Shown here piece after piece: positions 1 through 64,000 of a DNA stretch of 64,000 nt; position 1 is the first letter of the stretch, and each line of letters begins with the position of its first letter. This DNA is from Tribonema minus (lineage: Eukaryota > Sar > Xanthophyceae > Tribonematales > Tribonemataceae): positions 372,001 to 436,000 of the forward strand of contig JAFCMP010000006.1 in assembly GCA_017506865.1 (NCBI GenBank), written 5' to 3'. A program made the translations under genes and the position numbers. The notes beneath the pieces are model-generated. The model was not told the DNA's origin. It made no database searches and was given only the letters and a program-made list of their open reading frames with translations.

Positions 1-601
1 CACAGCTCTAGAGCAGTGCCTTGAGGTAGGCCAACTACCAGCGTATCACAGACACACCGCATGCTACTCTGTCAACCTGCTGGCATGCAAGCGCCATACA
101 GTTTGCATGGATCAATGTTCACGTGAACAAAATCTCGAGGTAAAAGTGTCAACATGCTGCGTTATGTCATTCGCTGTAACTGCAAGCACCGCCGGACACA
201 AGAGAGGGATCACACAAGAAGCTGACACGCCATGCCTCTGCGGATGAACTCAGCTACATGGGGCTGCGGTCTGTCCCATGACATCGCTTTTGCACCACAT
301 GGTGGCTACACCTGTCCACTATGTTGTCCGCTTGACAGCAGCAACTTCTTGCCAGCAGCAACGCACTTTCGGATGGGAGATGCAATGATGCGCCCGCAAC
401 TGTTTTGAAAAAGAGTGTCCATCAATTGAAGAACTATTTTTGTGGCAACATGCTCATTCAATGCACCCAAAAAGACCATCAGCATGTGCTCATCACTAAG
501 GTGTGGCAGTTCTCTGTGATTTCAGCAACATTTGCTACGAACATGAGATTTTGATACGTATGAACCTTCAAGTTCACTCGCAAATTTTGACTTTGACTCA
601 C

Positions 602-3600
602 TTGATCAGCCGCTCCGACAGGGCGGAGTGGAACAAGCGCAGCACCAGAAGCCTCCTGTAGCTGGCCACGGTGGTGGGCTGAGCCACCTGGGGCTGGTGC
701 ACATACACGTACACTGCCGTGTCACGCAGCTCCTGCGATCAAGAGCAAGAGCAGTCATTTGAGTTATTTGTCTGTTAGAAGTATGTATTCACCGCAGCAT
801 CGCCAAGATCAAGATGATTGTGTTCCCATGTACCTACATATTGGTTGGTGTCACTCAGCTGCTGCAAACTGAAGTTGTCAGGTGGTCAAGAGGTAGACAA
901 CAATGACAGCACAAGCTCACGCATGTATGGGCGGCTCTGTACATGGCGTACATCATGATTGGTTAGTGCCCGTCCCTCAAGCGCACAAAAGTGAAAGCAC
1001 CTCAGATCGCATGTGCCACTCAGCTCCTGCACATGTGAGCAGAGGTCAGCTGAACCGAAATGCCGAGGTGCCAGTATCTGAGATGCACATTTCAGACGTG
1101 ACTAATCAGACGTCCTTACTACAAAACACACGCAGGCATGCAATACTGTACTCCACAGCACGCGCTATTTACAAGTATTGCACCCAACCGGTGATTCCCC
1201 ATGATGGGCAGCGCATAGGTCACACTGCGCCAGTAGCTGGAAATTTGATTGGGGTTGCTGGCACCTTCTTAGGTGTCTTAACTCGGACTCACCTTGTCAG
1301 AAAAAATGCTGACGACCGGCTCAGGCTGTATCGGCACCTCGATAAGTGGGCGAGGGGGGGCGGGGTCCTCTCTGCGTGGCAGCGCTCCGAAGATCTCCTG
1401 GATCATACCTACCACCTCAGCCAGCTCGCAGGTGAAGGCGCCCACCGCAACCACAGCCGTCAGCTGCGGAGGAGGGAGTTACATATACAAACAGAGAAGT
1501 TGTCAGCTGAGCGCTGGTCGTAGTGCCGAGAGCAGTTGTGACCAATAATCATGACGACTGTTACAGCTGCTGCATGATTGACACCATTCAGGCAGGTCGC
1601 CTGAATTGTACCTGAGACAACTGGATGGCACTTTTCACGGGCAGTTCATGATGGTCATCGCGACAGTTGTTAACTGGGATGCAGCGCGCAGGCAACCGCG
1701 CCTTCTGACTATCATCATGGCAGCTGGTTGGCACTGCTCTGCGCAGTCACTCCACCTTATCATCACCATGACAGCTGAATGGTAGTGGACGCCCGGTCCA
1801 CCAATGAGGGGATCACCATATGGCTGGCATTGTTTGTGCATGTCACACAAACTTCAGCATCTGCTTCAAAGGGACGCTCAAACGTGGAAAAACATGTGCA
1901 CACCACATGACAAATTTTCACCAAATGGGCGCTATTGCAAGCCGCACAGGCACACTTCAGCAACTACTTTTGACAAGTCGAATTAGTATAAGACTGACAA
2001 GTACTTCTATGTTGTAAGATTTGGTGCAGTCAGAGTTAGGGGTATACTATAGGGTTAGTGTTTCCCTATCCTTGCCTCTAACCCAGCAGATTGCAGCAGT
2101 GCGCACCACAAACCTCTGCCTCAGGTGTTCATGAAAACTTTGGTTTCACCATGTCGTGGTCCTCCACATCGTGCATAGGTTAAGTCCAAGGTTCAAGTAG
2201 AGGACGCACCTCTGGATGGTAGTTCTTCTTGTAGTACCCCCGCACCATGTCAGGGGTTGCATTTTCAATGACGTCCATGATTCCGATGGGCATGCGGTCT
2301 GCAGGTTCGGAGCAATGGTGCAATGACAGTGCTCAGAGCTCAACCTTGTTCTTTTCTGTGTTGAGCAATATGTTTTTAGTAGTCCAAGTATGGTGATATG
2401 CGATTGCAGAGCAATGGCACACTGATGACAGTGCTCAGAGCTTGCAGTTCAACGTGAAGTGGTGTAAGCAGATTGCACGTTGCATCGACTTCGCTGAGGA
2501 CGTGATGCGGTCCAGATGATCATTACCTCAACGCGTATCACTGGAGCACTCATGTTTTGGTGCAGTTCAGTGCTCTCAACCATGCTGATGGACATAGCCA
2601 GTGGCAGCACCTGCAGCCCACACTGCTAGAAACAACATGGGCTGCAATAGCAGCAGCAATGGCAGCAGGCGGCTGTTCACGCACTGCAGTTCTGCCACTG
2701 TGGGTCCTACACAACTTTAAGATGGGTGGCAGTACTTCAAGAGGGCATGACGTGTTTAAGTGTCGATAGTGCCGCTGCGTGCCTGTGGTACTGATGACTG
2801 CAGCGATCACGCTAGCCTGGAATGATCAGCGCTGCTAGCGCTGCTGTTGTGTCAGGTTGGGGTTAGCTTTAAAATGGGTGGCAGTACTTCAAGAGGGCAT
2901 GACGTGTTTAAGTGTCGATAGTGCCGCTGCGTGCCTGTGGTACTGATGACTGCAGCGATCACGCTAGCCTGAAATGATCAGCGCTGCTAGCGCTGCTGTT
3001 GTGTCAGGTTGGGGTTAGCTTTAAAACTGAGCTGCGCAGGTGATCCCAGTCACAGCTGGCGGTGCGCTGACTCCACTCATTGATATTACTGAACTCCTGT
3101 AGCACCCATGCACTACAAAGTATCAAATATCATATGTAGTACCCATATTTTACAGGGCATCATGAGTCCGTGAAACGATAATCTCATTGCATAGTGACCA
3201 GCACAGGCAGCCGCACCTGTAGCTGGCGGCTCACTGACAGACTTCACCATCTTTGAAGTTTGATCATAGCAGTCGACGCGCATACATGAACGGAACTTGA
3301 AATACTCCATGTTAATTTGCATGAGTTGTCAGCCGTGTACATGCGCCGAGGCTCCCTGTACATGTGGAGCGGCTCAGGCGGTCGCAGCTGCGGCAGGCAG
3401 CACTGACTTCAGTATAACTTTACATTGGCAACCACTTGAAGTCTCGAGGCTCGTGTGGAGGACACTATGCAGCAATACGTTAATACTGCCGGCTCTGTAC
3501 ATACCTGGGACGATGCTCCCCTTGTAGATGGACTGGTACAGGCACTCGCTGTTGCGCCTGCTCGCGCTCAGGCCCCGTCGCCACTCCTCTACCACAATGC

Positions 3601-6600
3601 TCCGCTCGCGCTCCACGTCATCATCGGACAGTCGCATCTGCAGCGACTGGTTAAGGACAACAACGCATGCGCAGCTTACCTTCGTTGCTGCGTTTTTATT
3701 GGATTCAATAAATACAGGCAACGAGTACTTGCAGAAGCAGAGGTATAATAGGATAGGAAAAAGAGGGTTGCATGAGTCAAAATTCTTACTTCAGCATCTG
3801 CAATGTATACTTCAATACAAATGTATACTTGAACTGTGTCGGACAAGCGCACCTGCAGCAACTGACAGATGGCAGCGCAATTGCTTTTGACGCTGCATGA
3901 CTTTGCTACTTCCACTCTTGCGTGGCAAACGCGGCTTATCAAATGTGCATCGTGTCACTGGACACAACACACAGCAATCATTCAACTCCACATATGGTGG
4001 AGTCTAACTGCAAATAGGGAGGATAGCAATCATTCAATCGGCGAGAATAGGGTAGCATTAGCCTGTCAGTGAGGGTAGGGTAAGGCGGTGGTCACATCAG
4101 CGCTCTTCTTCTACTGCATGCAGCACAACTGTTATGACGAGCATCACCAGCATAATTTCGTTGAAGTCTCACCAGCTGACACAGGGCCCTCATGCCCTGC
4201 TTGAGCATGTCCATGTCGTCCAGCGGAACTTGAAGCTGGTACACTGTCCTGTCAAAGCTGGTGTACGCATTCTGATGGGGCCCGAATTTGATGCCAAGAG
4301 CCTGGAATTGATGTATGACAGAGCAATGACCCATTTAAAATAGTACATGATGCCATCAGTGAATGTATGGACATATGTCACAAAAGTGCCGATTGCCGAT
4401 TGATACTTTTGTTGCACTTTAACGGTCACAATACGGGGGAGACTGACTTGATGCTGGGCGGCTGACAAACCCGCGCCACAAGTTCAGGCAGTGACCCGCT
4501 TAATTGGCAGACCTGCAGGAGTGAACCAATGCGCCCAAATGGCATTCGCAAGCAGGCGTGCCGACAGGCATAAATACTCAGCAGTAGAGAAGCGCTTGCT
4601 CTTCCAAGTGCGAATGCAGCGCAGACCTGAACTCTCACCCTAAGCCAAACCTACAGACGACTTTGAGCAGCCCACAGCACTGAGCTCCAGAACGACTGCA
4701 CATGTGAGCACTCAATCACCACGCTCAGCTACGGTGTGAATTAAGTCGGAGCGCGTGCCATGCATGCTGCAGCGCATGGCGCGCGCACAACAGCAGAGCA
4801 CTAGCACACAACTTCAATGAGTACTGAGCACTAGAGTTGTACTTCATGATGAAGTACACCTGTACTTCAATATGAAGTACACCTCAGCTGAGCACTTGCA
4901 CGCACCTCTAGCTGCTTGAGGATCTCAAACTCGCCATCCATACCCTCGGAGCTGCGGAACCCCAGATGCTGCAGCATGACAGCGGAGTGCAATGATGTAA
5001 GTCTCAACCGAATGGCTTTATAATGTAACTCTACCTGGCCGCAACCATGACTCAAAGCCTCACGCTTCTTCATGTGAGGATGTACACATTTAAACGGGCC
5101 CGGGCGCATGTTTGTGTTACTGTACACGTCGGCTGCATGTCGTGGCTGTGCTTGCGGCCAGTCTCATTGTATTGCTGGACTGTCACAGGAGGCAACTTTG
5201 CACTGTAACCCTAACCCTAAGGGCGAGTCGCCTGCAGGACAGGAGGCAGGCACATATGTACAGCAAGTATGTGTACTGGGGTGATCAGCAACTATGCCCG
5301 TTGCTTGACACCCCTACTCGTGTGCCAGTCGTCAAGCTGTCAGTGACTGCCTATATCAGGTAGCACATACAACTGTTGCATGCTGCAAGGACACAATTTT
5401 GTGTATTGATGCAGCGGCGCAGTGTACAGTGCGGTGACACTGCAATTTGCTTTCCACACACGTTTTTAAATGATGTGCTACTAGTAGCTGAGCTTGAACA
5501 CTCCACACAAAGCTTGTATGTGCTCGTAAGGGCCATGTTGTCGCTGGTACTACGTGACAACCCTCCATTCTTGTTGAAACTTCAAGCGTGCCAATACAAC
5601 ACTTCTCAAATATGCATACCTACTTGATACCATCTACTAGTCCTGTCAGTGATATTATGGCACTAATAGTATACTCCAGTTACTGTACAAGGTGTGGGCG
5701 ATGATGGCAACTACTACTAGTAATAGTAAGAGCCCCGCGTACGTACTACGTTACGACGTCGCCCATGCATGCCTACTGTATACCCGCTGTAGGCCCTAGG
5801 GCGGTCACCGGTTCTTGAAGCCGTCCTACCTCGACCATGTGCGCGATGCCGCGCTCGTTGTCGGCCTCATGAATTGAACCCGTCTTGATGGCCACATTCA
5901 GCTCCACCCTGTTCTGAGGCTCTGGATTCTGTAGCACGTAGTAGCTCATCCCATTGTCCAGCTTGCCTGCCATGATGCAATCGCCAGATGATGTGGCTCT
6001 CAATGAGTGCATTGGCAGACGCAGAGATACTACTTCAACCAATGCAACCTAGGGCTGATGAGCCAACACCAGCGGCACATCTGACTGTGGCAGCTCCGAG
6101 TCAGTCACTTGCAGTTGACGGCGTTTGAAATCTCGATCACTGTGGCACATCAAGCCTGAGGGTTCAACGACAACCTGAGCTTGCATGGCGTGTGCAAACG
6201 CCACACGTTGTTGGTCACGGTGTTGTAAGTCACCTAGTGGTGCTTTTCATGTCACAGTGTTGCCACTACGGCAACGATCATACTACAACGCAACAGGTAT
6301 ACGTAGTACACAAAGCATGCTTCCAGTGGGCAAATAGCTGCACACCATTACTAAGTATATACTTCAGAAGTACTACTACTAGTATGTTATCAGCCTCACC
6401 GTGACGCCGCAGCAGCTGCTGCATCATTATGTTCAGGTAGGACAAGGGGTGTCATTACTGTTCTATTGTGGAACTTATGGCTTTTGCGTTGTGGTCACGG
6501 TGCTCACAGGTTAGTACCTGAACTTGAAACTTGAGTGAGCATTCTGTCTCCACTGCGGGAGAACAGTTTCAAGGTATTGATGGCATGATGGTTATGAGCA

Positions 6601-7205
6601 GTGCAGCAGGGTAGGCCGACCAAAGCTCAGCTTCTCGGTTGATGCATTCACTTTGACGCTTGTTAAGATGAGACGCTGACGGTCGCCCATCTATTGATTA
6701 TAGCAACATACTGGTGTGATACTGAAGGCGAACACTTGCAAAGTGCTTCCCGCAGCGAGGTCTGACTATTCATTGAGTTTCGTTGGTGGAGGGAGTCAAG
6801 AGTACCACAACGTCCTGGAGGGTTTAAGGCACTTACCAGTCACCACACGCGAATCGAATGGAATGGGCTGCTCCATGGTGAACTCCACCTGGCACAGCGT
6901 ACAAATTTCATACGTGTTACGTGTTACAGTATTGTCAAGTTGAAGCGCGGCACCAATGCGAGCACCATATTCAAGTTGTTGCCTTGTGCCTTCGCAGACA
7001 TCAAGCGTGATGCCGTCGTAATAACAGTGCTGAAGCTAGGTACCTTGGGTGCCTTGAATGTCTGCTTCTCGAGCGCAGCAGCAGGCTCGGCTGCCTCCTC
7101 TGCGAGCTTCGCGACTTCGGCTGGGACGTCCATATCGCTTTCATGTTCACGGCACTGCTTTTCATGGACAGCACGAAGCTCTCCCGAAAGTTGGCGCCTC
7201 AGCAT
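602..7205 (-). CDS. M16 (insulinase/PqqL-like) zinc metallopeptidase, 3' end missing
   Basis: Peptidase of family M16. Nine exons read in phase: 7205-7044, 6888-6837, 5966-5830, 4968-4906, 4301-4173, 3646-3505, 2298-2210, 1463-1293, 732-602. The zinc site HxxEH is present as HMVEH, and a phase-0 intron falls between the glutamate (5830) and the last histidine (4968). Other family landmarks are LDNGMSYYV at the domain start, NAYTSFDRTVYQL, ERSIVVEEWRRG (with the distal metal-ligand glutamate), RMPIG, YYKKNYHPE and TAVVAVGAF. The last visible exon is the start of the second half-domain, so a large C-terminal part should lie beyond the left edge; I found no convincing exon in 1-601. The ATG at 7205 is the first in frame; a longer targeting peptide cannot be excluded because a retroelement sits about 300 bp upstream. 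Such proteins degrade peptides in organelles, but location is not shown here. Family certain, start uncertain. Confidence 0.92.
2716..3023. repeat. 152-bp tandem duplication in an M16 intron
   Basis: Two nearly identical direct copies with a period of 152 bp lie in the intron between the M16 exons at 3646-3505 and 2298-2210. Each copy contains GTACTTCAAGAGGGC. No coding potential is seen in either. Confidence 0.9.
3838..3868 (-). repeat. Decayed copy of the head of an M16 exon
   Basis: On the minus strand this stretch reads like the acceptor and first codons of the M16 exon at 3646: CAGTTGCTGCAGGTGCGC here against CAGTCGCTGCAGATGCGA there, followed in both by a TTGTCCGA-like stretch. It lies upstream of the intact exon in the transcript and loses similarity soon after. 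I read it as a relic of a partial exon duplication rather than a used exon. Confidence 0.5.
4840..4880. repeat. Two adjacent ACTTCA/TGAAGT palindromes at the start of an M16 intron
   Basis: GTACTTCATGATGAAGTAC and GTACTTCAATATGAAGTAC lie side by side, about 25 bp inside the intron that follows the M16 exon 4968-4906. Each is a near-perfect inverted repeat built on the ACTTCA word common in this window. Confidence 0.75.
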
Positions 7206-7510
7206 CGCGGAAGCTCTGTCCCCTGCAGACTATATATTACTCCAACGCGGTCTGCACACAACAGAAGCGCATGATCTTCCGAACCCGTTCCGAACCCTCC
7301 CAAGTGGGGGTCCCCAGAAGTTTCTTTGCTCTCCGACAGGTTCCTCTCTTGGTTCAACTCAGTCCAGCTCAGTGCATGGAAGGGGCAACACATTCCGCCT
7401 ACAAACGACTGGCAATCATTGCTCAAGTCACACGCCAATGTGAGTGCATGTACATGGATGCGCGGAGGACTCAGTGCAGAGCAGTGCTCAGCTACCACGC
7501 CGCGTTGAAC

Positions 7511-8325
7511 TTTGAAGTTGTATATTATGTCCTGGACCGCATGGGGGTTGAGCACACGATAATCGGGCGATAACTAAATCTACGGAGGGGCCGGCGGTTC
7601 GGCGCTGGCCGGCGAGGGCCGCGGCACTTGCAACAGTGCGATGCGGCGGTAAGCACTGACGTCGCCATCAGGGGCAATGACTGCGTTCCAGTTGTCGATC
7701 ACGACACGTGTGAGCGCGCGCTGTAGCGCGAGGGAGGCGCGGCGGCGCCAGAAGGCAACGCGCTGCGCGAGATTGTAGCTGCCCTGCGAGCTCTGCTCGG
7801 CGAGTGCGTGTAGCAGCGCTTGGGTGTCGCGTGACATAGCGCCGAAGTGGTCAAAGGCTGCGGAAAATAGGGTGTGTGTAGTGGGGTCCAGGGCCCCTGA
7901 GACTACGTATGTGTCTATCTTTTCCTGCGAAGCCGATTCAAGCACGCGCTGCACATCGCGCGCGCCCCCCTGAGCCTGACGGAGGCGGGAGGGACATGAG
8001 CTGTCACGTATGGTGACGTCTATGCAACAAGCTACTTCAAAGCCGCCGCGCAGTTTAGTGCACCGGCCTGCCGCTACCGCGTCGGCGCTCGGCTGCACTT
8101 TAGGGACTGGAAGGCAGATCTGGTTGCTGCCGAAGACGATGTCCATGAACTTGTTGAACCCGTGGCGCGCCGCGTAGCGGCGGAAGGGGGCAAGGGTGTC
8201 CCGGTCGAGACCGCGGAGGTGGGCCACCTGCTTGAGCATCTGAAAAAGCGCGTCTGCGAGCAAGTTGTGTCGCGTGACGTTGAGCCCTTGTGTGCAGCGG
8301 CGCAGGTGGGCACCTGACTCCACTG
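7511..8325 (-). mobile_element. Non-LTR retrotransposon, second copy, strongly 5'-truncated
   Basis: Minus-strand 3'-terminal fragment of the element at 8326-10491, with its own open frame of about 247 codons ending at 7580 and the same 3' untranslated tail. It differs from the longer copy by scattered substitutions and a 6-bp indel, so both are recent. It is flanked on both sides by TTTGAAGTT (7511-7519 and 8326-8334, plus strand). Truncation at the 5' end is what incomplete reverse transcription leaves. It cannot encode a working reverse transcriptase. Confidence 0.9.
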
Positions 8326-10491
8326 TTTGAAGTTGTATATTATGTCCTGGACCGCATGGGTTGCGCGCACGATAAATCGGGCTTGCAATAACTAAATCTA
8401 CGGAGGGGCCGGCGGTTCGGCGCTGGCCGGCGAGGGCCGCGGCACTTGCAACAGTGCGATGCGGCGGTAAGCGCTGACGCCGCCATCAGGGGCAATGACT
8501 GCGTTCCAGTTGTCGATCACGACACGTGTGAGCGCGCGCTGTAGCGCGAGGGAGGTGCGGCGGCGCCAGAAGGCAACGCGCTGCGCGAGATTGTAGCTAC
8601 CCTGCGAGCTCTGCTCGGCGAGTGCGTGTAGCAGCGCTTGGGTGTCGCGTGACATAGCGCCGAAGTGGTCAAAGGCTGCGGAAAATAGGGTGTGTGTAGT
8701 GGGGTCCAGGGCCCCTGAGACTACGTATGTGTCTATCTTTTCCTGCGAAGCCGATTCAAGCACGCGCTGCACATCGCGCGCGCCCCCCTGAGCCTGACGG
8801 AGGCGGGAGGGGCATGAGCTGTCACGTATGGTGACGTCTATGCAACAAGCTACTTCAAAGCCGCCGCGCAGTTTAGTGCACCGGCCTGCTGCTACTGCGT
8901 CGGCCCTCGGCTGCACTTTAGGGACTGGAAGGCAGACCTGGTTGCTGCCAAAGACGATGTCCATGAACTTGTTGAACCCGTGGCGCGCCGCGTAGTGGCG
9001 GAAGGGCCCGGGGGCAAGGGTGCCCCGGTCGAGACCGCGGAGGTGGGCCACCTGCTTGAGCAGCTGAAAGAGCGCGTCTGCGAGCAAGTTGTGTCGCGTG
9101 ACGTTAAGCCCTTGTGTGCAGCGGCGCAGGTGGGCACCCGAGTCCACTGGTCTATGGCACTTGGGGCACCGCGCCGCAGCGGGGGCGGGGCGCTCCACGC
9201 CCAGGTGGCGCCGCAGCGTCTCGCGGAATTCCGGCGGGGACATGGTCTCCGCTGGGTCAGTGCTCGGCAATTGCGCCAAGAAACCCATGGCCCCCTTAGA
9301 GGCGCCGCTGCGCCACGCCGCGACTGCTTCCAACGCATTTGCTGCTTCAAGCCGACGCAGCTGCGTGGCGGCGAGCGCTGCGTCTAGCACCCGTGATAGC
9401 GCCGCTTGACGCCGCGGCAGCACGGCGGCCGGCGGGGCCTGGGCAGAGCCTGGCTCGCGCGCCACCGCTGGCGCAGCAGCGCGGCGCGCGCCGGCGCGAG
9501 TCCGCATGCCCGGCCCCGCAGCTCCGCCTGCCCGTTGCAGCAGATCGCGCAGCGCCCGCCATGCGCCGTCGTCCTGGCGCCAGTCCTGGTACCAGACCGT
9601 GGGCAGGAGCAGTGCGAGGGCCGAAGCAGCCTCATCGCTGCCGCTGCGCAGCTGCTGCAGGCAGGTAGCTATCTGGGTGAAGGTGAAGCCATAGCGGGCA
9701 TGCTCTAGGACGCGGCTGCGTGCCGCGACTGGAAATGCCGCCAGTGCCAGCCCCATGCACTCGAGGGAACGTGCAGCAAATGCGGCACATGCACGGGGCG
9801 CCGCGCCCAGCACGCCAAAGCCACCACTCCCCAGCCGCAGATGCACGCGTACCTGCTGATGTGCTGGTAGCGTCACTGGGGCCTCGCCACCCCAGTCGGC
9901 GCCGCGTACCCATGCCACTGCCGCCACCCACAGAGAGGGCGGCGCCGCCGCCGCCGAAACCGCCGGCGGGCCGCGGCAATCGTCACCCGCCGCCGGCGCG
10001 CCCTGGTGGGCCGGCGGCGTAAGACCCGCCGATGGCTCCTGCGCCAGCGCGGCCACGGCCGCTAGCGTGATGGCGTCGAAGCGCCGTAGCTCCTCGTGCG
10101 TGAGGGATGGCGCTGTATTGCGCGAGACATGCCCTGCGCGGGCGGGGACGGCAAGACGCAGAATGGAGAAGGCAGCCTGCACATCCTCCATCTGCACAAG
10201 CTCCGCAACCAGGCGGTCGGTGCCGGGGGCACGAAGGGTCGCCGCCACTTGCGCGCGCACGAAGCCCTCGGTGCCGACCGGCACCCCCATCAGCGTGATG
10301 CCGTCGTCACATACTGGTACGGGGACATTGGCGGCGGCAAAGACGGCGGCGGCGCGCTCGCGGGCGCCGCCTGAGGCCGGCACCAGCGCCGCGCATTTCG
10401 TGACGTTGACCTGAATGTTGAGCTCGCTCAGCGCCTGTTGTATGAAGCAGAACGCGCGGCCAATGTGGCCGAGCACCGGCGCTTTGAAGTT
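8326..10491 (-). mobile_element. Non-LTR retrotransposon, longer copy, 5'-truncated inside the reverse transcriptase
   Basis: LINE-type element lying head to tail with the copy at 7511-8325. It begins just after the catalytic YxDD region of the reverse transcriptase and ends with an untranslated tail containing GTCCAGGACATAATATACA. TTTGAAGTT occurs at both borders (8326-8334 and 10483-10491) and again at the far end of the second copy. If both copies are removed, the target becomes an inverted repeat reading CGTTGAAC, then TTTGA, then AGTTCAACG. No poly(A) is seen at the 3' end. The arrangement suggests two successive insertions into one target word. Confidence 0.9.
8398..10482 (-). CDS. Reverse transcriptase C-terminal region with zinc-knuckle and endonuclease-like domain (partial)
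   Basis: Open frame of almost 700 codons without its N-terminal half. The first 80 residues match the segment after the catalytic motif of LINE reverse transcriptases (NVTKCAALVP, then LMGVPVG). A thumb-like, alanine-rich middle follows. Near residue 446 there is a CCHC cluster, CPKCHRPVDSGAHLRRC, followed by TRHN, and further on a KLRGGFEVACCIDVTIRD stretch with a later K-I-D-T-Y. CCHC, then RH, then a D/K region is the order found in the restriction-like endonuclease of R2/NeSL-type elements; assigning it here is inference. That enzyme class is often site-specific, which agrees with the repeated target word. The first codons come from target DNA, so the ATG near 10494 is not the native start. 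The product is not expected to be active. Confidence 0.85.
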   Translation of the reverse strand, partial: APVLGHIGRAFCFIQQALSELNIQVNVTKCAALVPASGGARERAAAVFAAANVPVPVCDDGITLMGVPVGTEGFVRAQVAATLRAPGTDRLVAELVQMEDVQAAFSILRLAVPARAGHVSRNTAPSLTHEELRRFDAITLAAVAALAQEPSAGLTPPAHQGAPAAGDDCRGPPAVSAAAAPPSLWVAAVAWVRGADWGGEAPVTLPAHQQVRVHLRLGSGGFGVLGAAPRACAAFAARSLECMGLALAAFPVAARSRVLEHARYGFTFTQIATCLQQLRSGSDEAASALALLLPTVWYQDWRQDDGAWRALRDLLQRAGGAAGPGMRTRAGARRAAAPAVAREPGSAQAPPAAVLPRRQAALSRVLDAALAATQLRRLEAANALEAVAAWRSGASKGAMGFLAQLPSTDPAETMSPPEFRETLRRHLGVERPAPAAARCPKCHRPVDSGAHLRRCTQGLNVTRHNLLADALFQLLKQVAHLRGLDRGTLAPGPFRHYAARHGFNKFMDIVFGSNQVCLPVPKVQPRADAVAAGRCTKLRGGFEVACCIDVTIRDSSCPSRLRQAQGGARDVQRVLESASQEKIDTYVVSGALDPTTHTLFSAAFDHFGAMSRDTQALLHALAEQSSQGSYNLAQRVAFWRRRTSLALQRALTRVVIDNWNAVIAPDGGVSAYRRIALLQVPRPSPASAEPPAPP

Positions 10492-10494
10492 CAA

Positions 10495-10918
10495 CGTAAG
10501 TTAGAAAGATGCCCACAGCTGATTTGCCAATTGCAGTGCTGTCGAAACACGGGGCTTCGCGGCCCACAGGAGGCCCACTGGCCAGCAAGGAGACGCCCCA
10601 CCACCAGATCCGGTGCAATAGTGACCATCGTGCAAGTGCACCAAGGCAGGTGACACTCCCGGGACCCGCTTGTCACTGCTCAGCAAGCCCTAAGCATAGG
10701 GTACATGCGACGCTACCACAAACCCTCCCGCTCCTAGCGAGTCGCATCGGACCAGCGAGTTGCGTAGGGGACGCTCAAGCCAGCTATCGTGCCAAAGGCC
10801 TGAATGCGCTATGCTGGGCTGCTAGCATGCAAGAGGAAACTGGCAAGTATCATACTAGTAGCCTAGGCTGGAGCACGTCCAGAACACCCACATCAGCCAG
10901 CTGTCACTACCAAGCCCG
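10495..10918. other. No gene seen
   Basis: The flank between the retrotransposon and the GC-rich minisatellite. It contains short open frames without splice signals or family resemblance, and nothing that I can support as a feature. Confidence 0.5.
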
Positions 10919-11255
10919 ACCGGCAGCGCGTGAGCGCGCCACCGCCTGATGCGCGCGCAGCAACGCGCAGGCGCGCCGCTGCGAGGGGGGCAGCGACGCG
11001 TGCGCGCGCCGCCGCCTGCGCACGCGTCGCCACCTGGTGCATGCGCAGCGATGCGTAGGCGCGCCGCCGCGATGGGGGGGGCAGCGACGCGTGTGCGCGC
11101 CGCCGCCAAACTCTGAGGGCGGCAGCGCGTGAGCGCGCCGCCGCCTGCAATGTGCGCAACGATGCGTAGGCGCGCCGCCGCGCAGGAGGGCAGCGGCAGC
11201 GGCGCGTGCGCGCGCCGCCGCCTGCAATGTGCGCAGCGACGCGTAGGCGCGCTGC
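10919..11255. repeat. GC-rich minisatellite
   Basis: About four to five degenerate units of roughly 75-85 bp made of GCGCGCCGCCGCCTGC-type blocks alternating with GCAGCGACGCGT and ATGCGTAGGCGCGCC. The long open frames on the minus strand here are a by-product of the repeat (alanine/arginine-rich in every frame). Confidence 0.8.
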
Positions 11256-11689
11256 TGTGGTGCGATCAGGACTGCTCCCACGGCTGCAACCTCGCTGTTG
11301 CTGACCGTGGTGTTGAGATGACTTGGGTGTGATTTGTGTCAAAAATATGGGGCAGGCAGACACAACGAAATAATGCTGCTGCACGAGGCGTGCTGCACGA
11401 GGCGATGTTCAGGATGGCGTGGCCAGCGGACATGATGCTCAGCATCAGTTTAGTTATTGTGGCGGCCGTGGCAGCTGGCGGCCGTGGCATTATCACCACG
11501 AAGCAAGTTTGCCCCCCGCCAAAAGGCACTGGCAGCAGTTTCAGCTTAGAATTTTCACCAGAGAGAGCAGCAGTGTTCTTTTTTAATCATTGACAAGTCA
11601 AACTCACAAAAAATGTTTTTCTGATTGTTCGGTGATTCTGAGACACATTGTCTTCTTATAATAATAATAAATGCAACTGTGTGCATCAT

Positions 11690-12340
11690 GGCATGCTGCA
11701 TTGCCCATGCTTTGAACACGTCGTTTTTGGCTCGAAGACACGCCAGCTGACTGAGTCTCCTGGACCAATCGATTTCACCCTCCCATCTCCGCCATCTCAC
11801 AGTGACTGTCACTGTGGTGACATCAACCAGCCGCTTCCATCCGAGCAGGACGATACGCTTCCGTCCGACCAATGGTGCCCATGAGGAGGGCCTCATGGTT
11901 GGGTTCGGCATTGACTACGCTGACCCACTCTTCCTTTCCCAGGCTGGCGCTACACCTGCAGACGTGGCGTCGCCGGTCGAAGACCAGCCTGTCAGTGAGG
12001 GCCAGGGCGGTGCCGGAGCTCGTTGCCACGCCTCCAACCGCTGCGATACCTGACACAGACCTCGAGAGCCTTATCGGGGAAGTGTTCAGCAGCGATGAGG
12101 AAGACCGTTTGGCGCAGATTGCCCGGCACATCGACACCGCCAACTCTGCTGCCATGGTGCCCCCTGAGCAAGACAGCGGCGATGCTGCGCTTCTCCCGCC
12201 TCTGCCAGCGTTCGGCCCCCTCATCATCGACCCAGTGCCCTTGGCTGCCGACGAGGCCACTGATGCGGAGCTAGACCAAGGTCTCGACCTTTCAGCTGAT
12301 GACATTGCGCTGCAGCAGGTGAGTGAGGCCAGCTGAGCCT
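11690..12340 (+). pseudogene. Inverted, decayed copy of the acidic exon at 12425-12923
   Basis: The plus strand here repeats, at roughly 85-90% identity, the exon found on the minus strand at 12923-12425 plus about 90 bp of its upstream intron. Shared peptides include ELVATPPTAAIPDTDLE, LAQIARHIDTANSAAM and ADEATDAELDQGLDLSADDI. The reading frame is broken near 11876 (an in-frame TGA soon after a sequence matching DDTLPS), and no other exons accompany it. The donor after the exon is kept (GTGAGTGAGG). Read-through of both arms would give a long hairpin RNA. Confidence 0.8.
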
Positions 12341-12424
12341 CCTGAGGCGTTCTCAGTAACGACCGCTCAGGCATGATACACTCGGCATCGCAGCTGCAAC
12401 AAATGACCAGGTGGCCCCGCTCAC

Positions 12425-14181
12425 CAGCAGCGCAATGTCATCAGCGGAAAGGTCGAGACCTTGGTCTAGCTCCGCATCAGTGGCCTCGTCAGCAGCCAAG
12501 GGCACTGGATTGATGATGAGGGGGGCGGACGCTGGCAGAGGCGGCAGAAGCGCAGCATCGCCGCTCTTGTGCTCAGGAGCCACCATGGCAGCAGAGTTGG
12601 CGGTGTCGATGTGCCGGGCAATCTGCGCCAACAGGTCTTCCTCGTCACAGTGACTGCTGAACACTTCCTCAATGAGGTTCTCAAGGTCAGTGTCAGGTAT
12701 CGCAGCGGTCGGAGGCGTGGCAACAAGCTCCGCGGCGCCGCCCGGGCCCTCAGCCTGAGGCTGGTCTTCGACCGGCGACGCGACGTCTGCAGTTATAGCG
12801 CCAGCCTGAGAGAGGAAAAGTGGGTCAGCGTAGTCGATGCTGAACCCTGCCATGAGGCCCTCCTCGTCGTTGGACGGAAGCGTATCGTCGTTGGTGAGCA
12901 GGAGCCTCAGGTTGATGTTGGCACTGTGAGATGGTGGAGTCGGCGAGGGAGAGACAGATCGATTGGAATCAGCTGGCGTGTCTTCAAGTCAAAAGCATGT
13001 TCAAGGCGTGGCAATGCAGCATGTTTGACCACGTGCGCTTGCAGTGCACATAAACGCACATGTATGGCAAATGCTGCCATTGTGAGGCAAGACATCATAG
13101 CATGACATGGTGAGTATGGTCAAATGAAGTGGATGAATGACTATAGCATACTACGCGCCAGCGCTCAGCACTACATGCTTGTCGAGCAACTACTTTTGCA
13201 CAAAATTAGTTATGAACTGTTGTCACAGTGTGCATGTTCACCTGGCACCGCGTGCCGCTTCCGATGAGTGCGAGGAAGGGCGGTGAACAAGGTGCTGGGC
13301 CTCCTGGAAACCTTCCAAGAATGTCGTCACGTGGCGCTGAAGGATTGCAATCGCCCTCTTGGTGGCATCATTAGCCTGGACACCGTTCTGTGCGCGCATG
13401 AGAGCAGCAAGGCACATGTCAAAACCTCACAACAAACATGCAGCTGATGGTACACCTGAGCGACACATGTGTGCTCAATACCCACTGTATTGCTGCAGAA
13501 TGATGCGGCGAGCCCATGCAGTCAAATGCTGAGAGTATTGACGCACATTATCGCGTTGCGCCTCATCAAGGAACTGCCGGCAGTTGATGAAGTGTCAGCG
13601 CATCTGACATGCATTTCACGGCGCTGCTTGTGCGTGCACAAAATGGTAAAACCATCGCTCTTCGAGTGTGTATACCAGCGCAGTGCTCACCTGCACCATG
13701 TGCGAAAACGTGTTGGCGGCATTCAGGTGACCCACAGCGCGCCACACTTCCTCCCACGCCAGCTTGTCATACGCCTTCGGCACAACGATCTCAGCTGCAC
13801 TGCGGCAGCCTCCACCCCAAGAACGTTTCAAAGTGACTGGCACCCGCTAGCCCCCCCGCCACCAGCGACAATGGCTGCACCTCATGGAGGGCAGCATGCT
13901 GCGCTGCTGCTGCCGCCGCTGCTGGTACAGGCCCGTCGCCATCGTGGTGGCGCTTGGGCCGTCTCTGCCTTACTGCAGGTAGCAGTGGTGCTGCTGCCGC
14001 CGCTGCCGCCGCCGCCGCTGCCGGTACAGGCCCGTCATCGCCGTGGTGACGCTTGGGCCGTCTCTGCCTGACTGCAGGTAGCGGTGGTGCTGCCGGCGCC
14101 GCTGCCGCTGCCGCCGCCACGGATGCTGCCTTGAACGGCGCCACCAAGTGCTCGTACTCTATCGACTTGGCACGAATCCAC
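12425..14181 (-). CDS. Unrecognised protein with basic/alanine-rich and acidic segments
   Basis: Exons that agree in phase: 13799-13691, 13387-13242 and 12923-12425. An upstream exon starts at 14181 (acceptor GCGCAG), but its donor is not resolved. In order the product shows WIRAKSIEYEHLVAPFKAA, then alanine tracts with two copies of RQRRPKRHH (a possible nuclear signal), a helical part KAYDKLAWEEVWRAVGHLN, a helical part ATKRAIAILQRHVTTFLEGF, and about 165 residues rich in D, E, A and P. After 12425 there is either a donor (GTGAGC) or a read-through to a stop at 12353. The sequence beyond is the inverted copy of the last exon, so the natural 3' end may be lost. The exon layout resembles the gene at 22.1-24.3 kb. 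I do not recognise the family. 5' end unknown. Confidence 0.6.
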
Positions 14182-14270
14182 CTGCGCTCGAAAATGTATG
14201 GATAGGTCGTCAGTACAATGCGTTCATGACAATGCTGCTTGTTCAGTTCAGCGCTTGTACTGTACCCAGG

Positions 14271-15069
14271 TCAGTTGCCAGTTAAACTAAGCGTGGAGCC
14301 ACAAGTGGAGCCACAGATGTCGAAGCATCTCACAGACACTGCGGCAATGTCATGCAGAAGACCAACGTCAATTTCAAGCAACGCGTAGCAAGCGCACTGC
14401 AAGACATCAACGTTGACTCCGGGTGTGCGTGTGCAGCTGACATTCGCTGATACAAGCACTTTCAAGATCAGGCTGCGCACATGGAAGCGAAGAACGAGAT
14501 GCACTGAGACAGATCCACTCCGTGACAACTTACCCTTTGTTAGCTGCCACGTACACCCAGGCGCGGTCCCAACAGACCCGAGTGAGGCCAAGGCCCGGAA
14601 ATCGCCTGCACGGAGCGTCCCAAGTGATTGCGGGTGCGCAAGAGCGTAGCTGATGCGCTTTTTGATGATCCTACTTACAGCTGAAGAGAGCATGGGAGGA
14701 CACCAGGCCCTACGCCACACCGCGTTCGCCTAGATGGACAAGAATGAGAGCCTTTTGGCTCCCAATGTTTGTCCTCGCAGTCTTTAGAGTAACGGGCGGA
14801 CTTTGGTTGGCGTCCAGGCTCGTCCACTCATCAATGGGCCCCTGGTTGCTCGAGGCCAGAGCCAGAACGACGGATAATGGCGGGACCTGCGCGATATAGC
14901 CGCAGCTGTTTGGGAAGATGTCTAGCGCAGCTCTTAGGTGTTTCACTTGCGCCTGGGAGGAGTCGTGTCGTGTGCCCCCTCCAGGTTGACTACTATACTG
15001 TGCCCAACCAATGAGGCCGCAATGGAGAGCTGCCATTGCTATCTTTGCACGAACGCCACACCTGGGCAC
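14271..15069 (-). CDS. Unrecognised exon-like open frames
   Basis: Two minus-strand frames look coding by composition: about 14994-14712 (contains QAQVKHLRAALDIFPNS and PVTLKTARTNIGSQKALILV) and 14690-14535 (contains KKRISYALAHPQSLGTLRA and a GTAAGT donor after LTKG). The way they join was not resolved, and I recognise no family. They could be 5' exons of the gene at 12.4-14.2 kb or a separate gene. Confidence 0.35.
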
Positions 15070-16125
15070 AGGTCCAGCCGGTAAACATCATGTTTACAAA
15101 ACCCAAATCGATTTTTTTACCGATTCAGCGTTCGCAGCTCTGCACGATGTGCTATGTCGAGGCGACGGTCAACGACGCACATGAATGCTACTGTATGGAC
15201 CAATGGCGGGCAAGACGATAACAAACTTGGCACGAAAGCAGAGACCAACGACAAGTGAGAGATCATCGAGAGGGTGCCCTCACGCGACATGTGCATTCTG
15301 CAGTTGAACTTGGCTGCTGCGTATCTGTAATCAACCTTGCTTGGTCTTCTGGTTGCGGCAGCATGCAAAGCATCCCCTGATGCTGCTGTGTGCTGCTTCA
15401 CTGGTGAACCGGCAGGCGGCCGGCACTAGTTCTGCAGCCATGAAGTCAGTTATTGCTTCTGTTTAATGCTTGAATGTTGATGTCCAGTCCTCCCCCCTCC
15501 GCCATGTCCCCGCTTCCGTGACACTGGGCAGCTGCCCTGCTGGCATCAAGATATTTTGTCAACACAGCTGCGCATCCAAGGATTGTGTTGTGGCGCTTCC
15601 AGGTGCGACTCTTGGTCATGAACATTATGTCATGCTGCAAGCTTCTGATGCGCAAAATTGTGCATGCAGTTGCATTGCGTGATGAATTCAACAGTATGTA
15701 TGCATTCAAAGCGCCATTACACAGACATTCAGCAAAGTATGTAGCGCTACACAGACATGGTGCCACACATTAATGCCAGGTGATGATTTTGCAGGCAGCC
15801 AATACGACACAGGCGCTTGTCACGCTGCCATTAGTCTGCGTTGAACAGTAACTACGTACGCCAGCACACAGAGGAAGAATTGCCACACTCTCTACGTGAG
15901 GTCCGACTGTGCTGCAGTGCATCTGCACTGCCAACAAACGTCATAGCTATAGCGCCCTGCTTAATATACACAAGGCAGACGGTAGTAATGCCCTCAGGCT
16001 GTTGGATGCCGCATGCATTTTGGGACATACATGTGGTCAACGTTTGCATTATTTCAAGCTTGATGGGCCGCATACATCTATGCAGGGCTTGACGGCCGAT
16101 CGTTGAGGCCAATGTTCACTTTTTT
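15070..16125. other. No gene seen
   Basis: Roughly 1 kb with only short, unconvincing open frames on both strands and no family resemblance. Confidence 0.5.
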
Positions 16126-16129
16126 CTTG

Positions 16130-16329
16130 TCTCATTAGGCAACATAAGTTCAACTTCATCGGAGGCCCTGATTTGAACCTACTTTTTGCTGAAGTCATAG
16201 TTCGAGCCTGTTCTGTTTTGGCCAACCTCATGATATTGTCCATCACAGTCGCTTTCAGAGCGCGAATCACAGGCAGCTCGGAAAAGAACAGTACTAAACG
16301 CTGGAGCAGCGGCAGGTCATGGTTTGAGG
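16130..16329 (-). CDS. Unrecognised exon on the minus strand
   Basis: A clear acceptor (TTGACACAG, ending at 16330) opens a frame that begins SNHDLPLLQRLVLFF and continues ELPVIRALKATVMDNIMRLA. Codons look coding and helices are likely. A donor-like GTTCAA occurs near 16178; otherwise the frame stays open to about 16050. A serine/glycine-rich minus-strand frame at 16800-16560 could be the preceding exon, but I cannot prove the link. Function unknown. Confidence 0.4.
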
Positions 16330-17175
16330 CTGTGTCAAGAAAGAATGAGAGCAGGGCTCAGCTAGGGTTGGTGCTTCAGTAGTGCCAGATTAGGGTCAGG
16401 GCTTAGTACTGTTGTGCCGCACTTAAGGTGGTGTATGCTCTGCATTTTGGGCTGTTGATTCACCGCAAACCACACGCGCTTTGCTTGATTGCTCAGGACT
16501 GATGAGCTGCCGACACCCCTGGATTCGTTGATGGCTGGCACGGCTGCGCGTTCTATTCAATGCCTATGACCACATTGGCGGCCGCGCAATGTCGACAACA
16601 TCGCTGCTGTGGGCCGCGCTGCTGCCGGAAGCCCAGGCGAGCATTGACATGATTCTTGCTCTAGCCCTGACCCTGCCTCACCAGAATGCTCTTGAAGCAC
16701 TAAACTCTCCAGCCCACCACCGCCACTGCTGTGTGCCCCGCCGCTGATGCCGCTGCCCGAAGCACGGATCGGCCTGACTTGACGTGCGCATATACACACA
16801 CCATAGAGCGGATACTGAGTCACTTTTGTTGAGAGCTGCTGCATGTCGCGGTAGCATGTTTTGGTGGGTTATACATCCATAATCCACATTTAATTTGCGC
16901 CATTCGATATGTGAGTGCGTTCCACAAGAATCATCAAAGGTCATTCAATGTTGTGTTCATCCACTGCCGGCTGTCCGTGCTCTCATGGGGACAGCATATT
17001 GTGCCGTTGTCTCCCCTTCCTGACATCCGAATCTCAACTGGACCTTCCATGTGCTCAAGACGGACTTTGACATGATTTCATCAGTGACACAACACTGCTT
17101 GTTAACTTGAGAGCTGCTTCGAATTTGCTGGGAGCGCGCAACGCAACAGCTATCCCAAGCTGCTTTCGTGAGCAA

Positions 17176-17306
17176 GTGTGCGCCCAGGTGGTCAATGCGA
17201 CGCATTTCGACCTGTACGACAATCGTACAGGTCGAAATGCGTCGCATTGACCACCTGGACAATCGTACAGGTCGAAATGCGTCGCATTGACCACCTGGGC
17301 GCACAC
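17176..17306. repeat. Perfect foldback with a duplicated right arm
   Basis: The left arm (17176-17219) is the exact reverse complement of 17263-17306. Between them a second right-arm copy (17223-17262, 40 bp) sits only 3 bp from the left arm (loop CAA). The structure is therefore one left arm and two tandem right arms, able to form a 37-bp stem with a 3-nt loop or a 44-bp stem with a 43-nt loop. No coding frame or target duplication was recognised. Confidence 0.9.
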
Positions 17307-17309
17307 AAG

Positions 17310-18576
17310 TAACTGTGCGCTGAATTGAGCGCTGTGTCATCTTAGCAGGCGGCGCGACGCGCGCGGGCACCTGCTCGACTGCAGTGGCGACGCCTGTCAT
17401 CGAAGGGAGCGCTGACGCAATTATACGGCGCTGCCCGGGAGTCGTCTACTGCTACTTCAAGCGGCATCGTCTGCGTTCGCATGCGGCATGGGAGCCACCA
17501 AGCAGGTAGCATGTAGCACACAACTTCAATTTGAAGCCACAACCACATGCGAATTTTACAGGGCCTCTGTGGCGCAAGCTGTGCCTTGCATTGCCAACAG
17601 CTACTGGCGGCTGCCAGTGTACTTGCGTTCTCAGTCAATGGTGTGCAGCCAGTATTGGAATGCACTCTGAAGTGATGCACACATCTGCCAATGTGCGTCA
17701 GTCACATCAATTCGCTGTGCTTCATGACCTGTGATACATCAGTCAAGCCGGCATACAAAGAAGCAACGGATGACACCAGCTCATGACACTAGGATGGCGA
17801 AGTTGCCATGCCTCTCACCTTGTCATTTTCAGTAGGCGCGGTTAGGGTGGTTATGTAGTGGTCACCTACCTATGAAGTCTGACGAGGTATGTATATGCAG
17901 AGCGCTTGTGCGCCCTCAGGTTCTAGCAAAGTAACCGCCGTCAATTGCGACCATCACTCACGTTGAAACTGCTGGCCAGCGACTGTAACAAGATCATCAA
18001 GGCCACTGCCACAAACAGGGAGAGGGAGGCCATTAGCGGGCACCCAGTGCAGGCCACTGCAGCCGAAGGTGGGAATGCGGCTACATGGACATGCAGTAAT
18101 ATCGAGTCTACATGTGATGTGCTGAGAACTGATGCAGCATTATGAGGTGTGTGCCCATATTCTAACGACAATCACAGGATGAGTCGACTGCACATATGAC
18201 ACGCTCCAGGTCACGATATTAGTGGTGATGTTGTGTTTCAGAAGTTGATGGAACTTCATACATAGCATGGTCGCTTACCGCTGGCCAAGTCATCAGCTCA
18301 GCAGGATGCGACTCAGAAGCATTGCGTACCAGCTTGCACACGACAACTGTTACATACCAACAGTGCGCTAAGGATGCAGGCGTAGATTCTCAATTCTAAC
18401 CCTCAGCAGCAAGGTCTCCGTCCTTAATCCTCACTGCTCGGCATCTGTTGTCTACAGATGGCTAAATTACAGCAGAAGCTATCACAGCACAGACTTTGCA
18501 TCGCTTCAAGCTGATAGTCATGGGCATCCCTTTAAGCTGATGGCCATGTGCACTTTTTGTTCCCACCTCCGTCCAG
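17310..18576. other. Mostly empty; one weak membrane-like exon
   Basis: No gene is recognised. A minus-strand frame near 18044-17962 encodes a hydrophobic stretch MASLSLFVAVALMILLQSLA followed by a good donor (GTGAGTGATGG), but the same DNA also reads open in another frame and I find no partner exons. Confidence 0.35.
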
Positions 18577-18692
18577 AGAGCAACACGGTGTCCCACGATC
18601 ACAAGGGAGGCAACTGCGAGTGTGTTCGCCGCCATGCGCGACATCGACTATGCGCTGGAGGAAGCGCAGGGGGCGTTTCGCATCATCAACAG
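18577..18692 (+). CDS. Unrecognised exon on the plus strand
   Basis: A pyrimidine-rich acceptor (CCTCCGTCCAG) and a GTACTG donor bracket 38 codons ending FAAMRDIDYALEEAQGAFRI, with strong G/C third-position bias. The opposite strand is also open, but its bias is weaker. No partner exons were found. Confidence 0.35.
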
Positions 18693-18699
18693 GTACTGT

Positions 18700-20680
18700 A
18701 GGCGCGATGAGAACAGCTAGATTGGAAAGTGGGGTTGGGGTCAAGGGGTTACCTGAAACTTAACCTGGTCACCCTCGCATCTAGGGTTGATGTTAGGGTT
18801 AAAATCAGGGTAATAATCAACGCTACGCTAGTCCTAACTTCAAGTGTAGTTGACAGGCTTTCACTCTATGTGCGGCAAAGGTTGAAAGGGTCAGGACAGT
18901 AGGATTAGATGGAAGGCTTAGGGTTGCATTCAGGCGATTGTGTGACTCATATCATAATCAACTTGGTTGCCTGAGTGCTGTGAAATGGTTGGGTGTGTTC
19001 ACTCATGGCCTGCGTAACGGAATACACATGTTGACCTTAACCCTGTTCGCAAGTATATATATATACCTCTATATACTTCAAATTGAAAAAACTTCAAATC
19101 TGCCAATAAACACGGTGCACGCAATAGTTGAACATCACATATGTAGCTCCCACTTCGCACATCAGCTGCAACAGTCGTTGATGATAAGTTTCCTGTGCGC
19201 ACGTGAGCTCTTGCATGCGTGCGCCGACAGCTCAAAAGTAGGTTCTAGCCATTTGAAATGACAGATGTCATAGCCCTTGAATTTGGTGAGATGCAGTGCT
19301 TCACAGTTGAAGTTGAACTACTCCAAGTTATGTACGTCCGTACACATATTGTGGCTCACGGATGGTGCTGTTGCCACTCATAGCTTGCATCCTTCCGCCA
19401 CCCGCTCAAGGGATGCTGCTATCACCCGTAGTAAGTAGTGTGCATGGTGACAGCCAGCTGTGATGACTGATAAGGTATATTTACACGCCCATGTGCTCTT
19501 TTGACAGGGCACCTACAGCATACAGATGCTCGACAGCAGCACATGCGGTGCACAAGGCAGCCAGGTGCTGCAGCAGCAGCCACATTGGACCATGATGGGA
19601 GTAGGGGAATGCAGGGGGGCAGTGTTTTCTGTGCTGGTTGAGCTGCCAAAAAAACAAAAAACATGGAGGCAATGCGGCGTGCGTGGTACCTGGGGAGTGC
19701 TTTAGGAAGGGCATGTTTATGTGTCTGATGTGAGTACACTGGGATGGGGGGGGGGGAGGGGGTGGTGCAGATAGTACTTCAAGATTTTAGAAGTATCATG
19801 TTTCTACAATTGATGTGCATACATACGCAGATGCAGGACAAACTTGAAGACGCACTATGTAGATGCATGTTCAGCACATTTTCAAGTACGTGCAGCAAAT
19901 CAGCAGTCAAGAGACCAGCAATGGCATCACACCAATGCACTTTAGAAGATGTATGTTGGCGTTCATCATACCAGTACACTTTTCAAAAGTATACATCCGC
20001 GTTCATGGCATTCATGGCGTGTCTGCAAGCGTGCATGCGTGCACCTGCCTGGATGCGTGCGCACGTTCTCATACTTCTATATACTTGTCATTGCCCATGT
20101 GCATACACTGCACGCCTCTGCGGCCATGCCGCCTTGTACATGGTCTCCACTGCTTCACCTGCATGCACGGATCGGCCTCATGCTGCATGTCGTGCGTGCA
20201 ACAATCGCAAGGGAGTAAAACAGTTGGGCGAGAAAATGTAGCCAAGTGTCAAGGCATGTAGAGGAAGTTTAAGTAGGCTTTACCACATACTTCGAAGTAT
20301 GGACTATGATATGGTATGCGTCAAACTGTACGCCAACACCTTGAATGCCGGCTGTGCTGCAGGCCCCAGTTGCCCTCATGTGCACTTCCAGGCAGACATC
20401 AGTGTATTTGCAGTTCGTGGTAATGTATGTAGGGCTTTGTTTTTAAAAACGTAGTACCCGTGCAATAAGATGGTGCGTCTCACAATCCACCACCGGTGCG
20501 GCTGCCCGCTTCGCTCAACATAGAGGCAGTTGGTCACTATCAAGCCTTGCCTGCGGACCAGTCACCACACCCGCAGGCTCTCAAGCACACTTCAGCAGCA
20601 GATTTTCATGCAACAAGTAAACGCCGCCACAGTGGAAGGTGTCGTTTAGTGTTGCTGTAAGGCAGGTCAGGGTTCAAATA
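18700..20680. other. No gene seen
   Basis: Low-information DNA with scattered TTAGGG-like words near 18780-18930, an AT-rich patch at 19053-19100 and a poly-G run at 19745-19758. The open frames at 19744-20261 overlap each other in all three frames without codon bias or splice sites, so I do not call them. Confidence 0.5.
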
Positions 20681-20686
20681 CAGTAC

Positions 20687-20888
20687 CTGAGCAACAACGC
20701 TTGCCGGCACGCATCATGCCGTCGTTCACTCGCCTCAGCACAGGCCAAGACCAGTCATGGCGCGAATTCATGAGCCATTTGCATTGAGAATACGCCAGTG
20801 AACGCAAACTTTCCCTTGCCCTCTTCAAGGTTGCAATGATGTTAATGTCGCGCAGATCACGCGCATCAGCGTGCTGAGGAACCTGAGC
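20687..20888 (-). CDS. Unrecognised exon on the minus strand
   Basis: A good acceptor (GGCACAG) and donor (GTACTG) frame 67 codons plus one base. The peptide starts AQVPQHADARDLRDINIIA and contains WLMNSRHDWSWPVLRRVN. It looks coding, but I do not recognise it. A second minus-strand stretch at about 21560-21300 (contains LHHLGEHTIAGLLREFALN) may belong to the same gene. Confidence 0.4.
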
Positions 20889-22079
20889 CTGTGCCATGAC
20901 AGCAACCAGTCACACACACGCGCTTGTGTGTAGCAAAGGAAGTGATACTTCAAAGTGTTGGGTAAGCACAACCTCCACCTGGATATACCAGCGCAAGACT
21001 GAGTCAGCCATGCACAAGATCTCGAACAAACTGCAACGTCAAGTGCAAAACTGCTAACAACCAACACTCATTGCAACATGCACTACACATTGAAGAATTC
21101 ACTGTTATACTAACAACACAAACCGTAACATAGATAGTCCAAGTGCATGCAGGCTGCAACTATTGCAAAAAAAATATTGAAATGGCAATACAGCGAGCCA
21201 AGGCACCAGAGCACAAGCAACGCCACAAGCACCGACAGGACAAGAGCAGCAGGTACTGCGCACAAGAAAGACACAGCAAGCAGCAAGCTTGATTGTTGTT
21301 ATAAACACATGCGTTTATCAAGCCAGCAATGAGCAAGCTTGAAGCCGACAGAGCGGCAGGTGATGAGCGCGGCCACACATTCGAGTTCCAGACGGTCGTT
21401 CAGCGCAAATTCTCTCAAGAGCCCCGCAATTGTATGCTCGCCCAAATGGTGCAAGGACGGCGGCGGGCGTTCACAGTCGTCTCCCAAAAAGCTCCAACTG
21501 CCACTCTGCACTGAGGCTCTGCTCTCCGTATGAGGCGGAGTCACTCTTGCACAATGTGCACGAGCGAGCGAGCTGAAGGCATCGCAATTGAGCCTGGTGA
21601 CGTGGGCAGTTGGAGTGGGTACTACGTACACGGCTCAGAAGCTTACCACAAACCAATGCTGCTACACATGCGCCAAAACCAAAGCAACGCTTCTGAGCTC
21701 TCTCGCTGTGACACTGCGCAATGTACAGCGCGCCACTTGCACTAATTTACACTCCCAAACACGGCCAAACACGGTTCCTGGATCACACACGGGGTATATG
21801 GCAGATATCTCTGCTGGTCGCACCACGCTTTCTATGACACATTGGGAGGGAGGACGGGGTGGCGGGACCTATAGGCCTGGCCACGGTGGCGCACACAAGG
21901 ACGAGAACGGGACGGAAGCGTGTATGGACGCCTTATGCATGGAGGTGCAGCTGGCGACACCGGCGGAAAGCGCGAGCGTCGCGGCAGCAGTGCTCTGGTC
22001 GATGCCGCCGACGTTACGAGGATACGATGGCGGCGGCGGCGGCTGGCGCTGGCGCTGCGCGACGGTGGTGGCGGCGCCT

Positions 22080-24340
22080 TTACATGGCGGCGGCCACGTA
22101 CTCGTTGGTGGCGAAAGCAGGCGCGTTGGCGTTGGCGTAGTTGAGCGCTGTGTCGAAGTCAGGAACAGTCCTGGGCACAAGCGCGCCTCGAGTGTTCGCT
22201 GTCGCCTGTTGCATGAGAACGAGAAGCGAGCTCAACGGGTGAGGTCGTGCAGTGGCATTCGACGACTGCGCAGTTTGATGAGCTCATCATACATTGCAGT
22301 TGATGGTGTATCCAGTACTGTGGCAAAACCCACAGAGCAAGGGAGATGCATGCTGCCGCCCTGGTGCGCATGTGCTGCAAAGCATGTGGTCGTACTCCCG
22401 GTTGACTCAAGGACTGCTCGCGCTACAACAACAATCATGCGAAAGAACTGCAACTCGATGCTTGCGCGACTATGCTATTATTGCACGCGCTCACGCCTTG
22501 ATCCCATGAGAACAACAATCTGCGCAATCTCAAGACAACTCATGCTCCTCAACAACGCACAATGGTCATTTGAGCCTGAAGAGTTGGCAACGCTTGGAAT
22601 CGCACACTCGTGTCTGCCGGCACTGCCGGTGATTCAAAACACACACAGCAGGCTTGGCATTCCAGCTGGAAACAACTGACTGAGCAGACGCACTGACTCA
22701 CCAGGGCTGCGTCGGCAGCAAACTGCTCCTGCTCACCGCTGTGGGCGGCTTTGATGTCATTGAGCAGCCAGTGCTCGACCATGGCCTCTGTGCCGGGGCT
22801 AAGGTCTGGCAGGTGCGCAGCATCGCCGGCGCTGCTGCCACTCTCCTGCGCGGGCACGGCAGCAGCGCCACCCTCCTCGCCGAGCGGCTGCATCGGGCCG
22901 TCATCGTCACCGCTGAGCGTGTCTGCAATGTCTTCGTCAAGGTCATCAGCGTCCGCCACACCGCCTTCAGAAAGCGGCTGCGGGTCTACGTCGATGAGCG
23001 TATCGGCGGCGGTGTCCTGGCCTGGGAGGGGCGATGCCGAACCCTCTGCGCCTATGTCGCTGGCAGGCAGCGGCGGCTCAGCGGCGTCGATGGAGGCCAA
23101 GTCCAGGCTCGCCACCAGATCCTCTTGCTCTTCTTCGACGGCGCTGCTGTTGGGCCGTTTCATTGTGCCCCTGTGAAGGTGGGGGGGGGGGGGGGGGAGG
23201 GGTGGTGTAGTTGTGAGCTGGCGTGTTCTGTAGCAAAGAAGCGAGTAGTAGAGTCGGCCGTTGCTTCAGCACAATGGTCCGAGCATACAAGACCAGTGCG
23301 CTCAACGCACAACGCTGCTGGTGTATGCCAGGTGCTGTCGTGGCTTGATTGAGGCAGGATGCCAAGGACATCATACTTTGTCCGGTACTTTGCACGAGTA
23401 CGCATGTCGATCAGCTAGCGCCAGCGCTCATCACCACATATGACTTTTTGCATTGCCAACAAACTTGAAGTGCAGTGCTGTTTGTGAATTTCATTGATGC
23501 ACTGGTGTCGACAATGTGCATGTTGATTCAAGCATACAGAGTACGCGCTGACATGACATATATATTTAGTGTCAGCCTGTGGTGCATCATGTACCTGAAG
23601 TAATCCGCTGGAGGCGCCGCAGGCACCGAAACGCCAGCAGCAAGGCAAGCGGCCTGGCACAGGCCTGTCAGATTCTCCCTGACGGCAGATTGCAGCTGCT
23701 CCGTCTGGTACATGCCCATTTGGTCCAGCTGCGGATCATCCTGCATCCGGCGATTGTGGCAAGGAGCTAAGCAAGGGTGCAGCTGCGGATTCCATACATA
23801 GTGCACCTGCTCAACGAGAGGTGTCTATTCTGAACGGCACGCTATCGGTGCAATGGATACAGGTCGATGTGAGCATCGAGAATGGAAGGATTGATGGTTG
23901 AACCTCAACCTCATCAAGACTGTGAATGCAGCAAGTCCATTTACACATCAAGAGTGGCATTATAGAGCGTAAAGGCAGCAGTGGGTACGGCTCGTCATGC
24001 ATCAAGTTCAAGCGATTACATGGCAAATCAACTTTGCGTGAACAATGGCACACACCATTGCTCTTGTAGTGACTGAGAGTCGAACTCTGTGCCATAGTGC
24101 TTACCTTGGCGGTACCCAGCAACTCGTCGGCAACCTCCAGCAGGTGGATAGCCTCCCTGATCGCCTGGTGAGCCAGATCCCTCACAGTGGCGTGGGCACC
24201 TGCGTTGCCACCGCCACCCTGACGCTGGGCGCCGGCGAACCCCCCCGCTCCCGGCAATAGATCAAGCAGCGGCGCCCGTTGCGCTGCAGGTGCCGGTGCC
24301 GCCCCCGCTTCAGGCCAGTGGTTGCTGTGGCGGCGCTTGC
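22080..24340 (-). CDS. Unrecognised nuclear-type protein with a long acidic exon
   Basis: Exons that agree in phase: up to about 24340-24105, 23740-23595 and 23170-22702. A likely last exon is 22170-22080 (ends NEYVAAAM, then TAA); the join before it is unresolved. The product has a basic KRRHSNHW start, an Ala/Pro-rich linker, a helix AHQAIREAIHLLEVADELL, then QLDQMGMYQTEQLQSAVREN, then about 155 residues rich in D, E, A and S beginning MKRPNSSAVEEEQEDL. The order (basic linker, helices, acidic exon) is the same as in the gene at 12.4-14.2 kb, although residues do not align well outside acidic parts. The first exon runs into the 446-bp tandem array, so its 5' border is unclear. The acceptor at 23171 follows a long poly-C tract. 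Function unknown. Confidence 0.55.
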
Positions 24341-24350
24341 CGCTGGACGG

Positions 24351-25380
24351 CGGCGTGTGGGTCGTCGGGTAACAGCGTATGGGCACCGACTCGTGTCTGC
24401 GGGCTGTACACATCGTGCACACAGCTGGCCTGCAGTCAGCCGGCTTCTTTAGCAGCGTGGTGTGTTGGCCGACACCATGTCGCATGTCATGGGTGTTAAC
24501 TTTAGTGATGTAGAAGCCGCACCTTGACTACATATAGGTACTATGTAGATGTAGCTCTTACGCACATGGCGTGCAGCAGGGGCTAGGCCTAATCCTCGGG
24601 AGATGAGACCCTCTTCTGTCGACGCTGCGCGCTCGGCTAGAAGTGGGACATACCGCGCTTTTGCTGCCAAGGTACGCGAACGCGTTGGCTGCAAGCGAGC
24701 TGGCTTACTTGTACGTTGATGGAGTTCGCAGGTCTCATGAACGCTAGCGCGCCTGAGCAGTGAGCTCACCCTCAGGGTGATGCGTCCGCCCCGCTGCGGC
24801 GTGTGGGTCGTCGGGTAACAGCGTATGGGCACCGACTCGTGTCTGCGTGCTGTACACATCATGCACACAGCTGGCCTGCAGTCAGCCGGCTTCTTTAGCA
24901 GCGTGGTGTGTTGGCCGACACCATGTCGCATGTCATGGGTGTTAACTTTAGTGATGTAGAAGCCGCACCTCGACTACATATAGGTACTATGTAGATGTAG
25001 CTCTTACGCACATGGCGTGCAGCAGGGGCTAGGCCTAATCCTCGGGAGATGGAGACCCTCTTCTGTCGACGCTGCGCGCTCGGCTAGAAGTGGGACATAC
25101 CGCGCTTTTGCTGCCAAGGTACGCGAACGCGTTGGCTGCAGGCGCAGCTGGCTTACTTGTACGTTGATGGAGTTCGCAGGTCTCATGAACGCTAGCGCGC
25201 CTGAGCAGTGAGCTCACCCTCAGGGTGATGCGTCCGCCCCGCTGCGGCGTGTGGGTCGTCGGGTAACAGCGTATGGGCACCGACTCGTGTCTGCGTGCTG
25301 TACACATCGTGCACACAGCTGGCCTGCAGTCAGCCGGCTTCTTTAGCAGCGTGGTGTGTTGGCCAACACCGTGTCGCATG
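24351..25380. repeat. 446-448-bp tandem array, about 2.3 units
   Basis: Units start at 24351, 24797 and 25245 (the last partial), beginning CGGCGTGTGGGTCGTCGGG. They are nearly identical apart from a few substitutions. In each unit a minus-strand frame starts MRHGVGQHTTLLKKPADC. The first unit merges into the first exon of the gene at 22.1-24.3 kb. Parts of the unit are distantly similar to 28470-29110. Confidence 0.9.
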
Positions 25381-26030
25381 TGATGTGCGTGAGCACAACC
25401 AGTGCACCAATGTCAAACATTGTGCAGATATTTGGCATGCTAATGCATGCGCCAGCAGAAGCAGTTGAGCGGAGAGTCAATTCTGGCATCGGCAATTGCC
25501 TGCAGGACACAGCGAACGACAGTGGACTAGTATCCTGTTCAAAGCTTCTCTATCGGTTCTGATACTTAGTTGCAAGTGTCTCAACAAGGTTTGTTCACAA
25601 TGCCATCCACATACCTTACTGGAATTGTGCTCTCTTTCGGCTTCCACCTGCTCCCCCCCCCAGGAAGCGGGGGTGTGTGTGTGTGTGTGCAGGCGAAGCA
25701 TGTAGTGGCTGCAAGCCAGCCAGGGACTGTAGCGACGGCACTGAAGGTAAGATCCTGCATTTCGGCAAGCTATATGCCGAGCTATATGCAAGGTACGCAG
25801 GCGCTCATTCTCTGTGTTGTATTGTACACTCCTGCAAATTGTGAACATGCTGCAGCTGTCCTTGTAGGGCGTTCAAAGGTTGTGCATTCGGGAGTGCTGA
25901 GCAATGTGCATCACGTGTCGTGCTCGATCGCGCGTCAGTCGCGCTGCTGCAGTACGTGACTGCATGCAATCACCTTCAGTGGCCATGACATCTTTATTGG
26001 CGGGCGTCATGGTCCGCCAGCAATTCATAT
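25381..26030. other. No gene seen
   Basis: Contains a short GT microsatellite at about 25672-25690 and a C-run just before it; nothing coding that I can support. Confidence 0.5.
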
Positions 26031-26036
26031 GCAGAG

Positions 26037-26474
26037 TTGGCCGTTCATGTAAGCAGCACCAGCACAACAGCCCTTGGCCGACACTGTATGCAAACGCACT
26101 TCCATGTCATTCGCACCATCCCGTTTGGGCAGTTGAGCTCCGAACAGCTGCAATTGCACATCGCGCTTTCACACGCCCTCACCACCATACACATCCGCTG
26201 TCTGTCGCATCATGCAGGCGATATCATGATGCCATTCCACCCCAAATGTGCCCGCCTCGTCAACTGCGCCACAAACATGGAGAGAGTGCTCCAGACGTTC
26301 AAGGCCAAGCGCGAGACGATCATGCCAACAACACCAACCCTCACGCGATACAGGGCGACAGTGCTGCCAAGCCTGTGCGTGGCAACATCTTCGACGGTTG
26401 AGGCGTTCTTTGCGTCAGTGCGCAGGCATCGGTCGCCTAGCCTAGTCTCAGCGTTTTTGCATATCTCAGTGTGA
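26037..26474 (+). CDS. Unrecognised coding frame
   Basis: An uninterrupted plus-strand frame to the stop at 26472 with marked C/G third-position bias, strongest from about 26100. It contains VIRTIPFGQLSSEQLQLHIA, CARLVNCATNMERVLQTF and CVATSSTVEAFFASVRR. No in-frame ATG starts it; the frame may begin at an acceptor (ATGCAG near 26034) or at the internal ATG near 26089. It may be a last exon. I recognise no family; a transposon-derived gene is possible given the surroundings. Confidence 0.45.
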   Translation: MAVHVSSTSTTALGRHCMQTHFHVIRTIPFGQLSSEQLQLHIALSHALTTIHIRCLSHHAGDIMMPFHPKCARLVNCATNMERVLQTFKAKRETIMPTTPTLTRYRATVLPSLCVATSSTVEAFFASVRRHRSPSLVSAFLHISV

Positions 26475-26981
26475 CCTATCACACTCAGAGTGTAGGCCTG
26501 CTCATCAGCCTCAGGCTGTTGCGTGCCCTGCTTTGTGTGCGGGCGCCCGCTACACCTGTGACTCTTGCAGTTCACGTTCGGTGTGCGTCACCGTTTCTGC
26601 ATATCTGCATATCTGTTACGTTCCACGTAAATATATGTCTGTTGCAGATGTACTCTGTTGCGCGCCGCTCTCTCTTTCGTGCCTCTCATCGCCGAAGCTG
26701 CGCCGTATCTGTGCGATGATGGTCAGCATTATTTTTTACATGAACGACTGCGTACATAGATATGTGTGTCGTGATGCATCGCATGTGCCGCCATGGCCTG
26801 CTCACTGCTCTGCCATACGCTCTCACATGGCAAACTGGATTGCTGCAATTCTTGCTGTTTGCTGCGTCGCCAGTATCCTTTCATACACGCCACAATGCTG
26901 CACTGCCTCTGCATGACTGCAATGTCCTGGGTGATACATTGCCTGCTGATTTGGCACTGCACCATGGTGATGCATGACATA

Positions 26982-27578
26982 CCGTAGATCACGGAGTATA
27001 AAACCCCCCCGTTTTAGCAAGTTGCGAGGCTCGTGTTCGGAAGACGGGGGGTCTTATACGGGGGGGGGTCTTGTACAACGTACCCCCCGTCTTGCACGCG
27101 CGTGTGTGGCTGCGGTAGCATGGTTTCGCATGATATATACTGCAGCACACAGCTACTCAAGCAGCAGGCCACGAATGAACGTTCTGCAGCTCCTATTTCA
27201 GCACGCCTGGCTCAAACACGCCCTTAGCACTACAAATTCACGGCTGCAGAGGCATTGCGCAGCAACGCAGCTCGCACCACCTGCTTTGGCGCTGCACCAC
27301 AACTTGTCCCTCGCGCTGAATTTGCCGAAACGACTTGAAGTTGTATATTATGTCCTGGACCGCATGGGCTGCGCGCTTGGACTTGAAGTTTGCGTAACTG
27401 CCATGTTCGTTTGTCGACAACCCCGGTCTACAACACGCGCTTACCCCGGTCTTATACAGCGTACCCCCGGTCTTGCGCACACACACACACCTCCCTAGGC
27501 GAACGGGGGGTCTTATACTACAGTATACGATGGGGGGGTCTTATACAAGAGGGGGGGTTTATACTCCGTGATCTACGG
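26982..27578. mobile_element. Short terminal-inverted-repeat element with TA target duplication
   Basis: About 28-bp inverted ends starting CCGTAGATCACGGAGTATAA lie at both borders and differ by one base in an A run; TA flanks each side (26980-26981, 27579-27580). Inside both ends are repeated G-run/TCTTATAC blocks (GGGGGGTCTTATAC and its variants). There is no transposase frame, so it is non-autonomous (MITE-like). A retrotransposon tail has inserted into it at 27332-27389. Confidence 0.75.
27332..27389 (-). mobile_element. Minimal retrotransposon insertion: 3' tail only, with target duplication
   Basis: Only the terminal part of the element at 8326-10491 is present (CATGGGCTGCGCGC and GTCCTGGAC blocks, 27342-27379). 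It is bounded by identical GACTTGAAGTT at 27332-27342 and 27380-27390. This is an extreme 5' truncation and shows the target word most clearly. Confidence 0.8.
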
Positions 27579-27589
27579 TACATTAGGCT

Positions 27590-28460
27590 ACATGCATGCA
27601 TCAATTTTTTCCTGATTGGCCGAAGGCTATGGCCTCGTGCCCTCCACACCCTGCTGCATTGCCGTTAACACCCTGCAGCATTGACCGCAGCTTGCCCTGC
27701 ATGGGTTAGGGTTTCAGTAACGTGCGATGTCCACCGTCGAAGATCATTCAGTTGTGTTACTTCGAAGCACAAACCTTCTCCATCGCTCCGAGTCATCACA
27801 CCGGCTGTGTGCACTTTCCATTGCAACACGTCGTTTGGCGCCTGAATGATTTATATGCAAAGGTGATGCTCAGCAGATCACGTGGCTGGTGATGCTCAAC
27901 AGATCACGCGGTAGGGTTATGCTCAGCGGTGACCCTGTCGCAGCGGGCAGGCGAAACTGGTGGGATGCGGCACGTACTTGAACTTCTGCTTATATCACAC
28001 ACACACAGCGTACGCCTATCGCACACAGCCTCCTCAAAGGTTTGTTGTTGTGCTAACCTGCGACGGAACAGCCTCCAACAGCCCCCTGTACCACCCTGTC
28101 ACGCCACAACCCAAGAAGAATATACCACCAAGGTGGTGTGGGTCCAAGCCTTGGCGTCGCTTCCACAAGCTTCACCTCTTGTCCAAGCCTTGGCCGTCGC
28201 TTCTTCACGGCTTCACCGTCCAGTTCCTGCCCGTCTCGGCACAACTCCGCTGGCCGGCATGTACGAGGCAAGTGGCATTCTCCTGAGCACGCAATAATTG
28301 GTAGCGAAGGTGTTGAGCGTATGTTGGACCTAGAACAAGCGCAGGGCGAAGCATAGAACAAGCGCAGGGCGAAGCACCTGCTGCAAGCGTAACGCTCGAC
28401 ACCTTCAAACCGCTAATTACTAGTGGTAAGGTCGTGTAGCTCACGCACTTGTAGGACTTA
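27590..28460. other. No gene supported
   Basis: Contains overlapping frames at 28050-28290 without splice signals and a small direct repeat GAACAAGCGCAGGGCGAAGCA near 28333-28374. Confidence 0.45.
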
Positions 28461-28469
28461 AGCGGCCCC

Positions 28470-29110
28470 GGAGCCTAATGGTCGGGAGATCGCATGCTGC
28501 GCTTTCGCTGCCTAGGTCTTGGGGATAACATTCTTATCCCCAAGCCTAGGTAGTGCGAACGAGGTGGCCACAGTGAAGGATTATTCAGTGAAGTATTTCC
28601 TTGGATTCATACACCAAATGGATTCATGATCCATCCGTGAGATACTTCGTCGACACGGTCGTGATGCACCGATGGGTCTTCGCGGGACTCGTGCACGCCA
28701 GCGCGTGAGCGTTGTGTTAGCCCCGTGTGTCTTAGCCGCCCCTTCGGGCGAAACACAATCGCCGCCACTGCGGCGTTACGAGTCAACAGGTATGGTCAGC
28801 ATACGCTTTAGCCGCACCACCGTGATTGAACGCACAGCCCCACTGCGCACAATTCCGGGCCTGCTGTAGGAGCCCAGTGGCACTAACGGTAAAGGGAGCG
28901 CGGGCCCGTGAATTGCGCGTGCGTGGCGCGAAGGAAAGCAACTTGTGCGCGTTTGAATCGCGATCTTGCGGTGCGAGTGGAGCTGGACCTAACAGCACCG
29001 AGCCCTTAAAAGCTCGCAAGACACTGACAGCGCCGCGGGCTGGTCTATCGTTCACACGGCGTGTCTGCGGTCACCCGGCTTCTCTACAGCGGTGCGGCGT
29101 GTCGGCCAGG
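28470..29110. repeat. Dispersed repeat related to the 446-bp array
   Basis: Two blocks match the 24.35-25.38 kb unit in the same order: CCTAATGGTCGGGAGAT and GCGCTTTCGCTGCC (near 28475-28515), and GGTCACCCGGCTTCTCTAC with GTGCGGCGTGTCGGCC (near 29068-29106). A perfect hairpin lies at 28511-28550 (CTTGGGGATAA against TTATCCCCAAG, bounded by CCTAGG). The start is tRNA-like (box A resembling GCCTAATGG), so a SINE is possible but not shown. Confidence 0.5.
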
Positions 29111-29394
29111 GGCCCTCCTGCATGATCGCGTGAGGATAGCAAATGAGCGCCGCGCCACGCGCGTCTAGCGACGTGCAGGCGGTGCAACTGCGGAGGTATC
29201 GGGCGGGCTGCACCAGCCTGAGCATAGCTTTGGCAGCGCCATCATACCTAGCTGCAGGACAGCGCAAAAGTTGAGTTGTCGTGATGAGTGAGGAAAGCGC
29301 CTGAGTTGGCGTCTCCTTGTCACATGCCTCCTTTTGCCATCACCACCCGCTTCGGGCAAATGTACCAGTTTTCATGCTTGTTGTACTTGTGTCG

Positions 29395-29430
29395 TGAGTG
29401 CTCACTCAGGGCGCGACAAAGCCCAATCTT
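29395..29430 (-). mobile_element. Short retroelement tail (GGGCTTTGTCGCGCCC type)
   Basis: The minus strand reads GGGCTTTGTCGCGCCCTGAG, then GAGCACTCACGAC. The same core occurs at 40907-40941 and 51365-51400 and, weaker, at 49091-49112. The left neighbour on the plus strand is GTACTTG, as in the other copies. Confidence 0.5.
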
Positions 29431-29479
29431 TCACTAAAACAACAAGTTTGGCACCAGAAGTTGTAATTACTTGTGACAA

Positions 29480-31245
29480 GGTGTCACAATGCCGTTTGAT
29501 GACCACTTGTTGATGTCTTCGTTTACATGGGCCAGCCAGCGAGGATGCTTAGAGGTTTCTTGCATCTTCCCTTCCCCCCCCCCCCGCCCTCGCTCCAAGG
29601 GGGGGTCCTCTGCAGGCGAGCGCGTGGTGGCTGCAATTGCCGGCGCATTAAATTGTTGAAGTGTGCGCATGGCAGCGCTCAGGATGACGATGATCGCTGC
29701 CACACGCTATATCGACTGCGCGACGTCCCCTCAGCGTAAAGACACCTGTCGCAGTGTGACAGGTGGTGCGGTTGCTGCCGAAGGCCACCACGTAGCACGT
29801 TGCGCACGAGCTCGTTGGGCCACTACTTCATGCCAGCAAAATGCTGAGCCATGTCACATGTGGCCAGCCATCGTAAATGAGCACATTTGCATTCACGCAG
29901 TCACAGCAGCTCGCGTGTCCCCTTCTCTTGGTGCGCGCATTGATCGTTGTGACTGGTCCTTTGCCTCCGCATTCGAGCAGCTTCGGGATGTGTCCGCACT
30001 GCATGTGCAGCTCACACAGAGCACAGGTGCTGCATGTTGAATCCTGCATGCTGGGCCCGCACAACTCATCGTGATGCATGCACGCATATCGCTTCACTGA
30101 GTGTTGCATGTGATGCTGGCACGTTAGTAACAGGTGAGCGCTGCGCGTGCAGCAATTTGTGCTTTAGTTGCCGCCGCTGCTGGAGCACTTGCGCCGCCTG
30201 ATGATGTTGAAGTTGAATGGTAGTCACTGCCCGGCTGCTCAGGCTAGCAAAGGTGTAGTTCTTGCCAATTGTTCATCATCATCAGCAGCGTCTTCAGAGT
30301 GTCATCGCAACAAGTGGAGAAAATATTCTCCCTGCCATCTTCTTGTTGCCGCCATGCATCATCAGTTTGGAGCTCTGATTTGATCTCTCACACATGATTG
30401 AAAGTGATGGACAAAGTGAGCGAACAGATGTGCGGTCAGACATGCTGGACCAGCGGGCAATGCAGCAACTTGATGTTATGCAGCGGTTGCTTGTGACGTA
30501 GCCATGCAACGCTGCCTACAGTAGCTGTAACTTCATGCAGAATTATGACTCCTGATCAAGCTTCGAAGCTCAAGTGACAGTGATTTTGCAAAGCATTCGT
30601 AAAGAAGCGGCCAGGTACAGTAAGACAGCTGCAGATCTGTTACTGCATCCACTGTACTGCCACAAGCCCTGTGCTGTGCTCCTTGTGCGATTGTCACACT
30701 ACTCACATGGCCCTCATTTCCCTTGTTGTGGGCACACACATGAGGTTGCCTGCGCGCCACGCAATATGTACAGTTGCGTTGCTCATATGCATGCCACTGT
30801 GTTTGCATACTTCAAGTAGCAAAGTCAAAGGGAGCACCAAGGCACGATGGTGATGTTGGCATGTTTCATGGACAAATGTGACATTTTTGACAGCAGTGGA
30901 CTGCTGTAGTCGTCCGGACGTCTGGCGCAGTAGAGCTTTTGTGCGCGCTCAGCTGATGCAGCTGCATTTGGCGGCTTGACCAGCATCTTCCTTTGCAATG
31001 TTGCAACACACTGCATCGCATGATGGGCATCTTCCTTTGCAATGTTGCAACACACTGCATCGCAGTGGGTCTGCTCACACTGCATCGCAGTGGCTCTACT
31101 GCAGGCCAGGTTTGTGCTGCTGGGAGCCTGCTTCCACTTGTCTTTTCTTGATTTGCTTTCAGGCTTGGATCAGTCATATTTTGGATTGCGGGAGGCTGTA
31201 TGTCACATCCGAAATGCCTATCCCCAAGCCTCACTGAGGCTGTAG
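29480..31245. other. No gene resolved
   Basis: Contains a C-run at 29574-29585, a 44-bp tandem duplication at 30984-31066 (CATCTTCCTTTGCAATGTTG) and one plus-strand frame near 30394-30501 (MIESDGQSERTDVRSDMLDQ, then a stop) that could be a terminal exon. No gene model can be built. Confidence 0.4.
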
Positions 31246-32340
31246 TTGATGACAAGCTCGCCCCCTGTCCCAAAGCACAGGAACAGCTCAATCAGGATCT
31301 GGTCCGGGCTTGGGCAGAAAGCGCTGTTGCAGTACACAAACTGTGCGCAGCAGCAGCAGCATGGGGCGTAAGGGTAGATAGGCTGAGTGATGAACAGGTA
31401 CGATTAGTAGAAGGCACACAAACTCGTGCACATCTTTTGGCATGCTCACAAGTGCAGAAACAAGTCGGCTTTCTCAACCAGGTAGCACTTGGATGGTCTG
31501 GTCTGTTGATGAATGGCCGCGTAACGCGCCACTTGAGTAGTAGTTATAAGTAGTAGTGATATGATGCAGACGTCGGTCGCCGCACGATGCAGCAACTGAA
31601 CAGCATTATTTTTTGCGTCACAGCGACTGAGCGTTGCCATTCAGGTTGAGAATGGCCTTGTGTGGTCATGCACGGCTGTCGTTCCAAAGGTTGCAGAGCC
31701 TGCACTCTGAGAGCGCATGCATCAATGTGGTGGTGACAACAAGGAGCACAACTTGCGGTGCTTGACATCAGCGAGTAATATGCGTGGTAATTCAGTCAGT
31801 CAAACTCACCAGAGGCGTGGAGCTAGGAAGTTTGAGTTGAGTGCGCAAAGACGCTTGCAAGTCTTGGAAAGTCCAAGAGCCCGGCACTCTAAACTTGGTC
31901 TGCCGCAATATCGGCGCGTTGGATATGGGCATGAAGTGGATCCTCACTGCGTGCACAGAGCATGACAAAACATAACACGTTACCTGAAGCAGCTCATGGC
32001 TTCATTTCTGCATGCAAATTTGGAAGTCAATTGTCGCCCATTGATGATTGTATATCAATGTTTAGTTTATTACATTACATTACACCATACACATTACGTT
32101 GTTGATGGTATCTTAAGATCCGATGCGAAGTGTGGTGCTGCTGCCATGTTCACTGTTCAGCAGCGAGTGAAGGTCAAATAGGTTTGCAGTCACTGACCTT
32201 TTTCAGCTGCTGCTGGAGTTTCAGAAGCTACCGGCACTCCAGCTCCTTCTGAAGGCTTCTCTTCCAGAGCTCCCTCTGCTGTTGTGGGCGAGCTGTCCGC
32301 CATTTCTCGTTTGGGCTATTTTCTCAACGGGGGTGTGTAG
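31246..32340 (+). CDS. Unrecognised gene, at least two candidate exons
   Basis: A helical exon (about 31246-31481, donor GTAGCA) contains APCPKAQEQLNQDLVRAWAE and GVRVDRLSDEQVRLVEGTQT. A candidate last exon follows the acceptor CCTTTTTCAG at about 32205; it can read either SAVVGELSAISRLGYFLNGG with a stop at 32340 or another open frame that continues further. The exons between were not found. I do not recognise the family. Confidence 0.35.
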
Positions 32341-32582
32341 CAGTTCGCCTGAAGAATCTGCACGGTGCAGGGTGCGCTACTGCTCTACTGCCAGTTTGAG
32401 AGGACCAGGCGCAGTAGCGGCCTGTCTCCGCGCGCGTCGTAGAGGTGTGAACTGCAGGCGGAGAGCCCCTCGAAACGACTTTCCTGAGACTGTTCCTCAG
32501 CAGGAGGCGCGACACAAGCCAGACAGAGAGAGTGGCGGCACACACAGCTCTGGCACGCATCAAGCGCGCCTGCATTGACGGT

Positions 32583-35524
32583 ATGATCGAGTTGCCGAGC
32601 GCTCCAGTACGAGCAGCATCTGACGGCATCTACAGCCCAACGTCGGCGGCTCCGGTCACGTTTGCGAGTGCCAGCGAGACAGCGGGAGGAGCGGAGAGTA
32701 CAGCCATGGAGACCGGCAAGGTGTACGGCCTGAAGGCGCTGGCTTTCATTAACAGCAAGGTGCGTCATGCCAAGCGCTTTCTGTACCATACTTCGTCTGG
32801 TGCTGTGGAGGTGCTGCATGCAGTCGACGCATCATGTTGTGTTGCCTGGATTGGCATGCTGGGTTATCGATATGGTACTTACAGTGCTTGTTGACAGCAC
32901 TTGTTTGATTTACTTTCAGCTAGCATACTGACGCAGTAGCCAGTCGCCAAGCTACACATCATCGTTCATGACCCCGGTGCCGCCGGGGGCGGTGTCAGAA
33001 GTTTTCATTGCACCTGATGTCTGTTAGCTGCACAGCTAGCTTTGTGGTCTTCATCAAAAAGCATTGTCTCAATGTAATCCTCCTTTAGCACAATGTGCCA
33101 ACTCATCATGATCAGTCGCTGGAGGGGAGACTGTTCAACGCACCCAACCTCAGCGCTTATTAGTTAGCTCTAACTCCTGTCCGAGTCCCTAGGGGCCTTT
33201 CAGCTTTGGCTTGAACGTATACAAACTGATGACTTGTTCATCGCGCACAGCGCTAGTGGCAGTGGGTACGCAGCTCATGACGCAGCACCAAAGCGGTCCT
33301 GCTGACATCAACAGCTTCCCTTGAAACAAGTAAGGCGCTTGTGGTGCAAGCCAGCATGCAGGCCCATTTAGAAAAGTATGCATGCAGTCAGTTCACCAGC
33401 GCCATGTGATCTGCAGGAAGTGCTTATGCAATGCTCCAACCTGCTTTGTTCCCTCCACAAGCCCCAAAACCTCACATGAAAGTCAGCGGTCCCCCATGCT
33501 GCATATCATGGCCGTACAGATTGAATCTCGCCTCAGTCGTTGCCACCTCATTCATGGCTTGAGCGTATTTGCTAGACACACGAACACACGCGCACCCCTC
33601 GCTCATGGCTTATATGCACATGTGCTACGCGAATGACACATCCGACCTCCTGCACGACTAACGCACAGATGCTACGCGCGAGGCACACCCCCACGTCATT
33701 CACGGCATTCGTATGTACATACTTCTATGCTGCAACGCGTGACACCTGGCAGGCACAGCTGGCGCCGTTCCGCATGCCTGCGGAGCTCTTCGGCCTGGGA
33801 GCCGTCAAGCCCTTCTCGATACCCAGCGCATCGGACCTCGCAGTGCGCCTCAAGCTTAACCTCCCGTACTACTCCACCAACTACGCCGCGCTGTACCTGG
33901 CGCTGTGCGCGATGAGCATCATCACCAGCCCTACGGCGCTGATCTGCCTCACGGTTACGGCGGGGGGGTGGATCTTGCTGCTCAAGACGGCCAGCAATCC
34001 GGAGGCGGAGGGAGTCAGGTGGGGGATGGTGTGATACTTCAAATACCTGTAGTATAATTTTTTGAAGCAAAGGGCTTGAGTATCACAGCAATTCAGAGAT
34101 GGAGGCAGTAACTACGCCGCGGTGTACCGGGCGCTGTGTGCGATGAGCATCATCGCCAGCCCCACAGCGCTGATCTGCCTGATAGTTACGGCGGGGGGGG
34201 GGATAGCGCTGCTCAAGACGGCCAGCAACCCGGAGGCGGAGGGAGTAAGGTGGGGGGTGGTATGAGACTTCAAGTACTTGAAGTATGAGTATTCGAAGAA
34301 GGGGCTTGAGCATCACAGCAATCCGGAGACGGAGGGAGTCAGGTGTAGGGTGGTTTGATGCTTCAAGCAGGAATATCTGAGGAAGAGGCTTGAGTATCAC
34401 AGCAATACGGACATGGAGGGAGTAAGGTTTGGGGTGGCCTGACACTTCCAGTATGAGCATTTGAAGAAGGGTCTTAAGAGTACCGCCATTGTGCGGGTGC
34501 GATCTTCATCCTTGGTGTTGGTGTTGCGTCAGAGTACAGTTCTAACTAATATGCCTGTGCAAGCATCCACAATCCTGGACGGTGCTCAACTTCAACAGGC
34601 ACAACTGCAACATGCAAGCATCCTGGCCTCAGGCAGCACCCGACTGTGCTGATGCATGGCGGCTTTGGCAGTGTTACTCAATTGTCGCTTTTCCCTCTGT
34701 GTTCTGCTGTCGCAGCATCGGATCATTGACGGTGAAGAAGCAGGTGGCCTTTGTGGTGATGGGCATCGTATCAGTGTTCGCAGGCCTGACGGTGAGCGTT
34801 GAAAACCTCTGAATGCCATGATTGAGAAGTAGTGTCAGTGAACCCAGTTTGTGTTTGCTGGATAGTCAGTGAATGGGAGTACATAGTTCAAACGCATCAG
34901 CTACTTCGTCATGTCAAGTTATGGATTCAGTTGCTGTCGATTGTGCACCTGTCTTTCATGACACCTGTCATTGACCGCAGTAACGCCCGCGGCAGTCGCT
35001 CTGTTTTGCGTGTGGGCTGGACAAAGTAAGCACATGACAAGGGCGTAGCAGTAACGACATGCACACATGCTCAGCGCTCAACAAGACACTGCTAGCGGCA
35101 CTCTTTGGTGCTTCCATTGCGTGTCCACGCGGCAATTGCTGCTTTGCGTTCTACGCCAGGCAGATGTGGTTGTCGACTGCCGTCATGCGCTGACAACAGC
35201 ACCTGTGAACACACGCGGTGTCCTCAACATAGAGCCTGTACCTGCTTATCGAGCGTGGAATCATGCAACCACTTATCGTACCGTCTTGGAGCCATGCTTA
35301 TAATGTGCATGAAGCTGGCCACTTCAACACCACCATCTGACACGGCTCTCGCCCTCTCATTTTCGTCACAGCTGTTGGGAACACTGCTAGGCTGGAGCCT
35401 CTGGCTCAGCGCCTTTGTAGCGACAGCGCACGCGGCGGCCCGCGACGCGACAGCGCTCGCCGACGCCGCGGAGGCAAACGCCAACAGGCTTGAGGGCGAC
35501 ATTGAGCCGTTCCTCAACGCGTAG
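32583..35524 (+). CDS. PRA1: PRA1 family protein (prenylated Rab acceptor)
   Basis: Membrane protein of the PRA1/YIP3 family, which in other organisms acts on prenylated Rab GTPases at ER/Golgi membranes. Exons 32583-32759, 33753-34018, 34716-34791 and 35372-35524 join in phase (0, 2, 0) and give about 223 residues. The core reads KPFSIPSASDLAVRLKLNLP, then YYSTNYAALYLALC, the N-terminal signature of the family. Hydrophobic helices follow (ITSPTALICLTVTAGGWILL; FVVMGIVSVFAGLT; LLGTLLGWSLWLSAFVATAH), and the tail is acidic. The ATG at 32583 is the first in frame and gives an 80-residue-scale polar N-terminus, usual for algal or plant members. The intron after exon 2 carries decayed copies of that exon's end. 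No UGUAA was seen close downstream. Family sure; cargo unknown. Confidence 0.92.
34100..34460 (+). repeat. Decayed tandem copies of the PRA1 exon-2 tail
   Basis: A first copy (34100-34262) repeats about 120 bp of exon 2 (AACTACGCCGCG, GCGCTGTGTGCGATGAGCAT, CTGCTCAAGACGGCCAGCAA) plus its donor region. Two shorter, more decayed copies follow near 34310-34365 and 34395-34450, each with GGAGGGAGTMAGGT and a following ACTTCAA-like word (GACTTCAAGTACTTGAAGT at 34264). Confidence 0.85.
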
Positions 35525-36094
35525 CAGCAGAAGCAGTGCTCAGCAGCAGCAGCAGCAGTGCTCAGCGCACGGGTGAAGCAGTGCTGCGCATTCGCAGCGC
35601 AGCGTAGCGCTGTAGCTTGCATGCAGCACCCGGCCTGCATCTTCAACTGTGAAGTTGCCGCGCTGTCGCGCACGGGTGACGACGCGCCGCCGCTGCAGGT
35701 TGAGCGCAAGTCATCTCTGGTGGTTTTTGACAAGCGAGAGTAGGCGCATACACATATCGCGCGGCGTCCTTGGATGCCGTGCATTTACGCCCCCCCGTCA
35801 GCAGCAGCGATCAGCAAGGCAAAGGGGGCAAGTAGGGCAACAGCACGGGCCCGGGGGTATGTTTTGTGTTATCAGTATCTGTATTCATCCAGTGCCGGCG
35901 GCGGCAGCGAGTGCCGGCGGCGGCAGCGGCGGCGGTGTCGGCGGCAGCGGCGGCGGCATCGGCGGCAGCGCGGCACGTGCTCTGGCGGCGGCGGCAGCAC
36001 GGTGCCGTGAGGCTCGGCGGCAGCGGGAGCGCGGCGTGAGCGCCGGCGGCGGCAGCAGCACAGCGCGTGCTTGGATGGGGGTGCGCAGCATGGC
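35525..36094. other. Intergenic, CAG and GGC microsatellites
   Basis: The tail-to-tail gap between PRA1 and the DAWDLE-like gene. It holds AGCAGCAGCAGCAGCAG near 35540 and GGCGGCAGCGGCGGC-type repeats at 35890-36055. Open frames here are repeat artefacts. Confidence 0.6.
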
Positions 36095-38806
36095 TCAGGA
36101 GACGACGCCCTGGCTCTTGTCGTGTAGCAGGACGTACTCGCGCGTGCTGTTGCCGAAGCGCAGGCAGTCGCCCTCCATGAGCTCCACGTAGCGCCCCGCC
36201 TCGATGCGCTCCTTGTTGAGCCACGTGCCGTTGGTGCTGCGGCGCAGCGGCGGCGTAGGCAGTGCGCAGTTGGTTTGGCGGAATGTCAAAAGTCATACTT
36301 CTAGGATATGTTGCTCACGCTGGTTGAAAATGCTTTGTTGCTGCCGGATATGCCCCCCCCCCCCCGCCATTTTGCCATTGGTGCTGCCACAGCAGGGGCG
36401 CACATGGCCTTTGTCGCCATTGACACCATCATAGTCCTGTCGTTTGAGTGCACCTGGTTGTGTGCGCCAACCCCGATTGATTGCCGTCTACGGAGAGTTC
36501 GAATTGCGTCAAGTGTCTGCTACAGGTGGTGCTGGAGCGTTATCAATTCCACACGCGGTGCTTCAGTTGCTTGCTACATGCCATATGCTTTGCATCTGGT
36601 TCGCGCAAGTCTTGTCAAACAATGCGCCATACCTACCTACATACCTACTCACTGCAGCGCGTGACTATCTCCTGACAAAGTGCACCGGTTGCAATGTATC
36701 ATGTGATGACGCGTGAGAAGCCCTTGCAGCTGTTGGCTAGAAAATAGCAGCATGTCAAGCGCTCATACAAGTCCACATTTACCTCATGCCCCCTTACCAT
36801 AAAAGGCCACCTTCACCTCATGCTACCTTCCTTGTCAGTGCTTTTGAGCTAGGCGTAGATCCATCAGTTTCAGCTGCAGTCAGTGTGCTTTGCGACCTGA
36901 CTTAGGCACTCGAACACGTGCACAGCTGCAGCTTCAAGTAAGTGCCACACAGCACCACCTGTTCTGCCATCACGTGGACAATATAATGCATCAGTGCTCA
37001 CCTTTCCAGGTCCAGTACATACGGCCGCACGGTGCGCACAGTCTCCATCTTGGCCTCATTGACCGTCTCCTTCAGCCTGAACTGCAACACTGCATGCTGC
37101 TTTGAGCAGCTGGGATGGTCCACCGGTATATCTGCTATTTTCCGCTCCCGCCCGATGAGGTATGCGCTTTGCCTGTGTCATCACGTGTCCGCACACAGCA
37201 GTGGCCAGGCATCAGCACCGCGTAGTTTCATGCAGACATTTAAGACGTGGGTCATGGCGGCAACGGCGTTGCCTACTGGAGAGAGATTTACTACTTCTGC
37301 ACTTGAAGTACAAGGACTTGGTTTGCGTCAGCATACAGCGACAGTTTCTGAGAGGCATGTGCTTCTACTACCAGCGATGCCATCGGATCAGCCGCCAACA
37401 CAGAAGCTGCAACCTGATTATACTCTGCAGAAAGTGCTGGCAACTGGCGTGCACTGCGCCTGTGAAATGTGTCGGGCTTGCAGTGGCCATCGCAGCGTAT
37501 GCGTATGCACCTGGCGTCGTACAAGAAAAGTGTGTCGTTGCATGCAGCTCTGCTGCTACTGTGGGTGAAGTTGCGGAATGCGCGTGATTCTACCTGGGTG
37601 TACAGTAGTTTCAACAATCCTGTTCAATGCGCAGAGCAGCTTTCAGCACTTGCCGTTGTCACAGCTGTGTTGCAAGCGCGCGCAACAAACTCATGAATAG
37701 AGTTCCTTCGCCATGCCAAGTTGCGTCATCAATCAACTGCCACTGTGTCACGCCAACTAGATAGGTATGCGTGGCAAAAGTGGACGAATGCAGGAGCTCA
37801 CAGGCATATCGGAGACGGCACACCTCACAGCACCCACAACAACAGAGTGCGTGTGTTCACAATACGTGTGTTCTTCACAGTGCCACTGGGCCAACCTGCT
37901 TATGACAACGTCACTAGGCCTTCCTACACACCAACAATCCACACATGACACCTGGTCTCACCTGTGAACATACAGCGTCTGCGCGATCGCCTCCCCCTTA
38001 AAGACGTACAACCGCCACTTGCGCGTCGGTGGCCGAGCATCCGCTGGCTCCGTCCACTTGAGCACAATCCCCTTGTACACGTTGCCCGTGCCAGCATCCT
38101 TCGCCAGAGCGCCGGACAGTCCGAAATTGGCTGCGTCCACCGGTTTCGGTTTCGGCTTCTCCCCTTCCGCTTCCTCTTCAACCGTTCCAGCTGGACCGTA
38201 GTGACTGGCTTTTGCACCACCCTGTTGCAGTATTGCCGCCAATGAGGCAGATGAGCGTGAGTCGGCACCGGACTGAGCGCCCTTTTGCCTGTCTGCTGCG
38301 GCAGCAGCTGCGGCGGGCGGCGGGGAGGGTGACGACGCTCGCCGCCTGTGACCGCCAGCAGCAGCTGATGTGGCTTCATGCTGACTTTGCTGATGTTGCT
38401 GCTGCCGTGCACGCTCAGCTGCAGCTGCAATTGCTGTCATGGTGCCGCCATGACCTCCCCTGCTGGCACCATTTGCTTGCCCCTCGTCTCTCCCCACTTG
38501 AAGCCTACTCCGGTGAGCGCCTTCAGGAGACTCACGAGGCCGCCGCTGAGGGTATTCGCCCGTGTCAGCTGTTTGCCGAGGCGAGACATGCCCCCGACGA
38601 TCGCCGCGCTTTTCAAGGCTCGGCTCTCGTCGGCGCCCATGCTGTTGCTGTCTGCCATCCGTGGACAGTGATCGCTTCCGTCTCTTTTCTCTGGATGAGC
38701 TCCTATGGCTTGCGCCATGTTTGACCCTGCTGCGCTCTCTGCTGTCGCCTTGCCTTGAAGATCGCCGATCTCGACTTCTGCTTCGGCTCCTGCTACGTCG
38801 CGGCAT
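36095..38806 (-). CDS. DDL: DAWDLE/SNIP1-type FHA-domain protein
   Basis: Nuclear FHA protein. In plants and animals the family supports small-RNA processing and pre-mRNA splicing. Exons 38806-37962, 37172-37002 and 36236-36095 join in phase and give about 385 residues. The N-terminus is an RS-rich tail (MPRRSRSRSRSRDRRSSRQG) followed by a Gln/Ala-rich linker. The conserved part begins NFGLSGALAKDAGT, then KWRLYVFKGE. The FHA domain follows: IGRERKIADIPVDHPSCSKQ (phosphothreonine-binding R, S and K/H landmarks), YVLDLESTNGTWLNKERI and FGNSTREYVLLHD, ending a few residues later. The STNGT loop is split by an intron within the serine codon. The start was chosen as the ATG opening the RS tract; an in-frame upstream extension is unlike the family. 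Complete by length. Confidence 0.95.
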
Positions 38807-39620
38807 ACTGTGACTGGAGCTATTGCCGAACTTCTCAGTGTGTATGTGAACCGGTGATCTGCAGTATCTCGCCGCCTGCCTAGCAGGATGGTGATGCCAA
38901 ATAAAGTTGAAGTTTTCAACAAACTTCAACAAGTTCGTGAAGTTTGAAACGTGCTCATCTGATCTGACATCAGCACTGTAAGATCATGTTTCCAGTACGA
39001 AGCCCGCATCTGCACATCGGACAGCTGCCGAAAGATTGACTGCATGCATGATCACCCTCTCTCACCGCTAGTACCTGTGACTCCTGTACTGTAGCACTGA
39101 GGGTGCCTCAAAGTAATACCCAGCTCAACAACCCAGCTTGACTGAACAATAATCACCCTCGGGCATGTCGGGCGTCGCCATGGAAGGTCTAGCAGCACAG
39201 TGCACTTCAACGACAGGGTGTAGGTCACGAACGCAACAATTCACCTCTCTCAACAGGCCTGACTCGGTCAGATTGATTGATGTCATACTGCAGTGCAAAC
39301 ATAAACTCGCAATGCATGGCGCAACGGTGGTGGACATCAGCAGAGAGGTGGACAACGACGCAGTGATATGGTCGGGCAACGCTGCCTGTACATGCGGAAT
39401 GTATTACGTGCAGCACAAGTGCTGTTGGCGTGCGTGCGCATATATATTTTTAATAGCATGCTGATGTGTTGAAGTTGCATCTGCCTGTACTCATGTACAC
39501 TTGCTGACGCAGCCTGTTGCCGTCCAGTGGACATCCATGTAAACCTGCCAACGGCGTTCATGACGTGCACACCATACAAGGTACGAAACGCTGAGGTGTT
39601 GACATGAAACTGGCTGTCGT
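38807..39620. other. Intergenic; ACTTCAA inverted pair near the DAWDLE start
   Basis: Holds GTTGAAGTTTTCAACAAAC followed by TTCAACAAGTTCG at 38908-38940, about 100 bp upstream of the DAWDLE ATG. The small frames at 39125-39464 have no splice support. Confidence 0.5.
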
Positions 39621-42600
39621 TCAACCTGTCGGCAAGGTCAACGCCTCGTATATGACCGTCGCGTTGCCTGTGGATAGCAAGCAATCAACGGTGCAGCAAT
39701 GCGCAGGGAGATGAGAGCAGGGCTAAGCAGGGTTGAAGTTGAAGTGCATGTGTCCAGTGAGGCAATGAGAGTGATGTCCACCAGCAGTTACACTGACCTG
39801 CAACTCGTGAAGCAGTGTGCCAGCGCAAAGCGCCGGCTGCAACGCATAGTGTGCAGCGGGTGACAGCCGTGCAGTTCACCGGTACTGCAAGTAGTGGCGG
39901 AAGAGTGCCGCTAGCGAAGCAGAGCAAGCTGTTGTTGCGCACAACACACGAGGCCACGTCGTAAAGCAGGCAGATGTACACAACGCCGCCGCTGTCTTTT
40001 GGCCCAGGTAAACACGCCTGCGTCATGTTGATGCACATGGAGACTGCTAATGACGTGTGAGCGCATCCAGGACACTGGCAGTCTGCCAGTAGCTGAAGCT
40101 GCAGTGACAGCAGAGTTTATCGCTGACCGCTATTGAGGTGCACCGCAACTTCAACACTGACTACAAGAGAGGCGCTTAAACGAGCAACAGCGTTCATGCT
40201 CACCTGCTTGTTTTAGTATGGGATACGCTTGGTCGGCAGTGAGGTGGCACGCCTGCGTGGCCGAAGGGAGCCGCCGTTCCACATCTTCGAATGGAAGTTG
40301 AAGTACTGAGACTTCCCTGTGCACGTCCGCTGCGCCGAACTTGTGGAAGTAGCGCGCATCTGCTATCTGCGCGTTCACAGAGCAGGAGGCATACTATGTA
40401 GGTAACGTCAGTAATGCGGCACAGCAGCGGTCGCATTGGGTGCATCAGGACGTCATTTCCACAAGGTCCATGTCAGCCATGTCAGCCATATGCCGACAAT
40501 CAAGACTAGCAGCATATTGAAAGCGACGAGGTGATACAGCTGGCGTGATGTTGTTCTGCCGCTGCTGTGACATGCAGCATGACTGGCCGAGTGTAGGGAA
40601 TGACAGGTCGGTAGATGCGCAGCGGGCCCTTCTACTTGAAAAAGCAAGGACATGAAGCATTTATGTCCATCTTGTAGAAGAGGCTGCGCGTGCACTAAGC
40701 AGCCAGCTCCTTTCCACACGCAGCCAGCAGAGCTATGCAGGCGACGGCTGCACTCTGAAATGGCATCAGTGCTCATCGCCCGGAGCAGCGGCGCTACGCG
40801 GCACGTCGTTCCACGTGTGCTTTATCGAAATGAGCTCAAACCCTATGCCAGTACGGTAGATGCTTGCATCCATCTTACCCACATTGGCTGGCAGTTGCAT
40901 GTACTTTTTATTAATTCTCGCTCAGGGCGCGAAAAAGCCCTGTTGCATGTACTTCAAGTACATATTGTTGGATTTATTCATGCAGTTTTGCGCACCTTGA
41001 AGGCGATCAACAGAAACCCATGCTCGTTGTTATCGTCTTACACAACACTTCGTGAGTGTGTACATCCTTGCAGCTTCCGCGCATCTCGAAGGTGATCAAC
41101 ACGAACCCTCGTTGTTGGTGTCTGACAAACTTCCGATGCACACTATGTATGAAGTACAACTTCTTCTTCAGTGGTTCTTGCATTCTCCGTGCAGCTTGTT
41201 GGTGTCTGACATACTTCTGAGCTGGTATGCGTGAAGTACAACACCATCAGTATTTTCTTATCTGCGCACCTTGTAGGTATTTGCCCTACTCCCTAAGAGG
41301 GTATTTACGAGTGTACAGCTGTATACAGCAGGGCATATTGACAGCCACAAGTGGAACTTTATTAAAGTGCAAATTTTCAGAAACTTTCTGGCGTTTTCCG
41401 CGCGCGCACCTTGAGCGTGATGCCGTCCACGCGCAGCCAGTAGCGCAGCAGCACGTACCAGCAGCGCGGCATGACGCGCACCTTGGCGCTGAGCCGTACC
41501 TCGCCCGCGTCGTGAATGAAGTCCTCAAACAGCGTCACCTCGTCGAAGAACAGTATCGGAGCGGCGCTGTCCTGCAGCATGGCGACGTCGATGCCGCTCG
41601 CGTCGCACCGCTGCCAGTCGAGCGTTGTGTGCTGCGCTGCGCTGCTGATGTCGATCAGGCCGCCGTCATCGTGTGGAGCACTGCTGCTGCTGGTGGTGGT
41701 GGTGGTGGTGGTGGTGGTGGTGTTGGTGGTGTCTTGCTGCTGAGGTGTTTGAACAGGGTGCAGAATGTGAGCATCGTCCTTGTTTCACTGATGGATTAGT
41801 TCACAAAGAACCAAATCAGAGTAGACCGCTGTTGACGGACAGCGTCCCCAGCAGGAGATATGAAGCCGGAGTGCAATGTTCAAGACATTCAAATTGTCAG
41901 CATGGCGAAGGGACGTTGTATATGCATAAAAGCCGATCATACTTGTATCATGAGTACACATTGCCGGCAAGTGCCTGGTAACTGGACCGCAACTGTTGCA
42001 TACAGAGGCCTGCACTGGCCCATGCCCTCTGGCTTCGGCCAAATGCACGCGCACTTCAACTGTGAACATCATGTTCCTCACCAATCTGGCATGAAACGCG
42101 TCGCCTTTATATGGCCCACCCCAGGTCCAGTCCCACTCCTCACACTTGAGCCCGGCAGTCGCCTTGGCCTGCCAATGTCGTGATGCAGGCACCTTGATTA
42201 CCTGCATGCCAAAAAAGAGCCAACCAACCACGGTAGTAGTGCGCATGAGAAGGGCAACACGGCACAGCCATGGGTTGCTTGGACACTTGTGTCTGGTGAT
42301 TGACACCGTCGAAGTTAGTTCAAAGCTAAATGAGCACTTGAGTAGGTGGCATCCATTCTATCAGGGCAACATGGGGAGGTGCCTGCATAGACCAATTGGG
42401 CACTGATGACTCAAGCGTAGCATACCGGCTTTCTGGCTGCACACGACTGCCAACCATCTTCCAATACTGGTTGGTACGTGTGACAGTCGAATTGCTCTGG
42501 GTGCTGCAGATGTCGCTGGCCTGTGATCAACCTTGCGATCGCTTCAGTTGGCGCATGACAGCATGCGCAAACAGAACAAGGAGCGGGGCGGGAAATGCCG

Positions 42601-43357
42601 CTGCCTATTGTGTGTTGCATTGAGTGCGCAGATTTCACATGCGTGGAACCCACTCCGCATCAGCAACACCAATCAGCTCAAGGGCTTTGCTTACCTCAAC
42701 TGGACCATCGATGTGCATGTTGACCCAGTCGCGAAGAGCACGAGCTGCGCAGAAGTGAAGTACCAGCCCAGAAGCAGGGTGTTGCAGCTGCAGCGCGTTT
42801 CCCCCGAAAAGCATCTCCGGCAGCTGCATGTGGTTGCCGCGCACCACAATGGACTCGTGTGGCTGTGATGACTCATCTGAGAGATGGGGATGCAGCATGC
42901 GGCAGCAATGACAGAGCTAAGCAACTGGCGCAAGAACTTTTAGTAGAGCTTTGAAGGTGGCTGCCGACTACACGCTGCGGTGATGCAGCACTTTTGGGGT
43001 GCGATGACACGTCCAGGTGTGGAGAAGATAGTTGGCAACATGCCACGATTACACGTACGTCGTGTCCAAGGCTCATCGCGAACAGCAAAACATGCAAACT
43101 TTTCGCCAATGCCCTATGACACGTGCTCGCACGATGCTGTTACCACAACGATGGCATTACACACCTGATGGGGGTGTCAATTCCTGTACCAATTGGCAGA
43201 GGTCGTGCTCGTTGGACATTGGACAGCACCTTGTCAGCACTCGCCAGCCTCGCAGCTCGATGCCGCAGCAGTTCGGTCCAGCGCCCTCGCCCAGCTGAGT
43301 TGCATCGTTCGCGGCATACACGTCCTCCTCCGCGAAGTAGGATCGATGAGAGCTCAT
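39621..43357 (-). CDS. TIP41: TIP41-like protein (TOR/PP2A pathway regulator)
   Basis: TIP41/TIPRL family; relatives bind TAP42/alpha4 or PP2A-type phosphatases in TOR signalling. Exons 43357-43165, 42876-42695, 42201-42082, 41739-41410, 40366-40204 and 39667-39621 join in phase and give about 344 residues. Family blocks: GIELRGWRVLTR, LPEMLFGGNALQLQH, VPASRHWQAKATAG, EWDWTWGGPYKGDA, PILFFDEVTLFEDFIHD, KVRVMPRCWYVLLRYWLRVD and ARYFHKFGAADVHREV. Exon 4 opens with a polythreonine run encoded by an (ACC)n microsatellite (41690-41722), absent from most relatives. The last exon is the least sure: an alternative at 40017-39911 also fits the phase but has a poor acceptor and an arginine-rich, unnatural reading. 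Start is the only in-frame ATG of exon 1; divergent with SufD. Confidence 0.93.
40907..40941 (-). mobile_element. 35-bp retroelement tail with 13-bp target duplication
   Basis: The insert, on the minus strand, reads GGGCTTTTTCGCGCCCTGAG, then CGAGAATTAATAAA, i.e. a hairpin then an A-rich end. Identical GTTGCATGTACTT flanks it (40894-40906 and 40942-40954), and the right copy continues CAAGTAC. The empty site therefore was GTTGCATGTACTTCAAGTAC, again an ACTTCAA word. It lies in a TIP41 intron. Confidence 0.8.
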
Positions 43358-43512
43358 CGCTGCGTGTGTGTGTGCGAGCTCGAGCTCGTGGATCTTTGAA
43401 GTGCAGTTCCATCCTTCTTCAAGTGGGTCGTCGCACACACACAGGGTTTAGTTTGACACACAGGCAAGCAAAGTGCAAAGGCGTCGCCCTTCGTCTTGCA
43501 CAGCTAGCCATC
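43358..43512. promoter_or_regulatory. Divergent promoter of TIP41-like and SufD
   Basis: Only 155 bp separate the two ATGs, which point away from each other, so the promoters must overlap. I see no clear TATA box. A palindromic GAGCTCGAGCTC lies at 43377-43388. Confidence 0.55.
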
Positions 43513-46500
43513 ATGGTCATTCCCGGCGCCACCAGGTGCCTGGCCCTCTGCGGCGCAGCTGCGCACATGCAGGCCATGGCCTTCATCACACCGCACGCAC
43601 CGCACAGGCAGACTCATGTCATGTCAGCTGTGGCACCGGCAATGGAGACAGGTGTCAATCTGGCGCCGAAGAGGGCGGATCCCAGGACCTGGTTTGGAGC
43701 TCTGCAGCAGCAAGCCGCCACGCCAGCGCCATTTCGGGAACTTGCCAGGTAGGTGTGAAAGGAACAAAGCCGAATCCTGCACCAAGATCGTATTGCAATG
43801 TGCCGCTGTCGCCACAGTTTCAAGCGTGCTTGCTGATACCGCTGCCGGCTGATTGACCGTATCGATTCCTGGCTGCTTACGTGCTCCTATTAAAGCGTTG
43901 GTCTTAGCTGGTGTGAGCGTAGAATCCGGCTCAGGAGCGAGGCGCACAGGCAGATTGCGCAAGCCAGAGCTTGATGTTGCGAGCTGAACACACTTTTCGG
44001 TGCCCTGTTGTAGCTATAAACCCATCAGCTCACCACGGCGTGGCTTCTAAAGCGTCGTCGATCGCAGCTCTGACAGTTAAGATCGCTTGTGTGTTTGCAC
44101 ATGTGCAGCGCTGGAGCTGCGACGCTGGACGAAGTGGACTTGCCACACCGCAAGCAGGAGCCCTACCGGTACACAGATCTGGAGGCGATCTTCAGGCACA
44201 GGTACAGTGCCATATTGAAGCAGTTTCTGAAGCACTTCATAGGCAACTTTGGTCTCGATCTTTACTGAGCCAGAAAAAATGGATGAGTGAAGCTCTGCGG
44301 TGGTCGTCATTCACTATGTATAAACCCTATTAACGTTTATTGTCAATAAGCTGAGCGGATGCTGCGGCACTTCTGTTGCGTCTTTGACGTCACTGGTGTT
44401 TGTTGCATGAAGTCCCCATGCGGTACAGCAGGGCTGATGTGAACCTGTCCACAGCAACAGTGCTGAGCGATGGCTTCATCTCTGTGATTTGGTCGAGCAA
44501 TGCTGTTGTAGACTTATGCATCTTCTGTAGTTCAACATGTGTTGACCAGGAAGCAATGGCATTTATTCAGGGCATGGTGCTGCTGTGCACTACTTCATTG
44601 AGTGGCTGACGGCGTGCTGCACGTAATGCAGTGCTGCGCCGCATTTGCAACAACTCCGCACATGCCTTTGCTTGTTTAGAGCACAGATCATGCATCAAAT
44701 GCTCAGCTCAACCGCTTCTCCCCCTTCCCCACAGTTACGACGCAACGGCAGGGTTGCCCGTGTCCCAGGAATTTGCGCAAAAATACCTATCTGAGGCGAG
44801 CAAAGGGCAGCAGCTGGTGTTTGTGAATGGGCGTTTCAATGCGCAGCTCAGCGACACGTCTGCTGTGCCGGAGGGCGTGTATGTGGGCAGCGCGCTGGGG
44901 GCGGGGGAGCATCAGGCAGCTGTCATGGGAGTGCTGGTGAGAGGCTTTTGAGGCTTGAGTTGTGTGTGACTCTTTGCTTGAAGGTGTTCATCGCTTGCTG
45001 CTTGAGAGCATCGGGCGGTTCTTGTATCATGCTGTCACAAAGCAACACCTCGCTCCGATTTGTTATAGTGCATGCTTGTATTCAGATACCATTTGGCAGG
45101 CGCAAGTGCTGGTGAAGATTACGTGGAGCTGCAACAAGCGGATCGCATGAGTCAATGCACTAGAGAAGCTTGTGGAATGCCCGAGCTCCAAGCTGTTCTG
45201 CTAGCTGTTGCCAGGTAGATGTTGAAGGCTTGCCATTTTGAACTGTCAAAGTATTATTGAGGACACCGTCACGCTCACGGCAAAGCATCACATGGCAGCG
45301 CAGGCATACTGCCTTGCCAGCTCACCCCCCAGCGCGGCATGATGCAATGCCACAATGTGTGACGATTTAACATGACTCGGTGCTCTGCAACACAACACTT
45401 GAAAGTAGGTCATACCATGCATGTTGCAGGTTAGCTGCTCATGTTTTCCAGCACATCTGAGTGTCTGATGAGAGTGCCACTAACGTCAGTGCGTCTCATG
45501 AGTGCATTTTATGCAGGACGCGTGGCTTTCTATACCTCACTGCATGCAGAGGTGCACACCTGATTGAACATGAGTCAACTCCCTTATTTGGCAAGCATGA
45601 GTGGCTTCGAGAGCACTCACTTAAAGCAGGTACCACAGTACAACTGTACAGCAGATGATGCCACACAATCATACCATCGCAATTGTCCTGTACAATCAAG
45701 CACGAAGAACATGTCTGGAATGTAAGTAATATCATGCAATGCGATTGGGGGTTGTGTAAGGGCGTGCACCTTACATGAACTGCCAAAATGCAACGCACAT
45801 AGACATTGCGCCAATACCCCATACATGTATGTTGTTTATATACTCTATTACCACGCGACATCAACACTTCAACTTCAACATAGAGTGTATCACGCCCCAC
45901 TCCCCTCTGTTATGCTAAGCTTTGTGCTTTGCATCCCCTGCCGCACTCCCCGCCCCACACCGCTGCATCGCTCAGGACCACCTGCCTGAAGTGGGGGCCA
46001 ACAAGAACACGTGCCAGGGGTCTTTGCCCTTTGCAGCTCTCAACCAGGCGTGCTTCGCCGATGCTGCTGCCGTGGTCATCCCGCCCAACGTCACCGTGGA
46101 GCAGCCTATCCAAGTGCTGTTTGTCACGCACGCGCCGAAGGAGAATGAGGGTGCGTTGACATTTACACAGGGGCGGTCGACGCAGACGCAGTTGCGTAGA
46201 CGCAGTTGCGAGGCTGGAACCTCAACTTCAACAGTGTGGCCAGTTTTGAGCCGCTCGCCCAGGTTGCCTTCGTGTTGCTGCCGCGTGATAGCCACTGCTG
46301 CAGGTCAGATTGGGCCCTTTCAGCCATTGTTGGAGGCTGCAACGTCAGTGATCATGCGCACAATCATGCGTTGCTGCTTGCTGTATGGTCAATGCGCATG
46401 CGAACGAAATACATATGGTGCTCATCCCCTCGCAATGGCGCTGTTGCAAAGGCCCCGCAGACCCACAGCGAGCACGGACACGAATGCGGCCTTTTGCGCG

Positions 46501-49500
46501 TCCCTGAGCAGCCATGACAGAATCGACCTCTATGGACTCTCACGCGCTGCTGTTGGCGCTCCGCGCAACTGCTCTCGCAGGTGGCGAGGGGGGGGCGATC
46601 TGCCATCCGCGGCTGGCGATCGTTGCGGGGGAGGGGTCGAGCGCCCTGGTCATGCAGTCGTATGTGGGGGAGGGGGACTACTTTGCCAACTGCGTGACGC
46701 GCAGCGTTGTGGGCAAGGGGGCGAAACTGTCGCACACGCACTCCCAGGAGCAGAGCGCCAGCGCTCAGCACCTGGATACCGTGGTGGCGGACCTGGCGGA
46801 GGAGGCGGTGTACTCGCTCAGCATGGTGGCGTGCGGAGGGCTGTTTGCACGCTCTAACATTCAGGTGCGCCCTCAAGCGGTATCCATGATACTCGTTGAA
46901 GTACCTGAAATGTATGTCTAATATGTACATGTATAGGCAGAGGCGGTGTACTCGCTGAGCATGGTGGCGTGCGGCGGGCTGTTCGCGCGCTCCAATATCT
47001 AGGTACGCGGGTGTATGTGCATACATTCGTGAACCACACTCAAAATATATAGATACCAGAGGGAGGAGGGAGGAGACGTAGTTTGCTGAGCAACCGGGCT
47101 TTCTGCGCGCTCCAACTTTCAGGTGCGCCCACAACTGTTGTGCGTGATGAATGTGGAAGTACGTAAAATTCATGTCAAGTGTATGCATGTATAGGCAGAA
47201 GACGTACCCGCTGAGCATAATGGGGTCAATGGCGCGCTCCAACATCCAGGTACACACACAATGATATGCACTTGCGTGAAATGAGTATTTCAGTAGCACG
47301 CCATATACAATAAACGATACGGTTGTTACACAGCTTGCTCAAGTACATAGGTAGTTTGTACACACGCAACGTATGTAGAGGGCATGTTACAAACTTTCAA
47401 AGTATATTCAAGTACTTTGTCTCGCATAGGTGCGCTGCAAGCGTCCACGTTGCTGAAGTGAACACCGCTGAGTGTTTTGCAAAGTCACCAAAGCGGCCAT
47501 GTCCCACTGATGATGGTGTCATATGCTACTAGCAGGTCCCTGTATGCCCAGGTATCATGTCTGCTCTCAATGCATACCTGTGTCACGAAGATTGCGTCAC
47601 CATCTAGCGTGCAAGTCAAATGCAACTAGAAGTACATCGAGGCATACATCATCAATAGATGCAGGTGGAACTGCAAGGACGGGCTTGTGCTTTGCGACCG
47701 TTGCATGAGGTACGAACCCCAACTGTGACTCTCCATGAATTGCACACAACTGCAGGAACACAGCAGCTATGCTACGATCACCTCTGTTTGTGCATGATAT
47801 CTGTTTGAAGACTCCTTGGCCCTACTCAAAAGACCCCTCACGTTTTGGAATGTTTCTTGGACAACCACGGGGGAGCTCACTGGTGCAACGGCACGCTGCT
47901 GCTTTGCGGCAGTGCTCTGAACAACCCTTCCTGCTGAGGCCAAACTTAAACGTCAACATCAAATTACAATGCCATACCCAATTCGAATGCAACGCGCAGC
48001 CGGCAATTACAAAAACGCCGCAGCAGCGCTCCGTGCGACACAACTTCCGGCCTCATCTCGCCTTATTATCAACTTCAAGTAGTTGCCAAGCAGGTGTGAC
48101 AGCGACTCGTGTTTGAGGCCTCAAGCTCCCACTGACCCGCGCTTTCTCTGCGCACAATTGTTGATCTACGGTCAGGTGGAGCTGACCGGCGCCAAGGCGC
48201 GCTGCAACCTCAACGCGGCGGCGCTTTGCTCCGGCGACCTAGCCTTTGACCTACACGTTTACGCAGTCGTGACAGTACCACTCTGCCCGCTGTGATGCTT
48301 CTCTTGAAAGTAGTGTTGTCTGTTCAGGTGGAGCTCACCGGCGCAAAGGCGCACTGCAACCTCAACGCGGCAGCGCTCTGCTCCGGCATAGCCTTTATCA
48401 TATATTTAGGCATAACACTACACCTCAACCCCAACACTTTCAAGCCTGACCCTAGTGTGATGCTTTTTTCCCCTCAAAATTGTTCTTGTCCGTTCAGGTG
48501 GAGCTCAATGGCGCCAAGGCGCACTGCAACCTCAACGCGGCAGCGCTCTGCTCCGGCGACCAGTCTGTGGACTTCCACACGCAGATGGGGCACGCCGCGC
48601 CGGACACCACCATGGAGCAGCAGCACCGCAACATTGTGGCGGACTCCTCCGACTGCATCTTCAAGGGGCGCGTGCGCGTCGATGGCATTGCTCAGGTGGG
48701 TGATATGTATACTTGAAGTCGGAAACTTCAAGGGGCGGATTCAAGACTCATCTAAAACATATAGAAGACGTTCAAGGGGCACATGCGCGTGGATGGCATT
48801 GCTCAAGTGGGTGTCACCACTGTGTGCCAGTAAAACATATCGAGTTTCAGGTGGACAGGCCTCGTGTTACTATCATCACATGGAGCTGCCATGACAGTTG
48901 TAGCCAACTCCCAGGTGGAAGATGGGAACCCAGAACATGTAGAGATTGTGGTGGACAAGCCTCGGGTTACGCGATCAGAACAGTGAGATGCGATGACAGT
49001 TCTAACCCGCAGGTGCAAGCTTTTTGTGGCTGAACTCTGAGTTGTGACAGGTGTGAGGTGTCGCTGCATTTGAGCAAGTGGGTCGCTCGTAAATGGGGCG
49101 CGAAAAGCCCACTCATCTCGGAATGCACTTGGTGCAGCAGCACTCCTTCTCCGTGAAGAGATTGTACTGGTAGAATTTCAGGTGCACAAGCCTCGTGTTG
49201 CGCAATCGGAACGGTGAGATGCAATTACAGTTCTAGCGCGCAGGTGCAAGTGACGGTAGTGGGTGGTGGAGTGTTGGGCTGTTATGGGTGGCCGAATATC
49301 GGGTTGTGACGGAGACGAGCTGTCGCTGCAGTTGAGCAAGATCGCCACGCTAGCGACAACAGACAAGGTCGACGCGTTGTAAAGCGATGCCATGCGCCTG
49401 TGTCGTGCCACCGATTGCAGTGCATTTTGAGCTGCAATGCTCGTCTGCACATTTCGAGCATCTGCTCCTTCTTTATCATACTTCAAGTACTTGAAGTCGC

Positions 49501-51622
49501 ATCTGCGAACACAGCAGCTCGCGCAGTTAGTGCCGGGAGACTCTGTGCCACATGCAGGGGCTCCGGGGCAGTTGTGAGCATGACACGCAGTTCAGCAAGT
49601 GTTATCGGCGGTTCAGCAAGTGCAGTGGCGATCTCTGCGCTGCACGGGGGCAGTTCAGCAAGTGTTACAGGCAGTTCAGCAAGTGCGACACAGTGGCGAT
49701 CTCTGCACACACGCCAGCCCCGTGGCCTCAGAACAGGCTGATACTCTCAGCAATGCTAGTGACAGCAATGTAATAATGTGTTAATGCGTGCCATGCATCA
49801 TCATCATTATCGTCATCGCCGCCGCTGTTCTATTCTCTGGCGCCTCAGGAAACGGACGCGCAACGTCAAAACTGCTGCGTAACCCACTCCGTGCTGCGAT
49901 GCTTGACTGCCTCGTAACTTCTACTTCTGAAGTAGCACATCAGGCGAGAGTAACAGCGATGTGTGCTGGTGCTCTATCGCCGCTGTTTCTTTGCTTCGAC
50001 ATTTGCAGGGTACGGACGCACACCAGCTGTGCCGCACGCTCATGCTGTCGGACCGCGCGCGCGTGACTGCCATGCCCAGCCTCGAGATCACTGCGGACGA
50101 CGTCAAGTGCGCACACGGCGCCACCGTCGCTGATCTCGACGAGGTGAATAAACAGTGAAGTTCGTCCGTGCACTGTATACTTGAAGTTACATGCAATGCA
50201 CACATGTCACTCAGCATGGCACTTGAGGGCGCAAGGTGGTTTGAGATCACCGCGGACGACGTCAAGTGCGCGCACGGGGCCACCGTCTCGGATCTGGACG
50301 AGGTAAACTTCACTGCAAACTTGAAGTTACATGAAGAGCGTCGCATCTCACTTAGTATAGGACTTGACGGCGCAAGGCACTTTGAGATCACCGCGGACGA
50401 CGCCAGGTGCGCGCGCGTCGCCACCGTCGCAAATCTGCACAAGTTAAATTTGAGGTTTAGCACTAATATAATAGCCTCGAAGGCAGATGTGAAGTTCACC
50501 CATGTGCTCTATGGACTTGAGGTTGCATGAAGTGGAGTCATGCCATTGACTGTCACGAAGTGCCGATGTCTGTTGCGTACGCGACGCACTCGTTGCTGGC
50601 CTGCCTGAATGTTTGTCTGGGTGCAGTGCTGCACAACCATCCATCTATCGGCATACCCCACCCTCATGCTCATGCTTTGTGTGCCGCGCTCCCGTGTGCA
50701 CAGGAGAGCCTGTTCTACCTGGGCTGCAGGGGCATCAACGCCGCGGAAGCGCGTGCGCTGGTGATCAAGGGGTTCGCCTTCGACATGATCAAGGCTCTGC
50801 CGGACACCAATCTGCAGGTATGTATCTTCACACACTGTGCATGCAACACCCCTGATGTGAAATTTCAACAGTGTGTGAGTAGGACACAATGCTCTTCATA
50901 GAGCAGGACACAATTACCATAGTGCACTCTAACGTTTTCCTAGGACTTATCCCCCGCCCGCAGGGTCATGATATCTACAATTCTGGTAGTATCGTAACGA
51001 GGCTTGCTGCTGATATGCTGTACACTCACAGCTGCCAGTCCTTATTAGCAACTGCTGCATGGGGCTGCTACAGCATTATTGGTGCCACCTGCTGCAACCA
51101 TTCATGATGTGGAAGCTTGCATGCGCACAAATTGCCAATTTGCTAACCAACAGTTGGCTTCACTCAGTGTGTCATACAATACGCCATGCATGAATGCGTC
51201 ATTTGAAAAGCGCTCTTTTGAAGAGTGGCAAACCCTCTGTTTAGCATGCTGGCAGCGCTTTGGCAACCGATGCGGGCCTGGGATGTGCGCGCATTAACCT
51301 CAAGACACACCTCAACGCCTTCGCTGACAGTGTTCACACCGCCTTTGCCTGCCGCACATGTACTTGTTTATTAATTCTCGCTCAGGGCGCGAAAAAGCCC
51401 AGGTAGTGGATGTCCATGGAGTTGCAACCAGAATCAACACATGTCTCTGTGAGCACCTTGAAAATGTCTCAATGCGCATTGCCAATCACTTCTAAACGAC
51501 ATCGCCATATGGCTCATGTACACACATTTGTCCTGCAGGCGCGCGTGCTGGAGAAGCTCATCTCGATGACGCCCAAGTCGAGCCGCGCTGTCACTGCGGA
51601 GGGCGCGTTCTCATCAATATGA
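43513..51622 (+). CDS. SUFD: SufD, Fe-S cluster assembly scaffold protein (chloroplast)
   Basis: Member of the SufBCD complex that builds Fe-S clusters; in plants it is plastidial. Nine exons read in phase: 43513-43748, 44109-44201, 44735-44936, 45976-46150, 46581-46864, 48498-48695, 50009-50143, 50704-50817 and 51539-51622, about 506 residues. The first exon is a basic, Ala-rich transit-like peptide. Then come LPHRKQEPYRYTDLEAIF, QQLVFVNGRFNAQLSD, PFAALNQACFADAA, NVTVEQPIQVLFVTHAP, CHPRLAIVAGEG, the beta-helix part (GAKAHCNLNAAALCSGDQ; MGHAAPDTTMEQQHRNIV), and the C-terminal LEITADDVKCAHGATV, with the conserved Cys-x-His near the SufB contact, then LFYLGCRGINAAEARAL. Length and order match the family. 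A UGUAA word follows the stop at 51747. Three exons have decayed edge copies in flanking introns. Confidence 0.97.
46937..47249 (+). repeat. Three decayed copies of the SufD exon-5 tail
   Basis: Copies at 46937-47002, 47058-47122 and 47195-47249 repeat the last 60-65 bp of exon 5 (GCGGTGTACTCGCTGAGCAT and CGCGCTCCAA), each with its donor (CTAGGTACGC, CAGGTGCGCC, CAGGTACACA). The first copy has TAG in place of the exon's final CAG; the later two are more decayed. The spacers share GTATGCATGTATAGGCAGA-like sequence. Confidence 0.88.
48165..48400 (+). repeat. Two copies of the SufD exon-6 head
   Basis: Acceptor plus the first 60-65 bp of exon 6 (GGCGCCAAGGCGC and CTCAACGCGGC) recur at 48176 and 48328, upstream of the intact exon at 48498. 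Similarity stops after CTCCGGC. The copies have acceptors but no matching donor. Confidence 0.88.
48728..48815 (+). repeat. Copies of the SufD exon-6 tail
   Basis: TTCAAGGGGCACATGCGCGT and GATGGCATTGCTCAAGTGGG at 48771-48811 repeat the end of exon 6 and its donor. A shorter fragment (CTTCAAGGGGCGGATTC) lies at 48728. Confidence 0.8.
49560..49700 (+). repeat. GGCAGTTCAGCAAGTG short tandem repeat in a SufD intron
   Basis: The block GCAGTTCAGCAAGTG or a close variant recurs about five times between 49585 and 49695, interleaved with CAGTGGCGATCTCTGC. Non-coding; it lies in intron 6. Confidence 0.75.
50240..50442 (+). repeat. Two copies of the SufD exon-7 tail
   Basis: Copies at 50240-50302 and 50381-50442 repeat the last 60 bp of exon 7 (GAGATCACCGCGGACGACG) with the donor (GAGGTAAACT in the first; lost, AAGTTAAATT, in the second). 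Each unit also carries an ACTTGAAGTTACATG word or its relic from the intron. Confidence 0.9.
51365..51400 (-). mobile_element. Second GGGCTTTTTCGCGCCC tail
   Basis: The same 33-bp sequence as at 40907-40941, in the last SufD intron. The left flank is ATGTACTTG; no clear target duplication on the right. Identity of the two copies points to recent insertion. Confidence 0.7.
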
Positions 51623-52235
51623 GAACTTGCATACAAGAACACCGATACAAGAACGCCCTTTTTGACGCGCGTCTGCTGGGATTTACTACGGGCCATCCTG
51701 TGCAGCGCTTGGTGCAGTTGGCGCATGGCAACGCAGCGGCACTGTGTGTAATATGATTTTTCTGATGCTGTTCGATGGCCTTCACACGTGCACTGCTGTG
51801 CTGCTTCTGTGGCTGCTTGCAACTATGGGTGACTGTTGCCCGTGTGACATGAGCGTTTGGACCAACGCCAGTGCACGCAAGTGGAACTGGCATTGGCGGC
51901 TATCACGATCAGACTTTGCTTTGGCATACTTCGAGGTACATGACATAGATGTGCAGCCCATGGTCCAATGCCGCATTTGCAGTTCCGCACACAGCTGTGT
52001 AGTCAATCAGCCAGAAACAGATGAGATGTGAAGCATTATGGGAGACAAAGCACCGACACATGAGTCATGGGAGACAAGGCGCCATGCACCAACGGTATGT
52101 AGGCACTGTCATCTGTTGTTCATTGTTGCCCCATAGCAGTGGCATGTGCAATGAGTCAATGAGCCTGTCAGCTTCGCTCTGTTGTATCAGGGCTCTGGCG
52201 GTCACCAGTGCGTGTAGCTTTTGAGTGCTGCAGGC
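51623..52235. other. SufD downstream region, no gene seen
   Basis: Contains the likely SufD polyadenylation word TGTAA at 51747-51751; otherwise nothing supported. Confidence 0.5.
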
Positions 52236-52236
52236 G

Positions 52237-54511
52237 TCAGTCGCGGCAGCACGTCTCAGCTACCATCACAATCCCCCTGTAATTGTAGGTTACGATCAGG
52301 TCATGCACCATGCCACTGGTGACAGACATGGGACCCTGTCTGCAAGAAAACCGCAGCGGGCACTGCTCGCTGCGCTGTGAGGCTTTGTGTTGCTCACGCC
52401 ATTGGTCCTCAGACTCCACTATGATGAAAGGCAAGCACGCTCTGGTCACTGCGCCAGGTGGTGTCCGCTTGGGCTCAAACTATTACGGTAGGCATCACAT
52501 GGTCGCAGTTTGCGCGCAGTCTCTGGCGCCTGACAACCCCTGTACGTTGCAAGAAACTAAGTGCCGCCGCCTGCCATGCACGCGTCGCGGCTGCGCTGGC
52601 TGGCAATCCGTGACACATGCATGGCCTTCAGCCAGGCTTGCTCGGCGGCTCCAGCGCTGGCGCGATGCAGTAGCGCTTCACCATTCGCTTCTCATACTTC
52701 TCGGTCACCTCAGGAACCCTGCGCAGTAGTGACAGCGTTGGAGTGAGAATTGTCCGCGATGCGGTTTGTGAGCCATGGACAGCTTGCGTGTGCTGAGCAG
52801 ATGTGGGAGGTGGTGCACCAGGTGATCACTGCGTATGCATGCAGCGGTGTGTCGTGCGACTGCAGACAGTGCTCCGAGTAGCGTTTGGAGACGGGGCGGT
52901 ACGTATGTAGCAGTTCAACAGTCAGCAGGTACCCTAGCAGCGGCAGGCCCTGCCCCGCCGCCACCGACTGAAGACATACTTAACTACATGCGTCGCGTGC
53001 ATCGGACGAACCGTCTCTTGTTTCGATGCCCCGCCGCCAAAAGTGTGTATGCCTTCGTACGCAACCACCTGTATATACAAGCAGTAGCGCCGCACACGAT
53101 TGCAGGCGCAGCAGTTCACCCCCGCAGCCACCGACTTGGTGATAGAAGTATCAGATACAGACGCCGCGTGCATCAAATACAGACGTCGCGTGCATTGGAC
53201 GAGCCCGCTCTTGTCTCGATGCCGCCGAGACGGTGTATGCCTTCCTATGCAACCACATGTAGTCTATATACAGGCAGTAACGTCGCACAACTGCAGGCGA
53301 TGAGCGCGCGGCACTGCACACGGGACTGAGCGCTGATGCGAGGCGCTTAGGGTTAGGCTTAGCACAATTAGGGTTAGCACATGACAGCACGCTTGCGCCT
53401 CACACACAGTACGCCAGTGCTGCAGATGCCAAGGAAACTGGTCGTTCCAGAGGCCTTCAAAGCCTTGATGCCTTCCGCACCCTGCGCCACACGGAGAGTC
53501 ATGGCGCTCTTGACCCTGAAGGACCACCCGTGGTGAAGAGTGGCCAAGAGAGGTCGCAGCAATGAATTTAAATCTAATTGGTGAGCATTCAAACCACTCT
53601 TTTCAAAACTGATCTTCATGAAATAAAAAAAATTGGACAAAAACATTTAGCTGGCAACTATCTAAAAATTAATTCAATAGCTTCAAAAGTTTCAATCCAC
53701 TACGAGCAGGCGACACGCAGGCTTGCCTGTCCCTCCAGATCTGCTTCTGCTCCGGCGACATGCTGCTCCACTTTGCGAGTCGCTGTTGCTTGGACAGATG
53801 TTTCGCGCCTTTGTAGCCGAAGTGTTCCGCAGACACAAACACCTGGTTCCCAACCTGCATCGCAACACGAGCAAACAGCAACGACCATTTTTGTAATAGT
53901 CGAGGCCATACGCACACATTCGCCATGCAGGGACCACAGTCACAAGTGTGGGTGTAACTGCAGCTATATCAGGGTTCACGATGCACGAGGTGTATCATCA
54001 GAGGCGCACAGGGCGGCAAGTGTTCCGCCGTATGAATCGAGCCAGGCGCGCACGAACAGCACCATGTGACAAGCCACGTATGCCAGCTGCTGCTGTCACT
54101 TTCGATCAGCCGTAACAGACACGTGCTGCTCTCTGACAAGCCGCGGTCCGGCACTACACATGCCGGTGCGCATTGCAGACAGGCGCAGATGTCACCCAGG
54201 CGAGCGATGCACAGCACCGCCAAACTTCAACACAGAGTCACGGACTTCGCCACAAATTGGTGCTGATGTCAGCACGCATCCATACGTTCATACAGACAGC
54301 AGCAATGGAGAAAGCGACGCTGCTTGCCTTGGGCGGCAACGGCCCGGGGTCCGTGGGGTCGGTGCCCTTCTTAGGCAGCGCGTCGTTGTCTTCGGTGGGG
54401 AAGCGCTCAGCGTTTAGGCGGTCGGCGTCAAATGGCATCACGCCCTCGCGTTTCATGCGCGCCGCACCCGTGAGCCACACGTGCCGCATGCGCGGATCCA
54501 TGGCCTCCCAC
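52237..54511 (-). CDS. Unrecognised gene, HMG-box-like segment possible
   Basis: Exons that agree in phase: 54511-54328, 53854-53727, 53515-53413 and one from 52949 leftward. The first contains MDPRMRHVWLTGAARMKREG and ends in a GC donor (AAG, then GCAAGC), although a GT donor 54 bp later is also possible. The second contains FVSAEHFGYKGAKHLSKQQR and KWSSMSPEQKQIWRD and also ends in GCAAGC. The third contains TLRVAQGAEGIKALKASG. The WSSMSPEQKQxW pattern recalls HMG-box helix 2, but the rest does not fit well. The 3' end is unresolved: stops near 52728, 52651 (ends APALEPPSKPG) and 52237 (ends VTYNYRGIVMVAETCCRD) are all possible. The start is not certain; the ATG at 54503 is a candidate. Confidence 0.5.
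52985..53300. repeat. About 190-bp degenerate tandem duplication
   Basis: CGTCGCGTGCATYGGACGA, TTGTYTCGATGCC and GCAACCACMTGTA blocks recur in the same order, first near 52991-53110 and again near 53185-53300. Intronic or intergenic in the unrecognised gene. Confidence 0.7.
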
Positions 54512-54624
54512 CTGGCATGGGGGTGTGCGTGGGGGGGGGGGCAGGGGTGTGTGAAATGAGCGCTGGTTTGTAGCAGTCAGGTTAAACTTAAAGTTGTGCA
54601 CTTGACGTTGCAGTTATATTCAAG

Positions 54625-54710
54625 ATCTGTTTCATGCGCGCCGCGTTTGTAAGCCACACGTGCCGCATGCGCGGATCCATGGCCTCCCACCTGGCATGGG
54701 GGGGTGGTGG
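54625..54710 (-). repeat. Decayed copy of an exon head upstream of the intact exon
   Basis: CATGCCAGGTGGGAGGCCAT, then GGATCCGCGCATGCGGCACG recurs here as at 54516-54440, including the acceptor. Similarity ends after the block matching AARMK. The flanks carry long G-runs (54532 and 54721). Confidence 0.85.
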
Positions 54711-54711
54711 T

Positions 54712-55482
54712 GTGTGTGTGTGGGGGGGGGGGGGGTAGGTAGGGTATGCGTGCATAAGCGGGGGGGATGTTGGGGTGCATGACGGTGCGGTGGCGCATCT
54801 ACAAGTTATGACTGACTGCGTTTTGAGTAAAGCGAGACCGGTCGCGCCGATCCCATCTGCGACAGATGTGATATAAATACACAGGTGTGGCGCGCTGCTT
54901 CAAGGGATGATGTGGCTTGTGTCGCCGTTTGCACCGCAGCTCGCGGGCAGCGGATGCAGGCTGCCAGCAGCAAGACCACATTTGGTGTGCCTATGTTCCT
55001 GCGCAAAGGAGCCGATTCGCTGCTGTGTATCGTAGCCACGTAGAAAGCAGATTCAGGTATTGGAAGGCTGACCTACATCGAGGGGAAGTAGAGTGAGACA
55101 TCGGATGGCTCATGGATGTACACAAGTACATGAAATGGAATATGACTGCATGACACCAGTATATACAGATCAGCCCCCTGACTGGCTGTGACTGAAAGAC
55201 AATATACCGCGAAACCCTGATGGTGAGATCGTTGTGATGCGGTGTGCCACATGAATGTTGTCGTTAATAATAATAATAATTGATAATAGCGCGAGCGTAA
55301 TGCTCAGTGAATGAACGGGGGCATGACGCTTTTCCAAAAGGAAATAGCTGCTCATAAGAGACGCAGATGAAGGTACCAGTACAACCGCAGGTGACCAGAC
55401 AAAGACAATCGTCAGCAGCAATCAGCTCATGATAGATAATACGAAACTCGCGGTGTCAAAAGCCTTCAACATATCGCGTTGC
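54712..55482. other. No gene seen; TATA-like word
   Basis: Contains a poly-G run (54721-54735), a minus-strand TATTTATATCA near 54868-54880 that could be a core promoter for the gene to its left, and a TAA microsatellite at 55267-55281. Confidence 0.4.
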
Positions 55483-55764
55483 TCACTTCTTGACTGATTG
55501 CCGAATGACCTCCTGAGGCGTCAGAGTCGACTTGCTCTCCCGGTAGGTGGCACGTTTGGCTCGGAGATACAGGGCAAATCCATCCTTGAGGTGCACGAGC
55601 ATCGCACGTTCCCGCTTCAAGCTCCAGAACTGTGGCCGTGGCCGCGGTGCTACTTTCTTCTTGTTTGCGGTGCGCTTCTTCTGCGTGTCCTTTGCAGCGA
55701 CTGACGCGTCATCGCCTGCATCGTCCGCTGCTGAGTCGGGCGTCTTATCACCATCAGTCTCCAT
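55483..55764 (-). CDS. Small basic protein, unrecognised
   Basis: Complete frame from ATG (55764) to TGA, 93 residues, no intron needed. The N-terminus is acidic (METDGDKTPDSAADDAGDD), followed by a lysine patch (KKRTANKKKVAPRPRP) and a more structured half (FWSLKRERAMLVHLKDGFAL). The lysine-rich patch suggests a nuclear or nucleolar protein, which is inference. It is divergent from the CLEC16A-like gene, 259 bp apart, which supports it being real. Confidence 0.6.
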   Translation of the reverse strand: METDGDKTPDSAADDAGDDASVAAKDTQKKRTANKKKVAPRPRPQFWSLKRERAMLVHLKDGFALYLRAKRATYRESKSTLTPQEVIRQSVKK

Positions 55765-56023
55765 CGTGGTTCATGCAGAGCACACTGTCTCGGCTTCAAC
55801 TCGCCATCAAAAACTTCAAGCTGGAAGTTCGTGAAACTTGTTGACCTGCGTGCCATCAAAGCAACTGATTCGCGCCCCGACTCTGTCCATCCATTTGATT
55901 CGACCAGCCGGGACGCACCTCGAGCTGCAGAAAGCTAGCTGCGGTCACAGGCAGCTGCATTGCTGCGGCGGCCCACTGTGAGTATTGCCGAACGCCATCA
56001 TTAAGCGCTGCCGAAGCTCAGCC
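55765..56023. promoter_or_regulatory. Divergent promoter of the small protein and CLEC16A-like gene
   Basis: 259 bp between two outward-facing ATGs. It contains CATCAAAAACTTCAAGCTGG near 55805. No clear TATA box seen. Confidence 0.45.
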
Positions 56024-58689
56024 ATGTCCTTTCTGTGGGGTGGCAATAGGCACAAGAGAAGGCCACCCGAGCAGACGGAGAACCGCCAGCGACGCATCGA
56101 TGGCTACAGCTACACGCTGCAACACTTGAGGGATTTGATATCTGCGCTCATGGTGAGTTCCTGTTGATGTTAGCGATAAGTTCCAGGTATGCTGTAATGA
56201 AAGCGTGTGCGCTCTCATATTGCGCACTTTCTCTCCGAATTCGCTGCTGCCTGTTGCACGCGTTGCGCGCAGGCGGTCAGCACGGTGACGCCAGAAAATG
56301 AGAAAGGTGTGATTGAGGCGTTGCGAGCCATGTCCGAGGTGAGAGCCTGCCAAAACGTGTTATAATGGTGCCGTAAATGGTGATAGCATGCGAATGAACT
56401 TGCACAGAAGCAACGAGTTCATTGTGCAGCTGCTGACGGCCCTGGCGATGCTACCGCATAAACCAACCGTTTGAGAAACTTCCGACTCAAATGTGCTCAT
56501 GCTGCAGCACACTGCACACCGTGCATGCCATGGCACACCATCACGCCAGTCTGCATAATGCCTTCTGGCTTCCGGACGCCTGATTGGAGATGTTCATGAG
56601 CCATGCAGGGCCTGAAATGTAGCACATCTACCCCAAAAGGGGGCGGCAAACAAATGGCAGCTGACTGCATGTTGAGCGCTGCAGCAGCATGATACATACA
56701 TACTCTGAATGGCACAGCAGCTCACATAGGAGAGTCACTTATACGCACCTCGCAGTCTCCCTCACTCGTACATGCTCCCGCTGGCAGACACATCAGGACG
56801 AGTGGAGGCCATGGAAATTCATGTCACTAGCAACTAGCCAGCACTTTCCATGCATCAGCGAGGCTTGCGGCACCAACGCCCAGAGCCGGCTCGACCTGAC
56901 CACGTGGCAGACTCAAACTCGCACCGGCTGTCAGAAATCTCTGCTCATGAAAAGCGGCGCCGCAATCAAGCTCGCCCCCTATCCCCTGCCCATATCGCTT
57001 TGCGTACGGGCTGACCTCAGGTGGTGGTGATGGGAGAAAACCGAGAGATGCGGCTGGCTCGTGCGCGGCAGGACAGCCTGGTGTTGTCACCAACTGTGGC
57101 GGGGGCAGTGGCGGCGGAGTTGCAGGAGGAGGCGATACCGGAAAAGAAAGCGGAGGAGCTCTTTGCGCTGTTCTGCGAGAAGAACATGATGGCAAGGCTC
57201 ATTGGTCTGCTCAGGGCGAACCACTGCCCGGTGGCGGTGCAGGTTAGTGCACGTGTTGTAATCAAGTGGGCTTTGGAGGACAGGGTGTGTGCGTGTGTGT
57301 ATGTGTGATGCTGACAGCGGAGGGCGCGCGTGCACGTCAGTAACTCAAACTTCAACCCCAACCCCAAGTTGTAGTTGATGTTTGATTCTGTTGAAGCGAT
57401 GAGGCCGCCACGGCGTACGTGTCACAGCCGTGTGTAAGCGTGCCCGGTAGCGGTCGATGCAATGCGGTCAGCTGACTGCGTGCAGCTGGCCCAAGTAGCT
57501 GCTCTGTGCACAGGCTCCGTCGAAGGCAACGTGCATGCGGTGCTCTCATGGCGTGCAAGTCAGGCAGTGTGCACCAGCACAAGTGACACAATTCATTATC
57601 GATTTTACACACAATGGCAAGCATAAAAGCGAAGGATCGGCTTCCACATGCGTTGAAGTGCTGCAAGACACGTGACTGGCCCTGTCCTTTGTGGCTGGAG
57701 TTTCAGTCCCACTTCCATCCATATACATGTCCTGATGCGGTCTCTGGGTCTCAATTTGCAAGCGCCGTCGCAGCGTCCTGACACCCATTAACATGTGGTA
57801 AAGCGCATTCCTGCTGATCAAGCTCCAATATGTTGGTGACATATGGCAACAATCAACTGTAGAGCATACAACATCAAAACCACTATATGAGCACGAGCTC
57901 AAAGCTGCTTCTAGCGCCGCTTTTCATTGTTGCATCTCGCGCATATGCACAATACGCTTTAACATTACCTCCGACGCAAAGTGGGGGCTGTTGAACTTCA
58001 AGGGTTTTAATCTTTGAAGAGGCAGCCAGAAGCGTGGCAGTTTTACGCAGGCTGCCAGTTCAGTTACTTGAGCACATCCTTAGGGACTGACTGCACTTAT
58101 ACTTCACTTTGCACTAGATTGAATGTGGGTTATAGGAGACTCAATGTCTTGTAAGTCATTGTGCAATGATCTGCATTGTGAGAATGTTTCGCGGACAAAT
58201 TGCCGGTACCACCAGAGCGTGACGTGTATGTAGCTTCGCGTCTTGAGAGTTCTTTCATCAACCTCATCGGTACCGTCAATACATCTTGCGGTTAATTTCG
58301 AGTGCTGGAAATCAGACTCAAAGCATTTGCACAAGGCAAAACAGAGTTCCGCGCGGTTGATTTTGATGTTCGCCAAACATCTCGCCTTGCCAACAGCGTG
58401 CCACAAGCATGTAGCCGCTAGAGTCACTTTGCTGGTGGTGAGTATTGCTGTGCTGACTGGCACGAGGCCAAGTCTAAGCGCTGTCATGTGCTGAGCGCTG
58501 TCATGTATAAAATTGCTCGCGACCACTACTGCAGGTGCAGGCTGACACAGACAGCGCCCACCCTGGCCAGCATGCGCCTCAAAGCTCTACTGTACTGGCG
58601 CTTGGATCATGATGAGCGCTGTCGTGCTGAGTCTGAGCCGTGCTGCTGCTGCGACATGTGCTGAGCGCTGCTGTGCTGAGCCTGAGCTG

Positions 58690-58748
<59 letters not shown>

Positions 58749-61700
58749 CTGCTAGTCCACTTTATTGCTGGGCGCTGCTGCTGCTGATTCCGAACTGCGT
58801 CGCCGCTGCATTCGCTGCGCGCCGCCGCAGGTGCAGGTGATACAGACCACGAGCATACTGGTCATGAACGTGCGCAGCGACACCAGCCTGTACTACATTC
58901 TGAGCAACAACCACGTCAACGATCTCATTGAGCACCACTTCGACTTCAGCGACGAGGAGGTGAGCGCTGCCACCACACATAAGTTTCTCGGTAAATTTCT
59001 AGTAGTGATGAAGCTGTGTATGCTGTTGCATGTGCTCTGTGCTTGGCTGTTTGAGGTGGCACAGTGCTGCCACCAGGCAAAAGCTTATCGGGAGATTTCG
59101 AGTAGTGTTGAAGTTGTGTACGCTGTTGTATGTGCTCTTCAGACAGCTCTTTGTGGCAATGGCACAGAGCCACTGCCGTGGCGTGCTTTCACGCTCATTC
59201 GACAGGCGCTACTGTGGCTGGCCTGCTTGCGACTGCTGCCGTTGTGCAGCCCGTGGCGGCAGCCAATGTTGGCGTCTTGAGTCAGAGTCATAAGTCAGAG
59301 TCCAGCGCTCATGATCGTCACGTGTGCAAAGTCCACACAAATGACTCTTTGCCTACCTTCACGAAACATACACTTTCACGAACTTGGCTAAGCCAAACAT
59401 TTGATTTACAGCCACAAATCATCTTCTGGGCGCGGGCGCTGTGTCACACAGCCATGGCCAATGCGCTCAGAGCAGAGCACTGTTGCCATCACCGTGCCGC
59501 CGCCATTCCCTCAATCTGAAACTGCGAGACCTCGGTAATTACATCTCTTTCTTGATATCGCTGACACGGAGCCGTTCTCTTCCCCCCCCCCTTCAACTTC
59601 AAAAACCTGCAGGTCCTCAGCCACTACATCTCCTTCTTGAAGACGCTGGCGCTGCGCCTCAGCGCCAACACGGTTCACTTCTTCTTCGTCCCTGACAGCG
59701 GCTACGGCGCAGCCACTGGCGGCGGCGGCAGCGGCAGCAGCGGCGGCGGCAATGGCGGCGGCGGCGGCGCCGGCGCCGGCGGTGGCGGCAGCGGCAGCGG
59801 TAGCGGCGGCAGCAGCGGCGGCGGCAGCGGCGGCGGCGGCAGCGGCGGCGGCAGCGTGTTTCCGCTGTACACGCACGCGCTGCAGCACATCGCGGACTGC
59901 GACAGCCACGTGCGCATCGCCGCGCTCACGGTGGCGCTGCATGTGCACAGCCTCTCCGACCCCCAGGCATGTAAAGTATCATGGGGTATGCACCAATTCA
60001 GAGTGGTGATACCATATGTAAGTAGAAGTCAACAGCCACGTGCGCAGTTGCCGCGCGCGCTGACGGTGGTGTTGCACGTGCACAACCTGGCCGACCCCCA
60101 GGTATGCAAGGTGTCGCGGAGTACGTGCCAATGCCGTTTTGGTGACAACGCATCCAGAAATTGACAGCGACGCGCGCAATCGCAGCGCGCGCTCACGGTG
60201 ACGCTGCCGTACGCTGCGCAGCCTCCCTGACCCCCCTGGCGGTATGCAGGTATCATGGGGCATGTACCGCATGCATGTGTAGGGTTTGCACAGCCTCAGC
60301 GGCGGTGTGGTTGCGGCCATGGCTGCTGACGTGTCGAGCCAGAGTGCGCAGCCTCTGTGACCCTTGGGTATGTAGGTATCATGGGGCATGGGTGTATGTA
60401 CGTGTCGCAGGTATGTAGGCATCATCGGGTCCAACATGAAGGTACAGTATGGCTTGTATTTGCGCAGGCCCAGCGTTGTCTTGTACGCACCGGCAGGATG
60501 GGGTATGGTATGTATGTACGTGTCGCAGCACTGGCGAAGAGCGCTGCTGCGTGCTAACGGTCCATGAGTGTCCCCGGCACATCGTCACCCCGCCCTGCGA
60601 TTTGCATGCGATGGTACTCTATCAAGCACTGCTGCATGCTGGCAGTTACATATGTCCCCAAGCACGTTGTCACCCCGCCCTGCTCATATGCAATGGTCCC
60701 TGTCAGGTGTTGGCTCTGAAAAGCCACCTGCTGTGTGTGCCAAACCTTCCTGTGAACCAGTTCCTTATGGCCCTGCGCTGAGAGTAGACAGGCCTGTGGC
60801 GGTTTCCACCTCCTGTGCACTAGTTGCAGTACTTGACCCCTATGTTGCGCGCGCATGAATTCCATCAACAGGTGGTGGCATTTCTCAGCAGGCCCGCCAG
60901 CCGCGCGGCCTTCTTTGGGCCCCTGGTCAGCAGACTCGCGTCACAGGTGAGTCACTGAGTCACTGAGTGAGTGAGTCCCCCTAGTACCCTGCGCAGCCAT
61001 CCACCCAGCAGCCTCAGGCAGCTGCCTCCCGCTGCCGTCTACTTTGAAGTATGCAACTAGCCTGGAGACTAGAATTGCTTGGACCATGTGATAGAGGAGG
61101 AGGGGGGGCGTGCCAGAGGCGACTACACCTAACCCTTACCCTGACCCTGACCCTGACCCTACTCTAACCGCCAATGCAATGTAGCACCCTCGTACTGTAC
61201 AGTCTGTACCTCGATGAGCTTGTCAGAGGTGACCAGCGTTAACCCTCGCCCTACCTAACCCTGCCGCTAACCCTAAGTAGCACTCTCATACACCGAAAGC
61301 TCGTCGAAGTTCAACTGACTGCAAGAAATCCGCAACGGCAATGGCGGCTTTGGCGGCACCAGCACAGCCAACAATGGTGATAGGATCAACAGTGGCCGAG
61401 GTGGAAAGTTAAATTCAGAAATGGAACGGCAAAAGGATCTTCCTCTATTTCATATTTGGCGCTCTGGAATACGAGCGAACCCGCGGCGACGACAGGGCGC
61501 ATGCCGCCGCAGCAGGAGCAGCAGCGGCGGCGGTGGCGACACATGTAACGCCACCTCCTGAACTGCCGCCATTAGGAATATGTATTAACTACCTGTCATC
61601 GCTCCGGCGCGTGTGCGTATAAATACAATACATTTCGCTAGCAGCGAATTCGCCAGGACTCAGTCTGTGGTTGGTATCCGCAGCACACGAGCGTTTGCAG

Positions 61701-63619
61701 AACATCCTGCCATGCACCATGCCGTTGGCCCCGTCAACTCCTGCGTGACGATTGGTGCAGCAGGCTGCACCACATCGGCTGCGTGCTGACAATACCACTC
61801 CTGTCGCACAGCATCGGGCCCTCTTGCTCACGGCAAGTGACTGTGAAGACGCTCATGCATGTGTACACTGCTTGCTGCGCGTTCGACAGTGTGAGGCGCT
61901 GGCGCGTGACTGTGCAGCACCCACTGCCTTCTAACTGCGTGTGTTCGCCTCTCGCTGCGCGTTCGACTGCAGTGTGAGACACTGGCGAGCGCGTATGCAG
62001 CAGCCAGCGGCTGCAACTGCCTTCTAACTGCGTGTGTACGCTGCTTGCTGCTCGTTCGACTGCAGTGTGAGGCACTGGCGAGCGACTATGCAGGGCCGAG
62101 CAACGGCAACACTCATGGCAGCGGCGCTGGCGCTGCTGTGAACAACGGCAGCGCAAGCCCCGGACCCGGGTCGGTGCGAGAGGCGCTAGCGGCAGTTCAA
62201 GACTCTATCTACTACTTGCAGGCAAGTTGAACTTCAACATGAACTTAAGTGCTTGCATTCGAGGCACTAGCGGCAGTCCAAGACTCTATCTACTACTTGC
62301 AGGCAAGTTGAACTTCAACATGAACTTGAGTGCTTGTATTCGAGGCCTAGTGGCAGTTCAAGACTCCATCTACTACTTGCAGGCAAGGATTTGAACTTCA
62401 ACATGAACATAAGTGCTTGCATTTCACCAGGTTAGAGGCACTAGCGGCAGTTCAAGACTCAATCTATTACTTGCAGGAAAGTTGAAGTTTAACACTTGCG
62501 TTCTACCAGATAAGCGAGAGCACTGCTGCGAAGTGGCACTCACGGATGGCGTGTGCGCCGTAGCTGTGTGGCAGCTTGTCTCTTTGAAGTCCTACACAGG
62601 GTATATTACGTCTTACACAGGGTATGTTATGTGTGGTTACGCCAAACCAGCGCCCACATAAAGGGTTAGGGTTAAGGTCAGGAAAGCGGTCTGGTTGTTT
62701 ACTGATGATGCACTTGCAGGCTCAGTGGGTTGATCCATGTGCGCTGCTAACAGGCGATATGGTGCCCATTCACTTTGGTGACCGCGTCCCCCTGTGCCGA
62801 CGTCTGACATCACGTTAGTGCGCGCATCAGACTCATGCACAGTCAACTTGACCGTTGTTGCAAAGTCAAACCCTAAATTCAATCAGGACGGATGCATAGT
62901 CAACTTGACCGTTGTTGCGAAGGCAGGCACTTGAGTGGTCCTGCGCGCCTGTGCTGACGTCTGACATGATGTTTGAGCGCGCATCGAACTCGTACGCTAC
63001 CTTGCATAGCCTACAGAGGTCAACTTTTTGTGACGAAGTTCAACTCTAGCTCAATTGGACGGAGCGCTCACGATAGGTACTTGACAAATTTGTGACAGTG
63101 CTCGTCCCACTACGACCATGCACGGGCACCCGTCAGCGCTTTCTGCTCCTGCGGCATAGTCAAGTGCTGCTTGAAGTGCAGCATGAAGACACTTCATGAT
63201 TTCAAGCACTGCTGGTAGCGTGCTTCCATACCGTCCAGGCCTGTATACTAGCCCACGGCCTTGACTGCGCATGCGCATCAGTGCTGTGTCACCGCCGATC
63301 ACACCATTCAAGCCTGTAGTCAGGGCGCCCAAGTTCAAAGGTGACGTGCCATCTTGCGCATAGAATCGTCCGCAGCTCCAGCGCTCAGCACCACCTGACC
63401 CCAGCGCTGCTGTTTTGTTGCGCAGGACGTCATTTGCATCATGCGCCCATGTTCAAAGGTGAAGGTCAGAGGTGATGTGCGATCCTGTGCATGGAACAGT
63501 CCGCAGTGCCACATCTTGACCACGGCGCTGTTTTTTTTTTCCGTTGTGCAGGACGTCTTTGAAGCTGCGGTGGACAGGCTGCAGGTGTGCGAGGGCTTGG
63601 CCAGGCACATCATTGACAC
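56024..63619 (+). CDS. CLEC16A: CLEC16A/TT9-like protein (FPL domain), 3' end missing
   Basis: Relative of animal CLEC16A/Ema and plant TT9/GFS9, membrane-trafficking and autophagy factors of the Golgi-endosome system. Eight exons read in phase: 56024-56152, 56273-56338, 57021-57242, 58831-58959, 59613-59966, 60872-60946, 62066-62221 and 63552-63619, then off the right edge. Family marks: TPENEKGVIEALRAMSE, FALFCEKNMMARLIGLLR, DTSLYYILSNNHVNDLIEHH, FDFSDEE, HYISFLKTLALRLSANTVHF and FPLYTHALQHIADCDSHVRI. Exon 5 has a glycine-rich insertion of about 45 residues from a (GGC)n tract between the FFFVPDS and FPLYTHA blocks. Exons 5 and 7 appear to end in GC donors (CAG, then GCATGT; CAG, then GCAAGT). 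Most introns contain copies of neighbouring exon edges. Confidence 0.95.
58690..58747 (+). repeat. (CTG)n microsatellite
   Basis: About 18 CTG units in the intron before CLEC16A-like exon 4; the surrounding DNA repeats TGCTGAGCGCTG and GTGCTGAGCCTGAGC. Confidence 0.95.
58966..59175 (+). repeat. About 105-bp tandem duplication in a CLEC16A-like intron
   Basis: Starting with GCTGCCACCA, two diverged copies share TAGTGWTGAAGYTGTGTAYG and CTGTTGYATGTGCTCT. The second begins near 59068. Confidence 0.75.
59519..59575 (+). repeat. Decayed copy of the CLEC16A-like exon-5 head
   Basis: CTCGGTAATTACATCTCTTT, then CTTGATATCGCTGACACGG corresponds to the start of exon 5 (CTCAGCCACTACATCTCCTT) about 95 bp downstream. 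No good acceptor remains. Confidence 0.6.
60030..60440 (+). repeat. Three copies of the CLEC16A-like exon-5 tail
   Basis: Copies near 60030-60101, 60180-60245 and 60320-60370 repeat CGCGCTGACGGTG, then CACGTGCACAACCTGG and GACCCCC, with a GTATG donor. The first copy has a proper CAG-GTATGC donor, whereas the intact exon has CAG-GCATGT. The spacers share ATCATGGGGCATG. Confidence 0.85.
61129..61276. repeat. Interstitial telomere-like repeats
   Basis: Clusters of CCCTAA, CCCTGA and related words (CCTAACCCTTACCCTGACCC and CTAACCCTGCCGCTAACCC). Smaller traces occur at 5206-5220, 53349-53380 and 62663-62675. No long perfect array. Confidence 0.6.
61878..62000 (+). repeat. Two copies of the CLEC16A-like exon-7 head
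   Basis: GTTCGAC(TGC)AGTGTGAGGC and ACTGGCGAGCG recur at 61879-61916 and 61960-62000, upstream of the intact exon 7 at 62066, in units of about 85-95 bp that also share CCTTCTAACTGCGTGTGT. Confidence 0.9.
62257..62480 (+). repeat. Three copies of the CLEC16A-like exon-7 tail
   Basis: GAGGC(A)CTAGCGGCAGT, CAAGACTCTATCTACTAC and TTGCAGGCAAG recur at about 62259, 62343 and 62433 in units of about 80-90 bp. Units carry GAACTTCAACATGAAC and AAGTGCTTGCATT from the intron; the last ends GTTGAAGTTTAAC instead. The GC donor is kept in the first two copies (GCAAGT; GCAAGG) and lost in the third (CAGGAAAG). Confidence 0.93.
62830..62935 (+). repeat. Short direct repeat in the last visible CLEC16A-like intron
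   Basis: CAGTCAACTTGACCGTTGTT (62839) and ATAGTCAACTTGACCGTTGT (62896) repeat with a period of about 58 bp. Confidence 0.7.
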
Positions 63620-63890
63620 GTGAGCCCTGACGTAATTGACCCAATTGCCACCCTATGCTTAACCGCTTCTTGGCGGGGGCACGCAAGCCCTTATGCCAGC
63701 CTAACAAGGCCAACGACACGTGCGCCCCAGATGTAACTGACCCGAACTGCAGCCCTAGCCCTAGCCGTTTTTTGGCCAGACACGCAAGCTCTCACCGGAA
63801 TTGACCTGAACTGCAAGCCTACCCCTAGACGCGATTTGGCCGGGGCACGAAAGCCCTAACGCTAGACCTGGCAAACAACCCCAACTTCTT
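63600..63890 (+). repeat. Three units of exon-8 tail plus intron start
   Basis: GACACGTGAGCC (the exon-8 end and donor at 63619) recurs as GACACGTGCGCC at 63715. GGCCNGNGCACGNAAGCC and CTGACCCGAACTGCA-like words repeat at about 63670-63690, 63735-63795 and 63800-63865, units of about 70-100 bp. Confidence 0.7.
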
Positions 63891-64000
63891 GCGCGGTCAG
63901 GCATGGACGTGAACCGTAACACCGAGTAGCCCGGACTGCAACTCTGAGTTGAACGAGTTGATCGGCGCGCGCAGCTGACTCTGCTTTCTTCACGTAGTGC

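Follow-up and report, generated by a model that had tools for sequence, protein, structure and literature searches.

To our knowledge, intron lengthening by means other than transposons is thinly documented. The copying of exon ends into introns by short tandem duplication is an already known kind of event. Mutually exclusive exons arise by tandem duplication of whole exons with both splice sites, and introner-like elements form families dispersed over a genome. In one reviewed case, a tandem duplication took in the 3' part of an intron and the 5' portion of the following exon, splice signals included, and this single event led to a new intron and altered splicing (PMC3443670). In Daphnia, direct repeats in introns have been attributed to staggered double-strand breaks, and exon-matching repeats measure 4 to 12 bp (PMC4202315).

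Exon-edge copying into introns is confirmed in Tribonema minus, in a window of 64,000 nucleotides (the whole stretch of DNA analyzed) and outside it, and so many exon-edge duplications in one genome are unusual. As in the case in PMC3443670, border-spanning tandem duplications include splice signals, but Tribonema has many events, at both donor and acceptor edges, and its exon set is unchanged while its introns are lengthened. As in Daphnia, direct repeats provide a passive path to longer introns; unlike the 4- to 12-bp repeats of PMC4202315, the Tribonema units are about 55 to 290 bp long, span a splice site, and form arrays. Exon sequence is copied beside itself, as in mutually exclusive exons, but as heads or tails only, and the copies look dead. 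Intron content grows, as with introner-like elements, but Tribonema copies adjoin their own exon; SufD exon 6, the one exon searched genome-wide, has four matches, all at its own locus. No description of exon-edge copying was found in the open-licence PMC literature, including that on Tribonema introns and the Tribonema genome, and a search of the same literature for interstitial telomeric repeats in algae showed nothing describing it.

Exon-edge copies and their arrangement

The SufD gene was rebuilt as nine exons from its spliced frame and is identical to the annotated Tribonema protein P0001 (100% over 463 amino acids), from which every copy is left out. As an earlier note on this DNA had claimed, edges of exons 5, 6, and 7 are copied in the adjoining intron; the copies are of tails in all three cases and, for exon 6, of the head as well (Table 1). 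No new intron was found in SufD, the gene for which this comparison was made: the annotated protein corresponds to splicing that skips all copies. The exon part of the nearest exon 5 copy differs from exon 5 at seven third positions and one first position (CAG to TAG). Duplications claimed for two other genes were also recovered: a putative tail array at the PRA1 exon (Pfam), and tail arrays and an acceptor-bearing head pair in the CLEC16A-like gene (Pfam FPL; two exons read by eye). An exon head on the minus strand (read by eye) is copied as well. An additional repeat lies at 52982-53299.

Table 1. Positions in the window of exons whose edges are duplicated and of the copies
Feature	Position	Strand	Basis or remark
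PRA1 exon, putative tail array	33879..34478	+	Pfam; units of ~231 bp and shorter
SufD exon 5, live, with tail copies downstream	46581..46864	+	Spliced frame, annotated protein
SufD exon 5 tail copy with donor	46940..47008	+	
SufD second pair of exon 5 tail units, more decayed	47096..47253	+	258 bp from first pair
SufD exon 5 tail copy, part of second pair	47096-47128	+	
SufD exon 6 head copy with acceptor	48176..48239	+	
SufD exon 6 head copy with acceptor	48328..48387	+	
SufD exon 6, live, copied at both ends	48498..48695	+	Spliced frame, annotated protein
SufD exon 6 tail copy with donor	48771..48809	+	
SufD exon 7, live, tail duplicated	50009..50143	+	Spliced frame, annotated protein
SufD exon 7 tail copy with donor	50243..50304	+	
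SufD second exon 7 tail copy, more decayed	50384..50436	+	In-exon breakpoint as in first copy
Exon head with acceptor	54450..54527	-	Read by eye
Copy of this head, upstream on minus strand	54629..54706	-	92% identity
CLEC16A-like exon, tail array	59901..60390	+	Pfam FPL; copies at 60032-60101 and 60163-60235
CLEC16A-like gene, 81-bp array (exon tail with donor)	62179..62494	+	Exon read by eye
CLEC16A-like gene, acceptor-bearing pair (63331-63434 / 63462-63560), head copy upstream of exon	63331..63560	+	Exon read by eye

The claimed abundance of exon-edge duplications holds in the window and extends beyond it. The window contains 32 direct and no inverted repeat pairs less than 500 bp apart, and 20 stretches of 10 kb from other contigs (200 kb) contain 109 close repeats in direct and 4 in inverted orientation, one stretch (L009) contributing 28 of the 109. 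The assembly from which these were taken comprises 158 Mb in 554 contigs. Around 47 exons set by homology (9 of SufD and 38 of kinesin genes at nine other loci), 42 same-strand versus 0 reverse-strand copies were counted within 1.5 kb, 21 at donor and 21 at acceptor edges; two of the nine kinesin loci (L032 and L033) have none. The nearest copy lies at a median distance of 168 bp, and the exon parts of the copies are 0 to 19% diverged. The predicted excess of own-exon matches was tested on the 42 exon edges of 21 introns with both ends resolved, unresolved introns being left out; 13 of 18 attempted kinesin introns were kept, with one boundary pair hand-picked from lower-ranked candidates. In this sample, 18 of the 42 edges are matched by a copy that exceeds the 99% level of 1,368 other-gene comparisons, where ~0.4 would be expected, and a minus-strand control gave 1 of 42.

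The arrangement of heads upstream and tails downstream, described in the earlier note as uniform, was found for all 42 copies of homology-defined exons. One head copy among the 42 begins 17 bases within the exon. In a second set of 80 copies at exons predicted by a codon model, 61 fit this geometry, 4 run against it, and 15 reach neither predicted exon end. None of the 42 copies comprises an entire exon flanked by two splice sites. The order of heads and tails follows necessarily when a tandem duplication crosses a single border; the geometry is therefore an argument for tandem over dispersed copying, not a separate rule.

Duplicated units and the decay of the copies

Intron-side homology could be tested for 39 of the 42 copies, 3 being too short on the intron side. 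Gapped alignment found it to be significant in 27 and absent (z of 2 or less) in 11, some with 90 to 97% exon identity; the remaining copy had a z between 2 and 3. The duplicated unit therefore spans the exon-intron border, in agreement with the original proposal. Copying through RNA had been considered, as ungapped similarity ends behind the splice site, and was rejected with the recovery of intron-side homology by gapped alignment. Mean identity in the 27 copies is 0.82 for the intron part and 0.90 for the exon part.

Replacements in the copies comprise 36 conservative and 30 radical changes (32.9 and 31.7 expected; 26 codons with multiple differences excluded), and the compared codons contain no stops where 1.6 would be expected. 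Single first- and second-position changes thus look random, and the annotated SufD protein is free of copies; therefore, only the full exon appears useful, as had been claimed. The synonymous divergence of the SufD exon 5 copy closest to its exon was rejected as proof of function, as the pooled replacement test is unsupportive and the larger sample looks neutral. The share of differences at third positions was calculated to be roughly 0.46 to 0.49 for dead copies beside a constrained exon. The SufD/kinesin share is 0.56 (0.62 with one copy per family; bootstrap, 0.53 to 0.71) and exceeds this calculation, which counts against the explanation, whereas the share of 0.445 in the 80 codon-model copies is near it, which counts in favor. 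Codon periodicity over all local pairs, considered as an indication of coding copies, showed no overall excess, and copy distances are multiples of three in 18 of 42 cases, not clearly above a third.

The suggestion of a continuing process agrees with the identities of 193 pairs, which range from 65-70% to over 98%, although the two pairs above 98% are not assigned to exon edges. In single cases, the junction overlap is 6 to 8 bp (a young noncoding duplication at window positions 2715-3026) or ~2 bp (L031). Interstitial telomeric tracts, considered as possible junction filler, are not enriched near repeat ends (8 versus 10.1 expected); between copies, 13 were found versus 3.2 expected, a comparison confounded by masking.

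Two observations add to the claims of the earlier note, namely, the concentration of duplications at intron ends and an array breakpoint that is mostly reused. Duplications cluster at intron ends with a 400-bp zone (p=0.0036), and less strongly with zones of 300 bp (p=0.038) and 200 bp (p=0.11). In the arbitrary stretches, this is only a tendency, present in 12 of 20 testable sequences, and edge clustering was not seen in their GC-rich windows. In 7 of 10 multicopy families, the copies share an in-exon breakpoint to within 4 bp. Together, end clustering and common breakpoints suggest a role for conserved exons in seeding further growth. The 15 duplication-bearing introns exceed the 6 others in length (p=0.007), although longer introns also offer more room for duplications.

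Origin of the copies

Tandem duplication across exon borders very probably lengthens introns in this genome, the live exon being selected and the copy decaying. Segments of roughly 55 to 290 bp would be duplicated in tandem, perhaps by break repair or slippage using microhomology. A gene would still work after a duplication over exactly one splice site: if an exon tail and intron start were duplicated, the first donor could still be used, and if an intron end and exon head were duplicated, the last acceptor could. The copy would now be intronic and the intron longer. Selection would hold the live exon edge and its splice site while copy and intron decay, and old copies would therefore be visible only as fragments of exon plus splice site. 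Later copies would come mostly from amplification of the first unit, the conserved exon keeping copies alike enough for further unequal exchange, and introns may grow from their ends.

Alternatively, selection on the protein could maintain the copies as functional exons for alternative splicing (cassette or mutually exclusive). The nearly exclusive third-position differences of the SufD exon 5 copy closest to its exon, the high third-position share in the homology set, and the lack of stops in compared codons fit such a role, but it is very improbable for partial copies whose replacements show the randomness expected for their codon positions. Only 1.6 stops were expected in any case, and the SufD exon 5 copy has TAG at its end. 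Moreover, the annotated SufD protein lacks the copies, and the third-position share of the larger sample is neutral. An assembly artefact, in which diverged haplotypes or read errors were joined in tandem, might be feared when the evidence is an assembly of 554 contigs. It is still less credible, as joined haplotypes would repeat entire stretches, not short units of 0 to 19% exon divergence that, in many genes, lie at one exon border, and the genome matches of SufD exon 6 are confined to its locus. Hardly any weight can be given to insertion of fragments from elsewhere (retroposed RNA, transposon capture, or introner-like elements): the fragments are intronic and bear splice signals, but all examined copies lie on the same strand adjoining their own exon, equally at donors and acceptors, most carry unspliced intron sequence, and SufD exon 6, the sole exon searched genome-wide, matches its own locus alone.

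If the live exon and its copy repeatedly underwent gene conversion, the exon part would be refreshed, and copies would be older than they appear. Copies of 90 to 97% exon identity without intron-side homology (L028 4395-4463, L029 4726-4783, and SufD 46940-46998) are consistent with such conversion. Nevertheless, it is unlikely, as the intron part of the 27 copies has ~1.8 times the divergence of the exon part, near the prediction for decay alone, and conversion alone would give no synonymous bias. A stronger contender, though at somewhat less than even chances, is that exon- or GC-rich DNA is a hotspot of tandem duplication, which would explain end clustering without any anchoring by exons. 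Duplication density climbs with GC and, at a GC content of 0.60 or more, is about equal near and far from predicted exons. At a GC content of 0.45 to 0.55, however, it is 0.11 to 0.14 near exons versus 0.036 far from them, about threefold, and the common in-exon breakpoints in 7 of 10 families indicate growth of existing arrays.

Exons and intron growth in Tribonema

Beyond border-crossing tandem duplication itself, exons may act as anchors for intron growth, such that exon conservation itself drives intron expansion; this is a tentative proposal, and we incline slightly to doubt it. Purifying selection on the live exon would keep exon and copy alike for longer than two intron copies, and unequal exchange or slippage could therefore add units in register. 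If so, introns of this lineage would grow inward from their ends.

The dead exon fragments are markers that lend themselves to dating, as each has two partners: the live exon, which is constrained, and the intron, which is not. A single assembly could thus yield the rate, size, and place of events across the genome. In addition, decoy donors after and decoy acceptors before many exons must be ignored by the cell, and they provide a natural test of splice-site choice.

SufD and edge copies in the window

The assembly holding the window comprises 158 Mb in 554 contigs, and SufD gives an open frame from nine spliced exons. The annotated Tribonema minus SufD protein, P0001 (463 aa), is 100% identical to the protein spliced from the window and corresponds to the nine-exon splice from an internal methionine onward; the next among the matches listed are those of Chrysoparadoxa australica (53%) and the brown alga Pylaiella littoralis (46%). 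Comparison with the nine-exon splice found none of the SufD copies in P0001. The earlier note had placed copies of exon heads (with acceptor) upstream, and of exon tails (with donor) downstream, of the intact SufD exons 5, 6, and 7, and this was borne out: exon 5 has a downstream array of tail units, exon 6 is preceded by two head copies and followed by one tail copy, and both tail copies of exon 7 lie downstream. At one site in exon 6, both copies encode threonine and the live exon asparagine; because Chrysoparadoxa shares the threonine (VELTG), the change in the live exon probably postdates the duplication. PRA1 and the CLEC16A-like gene (FPL domain), whose identities were confirmed with Pfam, also carry tail arrays.

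Features in the window and in sampled loci L006 and L028
Sequence	Position	Feature	Remark
Window	2715-3026	Tandem duplication of 152 bp, very young	98.75% identity; no exon predicted at site
Window	5206-5220; 53347-53377; 61240-61276; 62662-62674	Telomeric tracts	Both orientations; also in L005-L027
Window	7511-9149	Larger recent direct repeat, ~815-bp unit	94-98% identity (range for this and next repeat); coding-like, by eye resembles retroelement fragment
Window	24350-25385	Larger recent direct repeat, ~446-bp unit
Window	46940-47008	SufD exon 5, nearest tail copy	Protein sense kept, yet stop codon at end
Window	near 54.5 kb	Minus-strand exon	Head copy on side correct for its strand
Window	62222	GCAAGT after exon tail of 81-bp array	Possible GC donor; recurs in array copies (by eye)
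Window	near 63.4 kb	Acceptor-bearing repeat pair
L006	1797-2449	One coding segment in four copies	Third-position bias
L006	2389-2517	Predicted exon	Minus strand
L028	4395-4463	Nearest copy	Exon identity 0.97, without intron-side homology
L028	4695-4792	Farther copy	Exon identity 0.91, with intron-side homology

Excess of same-strand copies

The number of events had been called remarkable and is indeed beyond chance, as self-comparison of the window gave 32 direct versus 0 inverted pairs <500 bp apart. In 20 other contigs (bases 200,001 to 210,000 of each), 109 direct versus 4 inverted close pairs were found, with at least one direct pair in 17 of the 20 stretches and 28 of the 109 in one stretch, L009. 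Kinesin genes, located by Pfam profile search, provided an independent test set of nine loci picked by number of matched exons; together with SufD they give 47 homology-defined exons (9 SufD and 38 kinesin) in ten loci, nine of which represent one protein family. Within 1.5 kb of these exons there were 42 same-strand copies (24 families at 20 exons; 21 downstream and 21 upstream) and no reverse-strand copies; kinesin loci L032 and L033 had no copies within this distance. Where ends were resolved, all downstream copies extend to ~7 bases or less from the exon 3' end, and all upstream copies start at the exon 5' end, except for one whose start lies 17 bases into the exon.

The check proposed in the earlier note, for an excess of matches to a gene's own introns over other-gene introns, gave a positive result in the 21 introns (8 SufD and 13 kinesin; 42 edges) for which both ends could be resolved. 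Against 1,368 comparisons with other-gene introns, 18 of 42 edges exceeded the 99th percentile (score 27) on the same strand versus 1 of 42 on the minus strand, and 8 exceeded the null maximum of 69, a score that we attribute to similarity of paralogous kinesins. In a third sample, exons were predicted with a codon model, which recovers 36 of the 47 known ones and makes no false call over 19 kb of intron sequence (training and test exons being the same); applied to the window and the 20 stretches, it yielded 126 exons. Copies accompany 43 of these, 80 versus 9 on the reverse strand, 17 of the 80 coming from the window, including SufD. The geometry claimed to hold always is followed by 61 of the 80; 4 copies were contrary and 15 reached neither exon end.

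Duplicated unit and its placement

Tandem duplication over one border allows only downstream tails and upstream heads, and the geometry therefore favors tandem over dispersed copying; it is a forced outcome of border-crossing duplication, not an independent law. Duplication across the border, as originally proposed, is supported by intron-side homology (z > 3) in 27 of 39 testable copies (identity 0.73 to 0.96, gaps uncounted); in 11 of the 39, z was 2 or less. Mean identity, by our own calculation, was 0.82 on the intron side and 0.90 on the exon side. Similarity in ungapped comparison ends 6 bases past the donor, since conservation of the live exon and its splice site does not extend to the intron. 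Nearest copies lie at a median distance of 168 bp (quartiles, 120 and 193; range, 55 to 291). The in-exon breakpoint is common to all copies within 4 bp in 7 of 10 multicopy families, and arrays therefore mostly expand from a single founding event.

Over 63 exon bases, the nearest copy of SufD exon 5 carries seven third-position differences and one at a first position, and its intron side has no detectable relation to the live intron (z 1.0); the TAG closing it falls just beyond the alignment used for stop counts. The next unit pair, 258 bp onward, matches the first pair taken whole at 70%, and its exon part is much more decayed. Here and in L028, the explanation may lie in gene conversion or in an older history of two units.

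In an intron-only scan of 1,796 overlapping 60-base segments, 29% matched another part of their own intron on the same strand, at scores above a cutoff passed by 1% on the minus strand. Nearer than 400 bp to an exon edge the proportion was 28 to 42%, falling to 19% at 400 to 600 bp and to 4% farther away. Circular shifting in the eight duplication-bearing introns of ≥900 bp gave P values for edge clustering of 0.0036, 0.038, and 0.11 with border zones of 400, 300, and 200 bp, respectively, these being the three zones tried. The 15 introns bearing duplications exceed the 6 lacking them in length (P = 0.007). Across the 20 stretches and the window, noncoding duplication density was 11 to 13% <400 bp from a predicted exon, 7% at 400 to 600 bp, 4% at 600 to 1,000 bp, 8% at 1 to 2 kb, and 5.5% beyond; near density was higher in 12 of 20 testable sequences, far density in 6, and 2 were tied, the contrast being absent at GC ≥0.60. 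A plain duplication hotspot around exons is a possible alternative. The data show tandem duplications that cross the border, decay, cluster at intron ends, and share breakpoints; the duplication step may be repair or slippage, and exon conservation would hold copies alike and so sustain further exchange. Junction overlaps in two cases, 6 to 8 bp in the noncoding 152-bp duplication and ~2 bp in a duplication in locus L031, suit microhomology but are no proof of it.

Over-represented short words in the sampled sequence, including the window, are of the AACTTCAAC and ACTTGAAGT types (~10 times expectation) and CAGTGCTCA (~9 times); AACTTCAAC/ACTTGAAGT-type words occur within duplicated intron units. 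Short interstitial telomeric tracts (TTAGGG, either orientation) are strewn over noncoding DNA (98 in 286 kb), and 0 of 81 overlap predicted exons. Genome-wide, exact three-repeat matches number 11,474, overlapping ones counted, versus 0 for the reversed control.

Fate of copies and known systems

Mismatches in the SufD/kinesin set numbered 46, 49, and 121 at codon positions 1, 2, and 3 (2,149 aligned bases). In 161 codons with a single difference, first- and second-position changes comprised 36 conservative and 30 radical replacements (expected, 32.9 and 31.7), with 0 stops versus 1.6 expected; these counts are consistent with dead copies beside a conserved exon. The third-position share was 0.56, or 0.62 when each family is represented by a single copy (bootstrap, 0.53 to 0.71), above the 0.46 to 0.49 calculated for a dead-copy model, and 0.445 (232/521) in the larger codon-model sample. 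We read the copies as dead, despite the excess share in the SufD/kinesin set. The L006 segment may belong to a gene whose repeated exons are real, not dead copies.

Tandem duplication over an intron-exon border is documented to have created a new intron in the potato RdRp gene (PMC4974935), and tandem genomic duplication is listed among seven proposed intron-gain mechanisms in a review (PMC3443670). Daphnia neointrons contain internal direct repeats, interpreted as staggered breaks (PMC4202315). T. minus differs from these cases in density, in the even donor/acceptor split, and in array growth; whereas the outcome there is new introns, in T. minus it is longer introns with dead exon edges.
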